DNA from: Tetradesmus obliquus
Lineage: Eukaryota; Chlorophyta; Chlorophyceae; Sphaeropleales; Scenedesmaceae
Length of the DNA stretch: 64,000 nt
Assembly (NCBI GenBank): GCA_030272155.1
Contig: CP126196.1
Location: 992,001-1,056,000 of the forward strand
Reading direction: 5' to 3'
Shown: positions 1-64,000 of the stretch, one piece after another
How positions within the stretch are numbered: the first letter of the stretch is position 1
Layout of the letters: each line of letters begins with the position of its first letter
Translations under genes and position numbers: made by a program
Notes under the pieces: generated by a model
Databases searched by the model: none
Seen by the model: the letters and a program-made list of their open reading frames with translations, nothing else
What the model was told of the DNA's origin: nothing

Positions 1-1
1 A

Positions 2-112
2 TTGTGTTCGTGTCCACAATGTGGTGCTCGCTACTGCTGCAGGCAGTGCCAGGTGCAGCACTGGCAGGAGCACAGGGAGGCTTGCATGCGGCTGCGAGGT
101 GCCCAGGCATAG
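2..112 (+). CDS. MYND zinc-finger protein, C-terminal end (partial)
   Basis: The frame starting at base 2 reads through to TAG at 110-112. It carries the second half of a MYND finger: a Cys-x2-Cys pair at the window edge (residues SCPQC), then YCCRQCQ, then HWQEH followed by REAC. This spacing of Cys and His ligands is the MYND signature (Cys-x2-Cys, Tyr-Cys, Cys-Gln, His-Trp-x2-His-x3-Cys). MYND fingers bind Pro-rich peptides and often sit at the very C-terminus of algal proteins, as here, where only seven residues follow the last ligand. The rest of the gene lies left of the window, so its other domains are unknown. The family call is firm and the role is open. Confidence 0.8.
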   Translation: MCSCPQCGARYCCRQCQVQHWQEHREACMRLRGAQA

Positions 113-1023
113 TGCCACCTGCTTGAAAGCAGCGATGCAACAGTTCAAGCCAATTTGTTGCTGAAATAGTGGTGGTTGTCGTTGCTTTGCTATGCCTGCA
201 ACTGCCCTGGGACAATCGTATCCAACTAGGGTTTGGAATCCAAACTTTGGATGGCATGCCATCAGCGGCTGCCTTGGACGCGCTTGTAAGCAGTACAGCG
301 TACGGAGGAGTTTATATTGCAGTCAAGCGACAAACCTACGCGTCTGTTGAAAGGGGTCCAAAGTACGTCACGCTTGCTCAGCGACACGCTGACAACGACA
401 TCTGTATTCGGCAAAAGCAAGGGCCGCGACGGCCCACCCCTCATCAACATAAGATTGCGGTCCCATTTTAGTTGAATGCTGACATCGGATACGCAAATGC
501 TTTTGCACCGGCTGCAACAGCAGCAGCAGCAGCAATAATCGCAGTGTTGGTATCCCTTCCAGTGCTTGTCAGCAGCCTCGGCAGCAGGAAAAGTTGGAAA
601 CAGGTGCGGTTATCGTGCTGGACTTCTGGACCAGAAACAACTTGCTTTGGCTGCAAGGCAGTGTCTGACGCGCTGCTGACCTGGCTACTGCTGTCCTGCA
701 GCACATCGCCAAGAAGCAACCAACCCTCCCTCCTTGGCAGGGCCATATTCATTTCGTGGTGTTTCAATGCAGGCATTCACTGAGAGGGTGAGAGGCTCTG
801 AAGATGATTGTTGAGGGACCGCCAGACCGTGTACTCGTGAAGGCTGCCTTTGGCTGCATGCATGTGGATGCATGGTGCATGAAACAGTAGACCCTGCTGT
901 GCATGTGACTATTGGGCAGAATACGTTGGCCCCTGGAACCCGCGTGCAAAATGTTGTTGAGGTTGGGGTGCCGCATCCCCGACATGCGCCACACGATGTG
1001 GTGTTATGTTACGCGTGCATTCG

Positions 1024-1081
<58 letters not shown>

Positions 1082-1083
1082 AG
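113..1083. other. Intergenic region and unresolved 5' part of the BAR-like gene, ending in (CTG)18
   Basis: This stretch holds the 3' flank of the MYND gene and, somewhere, the promoter and first exon or exons of the next gene, whose start I could not fix. A pure (CTG)18 tract at 1027-1080 is followed by CAG and then coding sequence, so I read it as the 3' end of an intron rather than a poly-Leu start. Several ORFs here are products of the triplet run. No RNA gene was seen. Confidence 0.5.
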
Positions 1084-4000
1084 GCGCGCCAGGCGCTGGG
1101 CCTTGGCTCCGATGTTTTCGTTGCCAGCAGTCTTGATGCGCACGAGGCCACCCTGCGTGAGCTGGCCGACTTTGCTGCGCCGCTCAGGGCCATTGAAAAG
1201 GCCACAGGGCAGTTCAACCAGGACACTGCAGGTGTGTTATGCACACTTTGAATGCACCGCTAAGCGAGACTGCTTGGGCTGTGACAGCGTCAAAGCATGC
1301 AAGCCAAGCTGCCTGTGCCTGCTTGGCACACCGGCTGCCCGCCACCTTTGTACACCTGTTGTTCACACGCGCTGCTGCACGGTGGCTCGATGCATGCTGC
1401 CAACCTCAACTCCTCCGCTGCTGCCGTGTTGCAGAGTTCCTGCAAGCCACCACCATCCTCATGTCTGCACCAGCTACCCAGCACTTGTGTAAATTGGCTG
1501 CCTACTTGCGCTGCTGCTAACCTTTCTGCACTTCCTGCAGACATCCTGCAAGCGACAGCTACCCTGATGGCCTTCTGCCCCTTCCGTGGGCCTTGTCGGC
1601 TGTATTGCCACTTTGCTCACCCTGCATCCGCATGCAATCCTTCTGACAACAACTTCCCGCTGCTGCCCGGTTGCAGAGTTCCTGCAAGCCACAGCACCTG
1701 CCCCTTCCCCCGCATGTGGTTCCAGCTCTCCTCCACAGAAGCCGCAGTGCCGGTGCACGTGCCTGAGTTTGCAGTGCTGTGCAAAGTAGCTGCCCCGCAG
1801 ACGCTTTCGTAACGCACACATCTACTCTGTCTGCTGGTCCTGCTGCAACCCTCCTGTACCTGCGTTGCCGCAACTCCACCCACCCCTTTGCACTTCCTGC
1901 AGAGTTCCTGCAAGCCACCGCCACCCTGATGGCCTCCTGCCCCTTCCCCCGCATGTGGTGCCAGCCCTCCCCCACAGAGCCTGCTGTTCCAGTGCATATG
2001 CCTGACTCTGCAGTGCTCAACAGATTAGCTGCCCCTCGGACGCTTTCTGAATGTATGCCTTGCATCTGGTTGCTGGTCCTTTTACAACCCGCCTGTTCCA
2101 ACCACTGAGCACCCTCGTTGCAGCAAACTCCGCCCACCTGTTTGCACTTCCTGCAGATTTCCTGCAAGCCACAGTCACTCTGATGGCCTCCTGCCCCTTC
2201 CATGGGTCTTGTCTGCTGTATCGCCATTTTACTCACTCTGCATCCGCATGCAATCCTCCAGACCACAACTTCCCGCTGCTGCCGTGTTGCAGAGTTCCTG
2301 CAAGTCACAGCAATTGCCCCTTCCCCCGCATGTAGTCCCAGCCCTCCCCCACAGAAGCCGCAGTGCCGCTGCATGTGCCTGACTTTGCAGCGCTCTGCAG
2401 GGTACCTGCCCCTCATACACTATTCAAACGCACACTTCTGGTCTGTTTGCTGCTCCTGCAACCCGCCTGTCTTCACCTGGTGGTTGCCTGCGCTGCTGCA
2501 CAACACTCCGCCCACCCTTTTGCATTATTGCAGAGTTCCTGCAAGCCACTGCCACCCTGATGGAATGCTGCCCCTTCCCCCGGCTGTGGTCCCAGCCCTC
2601 CCCCACAGAAGCTGCAGTGCCTGTGCATGTGCTTTCGCCAGCTGATGCAGCTGCATGGCTGGATGCCGACACGCATGCGCTGCTGTCAAAGGAGGTGCCA
2701 GGTGCTGTGGGCATGGCGGTCAGGAGCAAGCTGCTGTCTCCCATGCGGCAGTGGCTGGCAGCATATGATGTGGCTCAGGTGCGTGCTATAATATATTGTC
2801 GTGCCTTCCGTGGCTAGGTTAGTTGAGTATGCAAGGTTTGCGGTAACACGGTGTTAGGCAGGGGATGTTGGGTATGGCTGTGTGCTTGCAGCCGCATGGA
2901 TGCCGACACGCATGAGCTGCTGTCAGTAGAGGTGCCAGGCGCTGTGGGCATGGCGATAAGGAGCAAGCTGCTGTCGCCCATGAGGCAGTGGCTGGCTGCA
3001 TATGATGTTGCACAGGTGGGTCATGCTGTTTGATAGTCAATCTACACATGGTGAGAGATGCCAGGGTCCTTTTAGACTGTCACTTTGGTCAGTTTTTATA
3101 CCTTGGAAGCAGGTCAGTATGAGCTGGGTACTTGGAGCAGCATAGGAGGCTGTTACAATTTGTGTCATTTTCTGTTTGTAACACTATTTGAAATCCTGCA
3201 GGCACAGCTGGCTTCCGTGCAGTCTGGACGGCTGGCCTACGATGCCACCAGGAGGCACCTCGTCAGCGCAGCAGCAAAAGCAGCCAAGGACGCTGCCGCA
3301 ACACCACCCGCATCACCTAGAGCAGCACTTGCAGCAAATGTTGCGGCAAGCACAGCAGCACCAGCTGCTGCTGTTGCTGGGCCTGATGAAAAGGGCAGTG
3401 CCAGGCCGCCTGATGTGCTGCTGGTGTCTGGGGGACAGCAGCTGGCACAACTGCAGGAGGTGGCGGCAGCAACCAGCCGTGAGTTGCACAGCTGATCTGG
3501 GACTAACAGTTGCTGTGCAGCTTTTGCTGACTGTTTACATTGTTGACTGGGTCGTGCTGACTGCACACTTTGCTGCACCAAGCCGTCTGAACGTGCAGCA
3601 GCTTGTGATAGTGTGCCCTGCCAGCTGCTTTGTGCTTGGCTGCTTGCAATTCGGCCACTCGCCGCGTGTGGCACAGTACATCACAGCTGGCTGTTGCGCA
3701 TTTGCACGTCTGTGCACTGACATCCTGCCTGCTCACACATGCATCACCTAAATCGCAGCTGAGCTGGCTGAGTATGAGGCCAAGGTAGAGGCCCTTGATG
3801 ACACATTGGCCTGGCTTGACGCTTCACTGACTTGTATTGCCTGTCTTCCTGGCTGCCTGCTGGCCGAGTATGAAGCCAAACTTCCTTCTCTAATTTACGC
3901 GCGGAAGAGCACAGGCTCAAGCAGGCTCGCCTGCTTCTGATTCCTACGCATAGGACTTGTAACTTGTTGACCCAAACTTGAGGCGCTTGACGGCACAATT

Positions 4001-6686
4001 GCCTGGCTGAATTCCTCACTGACTTGTCCGCTTGCCTGCCTGCGTTTCATCATGCCTCTACTGCAGCTGAGCTGGCTGAGTACGAAGCAAAAGTTGAGGG
4101 GCTTGACGACACCCTGGCCTGGCTGGCTGGAACCCCCACTAACAAGTCTGCTGCCTGCCTGCGTGCCTGCCTACCTGCCTGCCTGCCTGCCTTCCTGCCC
4201 ACCTACGTATAACTGCTACCGCAGCTGAGCTCGCCGAGTATGAAGCAAGCGTTGAGGCACTGGATGACACACTGGCCTGGCTGGCAGGCGGGGCCGCGCG
4301 CATCAAGGCGGCACTGGCTGATGCGGGCGGCAGCGCAGCAGCAGCAGCTGAGGCCTGGCATGTGCCGCCTGGGCTGCTGCCACCCCTGCCGGAGAAGTCC
4401 AGCATTGGCAAGGTGGGTGGGTGCTGCCAGCAAGTTTATGTGCCGTTTGTGTACGTTGTTCCAACTGCTGTGGCAATGGGGATGTGGGTAGATTTGTGGT
4501 GTGGCTTAGCAGCGCAGTGCAGTACAGTCTGCGCACTTCTGCCGGCTGCACCTCTCAAAACCAGTTCAGATGTAGGAGATTTGCAACCCCTTGTTGCTGG
4601 GCGCAAACAGATTGCTAGCTGCATGGAAATTAAACATGAAAAAGTGACAACATGACACACCCTTGACTGTGCAGGACATCGACATCACCATGACCCTGAC
4701 TGACAGCCCTCGCTCAGCAGAGCAGGCAGCAGCACAGGTGGCCACCAGCATCACCAGCACTACAGCAGGAGACGCCATCACCATACACCCTAAGGAGGAC
4801 AGCACCACCAGCAGCAGCAGCAGCAGTGATCGTGCAGGCCATGCTGGTGTTGGTGCTGGAGAGCAGCAGCGGGGCGCTCCTGACCTGTCTGCAATGCTGC
4901 CCAAGGATGATGCCATGGTGTATGGAGGTGAGCGCCACGTGCTGCTGTTGTGTTTGCAAGGGCTGAATGGAACATTTTCTGCTTGTTCAATTTGTCAGCA
5001 CTGCTGCAACAAGAACAATGATAGTACATACCTATAATTGTCGCTGGCAGCTGTGTGCTGTGCTGCAAGCACCTCCCCTCTGCCAGTCTGCTTCTACCAC
5101 TTTCCTGCCACCACAGTTGCAGCAGTGACAATCAAGCGCATCTTTGCCCTCTGTCACATTGTGCTTGCAGGTGGCGTGCCTCCCTCCCCCACTGCAAACT
5201 GCTGCTGCTGTGTTAGCGTGAACTGGAAGGAGACCTTGTCTGCTTGTTCAATTTGGCAGCACTGCTGCAACAAGAACAATGATAATAGATACTTGAGGGT
5301 GTTGCCTGGCAGCTGTGTGCTCTGCTGCATGCGCTTCCCCTCTGCCAGCTTGCGTCCAGCACTATTCTGCAACTGTGGTGGCCACCACAGTTGCAGCAGT
5401 AAACCACCACATCTTGCCGTCTCCCCATGTTTTGCTTGCAGGCGGCGTGCCTCCCTCGCCCACTGCTGGGGCCCACCACCCCACCGGCGGCGGTCCTGGC
5501 CAGCTCATCAAGGACACACTGGCAGGACCGTCAACAGCTGACACGGCAAAAAATGATGAGGCCGAGGCAGCAGACACAGCAGAGCTATCAGCAGCAGCAG
5601 GAGCTGAGGAGGTCAGCAGTGCAGGCAGTGAGCTCAGCACTGATGAGCAACTGGCTGATGAGCGGTTCCAAGGTTCAACACCAGCAGCAAATGAAGCTGC
5701 AGAGGCTGCAGATGAGCCTGCAGACCTGCCTGCTGCTGCTGCTCCAGAGGTGGTGACCAGGCCAAGCCGCAGCTACAGTGGAGAGGGGGTGGGGCAGCAC
5801 GAGGAGGGGCCGGCAGCAGCAGCAGCAGCAGCAGCGAGGTCTGGCAGTGGAGGGATGCATGGTGGCAGGACCTTCAGCGGGCCTGGCTTGGTGATGCAGC
5901 CTGCTGTACAGGTGAGATGCGAATTTTGTTTGTGACAGTGGTGAACTTCAAGTTCACAGTGGTTTACAGGTTTATTTGCAGCGCCCAATCGAGCGTGCTG
6001 CACACAGCAGAATAAGAATTACGTCACACAGTTTGGTAAGCTGCTGCTGCCTTGTAGACAGGCCACCTTGCGGTTCTGCATGGGCATGCAAACATACCCA
6101 GCAAGTGTACTGTTTATATGCTGTTGGACGACTTGTGTCTTGCACAGAACCTTCTCAGAGATATGGATGTCATATGCACAGCTGCATGTGTCCCCCTGAT
6201 TGGTGGTGTGGACGCAATAACTTGCTGGGATTTGCCTGTTCTTATAGCAGGCGCATTACAGCTCATTGTGGCGTTCACATCACTTTTTTTGTAAAGCTTC
6301 TGCACCGCCACATTTTGCAACCCACCCGCGCCCCACACTGTGCCAGCATCCTGCGCTTGCAGTTGCTGACCTACGCACGCACACGCACACACGCACACAG
6401 TCACATGTGTGCGCTGTTTCATCTTGTCACACACACAACCTCACATGCACTTGCAATAGCACAGTAAAGCACATACTTATGCGCACAAATTCTCACACAG
6501 AATTGCTATCTGTTGCCTTGACCACAGCCGGTAGGGCCTGAGCGCAAGCAGCTGCCACCAACTTACACACCCAACTACCATACCCAACCATCTATGTTGC
6601 TGCATGCATACCTGACACCTGCAGGTGGCAGAGCCTGAGCGCAAGCAGCTGTCAACAGTAGTACTGCCGGCATCAGGCGAGCAGGC

Positions 6687-6717
<31 letters not shown>

Positions 6718-6906
6718 CACGACATGCCCTTCTCAGGTGCACAGGGCACCGCTGCTGCCAGCAGCAGCAGCAGCAACAGCGGTGGGGGTGGTGGCCTGCT
6801 GGCTGCTATCGCCAGGACAATTGAGCAGGGCGGTACTGCCATTGCCAGGACAGTTGAGGAGGGAGGCAGCCACTTAATCAGGTTGATGGAGGGTGCAGTG
6901 CACAGC

Positions 6907-6945
<39 letters not shown>

Positions 6946-7088
6946 GGCAAGGAGGAGCTGGTGGCAGAGGAGGCATGCGGCGAAGTTCACACCGGGAGCT
7001 CTGGGAGCTCTGGTGTGAAGTTTGAAGTTCAGGGTGCTGAGTCAGCAGGGGCCCCCGGGGCGCCCGGCACACCTTCAAGCAGTGCTGT

Positions 7089-7128
<40 letters not shown>

Positions 7129-9101
7129 GCGGCACCTGGCTCAGAGATGCACATTGGTAAGCTGTCCTTACTGCTGCAACTGTCTGCATTGTCTATTTCT
7201 GTACTCCTTGCTAGCTCGTTGGCTTCCGCTGGGCCGGCTGCAAGCAGGCTTGTTTCGCCGTGCGTTGGCGTCTCTGCACACTTCTGCCACCCAATCGGCT
7301 GCTGCTCATCACAAAGCATGTGGCCAGCCACTGCACTGTTGTTAGAGTTCAAACATCAAGTCATCTAGCAGTCCAAGTGCTTGACCCAGCTACCACTGTG
7401 CCACGCATCCTCGTAACAGCAACTGTGATGATGGCGCTTCTTCTTTTGGAAGCACACACATCACAGCTGCTATTGTGAGAATGCGTACCTCTTTTGCGTT
7501 CCCTACCACCTAATTCCAATTGCTCCTTTGAAGCTGCCGGCGGTTTGGCACAGCCCGTGTCCTTGCCGCTGGCAACATGCTGGGCCACCTACAGGGGCAC
7601 TTCCCTAACCTACCTCGTGCTCTCCTGTCTTTTGCAAACAATTCAACAGCTTCTTCTGGTGTCCCTGCAGGCCCTGTTGCTCCCTTCCCAGGCCACCAGG
7701 CCTCCCCTGCCTCTGCTGAGTTTGCCAAGGGGGCCAGCCCACCAGGAGGGGCAGCGGCGGCAGCAGCAGCAGCAGATGAGGCAGGCGGGGACCGGCAGGA
7801 GCAGGATCAGCACAGGATGGCAGCGGAGGCAGCAGAGGCTGGCACAGACATGCGCATTGGTAGGTGGGGGTGTCCCTAATGCATTTATGCAGGAGCTACG
7901 GTGTTTTAGGTTAAGGATGGCTTGTGTCATGCTGATCGGTCTGTTGTCCTAGGCTCAGCCGTTACTGCGTTTTGATTCATGCCAGACGCTGACAGCAGCA
8001 GGCGCAGCCAATCCTGCATTGTCTTAGGGCTTCAGGCGCAAGCTCGCCCTGATCAACAGTATCCGTATATATGTGCATAGGTACGTGATGTGTTCTGCCG
8101 TACCCACTGCTTCAGCATGCCGCCTGTTCATGGCAGGTGCATATGGGTGCGGCAGATCATGTTGTGCATTGCTGGTGATGCCACTCAAACCAAGTCATTC
8201 TCTGTTTGCTGCTGCTGCTGCTTGTCTCGCAGGCCCTGTTGCTCCCTTCCCAGGCCACCAGGCCTCCCCTGCCTCTGCTGAGTTTGCCAAGGGGGCCAGC
8301 CCACCAGGAGGGGCGGCAGCAAGTGACATCAGCGCAGACCAGCCAACAGCTGCTGCTGCTGGTGCAGCAGCAGGTGATGACGAGCAGCAGGAGCTGGCAG
8401 GAACAGCAGCTGGAGGAGAGATGCACATCGGTAAGCTACACCCTGGGTTTTACCTACGTGCAGGGTGCCCGGTCTTGGCGACAACAGAGGCTGCCGTGCC
8501 AATGGGGATGACAGCCCAGCACTGCGGGTTGCTGGCACTGGCTCCAGCAACAGTCTGCAACCTTGTCCCGACAGTTGTGGTTGGCGCTGATCATGTTGTG
8601 TTGCTGTGTTTCTGCCGCAGGCCCTGTTGCTCCCTTCCCAGGCCACCAGGCCTCCCCTGCCTCTGCTGAGTTTGCCAAGGGGGCCAGCCCACCAGGAGGG
8701 GCAGCGGCGGCAGCAGCAGCAGCAGAGGCGCCAGCTGGCGATGCTACCACACCTACTGCTGGCAGCCAGCAGCAGGGCCCCGACCTGTCAGCTATTCTGC
8801 CAGCATACGAGCAGCTGCCTGCAGGTGAGGCAGTGTGTACGTCTGCATTTTGCAGCAGGTGGCCCTTGTGGTCTGAGCGGCTGAGTACACCGCAGCAGCA
8901 GAAGCTGATCAAAGCTGCTGGTCCATCGATTCACCTACTGCCCAGCACAGTCGGCGTGCGTAGTGCGTGCACATGCTGCTGACGCTGCGCTGTGGTGTGT
9001 GTTTTGCCCCTGCTGCAGGCGGTGCCAAGGCCAAGCCGTCTGGTGGCGGCGTGGGTGCGCTGCTGAGGGACACTCTGCTGGGGCCGCGTGCGGAGCAGTA
9101 G
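1084..9101 (+). CDS. Probable BAR-domain membrane-curvature protein with long low-complexity tail (5' end missing)
   Basis: Frame-consistent exons: 1084-1231, 2534-2778, 3202-3478, 4225-4412, 4675-4927, 5442-5911, 6625-7156, 7671-7859, 8233-8430, 8621-8824 and 9019-9101 (TAG). They give 928 residues plus an unseen N-terminus. The first 300 or so residues are helical and resemble a BAR domain: a segment ending LLSPMRQWLAAYD, then GRLAYDATRRH (compare the Asp-Tyr-Asp-x-x-Arg motif of amphiphysin BARs), then ELAEYEASVEALDDTL. BAR dimers bind and bend membranes. The tail is rich in Ala, Gln, Ser and Gly and probably disordered. It includes three near-identical 63-68-residue modules and ends in GALLRDTLLGPRAEQ. 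The fold assignment rests on pattern only; another coiled-coil protein is possible. Nearly every intron holds partial exon copies, listed separately. Confidence 0.6.
1435..2533 (+). repeat. Six partial upstream copies of the second BAR exon, each with its 3' splice site
   Basis: Segments starting at about 1435, 1541, 1677, 1903, 2157 and 2293 each begin after a TGCAG acceptor with a version of (A)GTTCCTGCAAGCCAC. They continue for 35-130 bases of the exon that is intact only at 2534. Reading into the surrounding intron, all but the last lose the frame or the conserved continuation. The copies differ by substitutions and length, so they arose at different times. Confidence 0.8.
2897..3015 (+). 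repeat. Downstream copy of a BAR exon end with its 5' splice site
   Basis: This is a second copy of the last 118 or so bases of the exon ending at 2778. It encodes a variant of the same peptide, ending LAAYDVAQ, and is followed by GTGGGT. It has no acceptor in front of it, so it should be removed with the intron. The exon at 2534-2778 is the full-length version. Confidence 0.8.
3759..4224 (+). repeat. Partial copies of the ELAEYEA exon upstream of the intact one
   Basis: Copies starting at 3759 and 4067, plus fragments around 3865 and 3975, resemble the start of the exon at 4225 (peptide AELAEYEA, then LDDTLAWL). The copies at 3759 and 4067 keep a CGCAG or TGCAG acceptor. All diverge after about 75 bases into a shared CACTAAC/CACTGAC-type sequence. 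Only the copy at 4225 continues to a donor at 4412. Confidence 0.75.
4960..5441 (+). repeat. Duplicated intron plus exon start (about 260 bp) in the BAR-like gene
   Basis: A block containing TTCTGCTTGTTCAATTTG, a Cys-poor intron body and the acceptor plus GGCGTGCCTCCCTC occurs twice, with acceptors at 5170 and 5441. The first copy of the exon start (5171 on) is truncated after about 40 bases. The second leads into the 470-base exon 5442-5911. Confidence 0.75.
7671..8824 (+). repeat. Three tandem in-frame cassette exons (GPVAPFPGHQASP modules)
   Basis: Exons 7671-7859 (189 nt), 8233-8430 (198 nt) and 8621-8824 (204 nt) start with the same roughly 80 bases and then diverge into Ala/Gln/Glu-rich ends, most of them closing on MRIG or MHIG. 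All are multiples of three and lie between phase-1 introns, so any one can be skipped without a frameshift. Their shared 5' halves look identical, pointing to recent duplication or gene conversion. Confidence 0.85.
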
Positions 9102-9109
9102 GCCTGCCC

Positions 9110-9154
<45 letters not shown>

Positions 9155-9402
9155 CTGCCGGCAGCAGGGGCTCTCCGGCGGCAGCGTCGGCGCCCTGCGC
9201 AGAGGCACTCTGCTGGGGCCGCGGCCAGAGCAGTAGACCCGCCACCGGCAGCAGCAAGCAGCAGCAGCAGCAGCAGCAGCACTGCTGCGGCAGCGGCAGC
9301 AGCAGCAAGCAGCGGCAGCACTGCCGGCAGCCGAGGCTCTCTGGCGGCAGTTTGGGCGCCTTGCGCAGAGACACTCCGCGGAGGCCGGGGGCAGAGCAGT
9401 GA
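9019..9402 (+). repeat. Triplicated stop-containing end of the BAR-like gene
   Basis: The terminal coding segment (G-G-x-GALLRDTLLGPRAEQ then TAG at 9099-9101) is followed by two degenerate copies. One reads GGSVGALRRGTLLGPRPEQ, 9177-9236 with TAG. The other reads GGSLGALRRDTPRRPGAEQ, 9343-9402 with TGA. (CAG)n runs separate them. Each copy carries its own stop codon in the corresponding frame. Confidence 0.85.
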
Positions 9403-9582
9403 TGCTTTTGGGACCCCGGGCCGACAGTGTCATCCTGATCATGGTGCAAGATCATGATCCACCAGTGCTTCATCATGATCATGGTGCAAGATTGTACCAC
9501 GTTGGGCGGGAGCCGAAGGAGGGGGGGGGCACTATGGAGGAGAGGCTAGCTCCTGCCTATTTATATTATACATTTTTGCAGT

Positions 9583-9640
<58 letters not shown>

Positions 9641-10837
9641 TGGCAGCAGCAGCAGCAGCAGGCAGCTGCCGCGGCAATGCCTTCACAAGCAGCCACGGGC
9701 TGAGGCGACAGACAGCGTGTGCAGCACCTGCGCAGCTACACCTGTTGTGGGGCATGTAGCAGCATTGGCCAGCATAGTTTGCGGCGCTGGGTTGTTTGTA
9801 TGGCTGTGTGTTGCAGCAAACCTTCCTCAAGTTGCACCGTAAGTTGTTTCATACTCCGAGTATAGTTGAGTCAACTGTGTATGTGTTGTGTTCGCAGCTT
9901 CCTGTGTGCAGCAAGCGTACTGATAGTGATGGAATGTCACATGCAAGCGACTGTACAATACTTTGGGTATTGGCAAAGTGGTGCTTGCATTGCTGGCATG
10001 CAAGGCTGAAGAGGTACATACCTACACCTTTTATGGCAAAACACAATATAAATGATTCCTACCCTCGAAGGAACGAGCTTGCAGCGTGTAAAGTCAGTTT
10101 CAGAGCCGGCAAGCTGCTACTGGCTGTGCTACTGTACAGGTAGCAGATGCACATCATTGAGACACCAACGATACGTTCCGTTGCATTCCTGATCAAGAGA
10201 TTCACAATCTTCCACTTTTTGTGTCTTTTTAAACCCAACAACCTGGGGCAGCCTGCGCCCAGCGGACGGGCCAACACCCGCGCACTGCAACTCTTTATAA
10301 CACCCAAGCACTGCCAACTGTATGCCAAGCACATCAGGCCAATCACAGGCCAAAAAGAGCATCACGCAGCAGTCAAATAAGGCCAATTTGTTCAACTAAT
10401 ATTTACTGCCCCTCCTTCACATTGTCAAGGGGAGGGGTGTATCGTGGTCAGCGGACAAGGATGCTGAACCCTGGCTCAGTCTGACTTGATGACTCATCAA
10501 GTACGGCATGATGCTGGCCGTCACTGACACAGCAGCTGCAGTAGAAGCCAAGAACAACACTGCCTGTGCTGCACACGCCTCTCGATGCGAGCAGCAATAA
10601 AACCAGGGAATCGGCACCGCATGGAAACCAGGATGCACATTTGACAGGCAGCCTTGCAACATCCAGCGTTTGCTTTGCTCAGACCCGAACAGAAACATGC
10701 CGTTGGTGGCTGTCCAAGCTTAACACGGCTTGTCCAGTCGGATGGCGAGCTTGCCAGCTTTAGCATTTAGGTTTGAGCCCTATTTTCTGAACCCTAGACC
10801 TGCAACAGCTGAGCAGCCAGATGCCATCAATGGAAGG
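9403..10837. other. Gene-free stretch with a TGATCATG direct repeat and (CAG)n
   Basis: No convincing gene. It contains two TGATCATGGTGCAAGAT repeats (about 9437-9491) and a long CAG-rich tract at 9586-9661. A TGTAA motif at 10087-10091 could end the BAR-like transcript, though it is almost 1 kb past the stop. The sequence 9840-10800 is less repetitive, with only short incoherent ORFs on both strands. Confidence 0.4.
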
Positions 10838-10945
10838 TGTCCAAGCTGCCAGCCTAGCGATGCCAGCAGCTGTGCATGCTGCCTGCACACCAGCCAGTCA
10901 GCAAAACGCCTCTGCGTGGTCTGAGTCTTTGTTGGGGGTTACACT
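10838..10945 (-). pseudogene. Broken fragment of the neighbouring LRR gene N-terminus
   Basis: On the minus strand this copies about 90 bases of the LRR locus at 13340-13430 (region encoding KDSDHAEAF and then the CRQHAQLLAS stretch). An extra base after the GAGGC-TTTT stretch shifts the frame and brings in TGA. It is a detached, inactivated duplicate lying beyond the 3' end of the LRR locus. A TGTAA (minus) lies within it. Confidence 0.7.
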
Positions 10946-11217
10946 GAACCTTACTGCCTCACCAGCAAAGCACGTCACAACACCCTATACAGGATTAACA
11001 TTATTCACCCGATCATCATCGATGGCGATATTGCCATCACCATCACCATCATTATTCCCGCCACCACCGGCACACGCATGCGCAGCACCTGCAGCTGCGT
11101 CACCGCAGCCATCATGCTTCACCGCCTGCAGCTGCATCACCGCAGCCTCAACCTTCCCCCGCACTAACTCACCTCTACCCCGCAAAGCCTGTACTCCAAG
11201 AGAGATTCACATTGTGT

Positions 11218-13512
11218 TCAAGAATTCAGGAGTAACACCTCGCCCGTTGGGGAGCTGATGACAGGCTCATTGGGTGGGAAAAATAGTGACCAAATTAGGT
11301 CACAGCGCCGCTCTGCCCTGGCTGCTGCTGCTTCAGCAGCAGCAGTATCAGCAGCGACAGCCGCCGCATCTGCCTCTAGCGTAGCCGCAATCGTCCAGGC
11401 GGGCATGCGCAGCGCCAGCAGGCGCGCAGCCGCGCACACGTTTGACTTTTCCCCCAGCTGGATGCTGGTCAAAGTGGTCAAACGTGACAGCGGCATAACA
11501 CCGGCATCTGTCACGCCGGTTTCCTGCAAGCCCAAGTGCCGCAGCCCCTGCAGCTGCTGACCAATCGACCTCAATGCATCATCATTAACGTGCTTGTTGA
11601 GGGGCAGATCCAAGGACCTTAAGATGGGGCAGCAGCTCGCAAGTGCTTGCACAGCTGCCACACAAACTGCAATCTACAAGCGCCAAGGACTCCAGCTGGC
11701 GTGCCCCTGGCGGCCTGGCCAGAGCAGCAGCTGCTGCGGCAGTGACTGGCATCTCTATCACGCTGAGCTATGTCAGGCGCGTGGGCTGCGCAACAGCAGC
11801 CAGCAGCACCTCAACACCCTCCCCCTTCCTGCCGCCGCCGCTGCTGCTGCTGCTGCTGCTGGCGCTGGCGCTGCTGCTGCTGCTGCCTACACGGTGCTCC
11901 AGCCTGATGTTGCCGAGAGTCAGCTCCTCCATTGCTGTCATCTGACTCAGCAACTCAGCCAGCCCCTGCCACGTACCGTACACGTGCGTCAAGTCATTTA
12001 CGAGCAGGTGCGTCAGGTGCTGCAGCACGGCTAGCTGTACCAGTGCTGCATCCCCTGCTGCTGCCCGCGCAGCTGCTGCTGCCTCTGCTACCGCTGCTGC
12101 TGCTTCAAGGTCATTGGCATCAAGGAGATGAAAGACAGCATCTGAACTGCTGCGGGTGATCCCTGTAGCCAGCTGCAAGTCTTGCAGCTGCAAGTGCCGC
12201 AGCGCTGTTAGCCGCCCAAGCGCCCAGCACAGCTGCTGGTGCGTGGCACGCGCCTGCTGGTCAATAAAGCCTTCCAGAATTAGCTTCGTGAGGCCCTGCA
12301 GGCTTCCAATCTGCTGCACCACTGCTGCTGTCAGCCTGTGCGGCCAGCCATCCCTACCTTTTCCATAATCAGCTGCAAATCCTGCAGGGGGAGGCGCTTG
12401 CAGGCCCATGCTGCTGCAGCTGCATCTGCTGCTGCGCTGCTGCTGTAGCGCAGCGCAAAATGAGTCAGCTGTGCCAGACCCTGCGCTAGCTGCTGCAGCT
12501 CTGCTGCTTCTGTTGTGCTGTCAGACATACTGAGCTGCTGCAGCCTCCGCAAGCCCACCAGGGGGACTACTGAGAAAGGGCAGTCCACATTGTGCAGATG
12601 TACCAGCCTAGGTGGCAGCTGGTCTGCAGCCTGCAGGACACAGCCTGCGCTACGGCTGCTGCTGCTGTTACTGTCTGCTGTCAGCTGCGTGAGTGCTGTC
12701 AGGTGGCCCAGATGCAAGGGATGCCGCTGCCGCTGCTGTACCTTTTGGCCTTGCACACCCCCTTGATGCTGCTGCTGCTGCTGCTGCTGCTGTGCTGGCG
12801 AGGCAAAGGTGAGCTCAAGCTCCCGCAGCTGTGCAGGCAGTTGGCTCAGCGCTGTTGCATTTCCCACTCGCTCCAGATGCAATTCTGTCAGCTGCCAAGC
12901 TGTGACAGTGCTGGGAAGATGCACTCTGGCTGACAAAAGACCCTGCTGCTGCTGCTGCTGCTGGTTCCTGCAGTGCCGGCTTGATGGTCGTTGCTACCTG
13001 GTCGGGCTTCACGCTCGTCTTGCTCTGACACAGCAAGCTGCAGCCGCTGCAAGGATGTCAGCCGCATCAGCTGCTGCTGCAGCCACTTCGCTGTCGCTGT
13101 CGCTGCCGCAGCTGCTGCAGGTGTGGCTGCTTTGGAGCTCACTGCAGTCAACAGTCAAACTGGTCAAACTGCTTGCAGGAAGGTGCTGCAGCAGCAGCCA
13201 GCCGGGGGGTCCCCGGCAGCTGAATTCCCGCAGCTGCAGCTCTCCCGCATCTGCGGCTGCTGTCATCGCAAAAGCAATCTGTGCTTCTGCTGCATCCTCC
13301 GCTTCACCTTCCTGCAGCCAAACTTTTGATAAGCTCAGGTCTAGCGATGCCAGCAGCTGCGCATGCTGCCTGCACAGCATCCAGTCTGCAAAAGCCTCTG
13401 CGTGGTCTGAGTCTTTGGGGGTTAGCTGCACACTGAGGAGTCCGCTGTTGCTGCTGGCGATGCGAATTGCATCACTGCAGGAGTGGCTGCAGCTGAGGAG
13501 ATTACAGGCCAT
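11218..13512 (-). pseudogene. Leucine-rich-repeat protein gene, apparently decayed
   Basis: LRR segments run 13512 to 11218: SLTSLTVDCSEL, LMRLTSLQRLQLAV, AWQLTELHLERVG, LTALRHLQLQDLQL, MTAMEELTLGNI, LRSLDLPLN, then LRHLGLQETGVTDAGV near the end. The segments alternate between all three frames. The gaps would need introns of about 22-30 nt, which fail on phase or are implausibly short. In addition, TAG at 11770-11768 interrupts an otherwise continuous LRR (TRLT-stop-LSVIEM). I infer a pseudogene, or a gene with several sequencing indels. The intact version would be an F-box/LRR-like or regulatory LRR protein of about 750 residues. The C-terminal block 11661-11218 is open to its stop. Confidence 0.6.
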
Positions 13513-14230
13513 CTGCAGGAGTGCACGCTGCTTGCTGTGGCTGCTGCCTGCTTGCGCTGCTTGATGAGTGAGCAGCAGCGGCAGGACTTCCTCGAGAGTG
13601 TGGCTGGCCTGCTGTGTGTTGCTGGCAAGTCTGCTGTAGCTGAAGCCATGGCCTGGTTGATTGAACGTATGCCTGCAGGTGTCCAGTAGCAGGACGCGTA
13701 AGTTGGAGGTATGCTACAGGGAACCCCGCAGCAGCAGCAGTAGCAGTAGCAGCAGCAAGAGTTATTCAACTTCGCTGTGTATCGGTCACTGAAGTCACGT
13801 ATCAGTCTTGATGTCATATAATAGTGTTTGATTAGCTCCGAGCGTGGATAAGCTGCGCAGGCGTCGGATGTGTAACCTGTACTGAAGTTGCCTGAGAATG
13901 GTAGGAGTGATGGCTGCTTACCCGTGATCGTATCTTCAACCGAATATCACGCGGAACAACCAGATGTTTGTGCATTGATTAATCAGGTACCAAAGCGTGA
14001 GCTGTGCTGTTGGGAGTCACAGAGCCCTGTTCTGCTGGTGACACTGTTCATTTTTGTTTGAACTTTGCCAGACATGCACACGAAGTACCGTGTGCACAGA
14101 TGCCACACCATATGAACCACTTATAAACTTTTACGACAAAGCACCGATGCTCGTGCACTCGAATTCTTTGGCACTGACGATGATGGCAGCAGTTTGGGCC
14201 ATCTGTTGCTGTGTTTGAACACAGCTGCTG
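13513..14230. other. Intergenic region between the LRR locus and the mannosyltransferase-like gene
   Basis: The + strand holds a 68-codon open frame at 13483-13689 of ordinary composition (peptide AAACLRCLMSEQQRQDFLES and onward), overlapping the start of the LRR locus. It could be an exon of an unrecognised gene, but no partners were found. From 13.8 to 14.2 kb the sequence is free of triplet runs and probably holds the promoter of the gene starting at 14231. Confidence 0.35.
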
Positions 14231-17200
14231 ATGCCAGCTGATGCAGCAGCCAGTCGCAGCATGATACCACGGACTAAGATCCCTGGAATGCGTGGCAGGC
14301 GCAGCATTGTGCCTCTGCCTATACTGCTTGCGGCAGTGATGGCGCTGCCAATGGTGCTGTTCCTCTTGAAGCAGCGTGTTCCTGCAAAACAGCCACCAGC
14401 ACCAGCACCATTCCTGCTGGATAAACTAAGGGAGCAGGGTCTTTTAACTGACAGCCATCTTCTTGGTGAGCTTCACCAGCAATCACAAGGCCCCATGCCA
14501 CGTTGCATAGTCCCATGTTCCTGCAAGCAGCTACAGAATGAGTGCCGGCATGGTGTATGAGCTGATAGCTGTAAGCTATACTATGCTCACCGTCCATTCT
14601 TGCAATCGGTCTTGTGCAGGTCATGCAAGCAGATCCACCAGCCAGCAGCAAGCAGCGCAAACAACAGCACCCGCCCCTGCACCTGGCGCCCTGTGGCCCA
14701 GCACACAGCAGATTGCAGCAGCAGCGCAGTACTTTAAAGAGGAAGTGGCAGGCGCCAAGCAGCGGCCTGCAGTTCCTGCGAAGAAGTATGTCATTCCCCC
14801 TGAGCCCTTTGACATGCGCCGCCAACATAAGCAGGTGCGCAGCAGCGACCTGACTTGCAGTGTTGTACAGGCAGTGTGCCTTTGCTTTGCATGGGTGGGG
14901 CAAGCAGCTGTGCTGCCCCTACAGCAAGGCTGGCACAGATGTTGACAGAGAGGTTGCACTTTGCCTGTAAGCACCCGAGCGAAGCGTTTGGATGACGATG
15001 TTCGCGACTAGCATGCTGACAAACAAACGTTTACGGAACGATTGGGCCGACTACCCTGGTTGCCACATCACCAGAGCTGCCTCGTGGTTTGGATGTTTCC
15101 TGCAAGCACAGGTGTCAGCCTACCTGGCATCACCAGAATTCAAAGCCAAGGTGGCAGCCAGGAAGGCAAGGGGCCAGCGAGGCATCATCATCAATGCAGG
15201 GGGACCCAACCTCATCAGCAGCACCATTGTGACACTCAAGGTATTATACCTGCTGCGCTGCTGCAGCTGCGGCAGCAGCAACTGCGTATGCTGCTGCAAT
15301 TTATGGCTTGCTGATGCAGCCAGAATTCACGCATCCTCCTTTGCATGTATGTAGCTCGGCCTATCTATCCTAGAATCCTGTGCGAACGATATGTTCTGGA
15401 GCTTGTTACATTTTTGTTTGAATTGTGTTACTTTTCCAGGTGCTGCGGGAGGTGCTCAACTGCAGCCTGCCAGTGGAGCTGGTGTGGCATGCAACAGAGG
15501 AGATGGACAACGCTACAATTGCAGCGCTGAGGAGGCGCTGGGGCCCAATTTTGGGGATAAACCTCGACAGTATGCCCTGGCCATCCCACCACAGGGCCAA
15601 GGAGGTGGTGCAGTGAGTGCACAGCATCATGCATGAATGGCAGCTGCTGGATTTGGCAGACAGGCGCAAGGCTGACATGCCGCATGCAGAAGTTGCGGCA
15701 AACTTGCGTAAGGAGAACATGGTTCTCTGCGTTGAGCTGCGTCTGGAGCCTTTTAATGATTCGGGTGTGTTCAGCTGCCTTGCCATGGCTGTGCTGCTTT
15801 AACTGCTCCCTGCGGCATGATACCTGTGCTGTTTGCTCCTGCAGGCAGCCGAATTGGAATCAAGGCTTCTTTGGCAAGGTGATGAGCCTGACTGCCTCCT
15901 CCTTTGCGTCTGCGCTGCTGCTGGATGCAGACAGCATGCCGCTGGCAAACCCTGAAGGTGAGGACGAACCTCAGGGTGCATGGCACGGCCAGTACTGTCT
16001 TTGTAGCATTAGGCCTGTCATGCGCTGCCAGAAGTAGCCTTTGCGTCTGCGCTGCTGCTGGATGCTGACAGCATGCCGCTGGCAAACCCCACAGGTGCGG
16101 GTGAACTTGAGGGTGCATGGCAGGGCTAGTACTGTCACTGATAGCGCTGGGGCTGTAAGGTGCTGTCAGAACTGGTCTTTTGCGTCTGCGCTGGATGCAG
16201 ACAGCATGCCGCTGGCAAAGCCGGAAGGTGAGTGCTAGCCTTTGAAGTGCATGACTCTGCCAGTGCTACTTAGTTGCTGATAGGACTGGGAAACGGCCTT
16301 TTGAGGGGAGACACCATGGAAGCAAAGGCATGGCGCTTGCAGTGCACCACGATGTGTAAGACGGGCACACCAGAGCCTCATGCAGAAGCTGTATGCGTTA
16401 CAGTTGTGCAGCCAGCCCATGAGCAAGAGCACCCCGCTGCAACAAGCAGTATGCCATGCATGTTGTGTGTGCAACAGCGCCTTTCAGGAGGATGACTGCT
16501 GAGACTGGTTGTAGACAGAACAAGCGGCTCTTCCTGTTGCTATGCGGCAGACTGTTGCAAACTATCCCTGACGAGGCCGCGTCATCCTGACACTGCAGGG
16601 CTGTTGGATGACGCATCATTCGAAACCACCGGCAACCTGTTCTTTCCTGACTTCTGGTCAACCCCCGCCAACAGCCAGCAGCGAAGCCTGGCATACGACA
16701 TGGTGGGGCTGGAGCATGATGAGGCCCAGGTGCGAGCTGTATATATATTTCAACTGTTACTTTGCTAGCAACGTGTCCTTGGTAGGCATGTCCAGCCGCA
16801 GCGCGGTGTATGACATGGTGGGGCTGGAGCACGATGAGGCACAGGTGCGAGCTGTGTAGATGTTACCTTGCCTGGCCACGTTGATATGGTGGCAAAGTTG
16901 ATCCATTGCGTGGCATATGACATGGTGGGGCTGGAGCCCCAGAAGGCACAGGTGCGTGCTGTATATGTTACTTTGCTGTCCATGCGGCTGCGGTAGCCAT
17001 GAGGCGCAGGTGCGTGGATTCGAGTGAGCTGAATATGTACCTGTAACATGAGCCAGGCCTTGACTGAGTAGCCACGGTGGGACTATGCATGCGCAGGCAC
17101 AGGGGGAAGTCATAGTGCACATGAGCCAGTGTCATTTATGGTGGTCATGTCGCCACAACAGCAAGGAGCAGCACACAGCAGATGGGCACTGATACATCAG

Positions 17201-19642
17201 ATGCAAGCAACTTGCTGCGGGTCGACTGCAACTCACAGCAGCCGCAACATGGCTGGTCGGCAACCATCTTTTGTGCCTTGCTGCTGCAAATCGTGCAGGC
17301 GCTGCTGGCAGCAGGCAAGGGCCGCCTGCAGCGTGACACCGAGTCTGGTCAACTGCTGTTTGACCTGGTCAAACATGCTGACGTGGCAGAGTGGGCGCTG
17401 TGGATCAACAGCTTTGGGGATGTGCTGTACAAAGCGCTGTGGGGAGACAAGGATACATACAGCATGGCATTTGCGGTGGCGGGAAAAGCCCATCTGTTCA
17501 ACCAGCTGCAGGCAGGTGCTGCAGTGCATCAGAAAAAAGGCGCAGCTGCCCTTTTTCAGCCCGCTTGTTCATTTGCTAGGTGGCCGCTACTCTATACTGT
17601 GTGCAAGGCGGCCAGCTGTAGCCCGTCACAACACCCCTGTCGCGGCCATGCCACAGCCTACTTGCTGCAACAAGTGATGATAAATCTGCAAGCCAGAGTC
17701 CGCCGCATCCTTTCCACCTGCTGTGCCTTGTTATTTGCATCCATGCAGGTCCGCCAGGTGCTGCGCTGACGTGGCGTGACAGCAGCCCACTTGCTGCAAC
17801 ACTTATTATGTAGCATGCAGCCATACTCCATCTTTGGCTCATCTGCTTCACCTCTGTCCACCCCTGCGCAGGTGCCGCCGGGAGCTGCGCTGACGTGGCG
17901 TAACAGCAGCCTGCTGGTCAAAGCCACGCAGCAGAAGACAGCCGGATGGCAGCTTGCAGGAATGCTGCAGTTCGATGCGGCTGGGCAGCCGGCTTTTTTG
18001 CACCGCACCATGAACAAGTTCAGCTGGGGCGGCGAGGCGTGGCACCTCGGGCTGATTACTGGTCCGCTGCCACTGAGGTGAGGTGCTGCGGAATTTCGTG
18101 CAACATGTGTTGATGTGTTGCTGTGCATGTGCATTGATGCTGTCTTGCAGGTGCTCCTTGTGTTGGAGTCTGTTGACACTCTGGTGAGGAGGCTGGTGTG
18201 GCACATTAAGCTGGTGACTGAGGCAATGCCACTGAGATGAGGATGTGCTGCCAGGGCACAGCGTATGCGTCATGCCGCTTCTGCAGCTAGGTCAACCACT
18301 GCCTGCCACAGGAGGCGCACCAGAAAAAAGTAATTGCATGCAGGTCCGACCGCGGCCAATGATACAGCTGTAAAGGAAAATGCACACGCACATCTGCTAT
18401 GCCACATGCTGCTGCTGCACAAAGTTCAACCTCTACCAGCACAGGAGACTCAGGAGGGATTCGTGGCATGCGGGACCAGCTGTTGATGTACTTCAGCACG
18501 TAGATGCACATATGCTGCGCCTCATGCTGCTGCTGCTGCTGCAGGTGGGTCAACTACTACCTGTCACAGGATGCTCAGTGCAGAATAGATGCGCACGGGC
18601 GCAACTTGTATTGTCGGTACGGTTGTACACACAACATGTACAAGAACGTGTGCCATGCCGCACACTGCTGCCGCTGCTGCAGGTGGGTCAACTACTACCT
18701 ATCGCAGGATGCGCAGGGCCCCACAGTGGGGGTGCCATATGACTACGTGGCTCCTGCAAGCGCCTTTGTGCAGTGGCACATCCCGCAGCCCCTGGCCAGA
18801 TCTACTGCTCAAACAGATGGCTGGGCAGTAGGCCAGGAAGAGGTGGGTTGCAAGGATGAATTTAGATGATCCATAAACGGCAATGAATGATCCATAGCAG
18901 TGCAGTGTTTCAGGGTGCAAAACTTGCTTTCAACTGTTTCTGAGGGTGGGGCGTAACTCTTCTTGAGCTATAAGCGTGCTGTATCCCTGGTTGTTGCTCT
19001 TTTTTGGGGGGAAGGCTGCAACCTTTTGCGGACCATCTGCTGAATTAGATAGGACAGTGCAAACACTTTGAATTGAGCTGCTTGCGTGCTGCTGCCTGTG
19101 GCTGCCTGGCTGGCACAACAGCATGGCTTGAACTTAGGCAACTGAACTAATGAAGGCACTCCTGCTGCGTATGGCCAGCGACTCAGGCCCTGCTGCTGCT
19201 GCTGCCATCTGACGTGCCTGCAGGCCTGCCCAGCAGCAACCTTCCTTGCTTACTGGCGCCTGCGTGAGCATGCAGTACCCACAGGCTCTAACGCCTCACT
19301 CGACTCAGCATGCACCCCACTACTAGCCTCACTGCTGCGCTCCAACGCAGCAGCATATGCAGCGGCGGGCCTGCTGCAGCAGCCGCAGCTGCTGGAGCTG
19401 GCGTCAGCAGAGTTTGACCGTGTTATAACGCGCCGAACACACTCAAACAAGCTTGTGCCACCAGAGGAGGTGTTGGACTCCACACCTGCTCTGGCTTGGG
19501 TGCCTGACTATTTGCACCCTGCTGTAGACACGATTGTGTCGCGTGCGTTGGCTGGCAGCTATCAGGCAATGCAGTGGCTGCAGCAGCATGCGGTGCAGTT
19601 TGCGATGTTTGCCAATGTCACAGCAGCGCAGCCGCCGCTGGC

Positions 19643-19679
<37 letters not shown>

Positions 19680-19700
19680 GCGCGCCCCGCGCGGGGCTAG
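14231..19700 (+). CDS. MNN1/MNN2-like alpha-mannosyltransferase, type II membrane protein
   Basis: Ten exons keep frame: 14231-14465, 14620-14834, 15112-15240, 15440-15612, 15845-15957, 16599-16729, 17299-17511, 17872-18077, 18683-18842 and 19224-19700. They give 683 residues. A basic N-terminus (MRGRRS) precedes one membrane anchor at about 26-46, as in Golgi glycosyltransferases. Family hallmarks (putative mannosyltransferase, PF11051 type) are IIINAGGPN, LPVELVWHA, the metal-binding DAD at 277-279 within LLLDADSMPL, GNLFFPDFW, ESGQLL and GDKDTY at about 381-386. It would add mannose to glycans in the Golgi lumen using GDP-mannose. The donor at 17512 appears to be GC (CAG|GCAGGT). The last exon is a unique helical tail ending in poly-Gln, with TAG at 19698-19700. 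A TGTAA lies at 19762. Confidence 0.8.
15897..16228 (+). repeat. Three copies of the DAD-motif exon end with 5' splice sites
   Basis: The 3' part of the exon ending at 15957 (SFASALLLDADSMPLANP) recurs at about 16039-16094 and, shortened by two Leu codons, at 16180-16226. Each copy is followed by a GTGxG donor. The later copies lack an acceptor, so only the first is coding in my model. Confidence 0.8.
16683..17010 (+). repeat. Four copies of the YDMVGLE exon end with 5' splice sites
   Basis: The end of the exon closing at 16729 (AYDMVGLEHDEAQ) recurs at about 16790-16843 and 16914-16951, and as a remnant near 16998. Each is followed by GTGCGAGCTGTRTA-like intron sequence. This is the same downstream-copy pattern as elsewhere. 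Confidence 0.8.
17748..18700 (+). repeat. Upstream partial copies of exons 8 and 9 of the mannosyltransferase-like gene
   Basis: At about 17748-17790 a TGCAG acceptor is followed by a degraded copy of the exon start that is intact at 17872 (GAGCTGCGCTGACGTGGCG region). At 18543-18580 an acceptor after CTG repeats is followed by a copy of the WVNYYLSQDAQ start, intact at 18683. Both copies lie upstream of the intact exon and carry the 3' splice site. Confidence 0.75.
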
Positions 19701-19761
19701 CGCACGAGTAGTCGAGCTGCGGTGCGGCGGTGACGTGCGCGGAGGAGTCGTCTACTGCTGG

Positions 19762-19766
19762 TGTAA
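19762..19766 (+). terminator. Candidate TGTAA polyadenylation signal of the mannosyltransferase-like gene
   Basis: TGTAA, the chlorophyte polyadenylation motif, lies 62 bases past the stop. A run of 17 C follows at 19820-19836, and a minus-strand TGTAA at 19912-19908 could serve the converging beta-helix gene. Confidence 0.5.
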
Positions 19767-20132
19767 CACGACAGCACCATCGTCTGGCCCTGGACGTTTG
19801 ACTAAAATCCCAGTGGTCTCCCCCCCCCCCCCCCCCAGCACGCTAAAAACCATTATACCCGCCCCCAAAACCTAATTTGACAGCAGGTTGCAGCTCTGAA
19901 AGCCGTCTTACAATGCAATCAGCGTATTCAGGCTGTAAACATCAAATGATTTACGGCTGCGCCACCCATACTGCACGTTCAAGCAGCAGAATCTGTCCCA
20001 TACCATATGATCTGATGCGTCTAATCAGAACTACACTGGGGGTTCACTCCGACTGCTTCTGCCTCATGCGTAAGAACAGCATCCGTGCCAGGCACACTGT
20101 TGTGAGCTACTGGTTCTAGTAGCGCTGAGACA

Positions 20133-20600
20133 CACTTGCAGGCGGCCTCAAGGTCAGACACACTTGCATGCAAACTCAAGGTCAGACACACGTGCAGGCG
20201 GCCCCAAGGTCAGACACACTTGCAGGCGGCCCCAAGGTCAGACACACTTGCAGGCGGCCTCAAGGTCAGACACACTTGCAGGCGGCCTCAAGGTCAGACA
20301 CACTTGCAGGCAAACTCAAGTTCAGACACACTTGCAAGCAAACTCAAGGTCAGACACACTTGCAGGCGGCCCCAAGGTCAGACACACTTGCAGGCGGCCT
20401 CAAGGTGAGACACACTTGCAGGCGGCCTCAAGGTCAGACACACTTGCAGGCAAACTCAAGTTCAGACACACTTGCAAGCAAACTCAAGGTCAGACAAACT
20501 TGCAGGCAAACTCAAGGTCAGACACACTTGCATGCAAACTCAAGGTCAGACACAAGTGCAGGCAGCCTCAAGGTCAGACACACTTGCAGGCGGCCTTGGA
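20133..20600. repeat. 28-bp minisatellite, about 16.7 units, with a 5-unit higher-order repeat
   Basis: Units follow CACTTGCAGGCGGCCTCAAG plus GTCAGACA (28 bp). Two main types differ at GGCGGCCYC versus GGCAAACTC. Units 4-8 (20217-20356) and 9-13 (20357-20496) repeat the same order of five variants, a 140-bp higher-order repeat. Because 28 is not a multiple of three, the array is open in all three + frames, which creates spurious ORFs. It abuts and overlaps the stop codon of the minus-strand beta-helix gene. Confidence 0.95.
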
Positions 20601-23070
20601 CCACTTGCTACTCAATTCGCACACGCAGGTGTCTCCTGTGCACGACGCAGCACAAACATCACCCTCAACATGCGCATTATATGCCTCATGCAATGTTGCA
20701 TAATGGTGCGATGCGTGCCCACTGCATGCGAAACCGCTTGTAAAGTTCTTGTTAAGGTATGCAATTTGATTGTCAGGCAACATCTTAGACCACTCCACAG
20801 ACACCGGGAATACAGCTATATCACAGCTGTTGTTTCCCGTTGCGTGGTTGTTGCCAAAGTTATGCCCAGCACCCAAAAAGCGCACTCTGCTGCCACCAAA
20901 TGCTATTGCAGCCAGGCCAATGTCTGTGATGTTGAACAGCATGTTGCTGGTGTCGTAGGTACCAACAGCAGGATCAAGCATGCTGCCGTTGATGATGCTG
21001 TTGTTTTGAACACAAGACGCAGAGCTATTCCATACCACCAGTGACTCGCGATGAGTTTCCACATCGAATTCCCACCAGAAACTGGCAGTGGCGTACATGC
21101 AGGCGCCCTGTTCCCCTGCAATGTTCCCCTTGCACATCATTGGGCCGCCAGTCAACTGCATCGTTGACCCAGCAAGAAACACACCTCCACCCAGAGATGC
21201 AGAGTTGCCAGACAACTCGAGGCCTCCTGCAAACACCATTGAGCTGCCTTGCTGTGCGTGAATGGCACCCCCTCCACCAATCGCGCTGTTGTTCAGGAAG
21301 CGCACCTTATGCAATGCTACCACCCTGCAGGCTTGCAACCGCCAAGCACCACCCCCTACATTGAAAATATCCCACAACATTACATATGGGCGGATACTCC
21401 TTTTCATGTTGTGGGAGAAGGTTGCTGGGCTCATGAACTGAACAGTGGAGTTGTCACAGCTCAAGGCTGCGCCGCCGTTGAAAATGCAAGGTCCGCGTCC
21501 TTCGTAAGGACAAGCAACCTGCATGCTTCCTTCGACATTGACACTGCCGCGAAATACCACGACAGAGTTCTGCACCTGCAAGCAGCTGCTGCTGTCGTCA
21601 TCTGACTGCGCGGACACCACACGAGATGGTGCGCGATGCGTGCAGGTGAAGGGTCTTTTGAAGTCCACTGTTGCATTGATAAAAGCAAGCACCCCAGCTT
21701 GCCCTTGGTTGTTTGCTGCAGTCACTGAACCTCTGAAGACAGCGGTGCCTGCATTCACGGACATGGCCCCTTGTGTGTTACCGAGCAGTGAAGTCAGACC
21801 GTTGAAAATCAGTGTGGTGTTTGCTGCTTGCAGGCCTGATGCAGAGCCTTCAAATGACAAATATGTCTTGTTAGGCCATGTCCAAGGAGGATTACTCCAA
21901 TCAATGCTCGGAAACTCGATTTCACTGGGGCAGTCATTGATCAACTTGGAGTTGCCGTGCAACAGTAGTGCGCCTTCAAAGACGATCACAACAGGGCTGC
22001 TGCTGCTTGGCGCACTGCAAGAAGGCACAACGTGGGTGTGGCATGCGGCAGTCAGCACTGGCAATACTGTTGGCGATATGCTTGCCATGGTATGGCTGGA
22101 AAACTGATGGAGCATGGAGTTTGGGTGATCATGAAGTAAGGGACACCCCCATGCCCCATGATCAGGATGTGATCACATGCCATGATCAGGATGTGATCAG
22201 GTGTGATAAGAATGTGATCAGGATGTGATCAGCATGTGATCAGTATGTGATCTGGATGTGATCAGCATGTGATCAGTATGTGATCTGGATGTGATCAGGT
22301 GTGATCACACCTGTTTCTGTTACGCAACAGCTTCAACCTCAGTGCAGCACAGCTGGCACTTCTGCTGCTTGGCACTTGACACACTGTGCAGCTGACCCGC
22401 TACCGTGGCGATGCACTCACCTGCTCTCAAAGGCGCCCCACTTGTTGCCCACAAACCTTGTGGTCCCTTTGAAAGTGGCGTTTGACACAGTGGTCAGGCC
22501 GGCAGCTCCCTCCTCACCCTGCAAATGTGTCGTGGGCATGCAGGCCGCACATGTGCATCTGTACAGAATTGAACAGAGCGCCTCTTTTGCCACTTTAAAA
22601 GCATACCAGTATTACCATGATCATCATTTCACCCACAACGCCATGGGCTACTGGCGTATATCAGCAAGCACCAAGGTCGGGCACCAGCTCAGCAGTTGAA
22701 TCAGACAACCTTTTGCAGAGCATGCATATCCAAGAGCCAACATATATATGCTATGCTGCACATGTCGAGCAGTTTCAATTGGCAAGCGTTTTGCAGGTAG
22801 TGCATCACACATCCATGCTCTGCAACTGCCATATCGCCATGCTTCACAAATTTAAAAGTGCCTGGCTGCAGTGGCTCACTTTCAGGCTGTAGCAATTGAC
22901 CCATGTCCGATCTGCCACCGGCTGTTCTTGGTGATAACAGTAGGTGCTGCCCGTGCGGCTGTTTTTGTAAAAGGTTGTGTCCTTGAGCACCAGGGCAGCA
23001 GCAGGGTCATCCGTGTTGGCCACTGCTCGGGGGCTGATGTGGCTGCAGTACACACCAAGCGCGGCAGTTT

Positions 23071-23143
<73 letters not shown>

Positions 23144-23441
23144 GACATTTATTCACGCCTCCACTGGAACAGAGAATTTATATCACATTCAAACTGTCCG
23201 CAAAATTGCATACGCTGCAACTCCAACGACATCAGACTGAGTGTATACACAAACTGCACCATAACGTATAACTGACACGCAACAGGCTGTTGCATCTGCA
23301 GGTTAACATAGCACCGCAGCAGCCACTGCTGGACTTGTGCTATGCAGGGCAGTGACCTGTTGCGTACACAAGTATGCCAGACACTAGACTTGCCTGAAGA
23401 TCACCCTGTCTGTGGTCAGGCTGGATGCTTGTATCTTGCCT

Positions 23442-23495
<54 letters not shown>

Positions 23496-23911
23496 ATGAG
23501 CACCCCACCACCACCTGGGCTGTCACCCTCTACAAACCCTGACAGTGTGAGGTTGGTCAGACGCAGGGAGCCACCCTGCAGCAGGAAGTGCAGCCTCAAC
23601 CTGGAGCCGGTGCTTGCAGGAACCTTTTGGGGCAGCAGGATAGAGGGGCTGCTAGCCTCGGGACTGCCAGTGATACAGAGAGATTGACCATCTGCCAGGC
23701 TGACAGTAGAAGCCATGGTGTAGGTGCCAGGGCCAAGCTTGTAGGAGCTTCCTGGCTTGAAAGATGTAAAAGATGAGGAGCTTTCAACAAGGATAGGCGT
23801 TCCCTGGCAGGCAGCGCTAGCCTGGGGCAACTGGGCGGAACACAGGCTGCCCACCAGCAGCAGTACCGTTGCTGCCAACACGGACCATGGTTTGTCGTTA
23901 CTGCGAGTCAT
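20574..23911 (-). CDS. Secreted right-handed beta-helix (Pmp/pectin-lyase-like) protein
   Basis: Four exons on the minus strand keep frame: 23911-23394, 23042-22880, 22518-22421 and 22014-20574. They give 739 residues. I chose the ATG at 23911 because a signal peptide follows directly (VLAATVLLLVGSLCSA). An upstream ATG at 23950 would add 13 residues. The body has many short beta-rungs with Asn ladders and Gly-rich turns, such as FLNNSAIGGGGAIHA and LSGNSASLGGGVFL, typical of parallel beta-helix and polymorphic outer-membrane-protein repeats. There are many N-glycosylation sequons. It is probably a cell-wall or surface protein. The end is Cys-rich (CAASCTGDTCVC). The exon 1 donor appears to be GC (TTCAG|GCAAGT). 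The last seven residues and the TGA come from the minisatellite. Confidence 0.8.
22127..22312. repeat. 11-bp satellite built on TGATCA, in intron 3 of the beta-helix gene
   Basis: Units follow ATGTGATCAGN. A 33-bp pattern (endings CAGC, CAGT, CTGG) occurs twice in a row near 22222-22290. Palindromic TGATCA recurs throughout. It is entirely intronic on the minus strand, between exons ending 22421 and starting 22014. Confidence 0.9.
23072..23140. repeat. (CAG)23 tract next to an intron 3' end
   Basis: This is the longest pure triplet run in the window. On the sense (minus) strand of the beta-helix gene it is (CTG)23, and it ends 30 bases before the acceptor at 23043. A second run at 23443-23491 lies in exon 1 and is read as poly-Ser. 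Confidence 0.95.
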
Positions 23912-25983
23912 GAGAGTTTGTTGCGAGTGTCTGGCGGTTGGTTTCGGCAACGCTGATATCCTGCTGATGTTTCGTATATTTGCTGCTGCATTGCAGTCGC
24001 AGTCGATCGAGGGACGTTCATTATCAGAGCCAAAGTCGGAGTCCTGAAAACTTCAAACGTTAACACATGTGACTGGAAGCTATGCGGCGTTCATCGAACG
24101 GCACATTGAAGCAACATAACTGTGACGTTACTCCTGGCTTACGCTCCTTGATTACGCCCCCCGCGTAACCTGCAGCATACAGACAGTAGATGAGTAAATC
24201 CTTATTTACTATAGAGCTAACATATTGGTTGTCATTTTCAGCGCCCATACTTGCCGAAGCAGAGTCCGAGGTGGACTAACACCGTATGACGGTGTTATCA
24301 CCGAAAAGTGGCGATTCCATGGTAGCAGTGACACTTGAAATCATCATTCGTGCCTCTGAAAACCTTGTAATGGCGTTCCACGGCGCAGGTTGTGGTAATG
24401 GGTAAAGATTTCACTGATTACTTCTGGCCACACCCGGGGCATTCCGATGCGACCAAGGCGATTGGCTTTCAAAACACGACTTACAAGCGTTTTTGAAACA
24501 TATCAAGTATTTTATTTCAAAGTTGTGGTGCCGATCAGCATTAATGTACCCTTCCCCGAAGTCCGTCATTCCCAGTTAACTTTCTGTGCCCGGGCACGGG
24601 TGGTTGACCCAGGATTCGAAGTTGGGTCTGGAAGCAAAAGGCCCATCTGGGAGGATGCTGCACTTGCCGCCTTGCCCGCAGGGTGGGACCCTGAAGGGGG
24701 TGACCATGAGCAGACACCGTCGTCAAACGAACCTTTTGGAGGAATGCTAAACAGCCCGGGGTGTGGACCTATATAGGATTGTGGCCAAATTTGCCGCAAA
24801 ATGGGCAGTAGCAGGCCTGTAACAGACCTCTCTTGCAGGCCTCCCTCCCAGCAAGTTCTCAGAGCAACCCTCTCTCTTGCACTCTCCCAGCAAGTTCTCA
24901 CGATACGTGAATTGAAAGTGGCAAGTGACTCACTCTAGGGTGACAGCTTGCCCATCCATGGCACAGACCTCTCTCAGCAGCGACAGTCACTGTCACTGAG
25001 TGGTTAATCTGTTTACTGTATACACTGCTTCGGACAAATTTAAAAGCAAAGCACCTATTTGAACCACAGCAACATCCATGCTCCTCTGAAGGTTCCTAGC
25101 TAGGCGGCCTACACACAGATGACCATGGATCAGCACGATAGCATCACATGCATACCATATGATAAACCATATGGTTTGATATCAAGCGTGACAGGTCGAG
25201 CAGCTCCCACAGCAGGTTGAGCATGCGCGATACTACACAAAAACTTTGGACGAAAAACCACAATATATGAGTGATCGGTATGATGCTGCCGCCGACTGCG
25301 CCCAAGCAGCAAATCATCGAACAATTGGAGTGGTTGTCTCTCTTGCGTGAGCAAGTCTGCCTGATGCAATTGAACAAAGCCATTATGCTGTGGAAAGGTC
25401 TGAAGTATAGAAATACAGGTCAGCATCTGCCACTGACAAGTGCTACCTGATACATCGTCAATAACTATTCCAGGTGACACTTAGTTTTCCCACACAGTCA
25501 CTGCACACTGGAAGCCCCCTTTCTGTAAAGCACAGCAAGCACTGCTGCTGCCCATTACCGGATAGCCAGACACACACCATGGCCCATAGAACCCACACCA
25601 AACCCCACACTAGATTGCAGCAAACCCCGACACAACTCAACGGCCGCTCTTTTCATGTGTGGCCGTCCACCCAACAAGCGAACAGCCAGTGCACAGCCAT
25701 AACTCAAACCTGCTAGCCACAGCAACATCGCACACATGCGCGCCCCGTCAGCCATTGGTACGGGTAGGATACATCATGTCGACGTCAGTTGGCCGCTGCA
25801 GCTTCAGTACACTGCTTACATGTATGTATATTCTCTGTTAACATGCCCCTTTGTCCAGCCAGCCGCCTACAAACCTGCAGAGCCATGCCAACGGTGCAAT
25901 CCGCTGCCACGCCTGTATGGCTCGCTGCACAACAAACCAACATATCTCGCCTACACACACAGTGGGGTCTAAGCTCATCTCTC
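23912..25983. other. Intergenic region upstream of the beta-helix gene
   Basis: This 2-kb stretch is the least repeat-rich and most AT-rich part of the window. A 109-codon + frame at 24447-24776 has protein-like composition (SGSKRPIWEDAALAALPAGW) but no splice partners or recognisable family. A short duplicated CCCAGCAAGTTCTCA lies near 24850 and 24890. A minus-strand TGTAA at 25820-25816 probably ends the C2 gene. No other feature was seen. Confidence 0.4.
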
Positions 25984-26119
25984 AAGCTGTGGCTCTGCTG
26001 GGGCACTCCTGCTGGTACTGCTTCAAGCGCGGGTCATCAGAGGCAAGAACTTCCACCACCATGTCTGGGAAGTTCGTGATGAACAGCCAACTCATCAGCG
26101 GCAGCTTGGCGGCTGCCAG
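25984..26119 (-). repeat. Second copy of the C2 gene's last coding segment, with its own stop
   Basis: It repeats about 135 bases of the terminal exon (26228-26445), from KLPLMS through DDPRLKQYQQECPSRATA. It ends in TGA instead of TAA and reads WLFITNFPD where the functional copy has QLFTANFAD. It lies downstream of the true stop, so it should be 3' UTR, or an alternative last exon since an AG precedes it. Confidence 0.8.
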
Positions 26120-26227
26120 CCCAGCACAAAACAGCACAGCATCTGCAAAGGTGCGGCCCGCTGCTTCATCGAACCAGCTTGCTGCATAACAAGCAGCAAG
26201 CAGGGCGCACAGCTGGGCCCCAGACTT

Positions 26228-27230
26228 TTAAGCTGTGGCTCTGCTCGGACACTCCTGTTGGTACTGCTTCAGACGCGGGTCATCAGAGGCGAGAACTTCC
26301 ACCACCATGTCTGCGAAGTTCGCGGTGAACAGCTGACTCATCAGCGGAAGCTTGGCGGCTGCTGGCGCGTAGGTGCCGCTGTTGTTGTCGATGACCAGGC
26401 GGTAGCCGGCTGCTGCTGATGCGTCCGGCACGATGCAGAACTCGCCTGCAGGATGTGAGAGACAGCGCAGGAAAGTGTGGGCAGCAGCAGGGCAGGTATG
26501 ATGGGGATAGTGGCCAAGTGATACATCTGCTGCCCGGATCGTCATCGCTTCAAGTGGGTGCTGCCCATGTAACACAACAGCCACGCGTCACGGACCCCTG
26601 CTCCTGCTGAAGTTGCAGTGAGTGCAGCACACGACATCATTGCAGAAGTCACTTCTAAGCACTTCTAAGCACTTCTAAGCTAAGTTAGACATAACAGCTC
26701 AGCAGCAGCAGCAGCAGCAGCATCAGACAAGCCAACATCAAGCACAACTCGCATTGCAAGTAAGCACGTCCATAACAACACCAGAACCTACAGCACTACT
26801 GCACCAAACGTGTGCGCTGTCACCAGCGCTGCAGTGCAGCACCCCCGCCTCACCTGCATACAGCATCTCCTCCTCCCCCAGCGTGCATTGCATGCTTGCT
26901 CAGCATGTCATTGAAGAAGGCATGTAGCTCCTCGCAAGCACCTCAAAATCCGCGTTCTATTGTCACAAACACCTCAAAACCCTCCTCCCTGCTCCTCCTC
27001 CCCCTCTTTGCAAAACTCTTCATGACCTCACCTGCATACAACACCTCCTCCTCCCCTCCTGCATGCATCGCGTGCTTGCTCAGCATGTCATTGAAGAAGG
27101 CAGCCCCAGTCTCGCTGCAGCGCAGGCTGTCGCGCAGCAGGCAGTACGTGAAGTAGCGGCGCTGCCCGCCGCGCACGCCGCACTTGAAGAGCTCGAAGAA
27201 ATCCTTGCTGCTGCCCAGCACGCCACACCT

Positions 27231-27269
<39 letters not shown>

Positions 27270-27344
27270 CAAGCAGGAGGCTTAAGCTACGCCGCACTTG
27301 AAGAGCTCAAAGAAGGTCTTGCTGCTGCCCAGTACGCCACACCT

Positions 27345-27387
<43 letters not shown>

Positions 27388-29471
27388 GCTCGAGGCAGCC
27401 ATTGCAGCTGCGCACCTGGGCATGACCACGTTGCTGCCAAGATTGCACTCACCAAAATACAGATTTGTATACATAACAAATGATTGCAGGTGCAGGCAAT
27501 ATCATGCAAAACATCCCCACCTGCTCATGCCCACGTTGGTTGCGTACAGCGTCCTGTGCTGCGTGCGCACCAGCCCTAGCGCCACAGGGCTCTTGAAGAT
27601 CTGCACTGCCTGCATGTGTTAACAAGTGTGCAGCACACACAGCTGTAAGCGCAGCGCAGGTCACACAGCAGACAGATTAAGGAGGTATGTGCCGGTGTCA
27701 TTGAGAACGACCAGAGTCAACCAAAGGAACAACAATGGTCATTCAAGGCATCCAGCATGGTAACTGGCAGCAACATTGCAAGCAGCTCGCGCGTGCCCAG
27801 AGGTCCAGGTTACTCAACATAGGCCCTACATTACAGGCTGCAGCCACAACGAAACTGAACAAAAAATGTTCTCAAGTCAACTGCAGCCGTGCAACGGCAA
27901 CCTGGTCCACCCACGTTATTGTACTACCTGCTCCATTCCCCTTTCTGAAACGGATCAGATACGAGTCCAACACTATGGCTTAGATATCCGTGCAATGCCA
28001 CCCACCTTGTCATACTTCCTGTTCCAAGGCATGCGCACGTCTTTGAAGGTGGCATCAATGTGCAGCAGGTACAGCTTGTATGTAGAAAAGCACATCGTGT
28101 CGTCCCTGCCCCAGAAGTGCCCGGTGAACAGCCCTGCTGTAGGGCTTAGGGTTTGCTTGAACTTCACGGGGCCCATCATGGCAGGCTTGCCGGCTCGCAC
28201 TGAAGGCCGGTAGCACACCTGGCGGCAGTGGAACAAAAAATGGATGGGTTGACACCGCATGCTGAAGCATAATGCAGTGCAGCAGCAACAGCAGCATGCC
28301 AGCCAAGCTTCATGCATGTTGGGTTGTTGTTCCCAAAAAAAAACGCGAGCGGGGTTCTGTGTTCTGTTGAACTTGACAGGGCCCATCATGGCGGGGTTGC
28401 CGGCTCGCAGCGAGGGCCGGTAGCACACCTGGCGGGGGTGGAAACAAGGAAAAACGGATGCGTCAATACTGTATGCTGTACTGTGAAGCATAATGCACTG
28501 CAGCAGTAACAGCAGCATGCCAGCCAAGGCACGTGCATAATTGTTATAAGATGAGCAAGCAGCGTCTGTTTGAACTTGACAGGTCCCATCAAGGCGGGCT
28601 TACCGGCTCTCAGCGAGGGCCGGTAGCATACCTGGCGGCAGTGAACGGCAACAACCATTATGCAGCAAACTGAGCTGCAACCAAAGAACATGGATCTGAC
28701 AGCGTTTGGTGCAATGCAGTGACAGGTGCATGTCAGCCGAGCTGCTTGCAAATCCGTTTGCATATGAGCAAGCAGAATCTGTTAGAACTTGACAGGGCCC
28801 ATCATGGCCGGCTCGCAACGAGGGCCGGTAGCACACCTGGCGGGGGTGAACGGCAACAAACTAAGCTGTGGGCATAACAACAAAAGAGGCTGCGGCTGTG
28901 TTGTGTGAGGCGCCATCAGCCCATTTTCTCTTGGTCATCCCGCTCACACTGTGCTCAAACACTTCTCTTGCACATCCCACTCAAACTGTGTTCCAATTGA
29001 GGCCAACAGAGCTACAAACCGCACCTCCAGTTCCACCGTGCCCATGTCTTTCTTGTTGCGCGGGTGCTGCAGCTTCAGCGGCACCATCAGCCGGCCCCAG
29101 CTGGCGTCACCAGCCAGCCCGCCAGCAACAGCAGCAGGCAGCAGCTGCGGCAGCATCGACAAGTTTGACCGAGGTTTGACCACGGTTGACTCACGTTTGA
29201 CTCGAGTGTGCCAGGCACGGGTTTAGGTTTTTTGCAGGGCATGCGTATCAGGCGTGCAAGACGCAGCCTGCAGCTCTGAGCCGCCAAATTGAAGCAGTGA
29301 CGAGGACAAGCGAGCTACATGTAATGCAAATGCACCTGACACAGACACAGACACAGATCCAATTAACATACATGCGCAGGGACTGCTGCACCTCACCTCC
29401 CTTGGCGCGAAGGCCCAGCTGGCCCGTCCTATCATGTCATCCTCAGTGACGACATCCTTGTCCCACACCTG

Positions 29472-29521
<50 letters not shown>

Positions 29522-29697
29522 TAGGCGTTAATGAAAGTGGTGACTTAAATGTCCTGGTGCACTGTGAGGCGGCATAAACCAAAGACAACAAGTGTTGCTG
29601 CTGAGCACAGCAACACACAGCAGGTTGCCCTCAAAGAGGCTAAGAGATCGCACATAACATGCCTGCAACTCAACTCGGTTCAAGTACAAGTACGTAT

Positions 29698-29745
<48 letters not shown>

Positions 29746-30714
29746 CACCTCCACCAGCACGGAGGTGCCACCCGGCAGGTTGCCCACTTCAAAGAACTCG
29801 TCAAAGGTGGGGTTCAGGTCCTTGTACACCGTCTTGGTCCTGTTAAGCGCAGCAGCAGCAGCGGCAGCAGCAGGGTGTTCATTGTTTAGCCGGAGGCTTA
29901 ACACCACTGGCAGTTGGCTACTGCCGAACACCAGCCCCCACAAGCAGACACTCGCAAGCTTTCAAAGTGCAGTACAGCGCAGCCGAGGTTCACGTCACAC
30001 ATGCTGCTGCATGCATTCATGCTTGGCACTGACCGCAGCAGCCTCAGCAGCACAATGTGCCCAGTGGTAAGCTGGTTTTGATTTCCTGAATCCAGCAGCA
30101 GCACCAGCAGCAGCAACGCAACACTCACGTGTACTGGATGCCCTGCTCCCCTGGTGGCAGTGCTGTGATGATGACGTAGGGGTCTGCCAGCCCATTCCAC
30201 CAGTCCATGCCGGGCAGGTTTTTCGCCTGCGTTACAACAGTCATGCAACAATGACAACAACAGCAAGATGCAGCAGGCAGCAGGTAGCAGGCACGCATAC
30301 ACCGTGCTTCAATGGCTAGGGAGCATATTGTGAACAGCTGAAGCCTTCGTCCCACAACAGACTGCCTGCAACAGCAAAGCCTGCGCCAGCTCAGCATACT
30401 GCAGGATGGTACACCATTCACCTCAGCCATTGTGCACTTTTCAGATCTTGTTTGCTACATTGTCACAGGACAGGCAACGTTGCCTGACGCCCATAAGTGG
30501 ACGTTACAGCTGCTAGCCCACCTGCAGGATGTAGACCATCACATCATAACCGTTGTGCACCTTTTCAGGCGGCGCATTGAATGGCAGCGGCAGCGGCACA
30601 GCAGGGTACGGCGGCAGCGCGTGACCCTGCTGCTGCTGCTGCTGGGGGTAGGGGTGCTGTGGATATGGGCTCTGCTGCAGCTGCTGCAGCTGCTGCGGTT
30701 GCTGCGACTGATAC

Positions 30715-30747
<33 letters not shown>

Positions 30748-31433
30748 GGGTATGGCTGTTGCAGGTACAGCTGCTGCTGCGGGTACGGCTGTGCGTACGG
30801 AACCTGCTGCTGCTGCTGGTGCTGCGTGTGGCTGTAAGGCTGCTGTGGGTAAGGCTGCTGCTGCTGCTGCTGCTGTGGATGCGGCTGCTGCTGCTGCTGC
30901 TGTGGATACGGCTGCTGCTGTGGCAGCTGCAGGTATGCTCCTGATGAGTGGCCCGAGAGTGAGCTTGCAGGAGCAACAAAGCTGTGCTCTGAGGCACTGT
31001 TGAAGCTGCCTGATGCAAAGGGGCTGCCATGGAAGCTGCTGCTGCCTTGCGGTGCTGCTGCTGCTGCTGTGTGCTGCCCATTGACACTGCTGTAGCCATT
31101 GCTCATGGTGCTGTTGAAGCTGCTAGCATGGCTGGAGGTGACCTGTGGGAAGGGCACACCAGCAAAGGCAGACTGCTGCTGCTGCAGGCTGGAATATGCT
31201 GGCGCCTGCTGCTGCTGCTGCTGCTGCTGGGGGTGGCTTGGTGCATTTGGTGCTGAGGGGTATGCGTGCGGCTGCTGCTGCTGTGCATCTGGCATGGCAT
31301 GTGCTAGCTGTGGGCATGGGGATGAGTTGCCGCTGACTTGGTGCTGCTGCTGCAGCTGCAGCTGCTGCATTGCACTGACGCAGGACTGCTCTGCAGCAGC
31401 ACTGCTGCCCATGCTGATTATCTGAGGGTACAT
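26228..31433 (-). CDS. C2-domain protein with Gln/Pro-rich N-terminus and conserved C-terminal domain
   Basis: Nine minus-strand exons keep frame: 31433-30522, 30226-30129, 29839-29749, 29468-29397, 29144-29025, 28218-28006, 27609-27521, 27228-27032 and 26445-26228. They give 669 residues. Residues 1 to about 285 are low-complexity, with many PYPQQQ repeats. Residues of about 295-430 form a C2 domain: YDVMVYILQAKNLPGMD, GLADPYVII, KTVYKDLNPTFDEFFEV, VWDKDVVTEDDMIG, GTVELE. These keep the usual Ca2+-binding acidic loops. The remainder matches, from memory of the family, a widespread eukaryotic C2-associated domain with RRYFTYCLLRD, FFNDMLSKHAMHA and RLVIDNNSGTYAP. Its function is not known to me. 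The protein is expected to be cytosolic with Ca2+-dependent lipid binding. Confidence 0.85.
26850..27345 (-). repeat. Junction copies on both sides of C2-gene exon 8
   Basis: Exon 8 is 27228-27032. A copy of its start with acceptor lies upstream on the sense strand (27345-27288, after (CAG)n on the + strand). A copy of its end with GTGAGG donor lies downstream (about 26950-26850, FFNDMLSKHAMH region, degraded). The intact exon sits between them. Confidence 0.75.
28219..28842 (-). repeat. Three upstream partial copies of C2-gene exon 6 (VCYRPS)
   Basis: On the sense strand, copies beginning near 28842, 28634 and 28431 start after GCCAG with VCYRPSLRAG and run 50-130 bases before decaying. The complete exon begins at 28218 (VCYRPSVRAGKPAMMGPVKF). 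Each copy keeps the 3' splice site and about 75 bases of the preceding intron. Confidence 0.8.
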
Positions 31434-31950
31434 AGTGCCCCGTTATGTTGTGTGTGTACGCTGCTGTTGACAGCTGCCGAGGCAAGCAGGTGGAAGGTGG
31501 CCCTCTGCAGCGTCTGATCACCGCATGCACCTTTCACTATAAGTTATATTCTTATATTTAAGTGCCTCGTTCATGTTAGAAGCAAAGATCGCCCGAGGTT
31601 CGGATGGCCTAGTCGACGAAACGGATCAACAGAAGGTTTGAGGACGCGCTGCAAGGAGGGCGTCATTGCATTACTGAACAGAATGCGATGCTAAAGACAA
31701 GCAGACAGAACTACATGGCTGAGAAGACAAACCCCAGGTGTAACTAGACTGTCAGTGCTTACGTGTTTGACAAGCATGTTTGTGCATTTGAGGCGTGTGT
31801 GTCCAGCCTCTCGAACACACTGACCATTTGACTTGGTGTAACTGATGATTGCGTGGGCTCCTGCGTTTCCTCTGTTTCTCCTGCCAAGTCACTGCACAAC
31901 TCACCACACACGTACACTCATCTGCTTTGCCGTCCCCTGCCAAGGCGAAC
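31434..31950. promoter_or_regulatory. Divergent promoter region of the C2 and DUF1825 genes
   Basis: Start codons at 31433 (minus) and 31951 (plus) are separated by 517 bases that lack triplet runs. A TATA-like AT-rich block, TATATTCTTATATTTAAG, lies at about 31546-31563. No specific operator was recognised. Both 5' UTRs must lie here. Confidence 0.5.
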
Positions 31951-32841
31951 ATGATAGGTCACCGTAGCACAAATTTGTTGAGAGGATGCTGCAAGCCATT
32001 CGGCTCCTCCCTTCCTTGTGGCAGGCTGGAGCTCAGCAGCAGGCGCTACAGCAGCAGCAGCAGTGGCAGTAGCAGCAGCATGCACGGCAGGCAGCAGAGG
32101 CATGCAGCCTCACAGGCTCAGCAGCAGCTAGGTTTCAGTCGGTTGTTACGTGAGTATCGCCTATTTGTTTTACTTGCAATGTGTGTACATGCATGCTGCA
32201 GCGTGCGAGCGGAGCATATCCATGCAGCAGCAGACACTGCAGCCTCACAACCGCCAAAACCGCTGATGAAGTTGCACTTGAAAGGCACATTGCACCACCT
32301 GTCTGCAGCTTGCATTAATTCTGTTATGAGGCCAGCAACCAGCTGCTGCTACTGTAGGCACATGTTATGAATTGAGCATGTTGTGTTGTATGCACCTATG
32401 CTGGGCTCCTCTTCTCGCCACAATGACATAATAAGAATGGCACCACGCAAGCGGCACGTGCAATTGTCGATGGCACGCACTGTGTAGATGCACGTGCACC
32501 TTATGCTCGTGTACACCATCACCAGGCAACCTCCTGAGTGCTCCTGAATGACTTGGTCATGCTGCAGCGGATCTGCAGCTGTGCAGCGCTTGAAGGCATA
32601 CAGTGGTCTGTTGTGCTTGCTGGCAACCATGTTTGCTCGAATCAACTTGCATGATTGACTAGCAGCAAGTGAATCAGCTGCACGGATGCATGGTTGCTGA
32701 TATTTGTGTTCACACAAGTTGTTATCATTGAAATCCGCAGGGCATCGGCCGGCCGCCATGGACTATGGGGAAGCATATGAGAACCTATTTAGGTCAAAGG
32801 TGTTTCAGAGCGAGATGGTGGTCAAGGAGTTTGACAGGTGG

Positions 32842-32880
<39 letters not shown>

Positions 32881-33181
32881 TGCGGGCGGCGGCAGCTGCA
32901 ACTGCATGCGCACATAGCTGCTGGCGATGTTGAAGTATGACGATGACCGAAAGGGTTACAGAGATTGGAGCAACGGCGAAGCCAAGGTTGACAGAATAGC
33001 ATTCATCTGTTTCTTCGCGGTCTTATAGTGAGCAGCAGCAGCAGCTGATAGAGGAGGTACATACAGTGCAAGCGCTTGACATGGATTCTGTGCAGCACAA
33101 TGCAGCCGACCTCAGCCAGAGGAACATGCGGGCATAATCTCCACAATGCACGAGCACACAGCAGACTGGTCACCAGACAAG

Positions 33182-33215
<34 letters not shown>

Positions 33216-35841
33216 GCGTGCAGCATCATGACTGAGCTGCGGCGGCTGTCCATGATGGCGGCACGCTTCCCCGACTTTGACCTGGCCGGCAAGGAGATGT
33301 TCCTGGACAAGGTGACACGGCGATGAAATTTTTGTGTTGCCTTGTCTTGTTGTGTCTTTTTAATTAGGGGTCTGTGTATGCATGCGTGGTCTGGGAGGAC
33401 AGGGCTGCTTGGCGGCTGTTTGTTCTCGTCCAGCAGCAGTGTATGGATGCACGGCATCGGTGCAGATGCCTCTGCACAAGGTGAAACGGTGTGGCTCATG
33501 ATCTACAGTTGGTGCAGAGCACTGGCAAATTGGTAATCACGCTTGCTGCATGTACCTTGCCTTCTTCTTCCAACGCATACCCTTTTCGTCTTGCCGTGCT
33601 GCTGTGTGCAGATGGAAGAAGGCACAGAGCGTTACAAGGTGCGACCCCAACACACACGCTATCCCAGTGGGCTGTCGCTACCAGACGTGGTCGCCTGCCT
33701 GCGTGCATGCAACCTCGTGCCACCACTCAGTTGAATCAGTCTGCCGTGCTGTTCATGCATGCTGCAGCATAGTGCATGTTGTCGCACGGCCAGCGATGGT
33801 CCCAGCAAGCTGCATCATGACGAGCATCTAATGCCAGCCATTACACCAAGGCAGCCATCCACAGCAGGTGACGCCTGCATGCAGCTGCCATCCATCCAGC
33901 AGCTGCTGCTGCCTGATCGCAGATGCTGCTGCTGCTGCCGCTGCTGCTGCTCCTGTCCCCGCCGCCGCCGCCGCCGCCACTGCTGCTGCCACTCTTACTG
34001 CTGCTACCGCTATCACCGCAGCTCTTCATGAAGCGGTTGGAGCTGTGTGACGATGCAGCAGCCAAGGAGTACCTGCGCTACACGAATGCGCAGATGCTGG
34101 AGGGAGGCTTCACGCTGCAGGCCATGTTCGAGGGGTGAGTGAAGTCTAGAATTTGAACAAAACAGATTGTGGGTGCTTAGCCACTGCTGCTGCTGGTTGC
34201 GGCGGCTTTGTTTGGGGCAGTGGGTTGATGAGAAGGTGGCTACTGCGGGGGTTGATGCTGCACGCTGTGTCTGCAGCTGCAAAAGAAACGACGGCGCAGA
34301 TGATGGCCAGAGGGAGGCTGCAGGCCATGTTCAAGGGGTGAGCGGCGCTGCTGCTGCTGCTGCTGGTGCCTTGTAGCTCATCCTACTAATTGTGGTGATT
34401 GCTGGCATGCTGTTTTCTGTCGGTTTGATGATCGTCCTGGCTGTGCTGTCATGTCATGCTGCAGGCTCACGCAGAGTCTTGGGCAGTACCGCAGCTGGCT
34501 GGAGGAGGAGCGGCGAGTCAGCGCAGACCCTGTCAAGCACCAAGCTTTTTTGGCGGTGAGTGGTCGTGTATGTTACTTTTATAAATGTCACAACATGTTC
34601 ATGATGTGGTAACACAGCACAAGCAGCTGGCTGGAGGAGGAGCGGCGAGTCAGCGCAGACCCTGTCAAGCACCAGGCCTTCCTGGCGGTGAGTTGTTGTG
34701 TATGTTACTTTTATGATGTCACTTTTCAAATGTCACAACATGTTCATGATGTGGTAACACAGCGCAAGCAGCTGGCTGGAGGAGGAGCGGCGAGTGAGCG
34801 CAGACGCGGTGAAACACCAGGCCTTCCTGGCGGGGAGCTGTCAGTTCCTCTCACTTGTTTCAAACCTGTTTGTAACACGGCACATGCAGCTGGCTGGAGG
34901 AGGAGCGGCGAGTGAGCGCGGACCCCGTCAAGCACCAGGCCTTCCTGGCGGTGAGTGAGAGTGTTATGCTGTCATGTCCGTGACATCTTGTAACATGCTT
35001 GGGACATGGCACATGTTGCTTGTTGTAGCAGAGCAGACGGCTGAGACAGCTTATGCCCAGTCAACCTCCGCATCAGGTTTCCATCGCAGTGAGAGGCGCT
35101 TGCGCAAGCTGCCGCAGGGCTTCCGGTAAGCCTGGCGCAGCAGTGCCCGCGTGGCAAAGGCACGTGTGCTAGTCAGCGGCAGCTCAAACACCTCACTGCT
35201 GCTGCCCTGCTGCTGCTGCCGCAGGGCTTCAGGCAGGCCTGGAGCAACAGCACCATGGACGCCAGTAGCTTGCTACTAGATGCTGCAATTCAACAGCCAT
35301 TTTAATGTTTTATTGCTGCTGCTGCTGCTGCTGCAGGGCTTCAGGCAGGCCTGGAGCAACAGCGCCATGGGCGCCATTGACATGTCGGTTCTAGCGCAGA
35401 TGGCTGACCCAGCCATGGTGGTGGCTGCACAGAAGGACCCCGAGGTGAGGCGGGGCGCGTACAGCACCAATGCTGTTACTACTGTTGTTAGCAACAGTCA
35501 GTTTGTGTTCTGATGTTGGTTGGGTTGGCAGACCCAGCCATGGTGGTGGCTGCACAGAAGGACCCCGAGGTGAGGCGGGGCGTGCACAGTACTGCTGCTG
35601 TTACTGCTGTTGTCAATAACAACCATTGATCTAGTTGGTGTTATGTGCGATGGCTGACCCAGCCTTGGTGGCGGCGGGACAGAAGGACCCCGAGGTGAGC
35701 CACGGCGTGCACAGTGCTACCGTCAATACTACTGTTGTTAGTGACTGCGTAACTGCGCAACTGAATAACAGTAACAAGCATCATCAGACCTGGTCAGACC
35801 TGGTGTGGCAAGCATGCCTTGCGATGTGGGCACTACACATC

Positions 35842-35875
<34 letters not shown>

Positions 35876-36021
35876 TGCAGTTCTACAAGTGCATTAGGGA
35901 GATCAGTGACAACCCAACTTCAGAGACGATGTCAAAGTGGCTGGATCATCCCACCATCGGGCCCCTTGTGGGTGCCATGTGGAAGAGTATGCAGATTGCC
36001 AGGAGCAGGGGCCAGCAGTAG
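31951..36021 (+). CDS. Plastid DUF1825-domain protein (cyanobacterial type) with C-terminal extension
   Basis: Eight exons keep frame: 31951-32149, 32741-32837, 33224-33311, 33612-33638, 34022-34134, 34465-34555, 35337-35444 and 35881-36021 (TAG). They give 287 residues. Residues 1-66 are basic and Ser-rich, as in a chloroplast transit peptide. Residues of about 73-175 match the cyanobacterial DUF1825 family: FRSKVFQSEMV, ELRRLSMMAARFPDFDLAGK, FLDKMEEGTERYKLFMKRLE, then MLEGGFTLQAMF. The order and spacing agree with that family. Residues 176-287 are an added domain (LTQSLGQYRSWLEEERRV and onward) not present in cyanobacteria as far as I recall. Function is unknown; a stromal or thylakoid role is inferred from descent. 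Exon 4 is a 27-nt microexon. Junction copies crowd introns 5 to 7. Confidence 0.75.
34290..34960 (+). repeat. Junction copies after DUF1825 exons 5 and 6
   Basis: A degraded copy of exon 5's end lies at about 34290-34338 (QAMFKG then GGTGAGC). The end of exon 6 (SWLEEERRVSADPVKHQAFLA plus GTGAG donor) recurs at about 34621-34687, 34765-34830 and 34889-34950, spaced 125-145 bp. Copies are over 90 per cent alike by eye. All lie downstream of the exon that has an acceptor (34465). Confidence 0.85.
35090..35700 (+). repeat. Copies of both ends of DUF1825 exon 7, flanking the intact exon
   Basis: Exon 7 (35337-35444) has copies of its start upstream (about 35105-35140 and 35222-35262, CAGGGCTTCAGGCAGGCCTG type). 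Copies of its end lie downstream (about 35528-35573 and 35649-35695, ending CAGAAGGACCCCGAG then GTGAG). Upstream copies carry the acceptor and downstream copies carry the donor. Confidence 0.85.
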
Positions 36022-36535
36022 CCGGGGCATGGCACGCCCGGAAGACGCTAATTATGTTGATTTAGTGACCAGTATTGAGTGGGTACGCATTTCGCGGAAC
36101 ATTTTGTTGATGGTCAACGGACTGCCTGCTGAGGAAGCAGTGCAGGCAGTGCAACTGCTGACTGCCGGCCCAGACTGGCATTATGGCGGCATGCACTAAA
36201 TTGTCAACTTTAATCATCTTCCGGTTTTTAAGCAAATGTTTTTGCTTCGTGATCTTAGCCTTCCTCTGCCGGTGCATGTGCCAAGATCGCACGCAGCCTT
36301 ACAGACTTTTGCCATAACGAGGATAAAGGATCTTGACTTTCATTATTTTTAAAGCAAGTGCAGTTAGCTGCTATCACCTGTGACAGTTTTTCATAGAACA
36401 TATGTTATTCTGGTTCAGATCTGCTTGCTCCCCGAGCACCCCGTGCTTACGATAGCCTCTGCGCGACTGCAAACATTACATCCCACCTTTCCACAATCTC
36501 TGTGCTGTTTTCCAGCACACGATCACACAAACACC
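36022..36535. other. Intergenic region between the DUF1825 and GSA genes
   Basis: About 0.5 kb holds the 3' UTR of the DUF1825 gene and the promoter and 5' UTR of the aminotransferase gene. Sequence is moderately AT-rich near 36200-36420, without triplet runs. I saw no clear TGTAA or named promoter element. Confidence 0.4.
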
Positions 36536-39500
36536 ATGCAGCTCCTGAACAAGAAGTGCAATGGCGCCCCTGTGGCTGCCCGTGCTGGTCGCACACAGCG
36601 TGTCAGCTCCAGGGTGGTGCGCGTGCAGGCAGCAGCAGCCGCGGAGACCGCTACCAAGCTGAAGACCACACGCTCCGATGAGGTGCGGCCTGACACGCAG
36701 CAGCAAGCAGCTATGGCCAATTGATCGCCACATTGCGTTAGAAAGATGTTGAATTGATAGAACACTGCTGAGACGTCGTCTGAGCCGCAGCAGCGAGAGT
36801 GCTACAGGTTGCTGGTTCTGTACAGTTGCAGCAGCAGCACATGCATGTGGTGGGCTGGGATATTTCATGCAGACACAACGTCCCAGACAGCACAGAACAC
36901 GCAGCGAGCACTATATACTGCCAGAAACGTGGTGTTAGATGCTTTAATCAGGTTGATATTGACCGTGCATACTGCGCATATGTTGCGATGCAATGGAATT
37001 GTTGTCCTGCGATCACCGCATGCTGCTGGTGACAGGGCCAGCAGCTACCTAGCAGCAGTGTTCTGTTTCTTCAAGCAGCATCAGCTTCCCTGAGCTTTCA
37101 TGCTAGCTTGCACCACTTGCATCTTGCACCACACTCTTCTGCGTCCTTGCATGCGCCTGCACTCATATGGATGTGCATTTGAGCACAACAATCCCCACCT
37201 GGTCACGAACCTGGCACATGCGCTGCTGGAACGTTATTTTGCAATCAATCTCGTCTGTCCTGCTGCACATGCAGATCATGGCAGAGGCCAAGGAGCTGCT
37301 GCCGGGTGGCGTGAACAGCCCCGTGCGCGCCTTCCGCAGCGTTGGCGGCAACCCCATCGTATTTGACCGCGTGAAGGGGCCCTACTGCTGGGACGTGGAC
37401 GGCAACAAGTGAGCCGCCGATGTTGTTGGGCATAAGCGGTGCTGAGTTGTGCGTCTTGCAGCTGCATGCTGTGTTGCTGGGTATGTTTGAACGTGTGAAG
37501 GGCCCGTACTGCTGGGACGTGGACGGCAACAAGTAAGGCTTCGATTGCGCTGCTCACGATGATGTGGTTGGTGATGCAGTGGGCTGCATGCTGTGTTTAG
37601 TGTTGACCGCGCTGCCTGGCTGGATGCTGATGTGCACCGCTGGAGCATTGCTCTGCAGCCGCTGCTTAGTTGGTACAGTCACAAACGCGCAGCACGCAGC
37701 CACCTTCACATCCCTTGCGCGTCAAAGTACGTCACAGTGCGTGTGGTTTGCACCATCACTCACGGCTTTTTGCGGGTTGTGCTGCCTGGTGTCACTTTGA
37801 AGGTATGTGGACTACATCGGCAGCTGGGGCCCCGCCATTGTTGGTGCAGCCAACGATGAGGTCAACGAGGCACTCAAGGCGCAGCTGGAGAAGGGCACCA
37901 GCTTCGGAGCACCCTCAGCACTGGAGGTGAGGGCATCACTCAGGCTTTCTTGGATGTTTGTGGTCCATGCGGTACATGTTGCTTGCATGCGCAGCAGTGG
38001 CAATGGTACATGTTGCTTGCATGCGCAGCAGTGGCAGCAGGTGTATGTTTGTTTGCTTTGCATGCTCTTAATGGTTCCAACTTGCCCTGCACCAGCGTGC
38101 TCCGACAATTAGTCAGCCACAGCTCAACCGCACTTCTGTCACCATCAATACCCTTCTCCATAACCTGCTGGCCAAGAAAGTGATCAACCACGTGCCAGGC
38201 GTGGAGATGGCGCGCTTAAAATGCAAACCCTGCGCTGCAGTTCATTTAACCCTCGCCCTGCCACCTCGAAAACCCTTGCAGAACGTGCTGGCCAAGAAAG
38301 TCATCGAGCGCGTGCCAAGCGTGGAGATGGTGCGCTCTGTGCAAACCGTTTTTTGCAGTTTTTTAAACCCTCATTATGTCATCTTTTAAACCCTCATGCA
38401 GAACGTGCTGGCCAAGAAGGTGATTGAGCGCGTGCCAAGCGTGGAGATGGTGCGCTTCGTCAGCAGCGGCACTGAGGCATGCCTCAGCGTGCTGCGCCTG
38501 ATGCGCGCCTACACAAAGCGCGAGAAGGTCATCAAGTTTGTGGGCTGCTACCACGGCCACGCAGACAGCTTCCTGGTCAAGGCTGGATCCGGCGTCGCCA
38601 CCCTGGGCCTGCCCGACTCGCCAGGTGTGTTTGACCAAGATTTGACTGGGTTTGACTGGTTTGATCTGGTCAGAGTGGGGTGCTGCCACGGCCACGCAGA
38701 CAGCTTCCTGGTCAAGGCCGGCTCTGGTGTCGTCACCTTGGGCCTGCCCGACTCACCAAGTGTGTTTGAACAAGTTTGACCAGGGTTGACCATGTCCCGG
38801 CTGCTTGACTTGCAGCTGCTGATGATGATGCATTGGTTTGGAGAGCACAGCAACTCGCATTCTCAACTGCTGCTTTTGCTGCTGTTGTAGACCTTCCCTA
38901 TACCCGCCTCCACGCCGCTGTCATGCTGACTGCCACCTACAAAGATCTGGACAGCCAGACCACCCCTAACTGCTGTTGCTGCTGCTGCATGTACAGGTGT
39001 GCCCGCCTCCACCGCTGCTGCCACCCTGAACGCCACCTACAACGACATTGAGAGCGTGAAGGCGCTGTTTGCTGCCAACAAGGGGGAGATCGCTGGTGTC
39101 ATCCTGGAGCCAGTTGTGGGCAACAGCGGCTTCATCGTGCCCACCAAGGAGTTCCTGCAGGTCGGTCAAACATTGACTTTGACCGGTCAAACTGTTACAC
39201 TTGACCAGTCGAATACGTGGGCGAGGCTTCACCAAGTGGCATGCAGAACGGTAATGCAGCATCACTTGCACCGCGCTGCGATCACGCACCCCAATGCAGT
39301 GCTGCATGTTGTGCTGCTGACTGCGATGCTGTGCTCCGCTGCTGCTGCCGCTGCTGCTTGCTGTCTTGCTGCAGGGCCTGCGCGACATCTGCACAGCTGA
39401 GGGTGCCGTGCTGTGCTTTGATGAGGTCATGACTGGCTTCCGCATTGCACGCGGCTGCGCCCAGGTGGGCAGCAGTGATGTGCATGCAGCAGCAGCCAGC

Positions 39501-41700
39501 TGGGCAGCAGTGATGTGCATGCAGCAGCAGTGATATGCATGCAGCAGCAGCCAGTGCTTCGCGATATTGAGGGGTGGGATGTTGAGGGTGTGGCCAGGCT
39601 GCAAAGGACTGGTCCCAGCAGCAGCAGCGGCGGCGGCGGCAGCCTCCAAGCACAAGGTCGCAGCCAGCACGGCGATCAGGGGCTGGCTGCTTGGGGCACT
39701 TTTTGCAACAGCTGGGACAGCTGGGGTGCAGCAGTAGCGGTCGACGTCTAAGCACCGCCTATGTTAATCTCGTTGGCAGCATGTGCAGTCCACAGCAGCA
39801 ACCATTCTATGCGCCAACCATACAGCTTGCAGTACACCCATTTTACAGCGCTTGCACATGACATCCACATTTTTCCCCTGCCACTCAACGCTTGCACCAT
39901 CTTTGACCGTGTTTGACCAAATGTTTGACCGCGTATTTGATCAAACGTTTGACCACCGCCTGCAGGAGTACTTTGGCATCACCCCTGATGTGACCACCAT
40001 GGGCAAGGTCATTGGTGGCGGCCTGCCGGTGGGCGCGTATGGCGGCAAGCGTGAGATCATGGAGATGGTGGCACCAGCCGGCCCCATGTACCAGGCAGGC
40101 GAGTGATAACATGTTTTGTGCTTTTGGTTATGGTTTGAAGCAATGTTCTGGCTGAGTTGCGAAGTACGGCGGCAAGCGTGAGATCATGGAGATGGTGGCA
40201 CCAGCTGGCCCCATGTACCAGGCAGGCAAGTCTTTAGGGATTGTGCTGTTGTTTAGGGTTTCAAGCATTTGTAGGGCACATACGGCAGCAAGGGCACATA
40301 CGGCGGCAAGCGCGAGATCATGGAGATGGTGGCGCCAGCTGGCCCCATGTACCAGGCAGGCAAGTAATGAGGTTTTAATGCTGTTTGTGCTGTCCATGGT
40401 AACCACTTTGGCCGACCTGCTGAGGCAAGCGTGAGATCATGGAGATGGTGGCGCCAGCTGGCCCCATGTACCAGGCAGGCAAGTGATAAACGGGTTCGCT
40501 GTTGCTGAAGATCTTTAGTCACTGATTGGCTGAAGCATGGCAGCAAGCACGAGATCATGGAGATGGTGGCGCCAGCTGGCCCCATGTACCAGGCAGGCGA
40601 GTGATAAACGGGTTTGCTGTTGCTGAAGATCTTTAGTCACTGTTTGGCTGAAGCATGGCAGCAAGCACGAGATCATGGAGATGGTGGCGCCAGCTGGCCC
40701 CATGTACCAGGCAGGCAAGTTTTTAATGATTGTGCTGTTGTTTAGGGTTTCAAGCAATCTGCATGGCTGGGTGTAGATGGGTCCTGTAGGCAGGTGCGAG
40801 ATCATGGAGGTGGTGACGCCATGTACCAGGCAGGCAAGCTTGAAGGGAATGTCGTGTTGTTTAGGGTTTGGTATCAGCCTGACGGCTGAATGATGAATTG
40901 TGGAGGCAAGCGCGAGATCCGCTGGGATCATTACTCGGCGGATCCACAGGCTGGCGTGACTGCTTGGCTGCTTAGCTGACTGTAATGTTGTCGTCACTTC
41001 ACTTCCCTGCAGGCACACTGTCCGGCAACCCTCTGGCCATGACCGCCGGCATCAAGACGCTGGAGATCCTGGACAGGCCGGGCAGCTACGAGCACCTGGA
41101 CCGCATCACCAGCAGGCTGGTGGATGGCATCATGGCAGCGGCAAAGGAGGCAGGCCACGCCATCACCGGCGGCCACATCAGCGGTGAGCCTCTTCTGTGT
41201 GGCATGTCTTTGCTGCGTATGGACTGCTTCCGTTGTGCTTCGAGCTGTTGCTATGGCTGCGCTGTGCGTACATGTTTGACTACAGCATTCACCTCGCTTG
41301 TGTTCTAGTGGTGTTTGGCCAAAGAAACAAACCCCCTGCTGCATCCCCGCAGGCATGTTGGGCTTCTTTTTCCGCTGAAGGCCCCATCAACAACTACGAG
41401 CAGGCAACCTAAAACCCCTTTACTCCCCTTTTACACTCTCATGACTCCTGTTTCTTCTGCACGTGTATTCTTGCAGGCATGTTTGGCTTCTTCTTCTGCG
41501 AGGGCCCCATCAACAACTACGAGCAGGCCAGCGAGAAGGCCGACACAGCAAAGTTTGCGCGCTTCCACAGGGCCATGCTGGAGGAGGGCGTGTACCTGGC
41601 ACCCTCCCAGTTTGAGGCAGGCTTCACAGGCCTGGCACACACAGAGGAGGACATCGACTTCACAATCGCAGCAGCCAAGCGCGCATTCGCACGCATCTGA
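36536..41700 (+). CDS. GSA: Glutamate-1-semialdehyde 2,1-aminomutase, chloroplast
   Basis: Nine exons keep frame: 36536-36682, 37275-37408, 37803-37926, 38402-38624, 38997-39160, 39375-39464, 39966-40098, 41013-41183 and 41477-41700 (TGA). They give 469 residues, close to the algal norm. It converts glutamate-1-semialdehyde to 5-aminolevulinate in the stroma, the last step of the C5 route to chlorophyll and heme. Residues 1 to about 38 form a transit peptide ([14 protein letters not shown]). Family blocks follow: [84 protein letters not shown], then [16 protein letters not shown] with the PLP lysine (about Lys308), and [10 protein letters not shown]. The exon 7 donor appears to be GC (GCAG|GCGAGT). 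Six exons have junction copies. Confidence 0.97.
37486..37535 (+). repeat. Downstream copy of GSA exon 2 end
   Basis: The [16 protein letters not shown] end of exon 2 recurs 125 bases later, with Glu for Asp at its second residue, followed by GTAAGG. It has no acceptor of its own. Confidence 0.85.
38155..38768 (+). repeat. Upstream and downstream copies of GSA exon 4 ends
   Basis: Copies of the exon start ([18 protein letters not shown]) lie at about 38160-38215 and 38282-38337, before the intact exon at 38402. The nearer one keeps the TTGCAG acceptor. A copy of the exon end ([20 protein letters not shown]) lies at about 38683-38760, after the exon closes at 38624, with a GTGTG donor. Period is about 120 bp. 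Confidence 0.85.
38888..38960 (+). repeat. Upstream decayed copy of GSA exon 5 start
   Basis: CCCGCCTCCACGCCGCTGTC to ACTGCCACCTACAA is a degraded version of the exon start at 38997 ([17 protein letters not shown]). It is preceded by TGTAG. Confidence 0.7.
40036..40920 (+). repeat. Eight-copy array of the GSA exon 7 end with GC-type donors
   Basis: The segment encoding [20 protein letters not shown] is coding at the end of exon 7. It recurs with GAGATC starting at 40180, 40314, 40433, 40551, 40669 and 40798 and as a stub at 40914. Spacing is 116-134 bp. The junction reads CAGGCAG then GCAAGT or GCGAGT in copies 1-6. Copies 5 and 6 are nearly identical, and copies 7 and 8 are decayed. All lie inside the intron between exons 7 and 8. 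Confidence 0.9.
41348..41412 (+). repeat. Upstream copy of GSA exon 9 start
   Basis: After a CGCAG acceptor this repeats GCATGTTTGGCTTCTTCTTC with changes. A one-base difference shifts the frame before GGCCCCATCAACAACTACGA, so it cannot replace the intact exon at 41477. Confidence 0.85.
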
Positions 41701-42301
41701 GCGAGCGGTGCCGCTTTAAGTTGTATGCATTTGTTGACGTAGGCTCTAGTTGAGCAGCGCAGAGAGTGGGGACAGGCGAGCGTGCTGCTGCATACCAGCA
41801 GCCGCTGCCAGCTGCGGTCGTGCTGCAGACCACTACAGCAAATGGACTGGTTTTAGAGTGATGCATTGTGCCACTTGCTGCGGCAGGATAAGTCCAGTTG
41901 CGTTGCTCTGACATTGACAGTGTGCGTGTGGAGAGTGTACATACGGAGGGTGCTGCCACCCCTGCAGGTGCATGCAAATATTATGCTGCAAGTTGGGTGC
42001 TGGCTGCTGCTTGTTGCCTTGGCGGTTGGGTGGTGCAGGGGCTGGCGGGTTGGGCTGAGTAGATCAGGTGTTTTGCGGGCAGGCTTGCGGCTTGCATTTG
42101 GTCCATGTAGCGCAATGTACATGTGCGCATGGCGGCCGCTGTTGGCTGTTGCAGGATGTCTCTCTTTCTTTTCTGGAGCGTTGCTGTGACAAGCAATGCG
42201 TTTTCAGGTTGTGGAGCTCTGGCTCAAGGCTTTGTTTCGTGGTAACAAAACCTTTACACTGAAGTCGTCTAGCTATGTGAGTATGCATCGTGTCAAATGC
42301 T

Positions 42302-42306
42302 TGTAA
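42302..42306 (+). terminator. Candidate TGTAA polyadenylation signal of GSA
   Basis: First clear TGTAA after the GSA stop, about 600 bases downstream, consistent with the long 3' UTRs common in green algae. Confidence 0.4.
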
Positions 42307-42834
42307 TGTATGCAATCGACAACTTTCTTTATACTGAACATTACACAGGTCGCTTATTAAACGGTCGCTTTGTCGCGCCCCATCAGGGTGTTGACCGATT
42401 GTATCTGGTGTGTGCATCTCATTGTTGTGGCTATCACTGCTGTCCCGGCACATGCCCCATATCCACGTGTTTCAGGGTATGATATGACGTGTACTGCTGA
42501 GCTGGATAATCGATCCAAGCCGGGTACATAGTCGAGAGCGGCATCGAGTGCGATGTCTTCAGTTTCGCCCACGTTGTGCATTGAGCATATCTGCACATCG
42601 GGTAACAAGCCGAGCATCAGCCGAGCAGGCTCACTGTTGCGATCATGTAGACCAGGCTGCATGGTTGGGCGCAGATCTGAGACCACCGTAATTTCCAGTG
42701 ATGCAGATAGTCAGCGAGTAGCTGCCAGCATGCGGCATCATGACGATGTCGAGTAAACAGCGAACTCTACCTTTCCACTGTCGGGCAGCCATTAGGCGCA
42801 GCAAGCCGTAGCGCCGCAGCCGACTCACTGTCTA

Positions 42835-42966
42835 GTGTGCCTTGACAGAGCTGATTAATTTGAGCTCTTGTGTGCGAGCAGCACACACTGCAGTGAATTG
42901 CAGCCAATAGTATTGCATGACATGCACCACCGATCTTATACGACGGCGATCTTATATGTCACGTCA
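42835..42966. repeat. Dispersed repeat, copy 1 (about 130 bp)
   Basis: GTGCCTTGACAGAG through GTCACGTCA recurs at 54369-54498 in the same orientation with roughly 90 per cent identity by eye. It includes TTTGAGCTCTTGTGTGCGAG and CATGCACCACCGATC. No terminal inverted repeat or target-site duplication was obvious. A SINE- or MITE-like element is possible. Confidence 0.8.
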
Positions 42967-43136
42967 GCTTGGGCCTGCAAATGCCTTGTCCACAGTTGAG
43001 GCAACCTGTTGGAAGGTCAAACGTAGCAGTGCCAAAAGCCGAAAAAGTCAAACATGTCTGCCTCAAATACACAGGGTATCTCGGGTCCAACACGCAGCGC
43101 AAAACGTGCCAGCTGAGCCGCTCAGCGGCTAAATAC

Positions 43137-43628
43137 ACTAGCTGCTGCGCGCCCATTTTTTGATGTGGCAGCGTGAGCGCAACATGCTATGCTGGTGCTG
43201 TTGAGTCAACAGCTTCTGGTGATACTGTTACCAGCACTGCTGACACAATATACGGCTAGTAGCGGTGCTTCCAGCAAGGACATGCCCGGCTTACAGGCGA
43301 GGGCCGGCACAACAACAGGTCCAGACAAATTTAAGCAAAGCACACACTGCAGCAGCATGCAGGAACCGCTTTTGCTTCACAGCTCACAAGACGCAGGGAG
43401 AGAACATGCTCTGCTGAAAGCCAGCCCCAAGCACATGAAACCGTGAACAGTTCCGCACTAGTTGGCAAGCTATTACGGTACCAGATGGCGGCTAAAGACA
43501 CTCTGCAAGGCCGTCACCCTGCAAATAAAGCGAGCTACTGCAGCTGTATAACACAATGTATAACACACTAGCTGCTGCGCGCCCAATTTAATGTGGCAGC
43601 GTGAGCGCAACATGCGATGCTGGTGCTG
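43137..43628. repeat. Direct repeat of about 62 bp, copies at 43137 and 43567
   Basis: CTAGCTGCTGCGCGCCCA through GCAACATGCNATGCTGGTGC occurs twice, 430 bp apart, with a few indels in an internal T-run. Its function is unknown. Confidence 0.8.
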
Positions 43629-45548
43629 GTCATATGCCTCGACTTTAAAATCAATGCCTACAACAGCGCTGCAAAAAGAAAACATGCATGTGCAAGAGTT
43701 CATACATCCCTCACAGATGAAAACATGTCTACAGATGCACATATCGACTCGACAGCCACAGGCATGAGCAACTCTTTTCGACCGTGTTGTTATCTACGCT
43801 GTTGATGACCCCTGCAGACCTGTAGTGTCAAAGCCGTCACCCTAAGCCACAACCAATACAGCACCAGGCATCAAGGAAGCGCTATCCGTGCTTCTGCTGG
43901 CACTGTATGCTAAACGCCGTGAGACACATGGCCAGACAGCAGCGCCACCTCGTGCAGGGTGCAGCAGCAAGTGCAGCAACTGTTGTGTGTGGGTGACGTT
44001 ATTGCCGCCCTGCTACTCACTGGCCACAAAGGCACGAGGACAGCACATGAGCGCCCCGAAGGTCTGATATCACAGCAAACACGCATGGTCTGCCCACAGG
44101 TGGTGGTTAGGCACACGCTCTCTGCGCACGGGCTACAAGACAAAACAGGTGGCGCGCATGTGTGCATGCTGATGCGGCTGTTGTGTGCACATTTCCACGC
44201 GTCTCCAAGGCCCAGCAGAGCTCTAGGCAGCTGCCCTACAACCACACACCGAGATGCTAGGTGTGCTGCGCAGACAGATGCGTGTATGTCACTGCCTGCA
44301 GCATTTGAGATGTAATATGACAGTTTTAGGCATGGAAAAGGCACAACCGTTTACCTGCAAGCAATGCTGGTAATATGTTGAGCAGCAGCACATACACACA
44401 TGTGTGTGCCATTGGCAGGCTCTCCTGACAGGAGCATGCCTGCTGTGCATGCACCATCCTTTTGCCGCCCTTTTTGAATTGTCGCCACGCATTTCAAACA
44501 CATGACAGGGCACATGGCCAGCCAGATTCACAATCCACAGCACCATATCCTCCAGTTGCCTCCACAGCAGCAGCAGTCCCTCCTCTGGTTGTGTCCAAGA
44601 CAAAACAGCCACATGATAGAGCTGATGATGATCATGCAGCCTCACTGCACTGCTTGAGCTCTTGTGTTATATACCAGCCCTCAGGGCTGCTGTTCAGCCA
44701 CACCCCAGAACCTCAACTTGAGACCATAGCAGCAGCAGAGTCAACGTTGACGTTGACCATCCACGTCACTGGACCACCAGCTGCTTTGCTGCCGCAGATA
44801 AATGTGTGTGCATGCATATCTCAATGCATCGATTTGACCACTGCCTTCCCCCAGGCACCTTCATAACGGCATCATACGTGAGATGCAGCACGTATGTAAG
44901 ATGTGCCACTGGGTTCGAGCTTGCCAAGGGTGGCGGTACATGACTGCGGTGGCAGCACATGCAGTCACGCTTGCGTGAAAGCGTGCAGCCCAGCAAGCAA
45001 CCTCCTTGCACAGCACAGCATGGCACACAGTATGCAGGAAGTTGCTGGCCCACCCCACAGACAGCAGCAGCAGTTGGATATTTGTCTGCGCAGCACACCC
45101 TGTGACAACCTGCGTGCCACACTGCTATGCCGCATCTGCGTACAGCAGCAGGCAGCTCACATCCATTGTGCAGCCACTAGCAGCAACACACGCCGTCTGC
45201 AGCAGACCCTGGGTTGGGTGGTGGGTGGTGCAACTGCAACCCATTTACGGGAGCAATGCAACATGCAGGGAGCACTCAGCTGTGCACACATAACTCCCGC
45301 AACAGTCTGTGTCTGAAGTTCTCTGGAGTATGAAGCGCAATTTGAAGCGCAGTATCTACAGGCCGGCACAGCCTGACGCAGCAACGCTGCCAGGTGAACT
45401 GCCACTGTGCACAACATGTGTCTCGAAAGGCTCGATTCATCAAGCAATAGACATACCTGTGATACAAAGATCATGTCCGGTCCTCGATGCATCAACAAGT
45501 TGGGCCTGCCGACAGACGCTGCTGGCGGCTGCTAATTACTACACACCC

Positions 45549-45720
45549 TGCAGTAGCAAATGCATGCGGGCATAACTCGATGCCAACACGCAGATGCAAG
45601 TGCAATGTGTGTTGTGCTGATGGGTACGCTAGCGGTTTTAGCGCTTCACCCTGCAATAGCAAACACGAGCCTGCGTAACTCGATGCCAACACGCAATGTG
45701 GCATGCAGTGCAATGTGGCA
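45549..45720. repeat. Imperfect tandem duplication, about 103-bp period
   Basis: ACCCTGCARTAGCAAA then ATAACTCGATGCCAACACGC (GTAACTCG in copy 2) occurs at about 45549 and 45652. Confidence 0.7.
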
Positions 45721-46986
45721 TGCAGAGCAACATATGCAACAGCACCTGCGGGGCATCTGCGGCAGGCAAGTGCACCCACGAGCTAGATCGGGAAGCAGAA
45801 CTGCCACTGCACAGACGACACCAAGTGCTGCCACGCAAGGTGTGCCAGATGCTACAGCACAGCAGCCTGCAACGGTGTGCACAAACAGAGGCTACTCATG
45901 CGCCACATTTCCCAACTGCGCTGCTAGCGAAGCACGCAGCCGGTACAACGCACTCAACTATCGGCAACCCTTGCCGGTTAACATTTGCACGCATGCTTTT
46001 CTTCAAGCCATGCATTGCACAGCAAGGTGATACCCAACCACGCAGCGCAGTACAGCACAGCCCAGCTGGCAGCATCAAAGCACCACCAGGGCAACCACAC
46101 ACACACACATACAACTGCAGGTGCTGCCAGTCTTGCCCCATACGCAACTTGCATGCTGCAGGTTTGAGGCATGTTCACCAAGCACGGTCTGTGCCGCACC
46201 AGACACAACAGCACCCAAACCATAGAGTTTAGTTGGTTGGTAAGCAGCGAGCAGCTCACATGCCTGCATGCTCTGTGCGCCACAACTGCTCCAACTGTTT
46301 CCGCCACAGATTGCCACCTGTTCTGCTGCAAGGTGCGTGCATGCATGCATGCATGCATGCAGGAAATTCCATGCGCGGCAAATGGCTAGTACAAGTTCCC
46401 GCCTTGCTGCCCTCTGCTCAAGCACAGCGCAGCCGCTACATTACACACCAGCCCCTGGGAGCGGCTGCAGATAGGCTCAAGGGACACCACCACCAAGCAC
46501 ACCTCCCTATGCGGCCCAGGGCACAGAGGTGCCCACATGTGCATCCCCTGGTTGTACAACCAACGGTTGCAATCGTGTTGCGCGCTTCCAAACCCCACAC
46601 AAGCAGGCATATGCCAGCTGGCACGCTGCCAGGGCATGCCAGGATGACAACGTTCTGGCAGGATACCACAGCACACATTGCCAGCTGCAATGGCACTGGC
46701 GCTGACACCCATCCACCAGCCTTGACTCACGTCACACAGGCACTGCAAACCTTCAGGCACAGCACTGCAAACCTTCCTCCTCAGCTCAGCTTTGCATGGA
46801 TATCAGTGCCGCTCCCTGCAAGTCTACAGTTGTGGGTTTCCGCGGCCTCCCGCCCCCTGCTGGACTCAACTCTCAATACCGCACAGCACACACACCATGC
46901 ACGCCTCCCACCACCCCACACAAACCATTGAGCGTCCCAGCAGCAACCATATACCCAACCACTCGCCCCGGCCACAGCAAACCCCG

Positions 46987-49233
46987 CTACCGCCGAACCT
47001 TCAGCCGCGCCCGCCGCACGCCTTGCCTGCTAGCCGAGCCGCTCCTGCCGCTGCTGCTGCCTCGAAACGCGTCCGCTGCCGCCGCAGCTTCTGCTGCCGC
47101 CTGCTGGGCCTGCACATGCTGCTGTGCAAGCTCTGCAATTTCTTGTGAAACAGCAGCAATGGAGGCTGGGTAGGGGAACACGTGGATGATGAGCCGGGCT
47201 GCTTGCAGCCAGGTTAGTCTGCCTAGTGTGAAGACTGACAGGCAGCCCTTGATGAACATTTCCTGCAAGCAGCGGATGCAAAACATTATAATCACACATT
47301 AGGATACCTGCGTACATGTGCGCAAAGCATTGTACGTGAGTAGCATCTGGGCTGGTAGACGGCAACGATTTGTGACGTGTCAGTAGGTGACGAGCGCAGG
47401 CGTGTGTGTTGCTTGTGCGCAGCCAATCATGACTCTATCATCCCTCTGCTTCTGCTTTGCTTTCTCAACCATGACCTACATATGCACAGCAGCATGGTAC
47501 CGTCTGCACTCCGCAGACCCTCTGCAGCAGGCGCCAGTACACGCAACACACTCACAAGCACAGTTGTTGACACGCCACGATTTGCAAAGCTCATGCTCTC
47601 ACTGCGCGGCAACAAAGTCGCGCACAACAGCGCAATATGCAAAAAAGCATGCCTCCTCTCCGTCACTCATCACGCAAAAACAAGCAATCATCACACCCCG
47701 CCGCACCTTGTTCATGAGCGTGCTCAGGTTGGTCACCCTGCGCTGCTGCTGCTGCAGCCGCTGCAGCATCGCAGCATGCGGCAGCACCACCCCGCTGCTG
47801 CTGCTGCTGCTGCTGCTGCTCAGCCCGCCGCCCTCCAGCTTGACACCGGGCCCCGTATGTACTGCTGCAGATGCTGCTGTGAAGCCTGTTCCCTGCAGCA
47901 CCTGCCGCCCCTGAATGAGTGGGGCCAGCAGGCGCTTGAACACTGCAGTGGCCTGGCTGATCTGCTGCACCTGTTGCTTGCTCAGCCGCAGCTGCTGCAC
48001 CGCTGCAGTGATGGACTCCGTCTGGTGCTCCTCACCTGCACGCAGCAGCAGCAGCAGCAGCAGCAGCAGGTGAGAGCGTTAGCAAGAAGGGCTCCCATAA
48101 GAAAGCAGAGCCAAGCATACTGGCAGGTTGTGTTGAGTACAGCGACACAGCCATCTGACGACATGCAGCCCTGCAGATCTGACACAACCCTGCCCACAGC
48201 CCCAGCCATGCACCAACAGCACCTGACAAGCAGTGTAACTGCGCCCGCCAACAGGCAGTACACTTGCAGCCCCCAACAGACCATTCCAATTCACATTCAA
48301 ACCCAACAGCCCCAGCCACGCACCCACTGCGCCTGACAGGCAGTTGCTCAGGTAGAATGCCTGTAGCAGGTCGTGGCGCCGCTGCAGCAGCAGCGACACC
48401 ATGGTGTGCATGTGCCGCACCACCAGCCGCTCAATTGCTGCTGCTGGGGCCTCGGCACTGCAAGCTGCCTGCAGGTGCTGCGGCTGGTCCAGCATTGCCA
48501 AATTGAGTGACAGCTCACATACAATAGTGGCATAGTCTTCCTGCAAGTGGGAGAGTGTTGTGTGCTGATGTGATGTGCTGCGCATGGACAGTAGCCTGCG
48601 GAAGAGCTGCATCAGATCGCCATGAGGCGCAATCGTGTCCTCTCCTGGAGGAAGCCGCAGCTCCTGCTGCTGCTGCTGCAGCTGGAATGTGGTGCTGCTG
48701 TCGCTGCTGCTGCCGCCGTCGCTGCCGCTGCTGTCGCCACTGCTGGGCTTGCTCTCTGTGTCCAGCGCTGCTGCTGCTGCCGCTGCTGCTGCTGCAGCAG
48801 CAGCTGCTGCATCCCCTGCCACCGATGCTGTTGCGGTGTCTCCTGCAAGCGGCGCTTCGACGGTCTGCAATGTATCCCTGCTTGCTGCTGCTGGTGTGCT
48901 GCTGTCTTGGCTGTCGATGCTGCTGCAGCTGAGTCCGGCAAGCTGCTCCAGCAGCAGCTGCTCATCTGCTGTAATAGCTCCTGCAGGCGGTGGCTGCCCT
49001 GTGCAGCCTGCGCTGCTGTGCTGCTTGACGTTGCGCAGCCAAGCTAAGCTGTCGCAAAGCGCAGCGAGCAGCGAGTGCTGGAACAGCAGCGTGCTGTGCT
49101 CATGCTGTAGCTGTGTGAGTTGTGCACGCATCGCTGCCACCTCTTTGTCCATGCGGGCCTTCACCTTTGACTGAGGGACCTTGTAGGGCATGGCTGGTGC
49201 ACTGCTGCTGCTGAAGCTACTGCTTGCGGTCAA
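46987..49233 (-). CDS. Coiled-coil protein, possibly bZIP-like, with Ala/Gln/Ser tracts
   Basis: Exons 49233-48333, 48035-47707 and 47262-46987 keep frame and give 501 residues. After a Ser-rich start, KVPQSKVKARMDKEVAAMRA leads into a heptad-patterned helix (QLTQLQHEHSTLLFQHSLL) to about residue 60. This looks like the zipper part of a bZIP factor, but the basic region lacks the usual Asn-x7-Arg signature. Further helices (MQLFRRLLSMR, LLLQRRHDLLQAFYL, LQQQQRRVTNLSTLM) resemble those after the zipper in green-algal bZIP-like proteins. The end is basic (RRARLKVRR), possibly nuclear-targeting. The frame requires a GC donor after CTGTCAG at 48333. A nearby copy of this junction has GT. DNA binding is unproven. 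Confidence 0.6.
48195..48345 (-). repeat. Copy of the exon 1 donor junction of the coiled-coil gene
   Basis: ACAGCCCCAGCCA through CCTGACARGCA occurs at about 48196-48235 and 48306-48343. On the sense strand both read TTGTCAG/CTGTCAG at the junction. The upstream copy is followed by GCGCAG and the downstream copy by GTGCTG. Confidence 0.7.
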
Positions 49234-51033
49234 CAGGCTGCTTGCTGCTCACATGATGCAGCGCTGATGACGCCTGCAAGGTGCAGCAGGCAGCAACAGC
49301 GATTGAGAGAGTGGTGTGAAGCGGACAAACAGGTGGGTAGCGAGCAATCGGCCTCAGGGTGATATCTCAAGGCATATGGTGGATGCAAATGGCGATGCAG
49401 GTTACTTGCAGATGCCCCTGCAGTTCAGGAGCAGCAACAGCAGCAGCTTCACGAGCAGTAGCAGCTCACCCTTGCATGTGCTGAGTCGCGGCAGGGCTAG
49501 TACAACGATGCAGATATACGAGAGCGATATTGCAGCGACGGTTGCTGCTAAGCAGGCTTGTAGGCAATGCCTCACTGACAACCCCAGAGCCCGGCAGTGT
49601 GGGCACTCAGCAGAGCCTGTCCGTTATCAGCAACGACTTGGCAAAACACACAACTGAAGCGACATAATAGCATGATCGCTGGATACATTCACATGTTTGA
49701 GTGCTATACGGGCCTTGGTGCACGTCTTGTTCTTGGCTCACCGCGATGGTTTATGACTGGACCGAATGTCATTTCAGCAGTCCGCTGGAGCTACGTTGGC
49801 CTGTTTCCATCATCAAAGCGTATACGCCGGGAACGGCCTGATGGCAATTGTTCCAGAAAGACACACTTGGAGTCCCAGTGGTGCTGTGCTCTGTCAAGAG
49901 CAAGACGATGGACGGTAATGTCTTTCGCACCAAAGATAGAACAGACAATCACTATCCAAACAAGCGCAGCGTAACACCTGCGTGGTGACCAAGAGCTCAA
50001 CGGCCGCGCATGCTGTTGTGCTGCCAGCAGTCATTGTGCCCTGGCAGCGGTGTAGCTGCAGTACTATGAGCTGCCAGTGGTGATTTCGCCAACGTTGCGA
50101 GGCCCACATCTTCTGGAAAGCAGGCGCGATTCCTTTGTTTGCTCAACCCGTGCCAGAGGTCAACTGGTGCCTGCTGGTGAACTTCATGCAGCTATCCCCC
50201 AAAATAGCTGCAGCTCAGGCAAGGTTGCTCTTCTCCTGCATAAACTGTGACGGATTGCAGGAGGTCTAGTGCACGATAGTTTACGGCGGTCTTCAGAGAT
50301 TCAGGGAGAGCTGGAGCGAAAAGCTTGCGCCTTGACTGAGTCAGACTGCCTGTCAAGATGCAGGCAGCTGCCAGCAGGATTCTTCGTGGAAATCGATTGC
50401 GATAAAACTGATCAGAAGCGATGTTCTTGACGTGCATGACTCCTGCTGTCCACCGAGTGACACTACTCTGTCACCCGATGCATGTCTTACGCAGGGGGTG
50501 CACAAGGAGAACTGCCGGCTGTTATGATCGCCATGCACCTTACCCTCTGCAAATCACCGACTCATCCTTCACGCACGTGTTTCCAGCAGCATTTGATGGT
50601 CCCTGTTGACCTGCAACGCGCAAAAGCAGCAACTTTCAATCAGCTGTCGACGCTGCAATTTACGCCACAGAAAACCCATCAACGTTCTGTCTGCGTACCT
50701 ACGGAGATATCTGTTTTGCGGCCTCCTACACTCTCGTCCAGTGACACCAGGAGAGTGTTTCTGCGTCCTGTTTTCACAAGCCCTCCGGCGAAGCCACCAC
50801 TGACCGATCAGCGAGCAATTACAGAAGCCTCTAGACTGCGTGTTCGAAGCCTCACACCATCACAGCACGTGCTGTGCCTGGGCGCTGCTGCCTCGTACAC
50901 TTGACTGCTCACCAGCCAGCCAACTGCTCGTGTTGGTACCACGAACAGCCAAACCAGTAGCAGCAGCTGACCCAGCCCGCTGCTTAGATTGCACAAGCAG
51001 CAGCAGAGCAGCACCAGGTGTTGATCAGCCATT
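49234..51033. other. Divergent intergenic region between the coiled-coil and LPMO-like genes
   Basis: About 1.8 kb with no gene I recognise. Apart from short Ser-coding CAGCAG runs near 49430-49470, it is ordinary sequence with incoherent ORFs. It presumably carries two promoters transcribing outward. Confidence 0.4.
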
Positions 51034-52624
51034 ATGTCAGCTGCAGCCAGCTCGAGTGCTGTGCTGCTGGTGCTGCTGGGGGTGATCTGCCTTGCCACAC
51101 GAGCCGGGGGTCATGGCATCCTAACAGAGCCCAAGGCAAGGAACTTTCTGGCCTGGACACAGTACAACCACTACTGGCCTGATGGGGCCAGTGCAGGAGG
51201 TGCGGGCAATTTGGTCAAAGTGCGAGCACTGTCTAAGTTAGACAGAGTCTGGGTGTGAAAGGCTGCATAATCATTTTCGATGAATGCCAGCACCATAATC
51301 AACAGCAGCAGAAAGCGAAGCAGAGCGACAGCAGTTCAGCAACAGAACATTGCATATTCCGTCCATACACAAGTATTAACATCACCTGTTCGACTAGTTG
51401 AACACTGCAGTACTGTGCATGGGCACTGCCCCAAGAGGTTGCAGGGCATGGCACAGCTGACTTGTCAGTGAGCCCTCACTGTAACGGCTGTTTCTTACCA
51501 CCATCACTCTCCGGTGTAGCTTAGACTTATGACAGCTGCTGTGCAGCTGCAGAGAAGGTCCAGATCTGCTGCAATGACAGCTTGATGCGCTTGTTGCCTG
51601 CAGGTTACAAGGTGGTTGGAGCCAACGGCGCAGTGAAGTGGCCATACGGCAAGCACAGCATTTGCGGCGATGATGCAAACAAGAGTGACCAGCCATTCAT
51701 GAAGCCAGGACCCATCGTTGGTGAGGATCTGCTGTGTGGTGCAGCAGCAGCAGTGACAGCAGCAGCAGCGACAGCAGCAGGACGAGGCAGCTGCTTCATT
51801 GCTGGGGCATCAAGACCATGCGCAGCCTCTGTTGCTGCAATCGCCAGTGAGCGCGCGGCCTGTGCTCCCGGCTTGGTCTTTGCCTGCCGGCTCCACAACT
51901 CATGTATACGCCACTTGCATCCTTTGACGCTGCACATGTTACTACCTGTGACGCTGCAACTTGAACCCACCTGTCTGCCTGCTTGGCTGCCTACCTGCCT
52001 GCCTACCTGCCTGCCTGGTTTATCTCTGCCTTGTTTGTCTGCCCACCCCCAGCCACCTACAAGGAGGGCCAGACCCTGGAGCTGCTGGTGCTGCTGACCA
52101 CCAACCACAACTTGCATAAGACACAATTGTCATCTTCTATTGCTGCACTTGTAACTTGCATTCCTGCCTGCCTGGACCTTGCCTGTCCGCAGCCACCTAT
52201 AAGGAGGGCCAGACGGTGGGGTTGGGTCTTGTTTGTTATTGTCTTATGCCTGCCGGCCTGCCTGCCTGCCTGGACATTGCTTGCCTGCAGCCACCTACAA
52301 GGAGGGCCAGACGCTTGAGCTGCAGGTGCTGCTGACCACCAACCACTACGGCCGCTTCGAGTTCAGGCTGTGCCCAGCAGACGCCACAAAGGACAGCCAG
52401 TGCAGGAAGCTGCAGCGGTGAGGGGCCAGCAGCAGTCTAGAAGGTGGCAGCAGCAGCAGCAGAAGCAGCGTGCTGAGAGCCTGATGCTGCATTGCAAGCA
52501 TGCAGCAGCAGCAGCCATCTGGTGAGCATTCACATGCCAGCACCAGCAGCATGGACAATTCAGCAACTGCCATCTGTCTTGATTGATCATACAGAGCATG
52601 ATGTGTTTGCTGATTTGCTGCTGC

Positions 52625-52669
<45 letters not shown>

Positions 52670-52951
52670 AGCGCTGATGGCAAGGGTGTGGCGTGGGACC
52701 TGCCCAAGGTGGCTCAGGGCAGCCGCTTCAACGGCGGCGCGCTTGGAGAGAACCTGCGGCCCATGGAGGTGGACAACTTCTACAGCTGGTGAGGGCAATG
52801 TTATGTTACATGTTGTTATGTGACATGTTATTCATTTGTGCAAGTGGGTAGTATTGAGGGAAAAGTTTGGGCAAGAACTTGCGGCCCATGGAGGTGGACA
52901 ACTTCTACAGCTGAAGAGTTTGTGGCTGGTCATTTGTGCGCTGCACTCAGA

Positions 52952-52987
<36 letters not shown>

Positions 52988-54714
52988 GCTGCTGCTGCCG
53001 CCCCACAGGCACCCCATGCAGCAGCCGCAGTGTGCCAGCCACGCGCACTGCAGCAGGTTCAACGGAATGCCCGTGTACAAGCTGCGCTACAAGCTGCCTC
53101 AGGGCTTCAAGTGCGAGCGCTGCATACTGCAGTGGTGAGCGAGTTTTGGCAACCTGGCACAATCAGTGACTTTTTGAAACAAGGCGAGAATGCACGCCAC
53201 AATCATCAGGCATCAGCACATATAGTCCTCTGGCGCACCTGCACAGCTGCTTCCAGCTTCTGCTGATGGCTATCGCTTCCTGCTGTGGGCCTTGCCCTTT
53301 CTACACCCCTGCACCCCACAAAGGTCACAGTCTCAATCATGCAACCAGCAATACACACAGTGGAAACATCCGGCCTCTAAACATACTGCGTTGATTGCTT
53401 GCAGGTACTACCTGACCGGCCACAAGTGCCACCCGCCCTGCCTGCAAAGTGACCGCTACTACCCGGACTGCCGCTCCAACCCCAAGTTCAGGGGCACCTA
53501 CCTAGCTCAGATGGACTACTGCGGCACGGAGTGGAGCGCGTACCCCGAGGAGTTCTGGAACTGCGCGTGAGTGAAAAAGGACAAATGAATATGGCTTTTG
53601 CCTGTTAGATTGAGGGCATGTGCACTCCTGACAGTTTTTCAGGCAAGGGTTTTGGGCAGGGTTTCTGGCATGTCTTGGGACAGGTTGCTCCAACCCCAAG
53701 TTCAGGGGCACCTACTTCGCTCAGATGGACTACTGCGGCACAGAGTGGAGCGCATACCCCGAGGAGTTCTGGAACTGCGCGTGAGTGAAAAAGGAGAAAT
53801 AAATATGGCTTTTGCCTGTTAGATTGAGGGCATGTGCGCTCCTGACAGTTTTTCGGGCAAGGGTTTTGGGCAGGGTTCTTGGCATTTTTTGTGGGACATG
53901 TTGCTGCAGGGGCACCTACCTGGCTCAGATGGACTACTGCGGCACGTAGTGGAGCGCCTACCCAGAGGAGTTCTGGAACTGCGCGTGAGTGAAAAAGGAC
54001 ATAATTATGCGGCTCCTGCGTGTGCTTTGAGGGGGTGTGCGCTCCGACAGTTTTGAAGCAAGGGTTTTGGGCAAGGTTGCTGGCATGTTTTGGGACAGGT
54101 TGCTCCAACCCCAAGTTCAGGGGCACCTACCTGTAACTAGCTGAAAATGGACCACTGTGGAACAGAGTGGAGCGCCTACCCCGAGGAGTTTTGGAACTGC
54201 GCGCGAGTGGTGTTGGGCGGGGTTTGGGGCAGTGGATGGCCAGGGCTTTGGACCGGATTGTGGTTTCTTTGTAGGACAGGGTGCGGCAGACGGGGGCTGG
54301 GCTTGAAAGTGACGGGAGGTCAGCTACTGCACAGCCTCAGGACTCGACATGCATGCATGTTGCATCCAGTGTGCCTTGACAGAGCGATTAATTTGAGCTC
54401 TTGTGTGCGAGCAGCACACATTGCAGTGAAATGCAGCCAATAGATTGCAAGACGTGCACCACCGATCGTATACGACGGCGATCTCATATGTCCCGTCAAT
54501 GTTTACATGTGAGATGTTTGCTGCTCTTGGCAGGCTAAGGTTGAGACTGAGCAGTGCGCATCACGGAAATGACCTGAACCTCACCGCCGTCATCTCCGCT
54601 GCTGCTGCTGCTGCTGCTGCACTTGCAGTGACATCAAGATTCAGTAGGCTTCAACAAGTGAGCCGTTGGAGCAGCGGCAGCTGCTGCAGCTGCTGGCAGG
54701 TCTTACACCAATGA
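51034..54714 (+). CDS. Secreted LPMO-like protein (AA15 / chitin-binding type-4 domain)
   Basis: Seven exons keep frame: 51034-51199, 51604-51720, 52291-52417, 52672-52788, 53009-53134, 53405-53566 and 54534-54714. They give 331 residues. A signal peptide (VLLVLLGVICLATRAGG) ends exactly before HGILTEPKARNFLW-type sequence, leaving His27 as the mature N-terminus, the first half of the copper histidine brace. The second His is H113 in LLTTNHYGRFEFRLC, matching the NHxGxFEFRLC pattern of AA15 LPMOs. Many paired Cys, then YYPDCRSNPKFRGTYLAQ and AYPEEFWNCA complete the domain. The family cleaves chitin or cellulose oxidatively outside the cell. Exon 7 adds a short Leu/Ala-rich tail and is less certain than the rest. 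Confidence 0.85.
52045..52290 (+). repeat. Two upstream copies of the TYKEGQT exon start in the LPMO-like gene
   Basis: Copies after CCCAG near 52051 and after CGCAG near 52192 repeat CCACCTAYAAGGAGGGCCAG before the intact exon at 52291. The first keeps about 60 bases, the second about 25. The intron sequence between them (TGCCTGCCTGCC runs) is also duplicated. Confidence 0.85.
52866..52915 (+). repeat. Downstream copy of the LPMO exon 4 end
   Basis: GGGCAAGAACTTGCGGCCCA to TTCTACAGCTG copies the end of exon 4 (NLRPMEVDNFYSW), 80 bases after its donor. Confidence 0.85.
53470..54205 (+). repeat. Four-copy array of the LPMO exon 6 end
   Basis: The segment encoding SNPKFRGTYLAQMDYCGTEW to EEFWNCA is coding at 53476-53566. 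It recurs at about 53690-53780, 53910-53986 and 54110-54204. Copies 2 and 3 keep the GCGC|GTGAGTG junction. Copy 3 has TAG in place of the Glu codon before TGG, and copy 4 has a frameshift plus a stop. Period is about 210-225 bp. Confidence 0.9.
54369..54498. repeat. Dispersed repeat, copy 2
   Basis: Matches 42835-42966 in the same orientation. It lies inside the last intron of the LPMO-like gene, ending 35 bases before the acceptor, so it may supply part of the 3' splice region. Confidence 0.8.
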
Positions 54715-54965
54715 CCCTGCAGCTCCAGCAGCAGCGCAGTCAGTGCAGCCATGGCTCTGCAACACAGGCGACTGCTACACAGCAGGTGTGGCCACGGGCA
54801 AAACACACCTGCCCTACAGGCAGCGTGCTGGCAGGGGCTTGCACCAATGGCGCTGCAGCAGGAGCAGCAGCAGCAGCAGCAGCAGTGCAGTCACTGCAGT
54901 CATGGCTCTGCAACACAGGCCGCTGCTACAGATCAGGTGTTGCGAAGGGCGAGGCAAACTTGCCC
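54700..54965 (+). repeat. Tandem duplication across the LPMO stop codon
   Basis: CTTRCACCAATG then CTGCAGCWSCAGCAG and CATGGCTCTGCAACACAGGC occur twice, about 140 bp apart. The first copy contains the TGA at 54712-54714. Confidence 0.75.
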
Positions 54966-56459
54966 TGTGAGGCAAAAGCAGCATGGCAAACAATCAAATG
55001 GCAGCGGCCGTCAGCGCACCTCACTGCAGTACCTGTTGTGGCTGTATGGTTTGTGCGGTTGTAACAGTGCACACAGCAGCAGCCGTCGTGCGCAACTGCA
55101 ATATCTGTTTTGTTTGTATGGTTTGCTATCATGAGAGTGCACACAGTGCTTGTGTGGAAGAATGAGAGTGTTGATTGCGATTATAACACTGTGCAGCAGT
55201 CTTACGCGTTGCCCAGCATACACTGCATATGTGCACGTTTCACAGCTTTGCTGCTGTGTCTTGCCCCACCAAAAATTGTGTTGTCTTCAAATCACTATGC
55301 ACGTCAGGTAGCACATGCACACTTCATGTGCTGCACACTCTCTGGCAAGCGTACGTTTGCTCAGCTTGTGCCCTTGAAGAATCACGTTTTACTGCAGCCG
55401 TGAAGCAGCGCACATCGTTGCTGCCATGGCAATCAGTTGCATGGCATGACATGCAGCATTTGCAGGGGACAGCATGCTGCCAGGCTTGTTCTTGCAGCAA
55501 TCAACCAATCAAATATCAATTGTTTGGTCCTAGCAAGAGGTGAACCCAGAGGAGGGAGACACTCTTCTTGCAGCAGTGACAGCAACTGCAGCTTTCCACT
55601 GTGATAGCTGCAGGACATACATGCGTGTACCATTGTTACGTATGATACACACTGTTATATAACAATACATTGCAGCAACAGCTGAGCGGCTGTGTCATCC
55701 ACCACTCAGCATGTGTTTGTGCACGTGTGCAATAGACAGGTGCTGTGGAACTGACGCATCATGCAGCGTGACCATCACACAATGTATGTAATATGTACAA
55801 CTGTCTGCGAGTGGTGCCTGGGCTCATGTGTAACTACCTATCTATGCCATAGCAGCCTTGTATCTGTGCCCCATGTTGCAGGGCCCCTGCTGCCGGGCAG
55901 CATGTGCAAGGGTGATTATGACCTCTGCACGGCACAAGGATTGGGCAGCCGATGGGTGGCTTCCAGCCATGCCCTGCAGCCCTGCAAGGCACGCACTTCA
56001 TGCTCGCCCTGCAGTGCATGTGCCAGTGCGCTGTGCACCGTGCACAGCACGGCGTGCTAGAGGAAGACTAGTGCAGCTTAGAGCTGCACAAATCCCGAAC
56101 CCTGATTTGCCAAGTTGGCAGGCACCACAAGGCCACCAGCATACAAGCAGCACAGGGAATTGATGCAACACTTGATCAGTGACCAGTGCAGACCCCACTG
56201 CCAATGTGCTGCAGCAGCGAGCCACGTGCACAGGGCTACATACGCTACCGCATAAAGAAAGTACGACGTTGTAGCTCAAGGCACGTGGGCTTACAAGGAC
56301 AACTTACGAGTCCCCGCCCCCAACTGCCTCCAAGGGTCTTGGGCTCATAGATGCTGTATAGACGGCAACAGATGCTTCATAAGCCACTTGATTGCACACA
56401 AGCACCTCCCAGCTTCTGGGCATGGCTAAACAAGTCACATGTGTTCACATTTTGGAAGT
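54966..56459. other. Gene-free stretch between the LPMO-like and RAP genes
   Basis: No gene recognised. Candidate TGTAA motifs at about 55062 and 55831 (+) suit the LPMO transcript, and one on the minus strand at 56295-56291 suits the RAP gene. A short duplicated GTRTGGTTTG segment with nearby GTGCACACAG lies near 55045 and 55118. Confidence 0.4.
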
Positions 56460-56814
56460 TCACAGCCCCCCTGCCTCCCACTGCCACCAGGGCACCTCCA
56501 GCACCACCCAGCCCTGCTGCTGCAGCAGCCAGCTCCTGCTGACTGTACTGCCAAGGCGGTGGCCCCAGCAGTTGACAGCAACATGGGTGGGCCCGTCAAC
56601 CTCAACTGCCAGCAGCACCTGCTGCTGCTGGCCACATGCTGTTGCTGCCAAGTCTGCGCTGCTGCTGCTGCTGCTGTTGCTGCTGCTGTGGATCAGCGTC
56701 TGCAGAGCCTGCACCAAGCCGTCTCGGTCAATGGTGTGCAGCAGCTGGGTTGGCACCAAGCAGCCAATGTCCACCATCAATGCACTGCTGCAAGCACCTG
56801 GCTTAGCCTCACGG

Positions 56815-56850
<36 letters not shown>

Positions 56851-56953
56851 GCTCCAGCTGTGGTGTGTGCTGTACCAGGTGTGGCAGTGCCCACTGTGCA
56901 GACTGGCACCGGGCACTCCAACTGCGGCTGGAGGCCGATGCCTTGCAGCGCCT

Positions 56954-56996
<43 letters not shown>

Positions 56997-57875
56997 TTTA
57001 CAGCAGCAGATTATGATCATGGCACAAGGGTTGCAAAGCATCGTGCTGGCGCTCTGCATCAGGACCAAAAAGCATCTCTCTGCAGCTGCCCTGTGTTTGT
57101 TCTCCTGCAAGGCTCTCCAGGAGTGTAGCCACACTGCACACCAAGCGTCGCGCACAGAAGCTCGTAGTACAATCATGCAGAACAACAGCGCTAGGTGTTG
57201 CCACTTCAGTGTGGCTAGATCATGCAACAGCTGGCTGGCCGTGCATCAACACAGAACATGTGACACAGCACGGGCTGCACAATGGGGATGCAGGGTGTGC
57301 AACACGCTCACCTGAGACACCTGCTGCTGCAGGTAAGAGGTAGATTGCCGCTCCTGCCTGGACTGCTGCCAGGCAGCTCTGCACTGCTGCTGAAACGCCG
57401 CTAGCTGCTCAGCACTGCAGTCTGCTGCAGCAGCAGCAGCAGCAGCTGCAGCAGCAGCAGCAGCAGCTGCTGCTACTGCTAAACCAGCAAGCTCATGTAA
57501 CTCTGCATGTTGTTCTGTCCTTGCTGCTGCTGCTGCTGCTGCTGGTGTGGTGTTGGGTGTGGGATCTGCTGCTGTGCACACAGCCCTCAAGGCTGTTGTT
57601 GTCAGCAGCTGTGCATGGTGCAGCTGGGCCAGACCTTCTGCATCATATCGCACACCAACACCAGCCAAGCCACTACTGCTGCTGCTGTTGTCACTCCTGG
57701 CTCCCTTCCCGGAACTGCCCCTGGCTGTAGCTGCAGCTGCTGCAGTGGCTGCTGCCTTGGCTTCAAGCACCTGATGCACTTCTGCTACTGCTTGTGCCAG
57801 CTGGCACAGGCCTGTCTGCTTGAAGGCACTGATGCTCTCAACAGCTCTGTTTGCCTTTTCCTTGGCACCATCACC

Positions 57876-57908
<33 letters not shown>

Positions 57909-58253
57909 GCCGCCAGAGCCGGCCAGATCTTGCTGCACACGCTGTTGTGTTCCGGCCAACCCAGTAAAACTTGGCTTCTCTGCAAGCTGACAAACCAACA
58001 ATGTTGCCAGAGACCAGCTGCACAATGGTGCAAGCCTAGGGTTCAACGCTTGCAGCACGCCAGGGTTTTGGAGGGCGTCAGAACCCTGGGGCTTTGACAG
58101 CAGAGCTTGGAGTACAGCAGTCAGCAGCTGCTGGTTTGAATGCGCCAAGCTGGCATTTGACCAGAGATAGTTGACCAACAGCTGCTGAGTTATTCCTGCA
58201 AGGGAATCGGCTTGGTTGGCGGCAGCAGCAGCACTGCCATTGCGACAGCGACG

Positions 58254-58301
<48 letters not shown>

Positions 58302-58415
58302 GCCTTGCTTTGCTAGCTGCGGCTGCTGCTGCTGCAGATGCCCTGTATCTTGAGCAGAAGCTTCTGTCTTGCCTTCAGCTGCAGGCTTTGTACCTACTGA
58401 TGCTGCCCAACCAAT

Positions 58416-58448
<33 letters not shown>

Positions 58449-58570
58449 CTTGACGTCAGGCGGTGCCTGCGCTTGCGCTGCTGCAGCAAAGCGGTGCGCT
58501 GCTGCGTGCATCAAGTCAGCATCGTAGTAGCGCAGCCTTGCGAGGCACACTGCCACCACCATGAGATCCT

Positions 58571-58603
<33 letters not shown>

Positions 58604-60423
58604 ACCCAAACGGTGATGCAAGCAAGCATGGGCATCTGTGACTTAAACCAGGAGCACATAGGTGCTGTTACACATGATACAAGCACCATCACCAGAGCTG
58701 TACCAGCAGCACCAGGGACAGCACCAGCACAAAGCATCAGAGCAGAGGCACCAGCAGCACTACAGCTGGTGCCTGCATGCATGCTGTTCAACAAGCAAGT
58801 GCCAAGGTTGCGAAGCTGGCCCCCACAAAGCAAAGCAAGCGGCCTCCAGTTGCTCCCAGCAGCTCGTCCCACCTGCAGCTGCATGTGTCCCACTTTCCCT
58901 TGCAGTGCAGCCACCACTGCCGGCAGCAGCAGCCCATGCAGGCCGTCCTCCCACTGCCAGCCAGTCAGTGCCCTCAGTATTGGATGAGACATTATGCTAC
59001 ACGAACTGCATGCACCAGCAGCTGCGTCATGCAACACGTACACTCATGGCTGCTGTTGCGAGACGCTCGACACTCATCACCAACAGCATCAACAACTGCC
59101 AATCTCACGCATACAGCTAGCACTCCCAAACCAGCTTCTAGCAAGTGCTCCCACCTGCAGCTGCATGTCTGCTGCTTTGCCTTGCAGCGCAGCCACCGCT
59201 GCCGGCAGCAGCAGCCCATGCAGCCCACCCTCCCACTGCCACCTTGTCAGTGCCCGCAGCAGGTACAACAGGTCATCCGCAGCAGCAGCAGCAGCCAGGC
59301 CAGCTGCCAGCTGCTGGTCGGCTTCTGCTGCTGTTGGCACTCGCACAGTGGCGCTGGCAGCACTGCCGTCACTGCTGCTGCTGCTGCTGCTGCCAGGTTC
59401 CAAGCATGTGCCGGTAATGGTGGAAGCAGCAGTACCAGCTGACCGACCAGGTGCTTCTGCTGTATATGCACTGGTGGCGACGCTTGCAGCTGCTGCCATA
59501 GCAGTTGAATGCCTGCTGGGATCGCCTGATGCTGCAGCTGCTGCTGTGTAAGCGCAGGCCATCACCTGCCGGGCTGCTGCCTGCATTCAGCCAGGCAGCA
59601 GCATGCAGCGTGCATGTCAGCTATGCAACATCATCAGACAGCGCTATACGACACAAAACCAATACACCAGCGCAACAAACATCAACATGCTGCAGCTGAA
59701 GTCAAATGGTTGTCAAGCGATCGAGATGCGTGCTGAGCTGAACTCGTGCGTTGAAAGTATCAAACCCCTGCTGACCTGCCACAACGGCGTCACATTGGCC
59801 AGCTGCTGCAGGCGCGACGCGAGGAAGGCCAATCGGCACAGCTGCCTGCAGGCGGCAGCAGCATACTCTTTCTGTTATGAACATGCAATATGACGCATCT
59901 TGATTGCCTACTGCAACAGAACTCTGCGCTTGTGTGCTGTACGCGTCCAGAATGATGCAACGCTTGAACCAGCATGTGCACAGCAAGCAGTTCAGCGTCG
60001 GCTGTGTGACAGCTGGCCTCACCCAACAGACATCTTGCTGATGCCAGGTGCCAGCTGCCCCAGCAGCTTTCCTGCAAGCTGCGCCTGCTGCTGCTGCTCC
60101 CGCTGCCCCGCTTTGCTCTGCTGCCGTGTGCAGCCCTGTGCTGCATGCAGCTTGGCCAGCTGCTGCAGGGCTGCAAGTGCTGCTGCTGTTGATGGCTTTG
60201 GTCCTGGCGATGCTGTTCGTAGTGCTTGGCTGATCTGGGATGCATTGCTTGCAGAATTGAACGCTGACAGGTCGCCAGCTCGTTTTGCTGCTGCGAGAGC
60301 TGTCCTGGCTGCTGCTGCTGAGGCAGGTGCGCCACAGGGGTTGCTGCTGCCATGTGTGGTGCGAAAGGCTGATGTTTTAGTGATCTGTTGAAAAAGTTGA
60401 ATGCCGAGCGGCATGCACGGCAT
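56460..60423 (-). CDS. RAP-domain protein, probably organelle RNA metabolism
   Basis: Minus-strand exons 60423-60023, 59845-59776, 59580-59155, 58568-57312 and 56951-56460 keep frame and give about 881 residues. Exon 5 could instead start at 57104 in the same frame, which would read through a Leu run. The C-terminus is a RAP domain (about 826-881): LAVEVDGPTHVAVN, then WLLQQQGWVVLEVPWWQW. Helical repeats upstream (ALAALQQLAKLHAAQ, LCRLAFLASRLQQLANVT, LMVVAVCLARLRYYDADLMH) are typical of algal RAP/OPR proteins. These act in chloroplast or mitochondrial RNA processing or translation. The start is at 60423; the N-terminus (FQQITKTSAFRTTHG) could be a targeting peptide. Long Gln, Ala and Ser tracts are triplet expansions in loops. 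Confidence 0.8.
58873..58982 (-). repeat. Downstream copy of RAP-gene exon 3 end
   Basis: LRALTGWQWEDGLHGLLLPA through HMQLQ plus GTGGGA copies the exon 3 end (LRALTRWQWEGGLHGLLLPA), which closes at 59155. About 85 per cent of residues match. There is no acceptor at its start. Confidence 0.85.
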
Positions 60424-60781
60424 GCTGTCTACGACCTGAGCGCCATCATCGGGACAGCAGTAGCAGCAGAGCAGCAGCAGTAGCAGCAGAAGGGCGTCCC
60501 AGCATGCGCGCCATGTCTTGTTGTTGAAAACGGATCAACTGATTCTGCAACACAGCCGAATATTTGAGTTATAGTTGATTGAGGGCTCGTTTGGCCTGAG
60601 GCTCTAAACGGTCTCGGCAGTTACGCTGGACCCTATGTGACTGGGGCCGTACACGAGTTCAACTCGGAAAATCAGCAAGCTAAACACATTTAAAATCATT
60701 TGTCAGGGCGCAGGTGCCGCTGGCTACGTACGGTTGATGAGTGTTTGGTGTCACCACACCAGCAGTTGGAAGAGGGTGAGC
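60424..60781. other. Divergent promoter region of the RAP and Cys-rich protein genes
   Basis: This 358-bp gap between opposite start codons holds (CAG/TAG)n near 60455-60490 and ordinary sequence after. No named element was recognised. Confidence 0.4.
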
Positions 60782-62642
60782 ATGAGGGCGACCTCAGCCG
60801 TAGTGCTGCTGCTGCTCGGAATTGCTCCGTTTAAAGATGCAAGTAGGTTTCTTTACGGCATCTAGCAGCCACGAGAGCTATCCTTGCCCCTGTGCTGCTG
60901 TGCAGGGCACACGCAATGATGGCACTCACAGCACAGCTGACACAGCCTTCACCTGCAGCTGCACTGACAGCACACAGCACACCTACTGACTTGACATGTA
61001 GCCTCCTGCCACGCTTTTTGATTTGGCGTAGTTCAAACGCTTGATGTCAGCCAAGGCACCAATTCTGTACATGTTGCATCAGCAGCTGCAGGATGGTGAC
61101 GCCAAATCATTTCCTGCAAGTGTTGGCACCCTCTCAGTGGTGCATGCGTGCTGCTCTGCCGCTGACACCTGTCACTGCAACGATGCAGCTACATCCTACC
61201 CACAGCAGCAGCAGCAGCAGCTGCGCCACTTGCTGACAGCTCAGCCCAGCAGCAGCAAGCAATCCTCCCTAACAGTAGCAGGCCCCAACTGCATAGAAGC
61301 CTTCTACAACACAACAGCGCAGCACTACGCCAAGGATGAGTCATGCACATTCCTAATCAACCAGGCCTTTGCAGCCACTGGCCAGAGTGGGTGCCCGCAG
61401 GGAGGCACTGGCAAGGGCTCGCCAACACACCAGTGCATGCAGAAGACAGCGGTGAGTCGCCGCGTTCATTGCTTGCTGTTGTGCAGCTGGATAAATAGGT
61501 AGATAGAGGGGTTACATGGTGTGTTCATGCGGCATAAGCCACCACAGACAGCTGGTAAAATAGGAGGCTGCAAGCAGCTCAGCTCGGACTGTCAGCTGGA
61601 TAAGCAGCCAAAGAGCGGCATGTTTTACTTGTGCTTGCTGTTATGTTGTGCAGCTGCAGAAACATTCAAAGAGCCAAGCTTTGCCTGTGCTTGCTGTTGT
61701 GCACCTGGTTAAGCAGCCAACGCGCCGCTTTGTCAGTTGCTCTGCCTGCACGAGCTGCGGTGCCGCCCTAGGTGACACAAGCCAAGTGGGCGGCGTGCAT
61801 AGAGCATGGCCTTCTTTTCAAACAATCCACAGCAACCGGCTTCATCCTTGGCAGAAGGTTGTTGTTAGTGACAATCCTGCTGTCCACATGGCACGCTGTG
61901 CAGGGTGCCACGGCTGCCTGGGTCGCCTACTTGACACAATGCCCACTGAGCAACGTGCTTACGGTGAGCCGCCTGCTACACACTCGGGCTCTGGCATCTG
62001 TTTGCTGCGGCTGCCTGCTACTGCATGAGCATGTGCATGTACCTTATCAAAGGCTTCCGAAGCTGAGTCAGCTGCTTCCAGGACATGACCAGCCCTAACG
62101 AAAATGAGGCTTACGCCAATAGCAGCACAGCAGCTGAGTAATTTTCATCTTACTGTGACGACGGCTTTGGTGGTGACATGATGATGATAATATGACTGTG
62201 ACGTGTATTGCCGATGCTCTTGCAGGGAGGCAAGGGCTTCAGCTGCTTCCAGGACTTGATTAGCTCGACAATTCCAGGTTTCAACCGTTGCTGATGATGG
62301 ATATAGCTTATATCTCAATTTGCCATCATGATGTTCTGCCAACTGCAGGGAGGCAAGGGCTTCAGCTGCTTCCAAGACATGACCAGCCCACACCAACGAG
62401 AGATTCTGCAAAGAACTGACCCTGCCCTGTTGACGATGCTGCCGCCATGCTTGCAGGGAGGCAAGGGCTTCAGCTGCTTCCAGGATATGACCAGCCCCAG
62501 CGACTTTGAGTCATATGCAAATGGCAGCACAGCAGCAGTGGCGCCTGTCACCCGCAGCAGCGCCGTGCGAGCCGGGCCGGCACTGGAAGCTCTGTGGCTG
62601 TGTGCGGCTGCAGCCGTGCTGGGCGCTGCTTTAATACTGTAA
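60782..62642 (+). CDS. Secreted Cys-rich protein with GPI-like C-terminus, family unknown
   Basis: Exons 60782-60842, 61051-61451, 61904-61963 and 62457-62642 keep frame and give 235 residues. Extra exons between the second and third are possible. The start gives a signal peptide (MRATSAVVLLLLGIAP). Spaced Cys follow: HACCSAADTCHC, CIEAFYNTTAQHYAKDESC, GCPQGG, TQCPLS, FSCFQDM. The end is small residues then a hydrophobic stretch (LEALWLCAAAAVLGAALIL) running to the stop, the layout of a GPI-anchor signal. It is probably a cell-surface protein stabilised by disulfides. I do not recognise the family. TGTAA lies at 62801-62805. Confidence 0.6.
62055..62456 (+). repeat. Three upstream copies of the GGKGFSCFQDM exon start
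   Basis: Copies near 62070 (decayed), 62226 and 62350 repeat GGAGGCAAGGGCTTCAGCTG and the acceptor before the intact exon at 62457. The two later copies keep TTGCAG or CTGCAG. Confidence 0.9.
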
Positions 62643-62800
62643 CGGCTCATGGAGGCAGCATTGCAGACACTCGAGACTAGATGGCTGTTGGCCGCCAACT
62701 GGTTGGGTTGAATTGAATGGGTTGTGGGTGCGACACAGTTTCACTGTTGCTGCTGTGGTGCAGAGCTGATGGTGGTACGCAGTGTTGCTATGGCGTCTTT

Positions 62801-62805
62801 TGTAA
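62801..62805 (+). terminator. Candidate TGTAA polyadenylation signal of the Cys-rich gene
   Basis: TGTAA lies about 160 bases past the stop at 62642, a typical spacing in green algae. Confidence 0.5.
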
Positions 62806-63018
62806 CGGTGAAGTGACTCTGAGTCATGGGATCTGCCAATGTCAGCGGCAGACTTGCAGCGGCGTGGGCACATTCATGGCGGCTGTTGACTGCGTCTATA
62901 ATTGAGAGAGGGCAGTTACTAACTGTAGTACATGTGAATCCTGGCACCATCGCAGGTCTAGATGGTATGACATTACATTACATTACATGCTCCACTCAAC
63001 GAGGAGTGGGAGCCCCAG

Positions 63019-63312
63019 TCAGGAGCCAACGAGAGGCTCATAGGGGGAGGAAACATCGAAGAACAACTCATCATCGTCCAAACCGCCAGAAGAAAACGCA
63101 GAGAAGAACTCATCAGCATCATCAAAAGCTTGAGCAATAGCCTGAGAGGACAGAAGGACCTCAGGATCAGTGTCCGGGTGACACCGCATCAGATAGCAGC
63201 AGTGCACAAAAGCAGCCACCAAAGCAGGTGCCTGCTTCATAAAAGTGATCATGTCATCGCCTGCTGGGTGGCAACCAGCAATAGTATGAGCCACAACGGG
63301 TGAACACATGGT
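63019..63312 (-). CDS. Terminal exon of an unrecognised gene (partial)
   Basis: After a GTCTCAG acceptor the minus strand is open for 97 codons to a stop at 63021-63019. It reads SPVVAHTIAGCHPAGDDMIT, a helical middle, then a very acidic end (AFDDADEFFSAF, LDDDELFFD). Upstream, the segment ending TNPIVVHCLA near 63.37 kb may be the previous exon, but its phase does not match. An acidic tail of alternating Asp/Glu and Phe resembles an activation-type segment. That is only a resemblance. Confidence 0.4.
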   Translation of the reverse strand, partial: TMCSPVVAHTIAGCHPAGDDMITFMKQAPALVAAFVHCCYLMRCHPDTDPEVLLSSQAIAQAFDDADEFFSAFSSGGLDDDELFFDVSSPYEPLVGS

Positions 63313-63707
63313 CTGAGACCAGAGGAAAGAGAGTAAACACAACAGAACATAATGCACACACTTGCCAAGCAGTGCACGACAATAGGGTTGGTCACGGCAG
63401 CAGCGCCCCTGACACGCTGCTGTCCTGCCAACTGGGTGTTGTTGTTCCAATGGCATGCCAGCCTGCCTATGAAGAAAAGCCTTGCCGGGAGCTGCCAATG
63501 CTCCATGTGGGCAGCTGCACAGCCGTGCGCTGCCTTACGTTGTCACACTTAAGTTAAGTGAACCATCCACCAAAAAGACAAGCAACATCTCATGTTTTGG
63601 GTTGCATGCATGTATGCCAACTGGCAGCAGCCGTGGCTTCCACATTCAGAGCAACAACGCCTAAATGCAACGCAGGTGGTTGCATGCCAACTACAAAATC
63701 GGCTTGC

Positions 63708-64000
63708 TTAGCCGTTGCTGCTGCGCAGTGTTGCCCAGAACTCGTCCACAACGGCATCTGTCACTTCATCGTTCCTGTCCACACCCAGGCACTGCAGGCG
63801 GGACAGCCTGTCAGCATCATCAGCCCCTGCGGCGTAATGCCAGGGGTGCCCATCAACCACAACTCACGCAGCGTGTCGGTGCATTCGTCCTTACGCAAGA
63901 CAGCCAGGATACCAGTACGTCGAGGGATGTTGCACCAGCAGAATACAATGCTTTGCATTTGTCCAACTTTTCGTGGAATGCGTGTGAGTCTTGTTGAGCT
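63708..64000 (-). pseudogene. LRR protein C-terminus with an apparent one-base deletion (partial)
   Basis: From the window edge leftward the minus strand reads CTDTLRELWLMGTPGITPQG then LMMLTGCP in one frame. The natural continuation, RLQCLGVDRNDEVTDAVVDE, lies in another frame, ending at TAA 63710-63708. Restoring continuity needs one extra base in the TGTCCC-GCC run, and no intron fits. It is either a decaying LRR gene or a sequencing error. The repeats resemble those of the LRR locus at 11-13.5 kb. Confidence 0.55.

Follow-up and report, generated by a model that had tools for sequence, protein, structure and literature searches.

Partial tandem copies of exon edges in introns of Tetradesmus obliquus: placement, fate and probable origin

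Genes and junction arrays in the window

In the window (the whole stretch of 64,000 nucleotides analysed), many introns hold partial tandem copies of a neighbouring exon edge, which lie in the intron next to the intact exon. Arrays of such copies were detected by self-alignment, Tandem Repeats Finder and an exon-by-exon search. Three genes on the forward strand (GSA, LPMO_10 and DUF1825, jointly 20 introns and 40 junctions) were modelled from proteins, and their intact exons match independent T. obliquus proteins in spliced alignment.

The gene for glutamate-1-semialdehyde aminomutase (GSA; 36536..41697, nine exons; spliced alignment of P0001, 468/469 residues identical) carries six junction arrays around an intact frame. 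Intron 2 contains a copy of the exon 2 tail with its 5′ splice site (37486..37545; 87% over 60 bp). Exon 4 is preceded by two copies of its head with the 3′ splice site (38134..38336; 79% and 83%) and followed by a copy of its tail with the 5′ splice site (38675..38790; 87% over 117 bp). The head of exon 5 has one upstream copy, the match starting 5 bp inside the exon (38903..38945; 82% over 44 bp), while the tail of exon 7 has six downstream copies with the 5′ splice site at a spacing of ∼113 to 134 bp (40164..40838; 72 to 95%). An upstream copy of the exon 9 head includes the 3′ splice site and is without intron homology (41349..41405; 91% over 57 bp).

The LPMO_10 gene (chitin-binding type 4, PF03067; 51034..54644, seven exons; spliced alignment of P0121, 276/277 residues identical) has two upstream copies of the exon 3 head with the 3′ splice site (51994..52215; 77% and 91%), a downstream copy of the exon 4 tail that ends exactly at the exon end and lacks intron homology (52874..52913; 97.5% over 40 bp), and three downstream copies of the exon 6 tail with the 5′ splice site, spaced ∼214 bp apart (53687..54209; 85 to 95%). 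In the DUF1825 gene (PF08855; 32741..36018, seven exons modelled by spliced alignment of P0135 and P0137), exon 2 (33224-33311) has a possible downstream copy that may be a chance match (33464..33489; 81% over 26 bp, E = 0.035). Downstream copies of exon tails were found for exon 34022-34134 (one copy, 34288..34342; 79% over 58 bp) and exon 34465-34555 (three copies, 34623..34957; 86 to 90%). Exon 35337-35444 has two upstream copies of its head with the 3′ splice site (35108..35264; 82% and 92%) and two downstream copies of its tail with the 5′ splice site (35526..35741; 89% and 81%). An eighth, 5′ exon of this gene at 32404-32476 is backed by a single protein only.

Two further arrays lie in genes modelled ab initio only. 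A putative mannosyltransferase gene (PF11051, forward strand) contains an exon tail with its 5′ splice site repeated with a period of 137 (15911..16232; Tandem Repeats Finder, read by eye). On the reverse strand, self-alignment revealed an array beside exon 28006-28218 of a C2-like gene (28148..28859), whose C2 matches score under Pfam's cut-off. The earlier note had described copies of both kinds around one exon in three cases; this holds for GSA exon 4 and DUF1825 exon 35337-35444, whereas for the C2-like exon only upstream copies were found (three).

Placement, orientation and unit structure

The exon-by-exon search of the three genes returned 28 local matches. One, between LPMO exon 1 and 48672-48709, was discarded as a copy (low complexity, 2.3 kb off). 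All 27 retained copies lie on the side claimed earlier, exon heads upstream of the intact exon and exon tails downstream; they occupy 14 of the 40 junctions, and two of them end before the splice site (GSA exon 5 head and LPMO exon 4 tail). The wider sample comprised the window and 20 random 10-kb loci (L003-L022), with exons outside the three genes predicted ab initio; these are rough, including tiny exons and some array copies predicted as exons. Of 117 copies of an exon head or tail in this sample, 109 obeyed the rule (22/22 in the three genes under a stricter filter, 87/95 for ab initio exons, where the other eight contradict it), and 25 additional copies matching the exon middle or both ends were left unclassed. 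Among eight further random loci held out from this sample (L023-L030), 13/13 head or tail copies obeyed (L027-L030), and 15 further matches were to exon middles. Twelve of these middle matches fall in L030, which resembles a repeat-rich coding gene.

With ab initio exons, 27 arrays were counted within the window. Arrays were also present in 12 of the 20 random loci and in three of the eight held-out ones (one doubtful), with none in L023-L026 and L029, so the claim that they extend beyond the window stands, as does that of junction-copy arrays keeping to one side. The side rule is real in the sampled loci; it falls as a separate law, since it results from tandem geometry together with selection for the intact exon, and tandem duplication with an intact frame must yield it. 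A genome-wide count of sides would therefore test tandemness rather than a new law.

Matches to array exons in the window and L003-L022 were all direct (147 direct, 0 inverted), so that templated insertion by end joining, which gives both orientations, was not seen there; L027-L030 gave four inverted hits. Nearest copies are spaced 88 to 259 bp apart, mostly 110 to 150 bp. Homology between the intron half of a copy and the intron flanking the intact exon was seen in 16 of 27 copies in the three genes (z > 4, with the 10 bp nearest the junction excluded), in 14 of 30 sole copies (compared with 1 to 3% of unrelated intron pairs), in 9 of the 11 held-out copies tested, and in 45 of 101 copies overall (21 of 49 nearest copies). 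The earlier proposal that segments spanning a junction were duplicated in tandem is upheld: the copies are direct tandem duplications, and a contiguous unit of exon plus intron is demonstrable for about half. For the other half, which have no clear intron-half homology, plain tandem duplication is not demonstrated. An impression from the three genes that inner copies are richer in homologous intron halves came down to a small difference over all junctions (median z 4.5 for inner versus 3.0 for farthest copies). A size law suggested by a gap in Tandem Repeats Finder periods over 264 kb (0 at 46 to 103 bp, 24 at ≥104 bp) failed in the held-out loci, where seven periods fell at 46 to 103 bp and five at 104 to 220 bp. 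Pasting in of exon pieces, prompted by pairs with unrelated spacers, was rejected as a general route given the lack of inverted copies and the homologous intron halves, and may apply to single cases.

Fate of the copies and rival origins

The splice dinucleotide is retained in 86 of 101 copies. The decoy splice sites that had been proposed are mostly weakened: compared with the site at the intact exon, scores are lower for 14 of 19 donors and 8 of 8 acceptors. Judged by their sequence, the copies look dead, with 27 of 33 residue changes absent from homologues and nonsense changes (20/416) at the share expected by chance. The pN/pS ratio between intact exon and copy was 0.25 (bootstrap, 0.20 to 0.31) and 0.14 in the three genes, compared with ∼0.43 expected for dead copies (converted from an expected synonymous share of 42%), and a mutation-spectrum control accounts for only part of the low value. 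Coding constraint on the copies was considered on this basis and is opposed by the types of residue change and by counts of unique events (398 synonymous and 368 nonsynonymous; 144 and 157 in single-copy arrays), which are nearer neutral. That the copies serve as alternative ends of exons, functional and maintained by coding selection, would accord with the synonymous excess and the retained dinucleotides; the residue changes unseen in homologues, the neutral share of nonsense, the weakened sites and the inability of a partial copy to substitute for its parent exon make this very improbable. The low pN/pS could also reflect an origin from functional haplotypes, if unequal exchange involving alleles or hybrid genomes had brought an already diverged exon edge into the intron. 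However, the counts behind the ratio share changes within arrays, with the unique-event and single-copy counts nearer neutrality, some near-identical copies have few synonymous differences, and no donor was seen. No diverged second GSA gene was seen in the assembly, where GSA is single-copy (everything else that matched was either intron sequence of low complexity or proteins 29 to 39% identical), and a haploid assembly holds no alleles. We consider such an origin improbable.

The exon halves are better preserved than expected for dead copies. Nonsynonymous divergence (5.0%) and intron divergence (23%) are uncorrelated, and the intron excess is about twofold when compared within the unit. This difference, the lack of correlation and the synonymous excess count against junction duplication with copies dead from birth. 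One doubtful account is that the arrays are old and their exon halves have been overwritten repeatedly from the live exon, through template switching or gene conversion, or that only pieces of exon are copied, while the intron halves drift. The uncorrelated rates fit such exon-limited copying, as do copies with exon parts >97% identical and no clear intron homology (LPMO exon 4; L015 1358-1592) and, in five arrays, copy-to-copy divergence of 6.7 to 11.7% in exon versus 34% in intron, a figure that forced alignments may inflate. Overwriting would, however, reset synonymous and nonsynonymous sites alike, whereas a synonymous excess is seen, and 11 held-out copies (mean divergence 8% in exon, 17% in intron) are consistent with simple decay.

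The earlier statement that the copies are of many ages is supported. Their divergence from the intact exon ranges from 2 to 28%, they also differ mutually, and arrays occur on many contigs; since assemblers do not invent such diverged copies, an assembly artefact is extremely improbable.

No local repeat in the introns of the three genes was purely intronic, where random placement predicts 35 to 53%, so that duplication looks anchored to exons rather than random within introns. Survivorship might produce the same picture if tandem duplications were uniform and selection removed exonic ones, leaving junction and intronic ones with no exon preference. Random placement alone yields 47 to 65% junction-spanning survivors, units and introns being of similar size, and similarity decays more quickly between two intron segments than between an exon and its copy, so that intron-only events are masked. 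Yet the three genes hold 14 junction arrays and no intron-only one, an outcome with a chance of ≤0.0022 (0.005 to 0.047 if every second intron-only event escaped detection), and 7 of 11 arrays chosen as mostly or partly labelled intronic hold an exon edge by eye, the other four being ambiguous. Survivorship alone is therefore unlikely.

The probable best explanation combines head-to-tail junction duplication, exon-proximal splicing and duplication that favours exons. Short stretches of DNA over an exon edge would be duplicated head to tail. Where the extra copy falls outside the intact exon, the reading frame would survive because splicing continues at the sites nearest to that exon, namely the closest 3′ site upstream of it and the closest 5′ site downstream. 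Surplus exon-edge copies would then turn into intron, their splice sites would weaken, and units duplicated again would lengthen the introns. Exon-proximal sites are presumably those used in vivo, the two sites flanking an exon being recognised as a pair (“exon definition”), a mode of splicing that would be consistent with the protein models of the three genes. Copies without visible intron-half homology may have arisen in the same way, and duplication may favour exon-containing DNA, perhaps by way of break repair or recombination dependent on conserved sequence in exons. In a fuller version, an exon-anchored process would form short tandem duplications preferentially where exon meets intron, act repeatedly at the same junctions and have brought introns in this lineage to almost twice their length, while some further process keeps the exon halves close to the live exon; this version is possible, though less likely than not.

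Intron length and comparison with known systems

Long introns are usually attributed to transposons. In the 20 introns of the three genes, arrays make up 43% of intron length (mean intron, 458 bp with arrays and 262 bp without), in line with the earlier proposal that introns grow by junction duplication. In the accessible part of PMC5966456, Table 1 gives a mean intron of 462 bp for T. obliquus and of 230 to 302 bp for four other green algae, to which the array-free mean is close. The accessible part of PMC12571836 does not contain the word “intron”; the literature check is incomplete and absence of a description for this lineage from print is not established. Junction duplication would offer a measurable, transposon-free route to long introns, with several stages visible inside single genes. 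Each array also offers a natural experiment on how splice sites are chosen, since the competing sites are similar and their distances from a single exon are known, and gene finders may place exon edges wrongly in this lineage, as happened with the ab initio models here.

Local exon copies in introns are also a feature of tandem exon duplication and mutually exclusive exons; the copies described here, by contrast, are partial and look dead. Whole-exon duplication with both splice sites was found for 0 of 27 copies in the three genes, all of which are partial; among 120 ab initio copies, 12 match their exon at both ends. Introners and transposon-driven change have brought large-scale intron change to protists or algae. 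The scale is shared with our arrays, whereas those elements form dispersed families; two array introns searched genome-wide matched their own locus only. Intronic elements are treated in the accessible part of PMC7789003. Intron gain by tandem genomic duplication, as in the potato RdRp gene (accessible part of PMC4974935), resembles our arrays in that the extra sequence is spliced out and the protein is unchanged. In our case, however, the introns pre-exist and grow, the units consist of exon edge plus intron, and no gain is shown; new introns made wholly of duplicated exon were not seen, visible units including pre-existing intron and copies lying inside larger introns. Plant work on paired single-strand breaks reportedly obtained small tandem duplications from break repair. 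Break repair is likewise suggested as the origin of small tandem duplications in the accessible part of PMC8355091. Those duplications are short, direct and tandem, like the ones described here; unlike them, the copies in T. obliquus recur at exon edges and form multi-copy intron arrays.

Copies of exon edges in three protein-backed genes

Three plus-strand genes of the window (C6:992001-1056000; genome 104.66 Mb, 17 contigs) were modeled by spliced alignment: GSA, encoding glutamate-1-semialdehyde aminomutase (36536-41697; nine exons), LPMO_10 (51034-54644; seven exons) and DUF1825 (32741-36018; seven exons, with a 5′ eighth exon supported by one protein excluded from counts). The top protein match of GSA was Tetradesmus obliquus OEZ85_001690 and LPMO_10 was matched by OEZ85_001692 of the same species, with one residue difference in each predicted protein (468/469 and 276/277 identical); the DUF1825 model was built from Scenedesmus sp. 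NREL 46B-D3 and Raphidocelis subcapitata proteins. Introns were GT-AG, with one GC-AG exception. A search with every exon plus 60 bp of flank, within 2.5 kb, returned 28 copy matches, one of which was removed as low complexity. As the earlier note had claimed, copies of exon heads (3′ splice site) lay upstream of the intact exon and copies of exon tails (5′ splice site) downstream, in 27 of the 27 kept. These occupied 14 of the 40 junctions of 20 introns; one, from DUF1825 exon 2 (E = 0.035), is possibly a chance match, and two were without the splice site itself. Tail copies numbered six at GSA exon 7 and three at LPMO exon 6, the DUF1825 exon at 34465-34555 had three tail copies, and both kinds surrounded GSA exon 4, again as claimed, as well as the DUF1825 exon at 35337-35444. 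Across the window and a first sample of twenty random 10-kb loci, spacing to the nearest copy was 88-259 bp at the 49 junctions tested (those with spacing ≤260 bp), with 31 of the 49 at 110-150 bp.

GSA intron 7 (40099-41012) begins with GC instead of GT. Most of the six exon-tail copies in it have GCAAGT in place of the GCGAGT of the intact site, and several of them look closer to the GC-donor consensus than the used site does. At 34541-34555, the end of an intact DUF1825 exon, four synonymous differences fall within 12 bp while the three copies agree with one another, a pattern suggesting that a single clustered event affected the intact exon. A stretch of GSA intron 5 and the start of exon 6 (39290-39400) is CTG-rich and weakly matches dozens of sequences across the genome, some of them a repeat spaced 42 bp.

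The duplicated unit and its contribution to intron length

In the window and first sample, all 147 matches to array exons had direct orientation and none was inverted; four inverted hits occurred in L027-L030, four of eight further random loci held out from the first analysis. With the 10 bp adjoining the junction left out, 16 of the 27 copies had an intron half with homology (z > 4) to the intron sequence flanking the intact exon. The same threshold was passed by 45/101 copies overall and by 14/30 sole copies, compared to 1-3% of unrelated intron pairs, and homology was found in 9 of 11 held-out copies tested (out of 13). Contiguous tandem duplication of exon and intron, which the earlier note had proposed, is demonstrated for about half of the copies and is the simplest reading of the remainder. 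The side rule follows from tandem geometry and the need for one intact exon.

Were duplications placed at random and only frame-safe ones kept, purely intronic arrays should also be common: a null model of random 95-170-bp duplications in the same 20 introns gave an expected intronic share of 35-53% among survivors. No intron-only array was found in these introns against 14 junction arrays, and all 14 detectable repeat pairs within them overlapped exon-copy arrays. The probability of observing zero is ≤0.0022, or 0.005-0.047 with half of intron-only events undetectable. An exon edge was seen by eye in 7 of 11 inspected repeat arrays (four unclear). We consider survivorship unlikely; the missing intron-only arrays and the inspected arrays support, short of proof, duplications favoring exon-containing DNA.

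With each array counted from its junction through the distal end of its outermost copy, arrays made up 43% of intron length in the three genes (20 introns, mean 458 bp), and the remainder averaged 262 bp. In Table 1 of PMC5966456, mean introns are 462 bp in T. obliquus and 230, 302, 284 and 270 bp in four other green algae. Extrapolated from three genes, arrays would explain the long introns of this lineage.

Arrays in random loci

A self-trained gene finder, whose exon limits are approximate, yielded 63 arrays in the window and twenty random loci; 36 came from the random loci, of which 12 had arrays. Among 95 ab initio copies of exon heads or tails, 87 obeyed the side rule, two of the eight exceptions being in one gene that looks LRR-like by eye; another 25 copies matched an exon middle or both ends. 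With the gene finder frozen, all 13 head or tail copies in the held-out loci lay on the rule side, alongside 15 middle matches (12 in L030), but five of the eight (L023-L026 and L029) were without any array. The arrays are not confined to the window.

Other repeats were also encountered. A 933-bp tandem unit in L024 (805-10000; C5:2697441-2707440; 9.5 copies, 74% matches, GC 50.6%) reaches the end of the stretch examined and is possibly a satellite, and a minisatellite lies at window 20128-20596 (28-bp unit, 16.8 copies, 90% matches). In L015, a 118-bp unit is repeated three times at 6735-7016 in near-identical form (98% matches) and seems, by eye, to span a coding end and stop codon, where the same duplication may act as at splice junctions. 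Three exon-like copies at window 7667-7784, 8229-8320 and 8617-8734 are 93-98% identical, separated by hundreds of bases in which no homology was detected; they could represent a repeat-exon gene held uniform.

State of the copies and splice-site choice

The splice dinucleotide was retained in 86 of 101 junction copies, yet the decoy sites envisaged in the earlier note are mostly weakened: copies scored under the intact site in 14/19 donors and 8/8 acceptors, on the gene finder's own matrix, which is poor on GC donors (6 of the 19). Of 33 residue changes in copies of the three genes, 27 (two counted twice, being common to two copies) were absent from collected homologues (120 GSA, 8 LPMO, 16 DUF1825), and nonsense changes (20/416, 4.8%) were near the 4.4% expected. 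Judged from sequence, the copies look dead.

Some observations depart from simple decay. Of the differences separating copies from their intact exons, 56% (527/943) were synonymous, against 42% expected from the observed mutation spectrum; counts of unique events (398 synonymous, 368 nonsynonymous) and of single-copy arrays (144 and 157) were closer to neutral. In nearest copies, nonsynonymous divergence was 5.0% and intron divergence 23%, without correlation, an intron excess about twice that expected of dead copies, whereas 11 held-out copies (mean exon 8%, intron 17%) fit simple decay better. In a few copies, exon parts were >97% identical without intron homology. Exon-limited conversion is a tentative source of part of these misfits, birth of copies from diverged haplotypes a rather improbable one, and selection on copies a very improbable one; each could cover part, none all.

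To produce these proteins, the spliceosome would have to favor exon-proximal sites, using the 3′ site closest upstream and the 5′ site closest downstream of the intact exon despite related sites on the intron side. Such a choice is predicted if splice sites pair across the exon, but not if they pair across the shortest intron. From a partial check of the literature, we are aware of no account in which junction-spanning arrays form a main component of intron length; tandem duplication itself is already known, as are intron gain by that route and the tandem duplication of exons.
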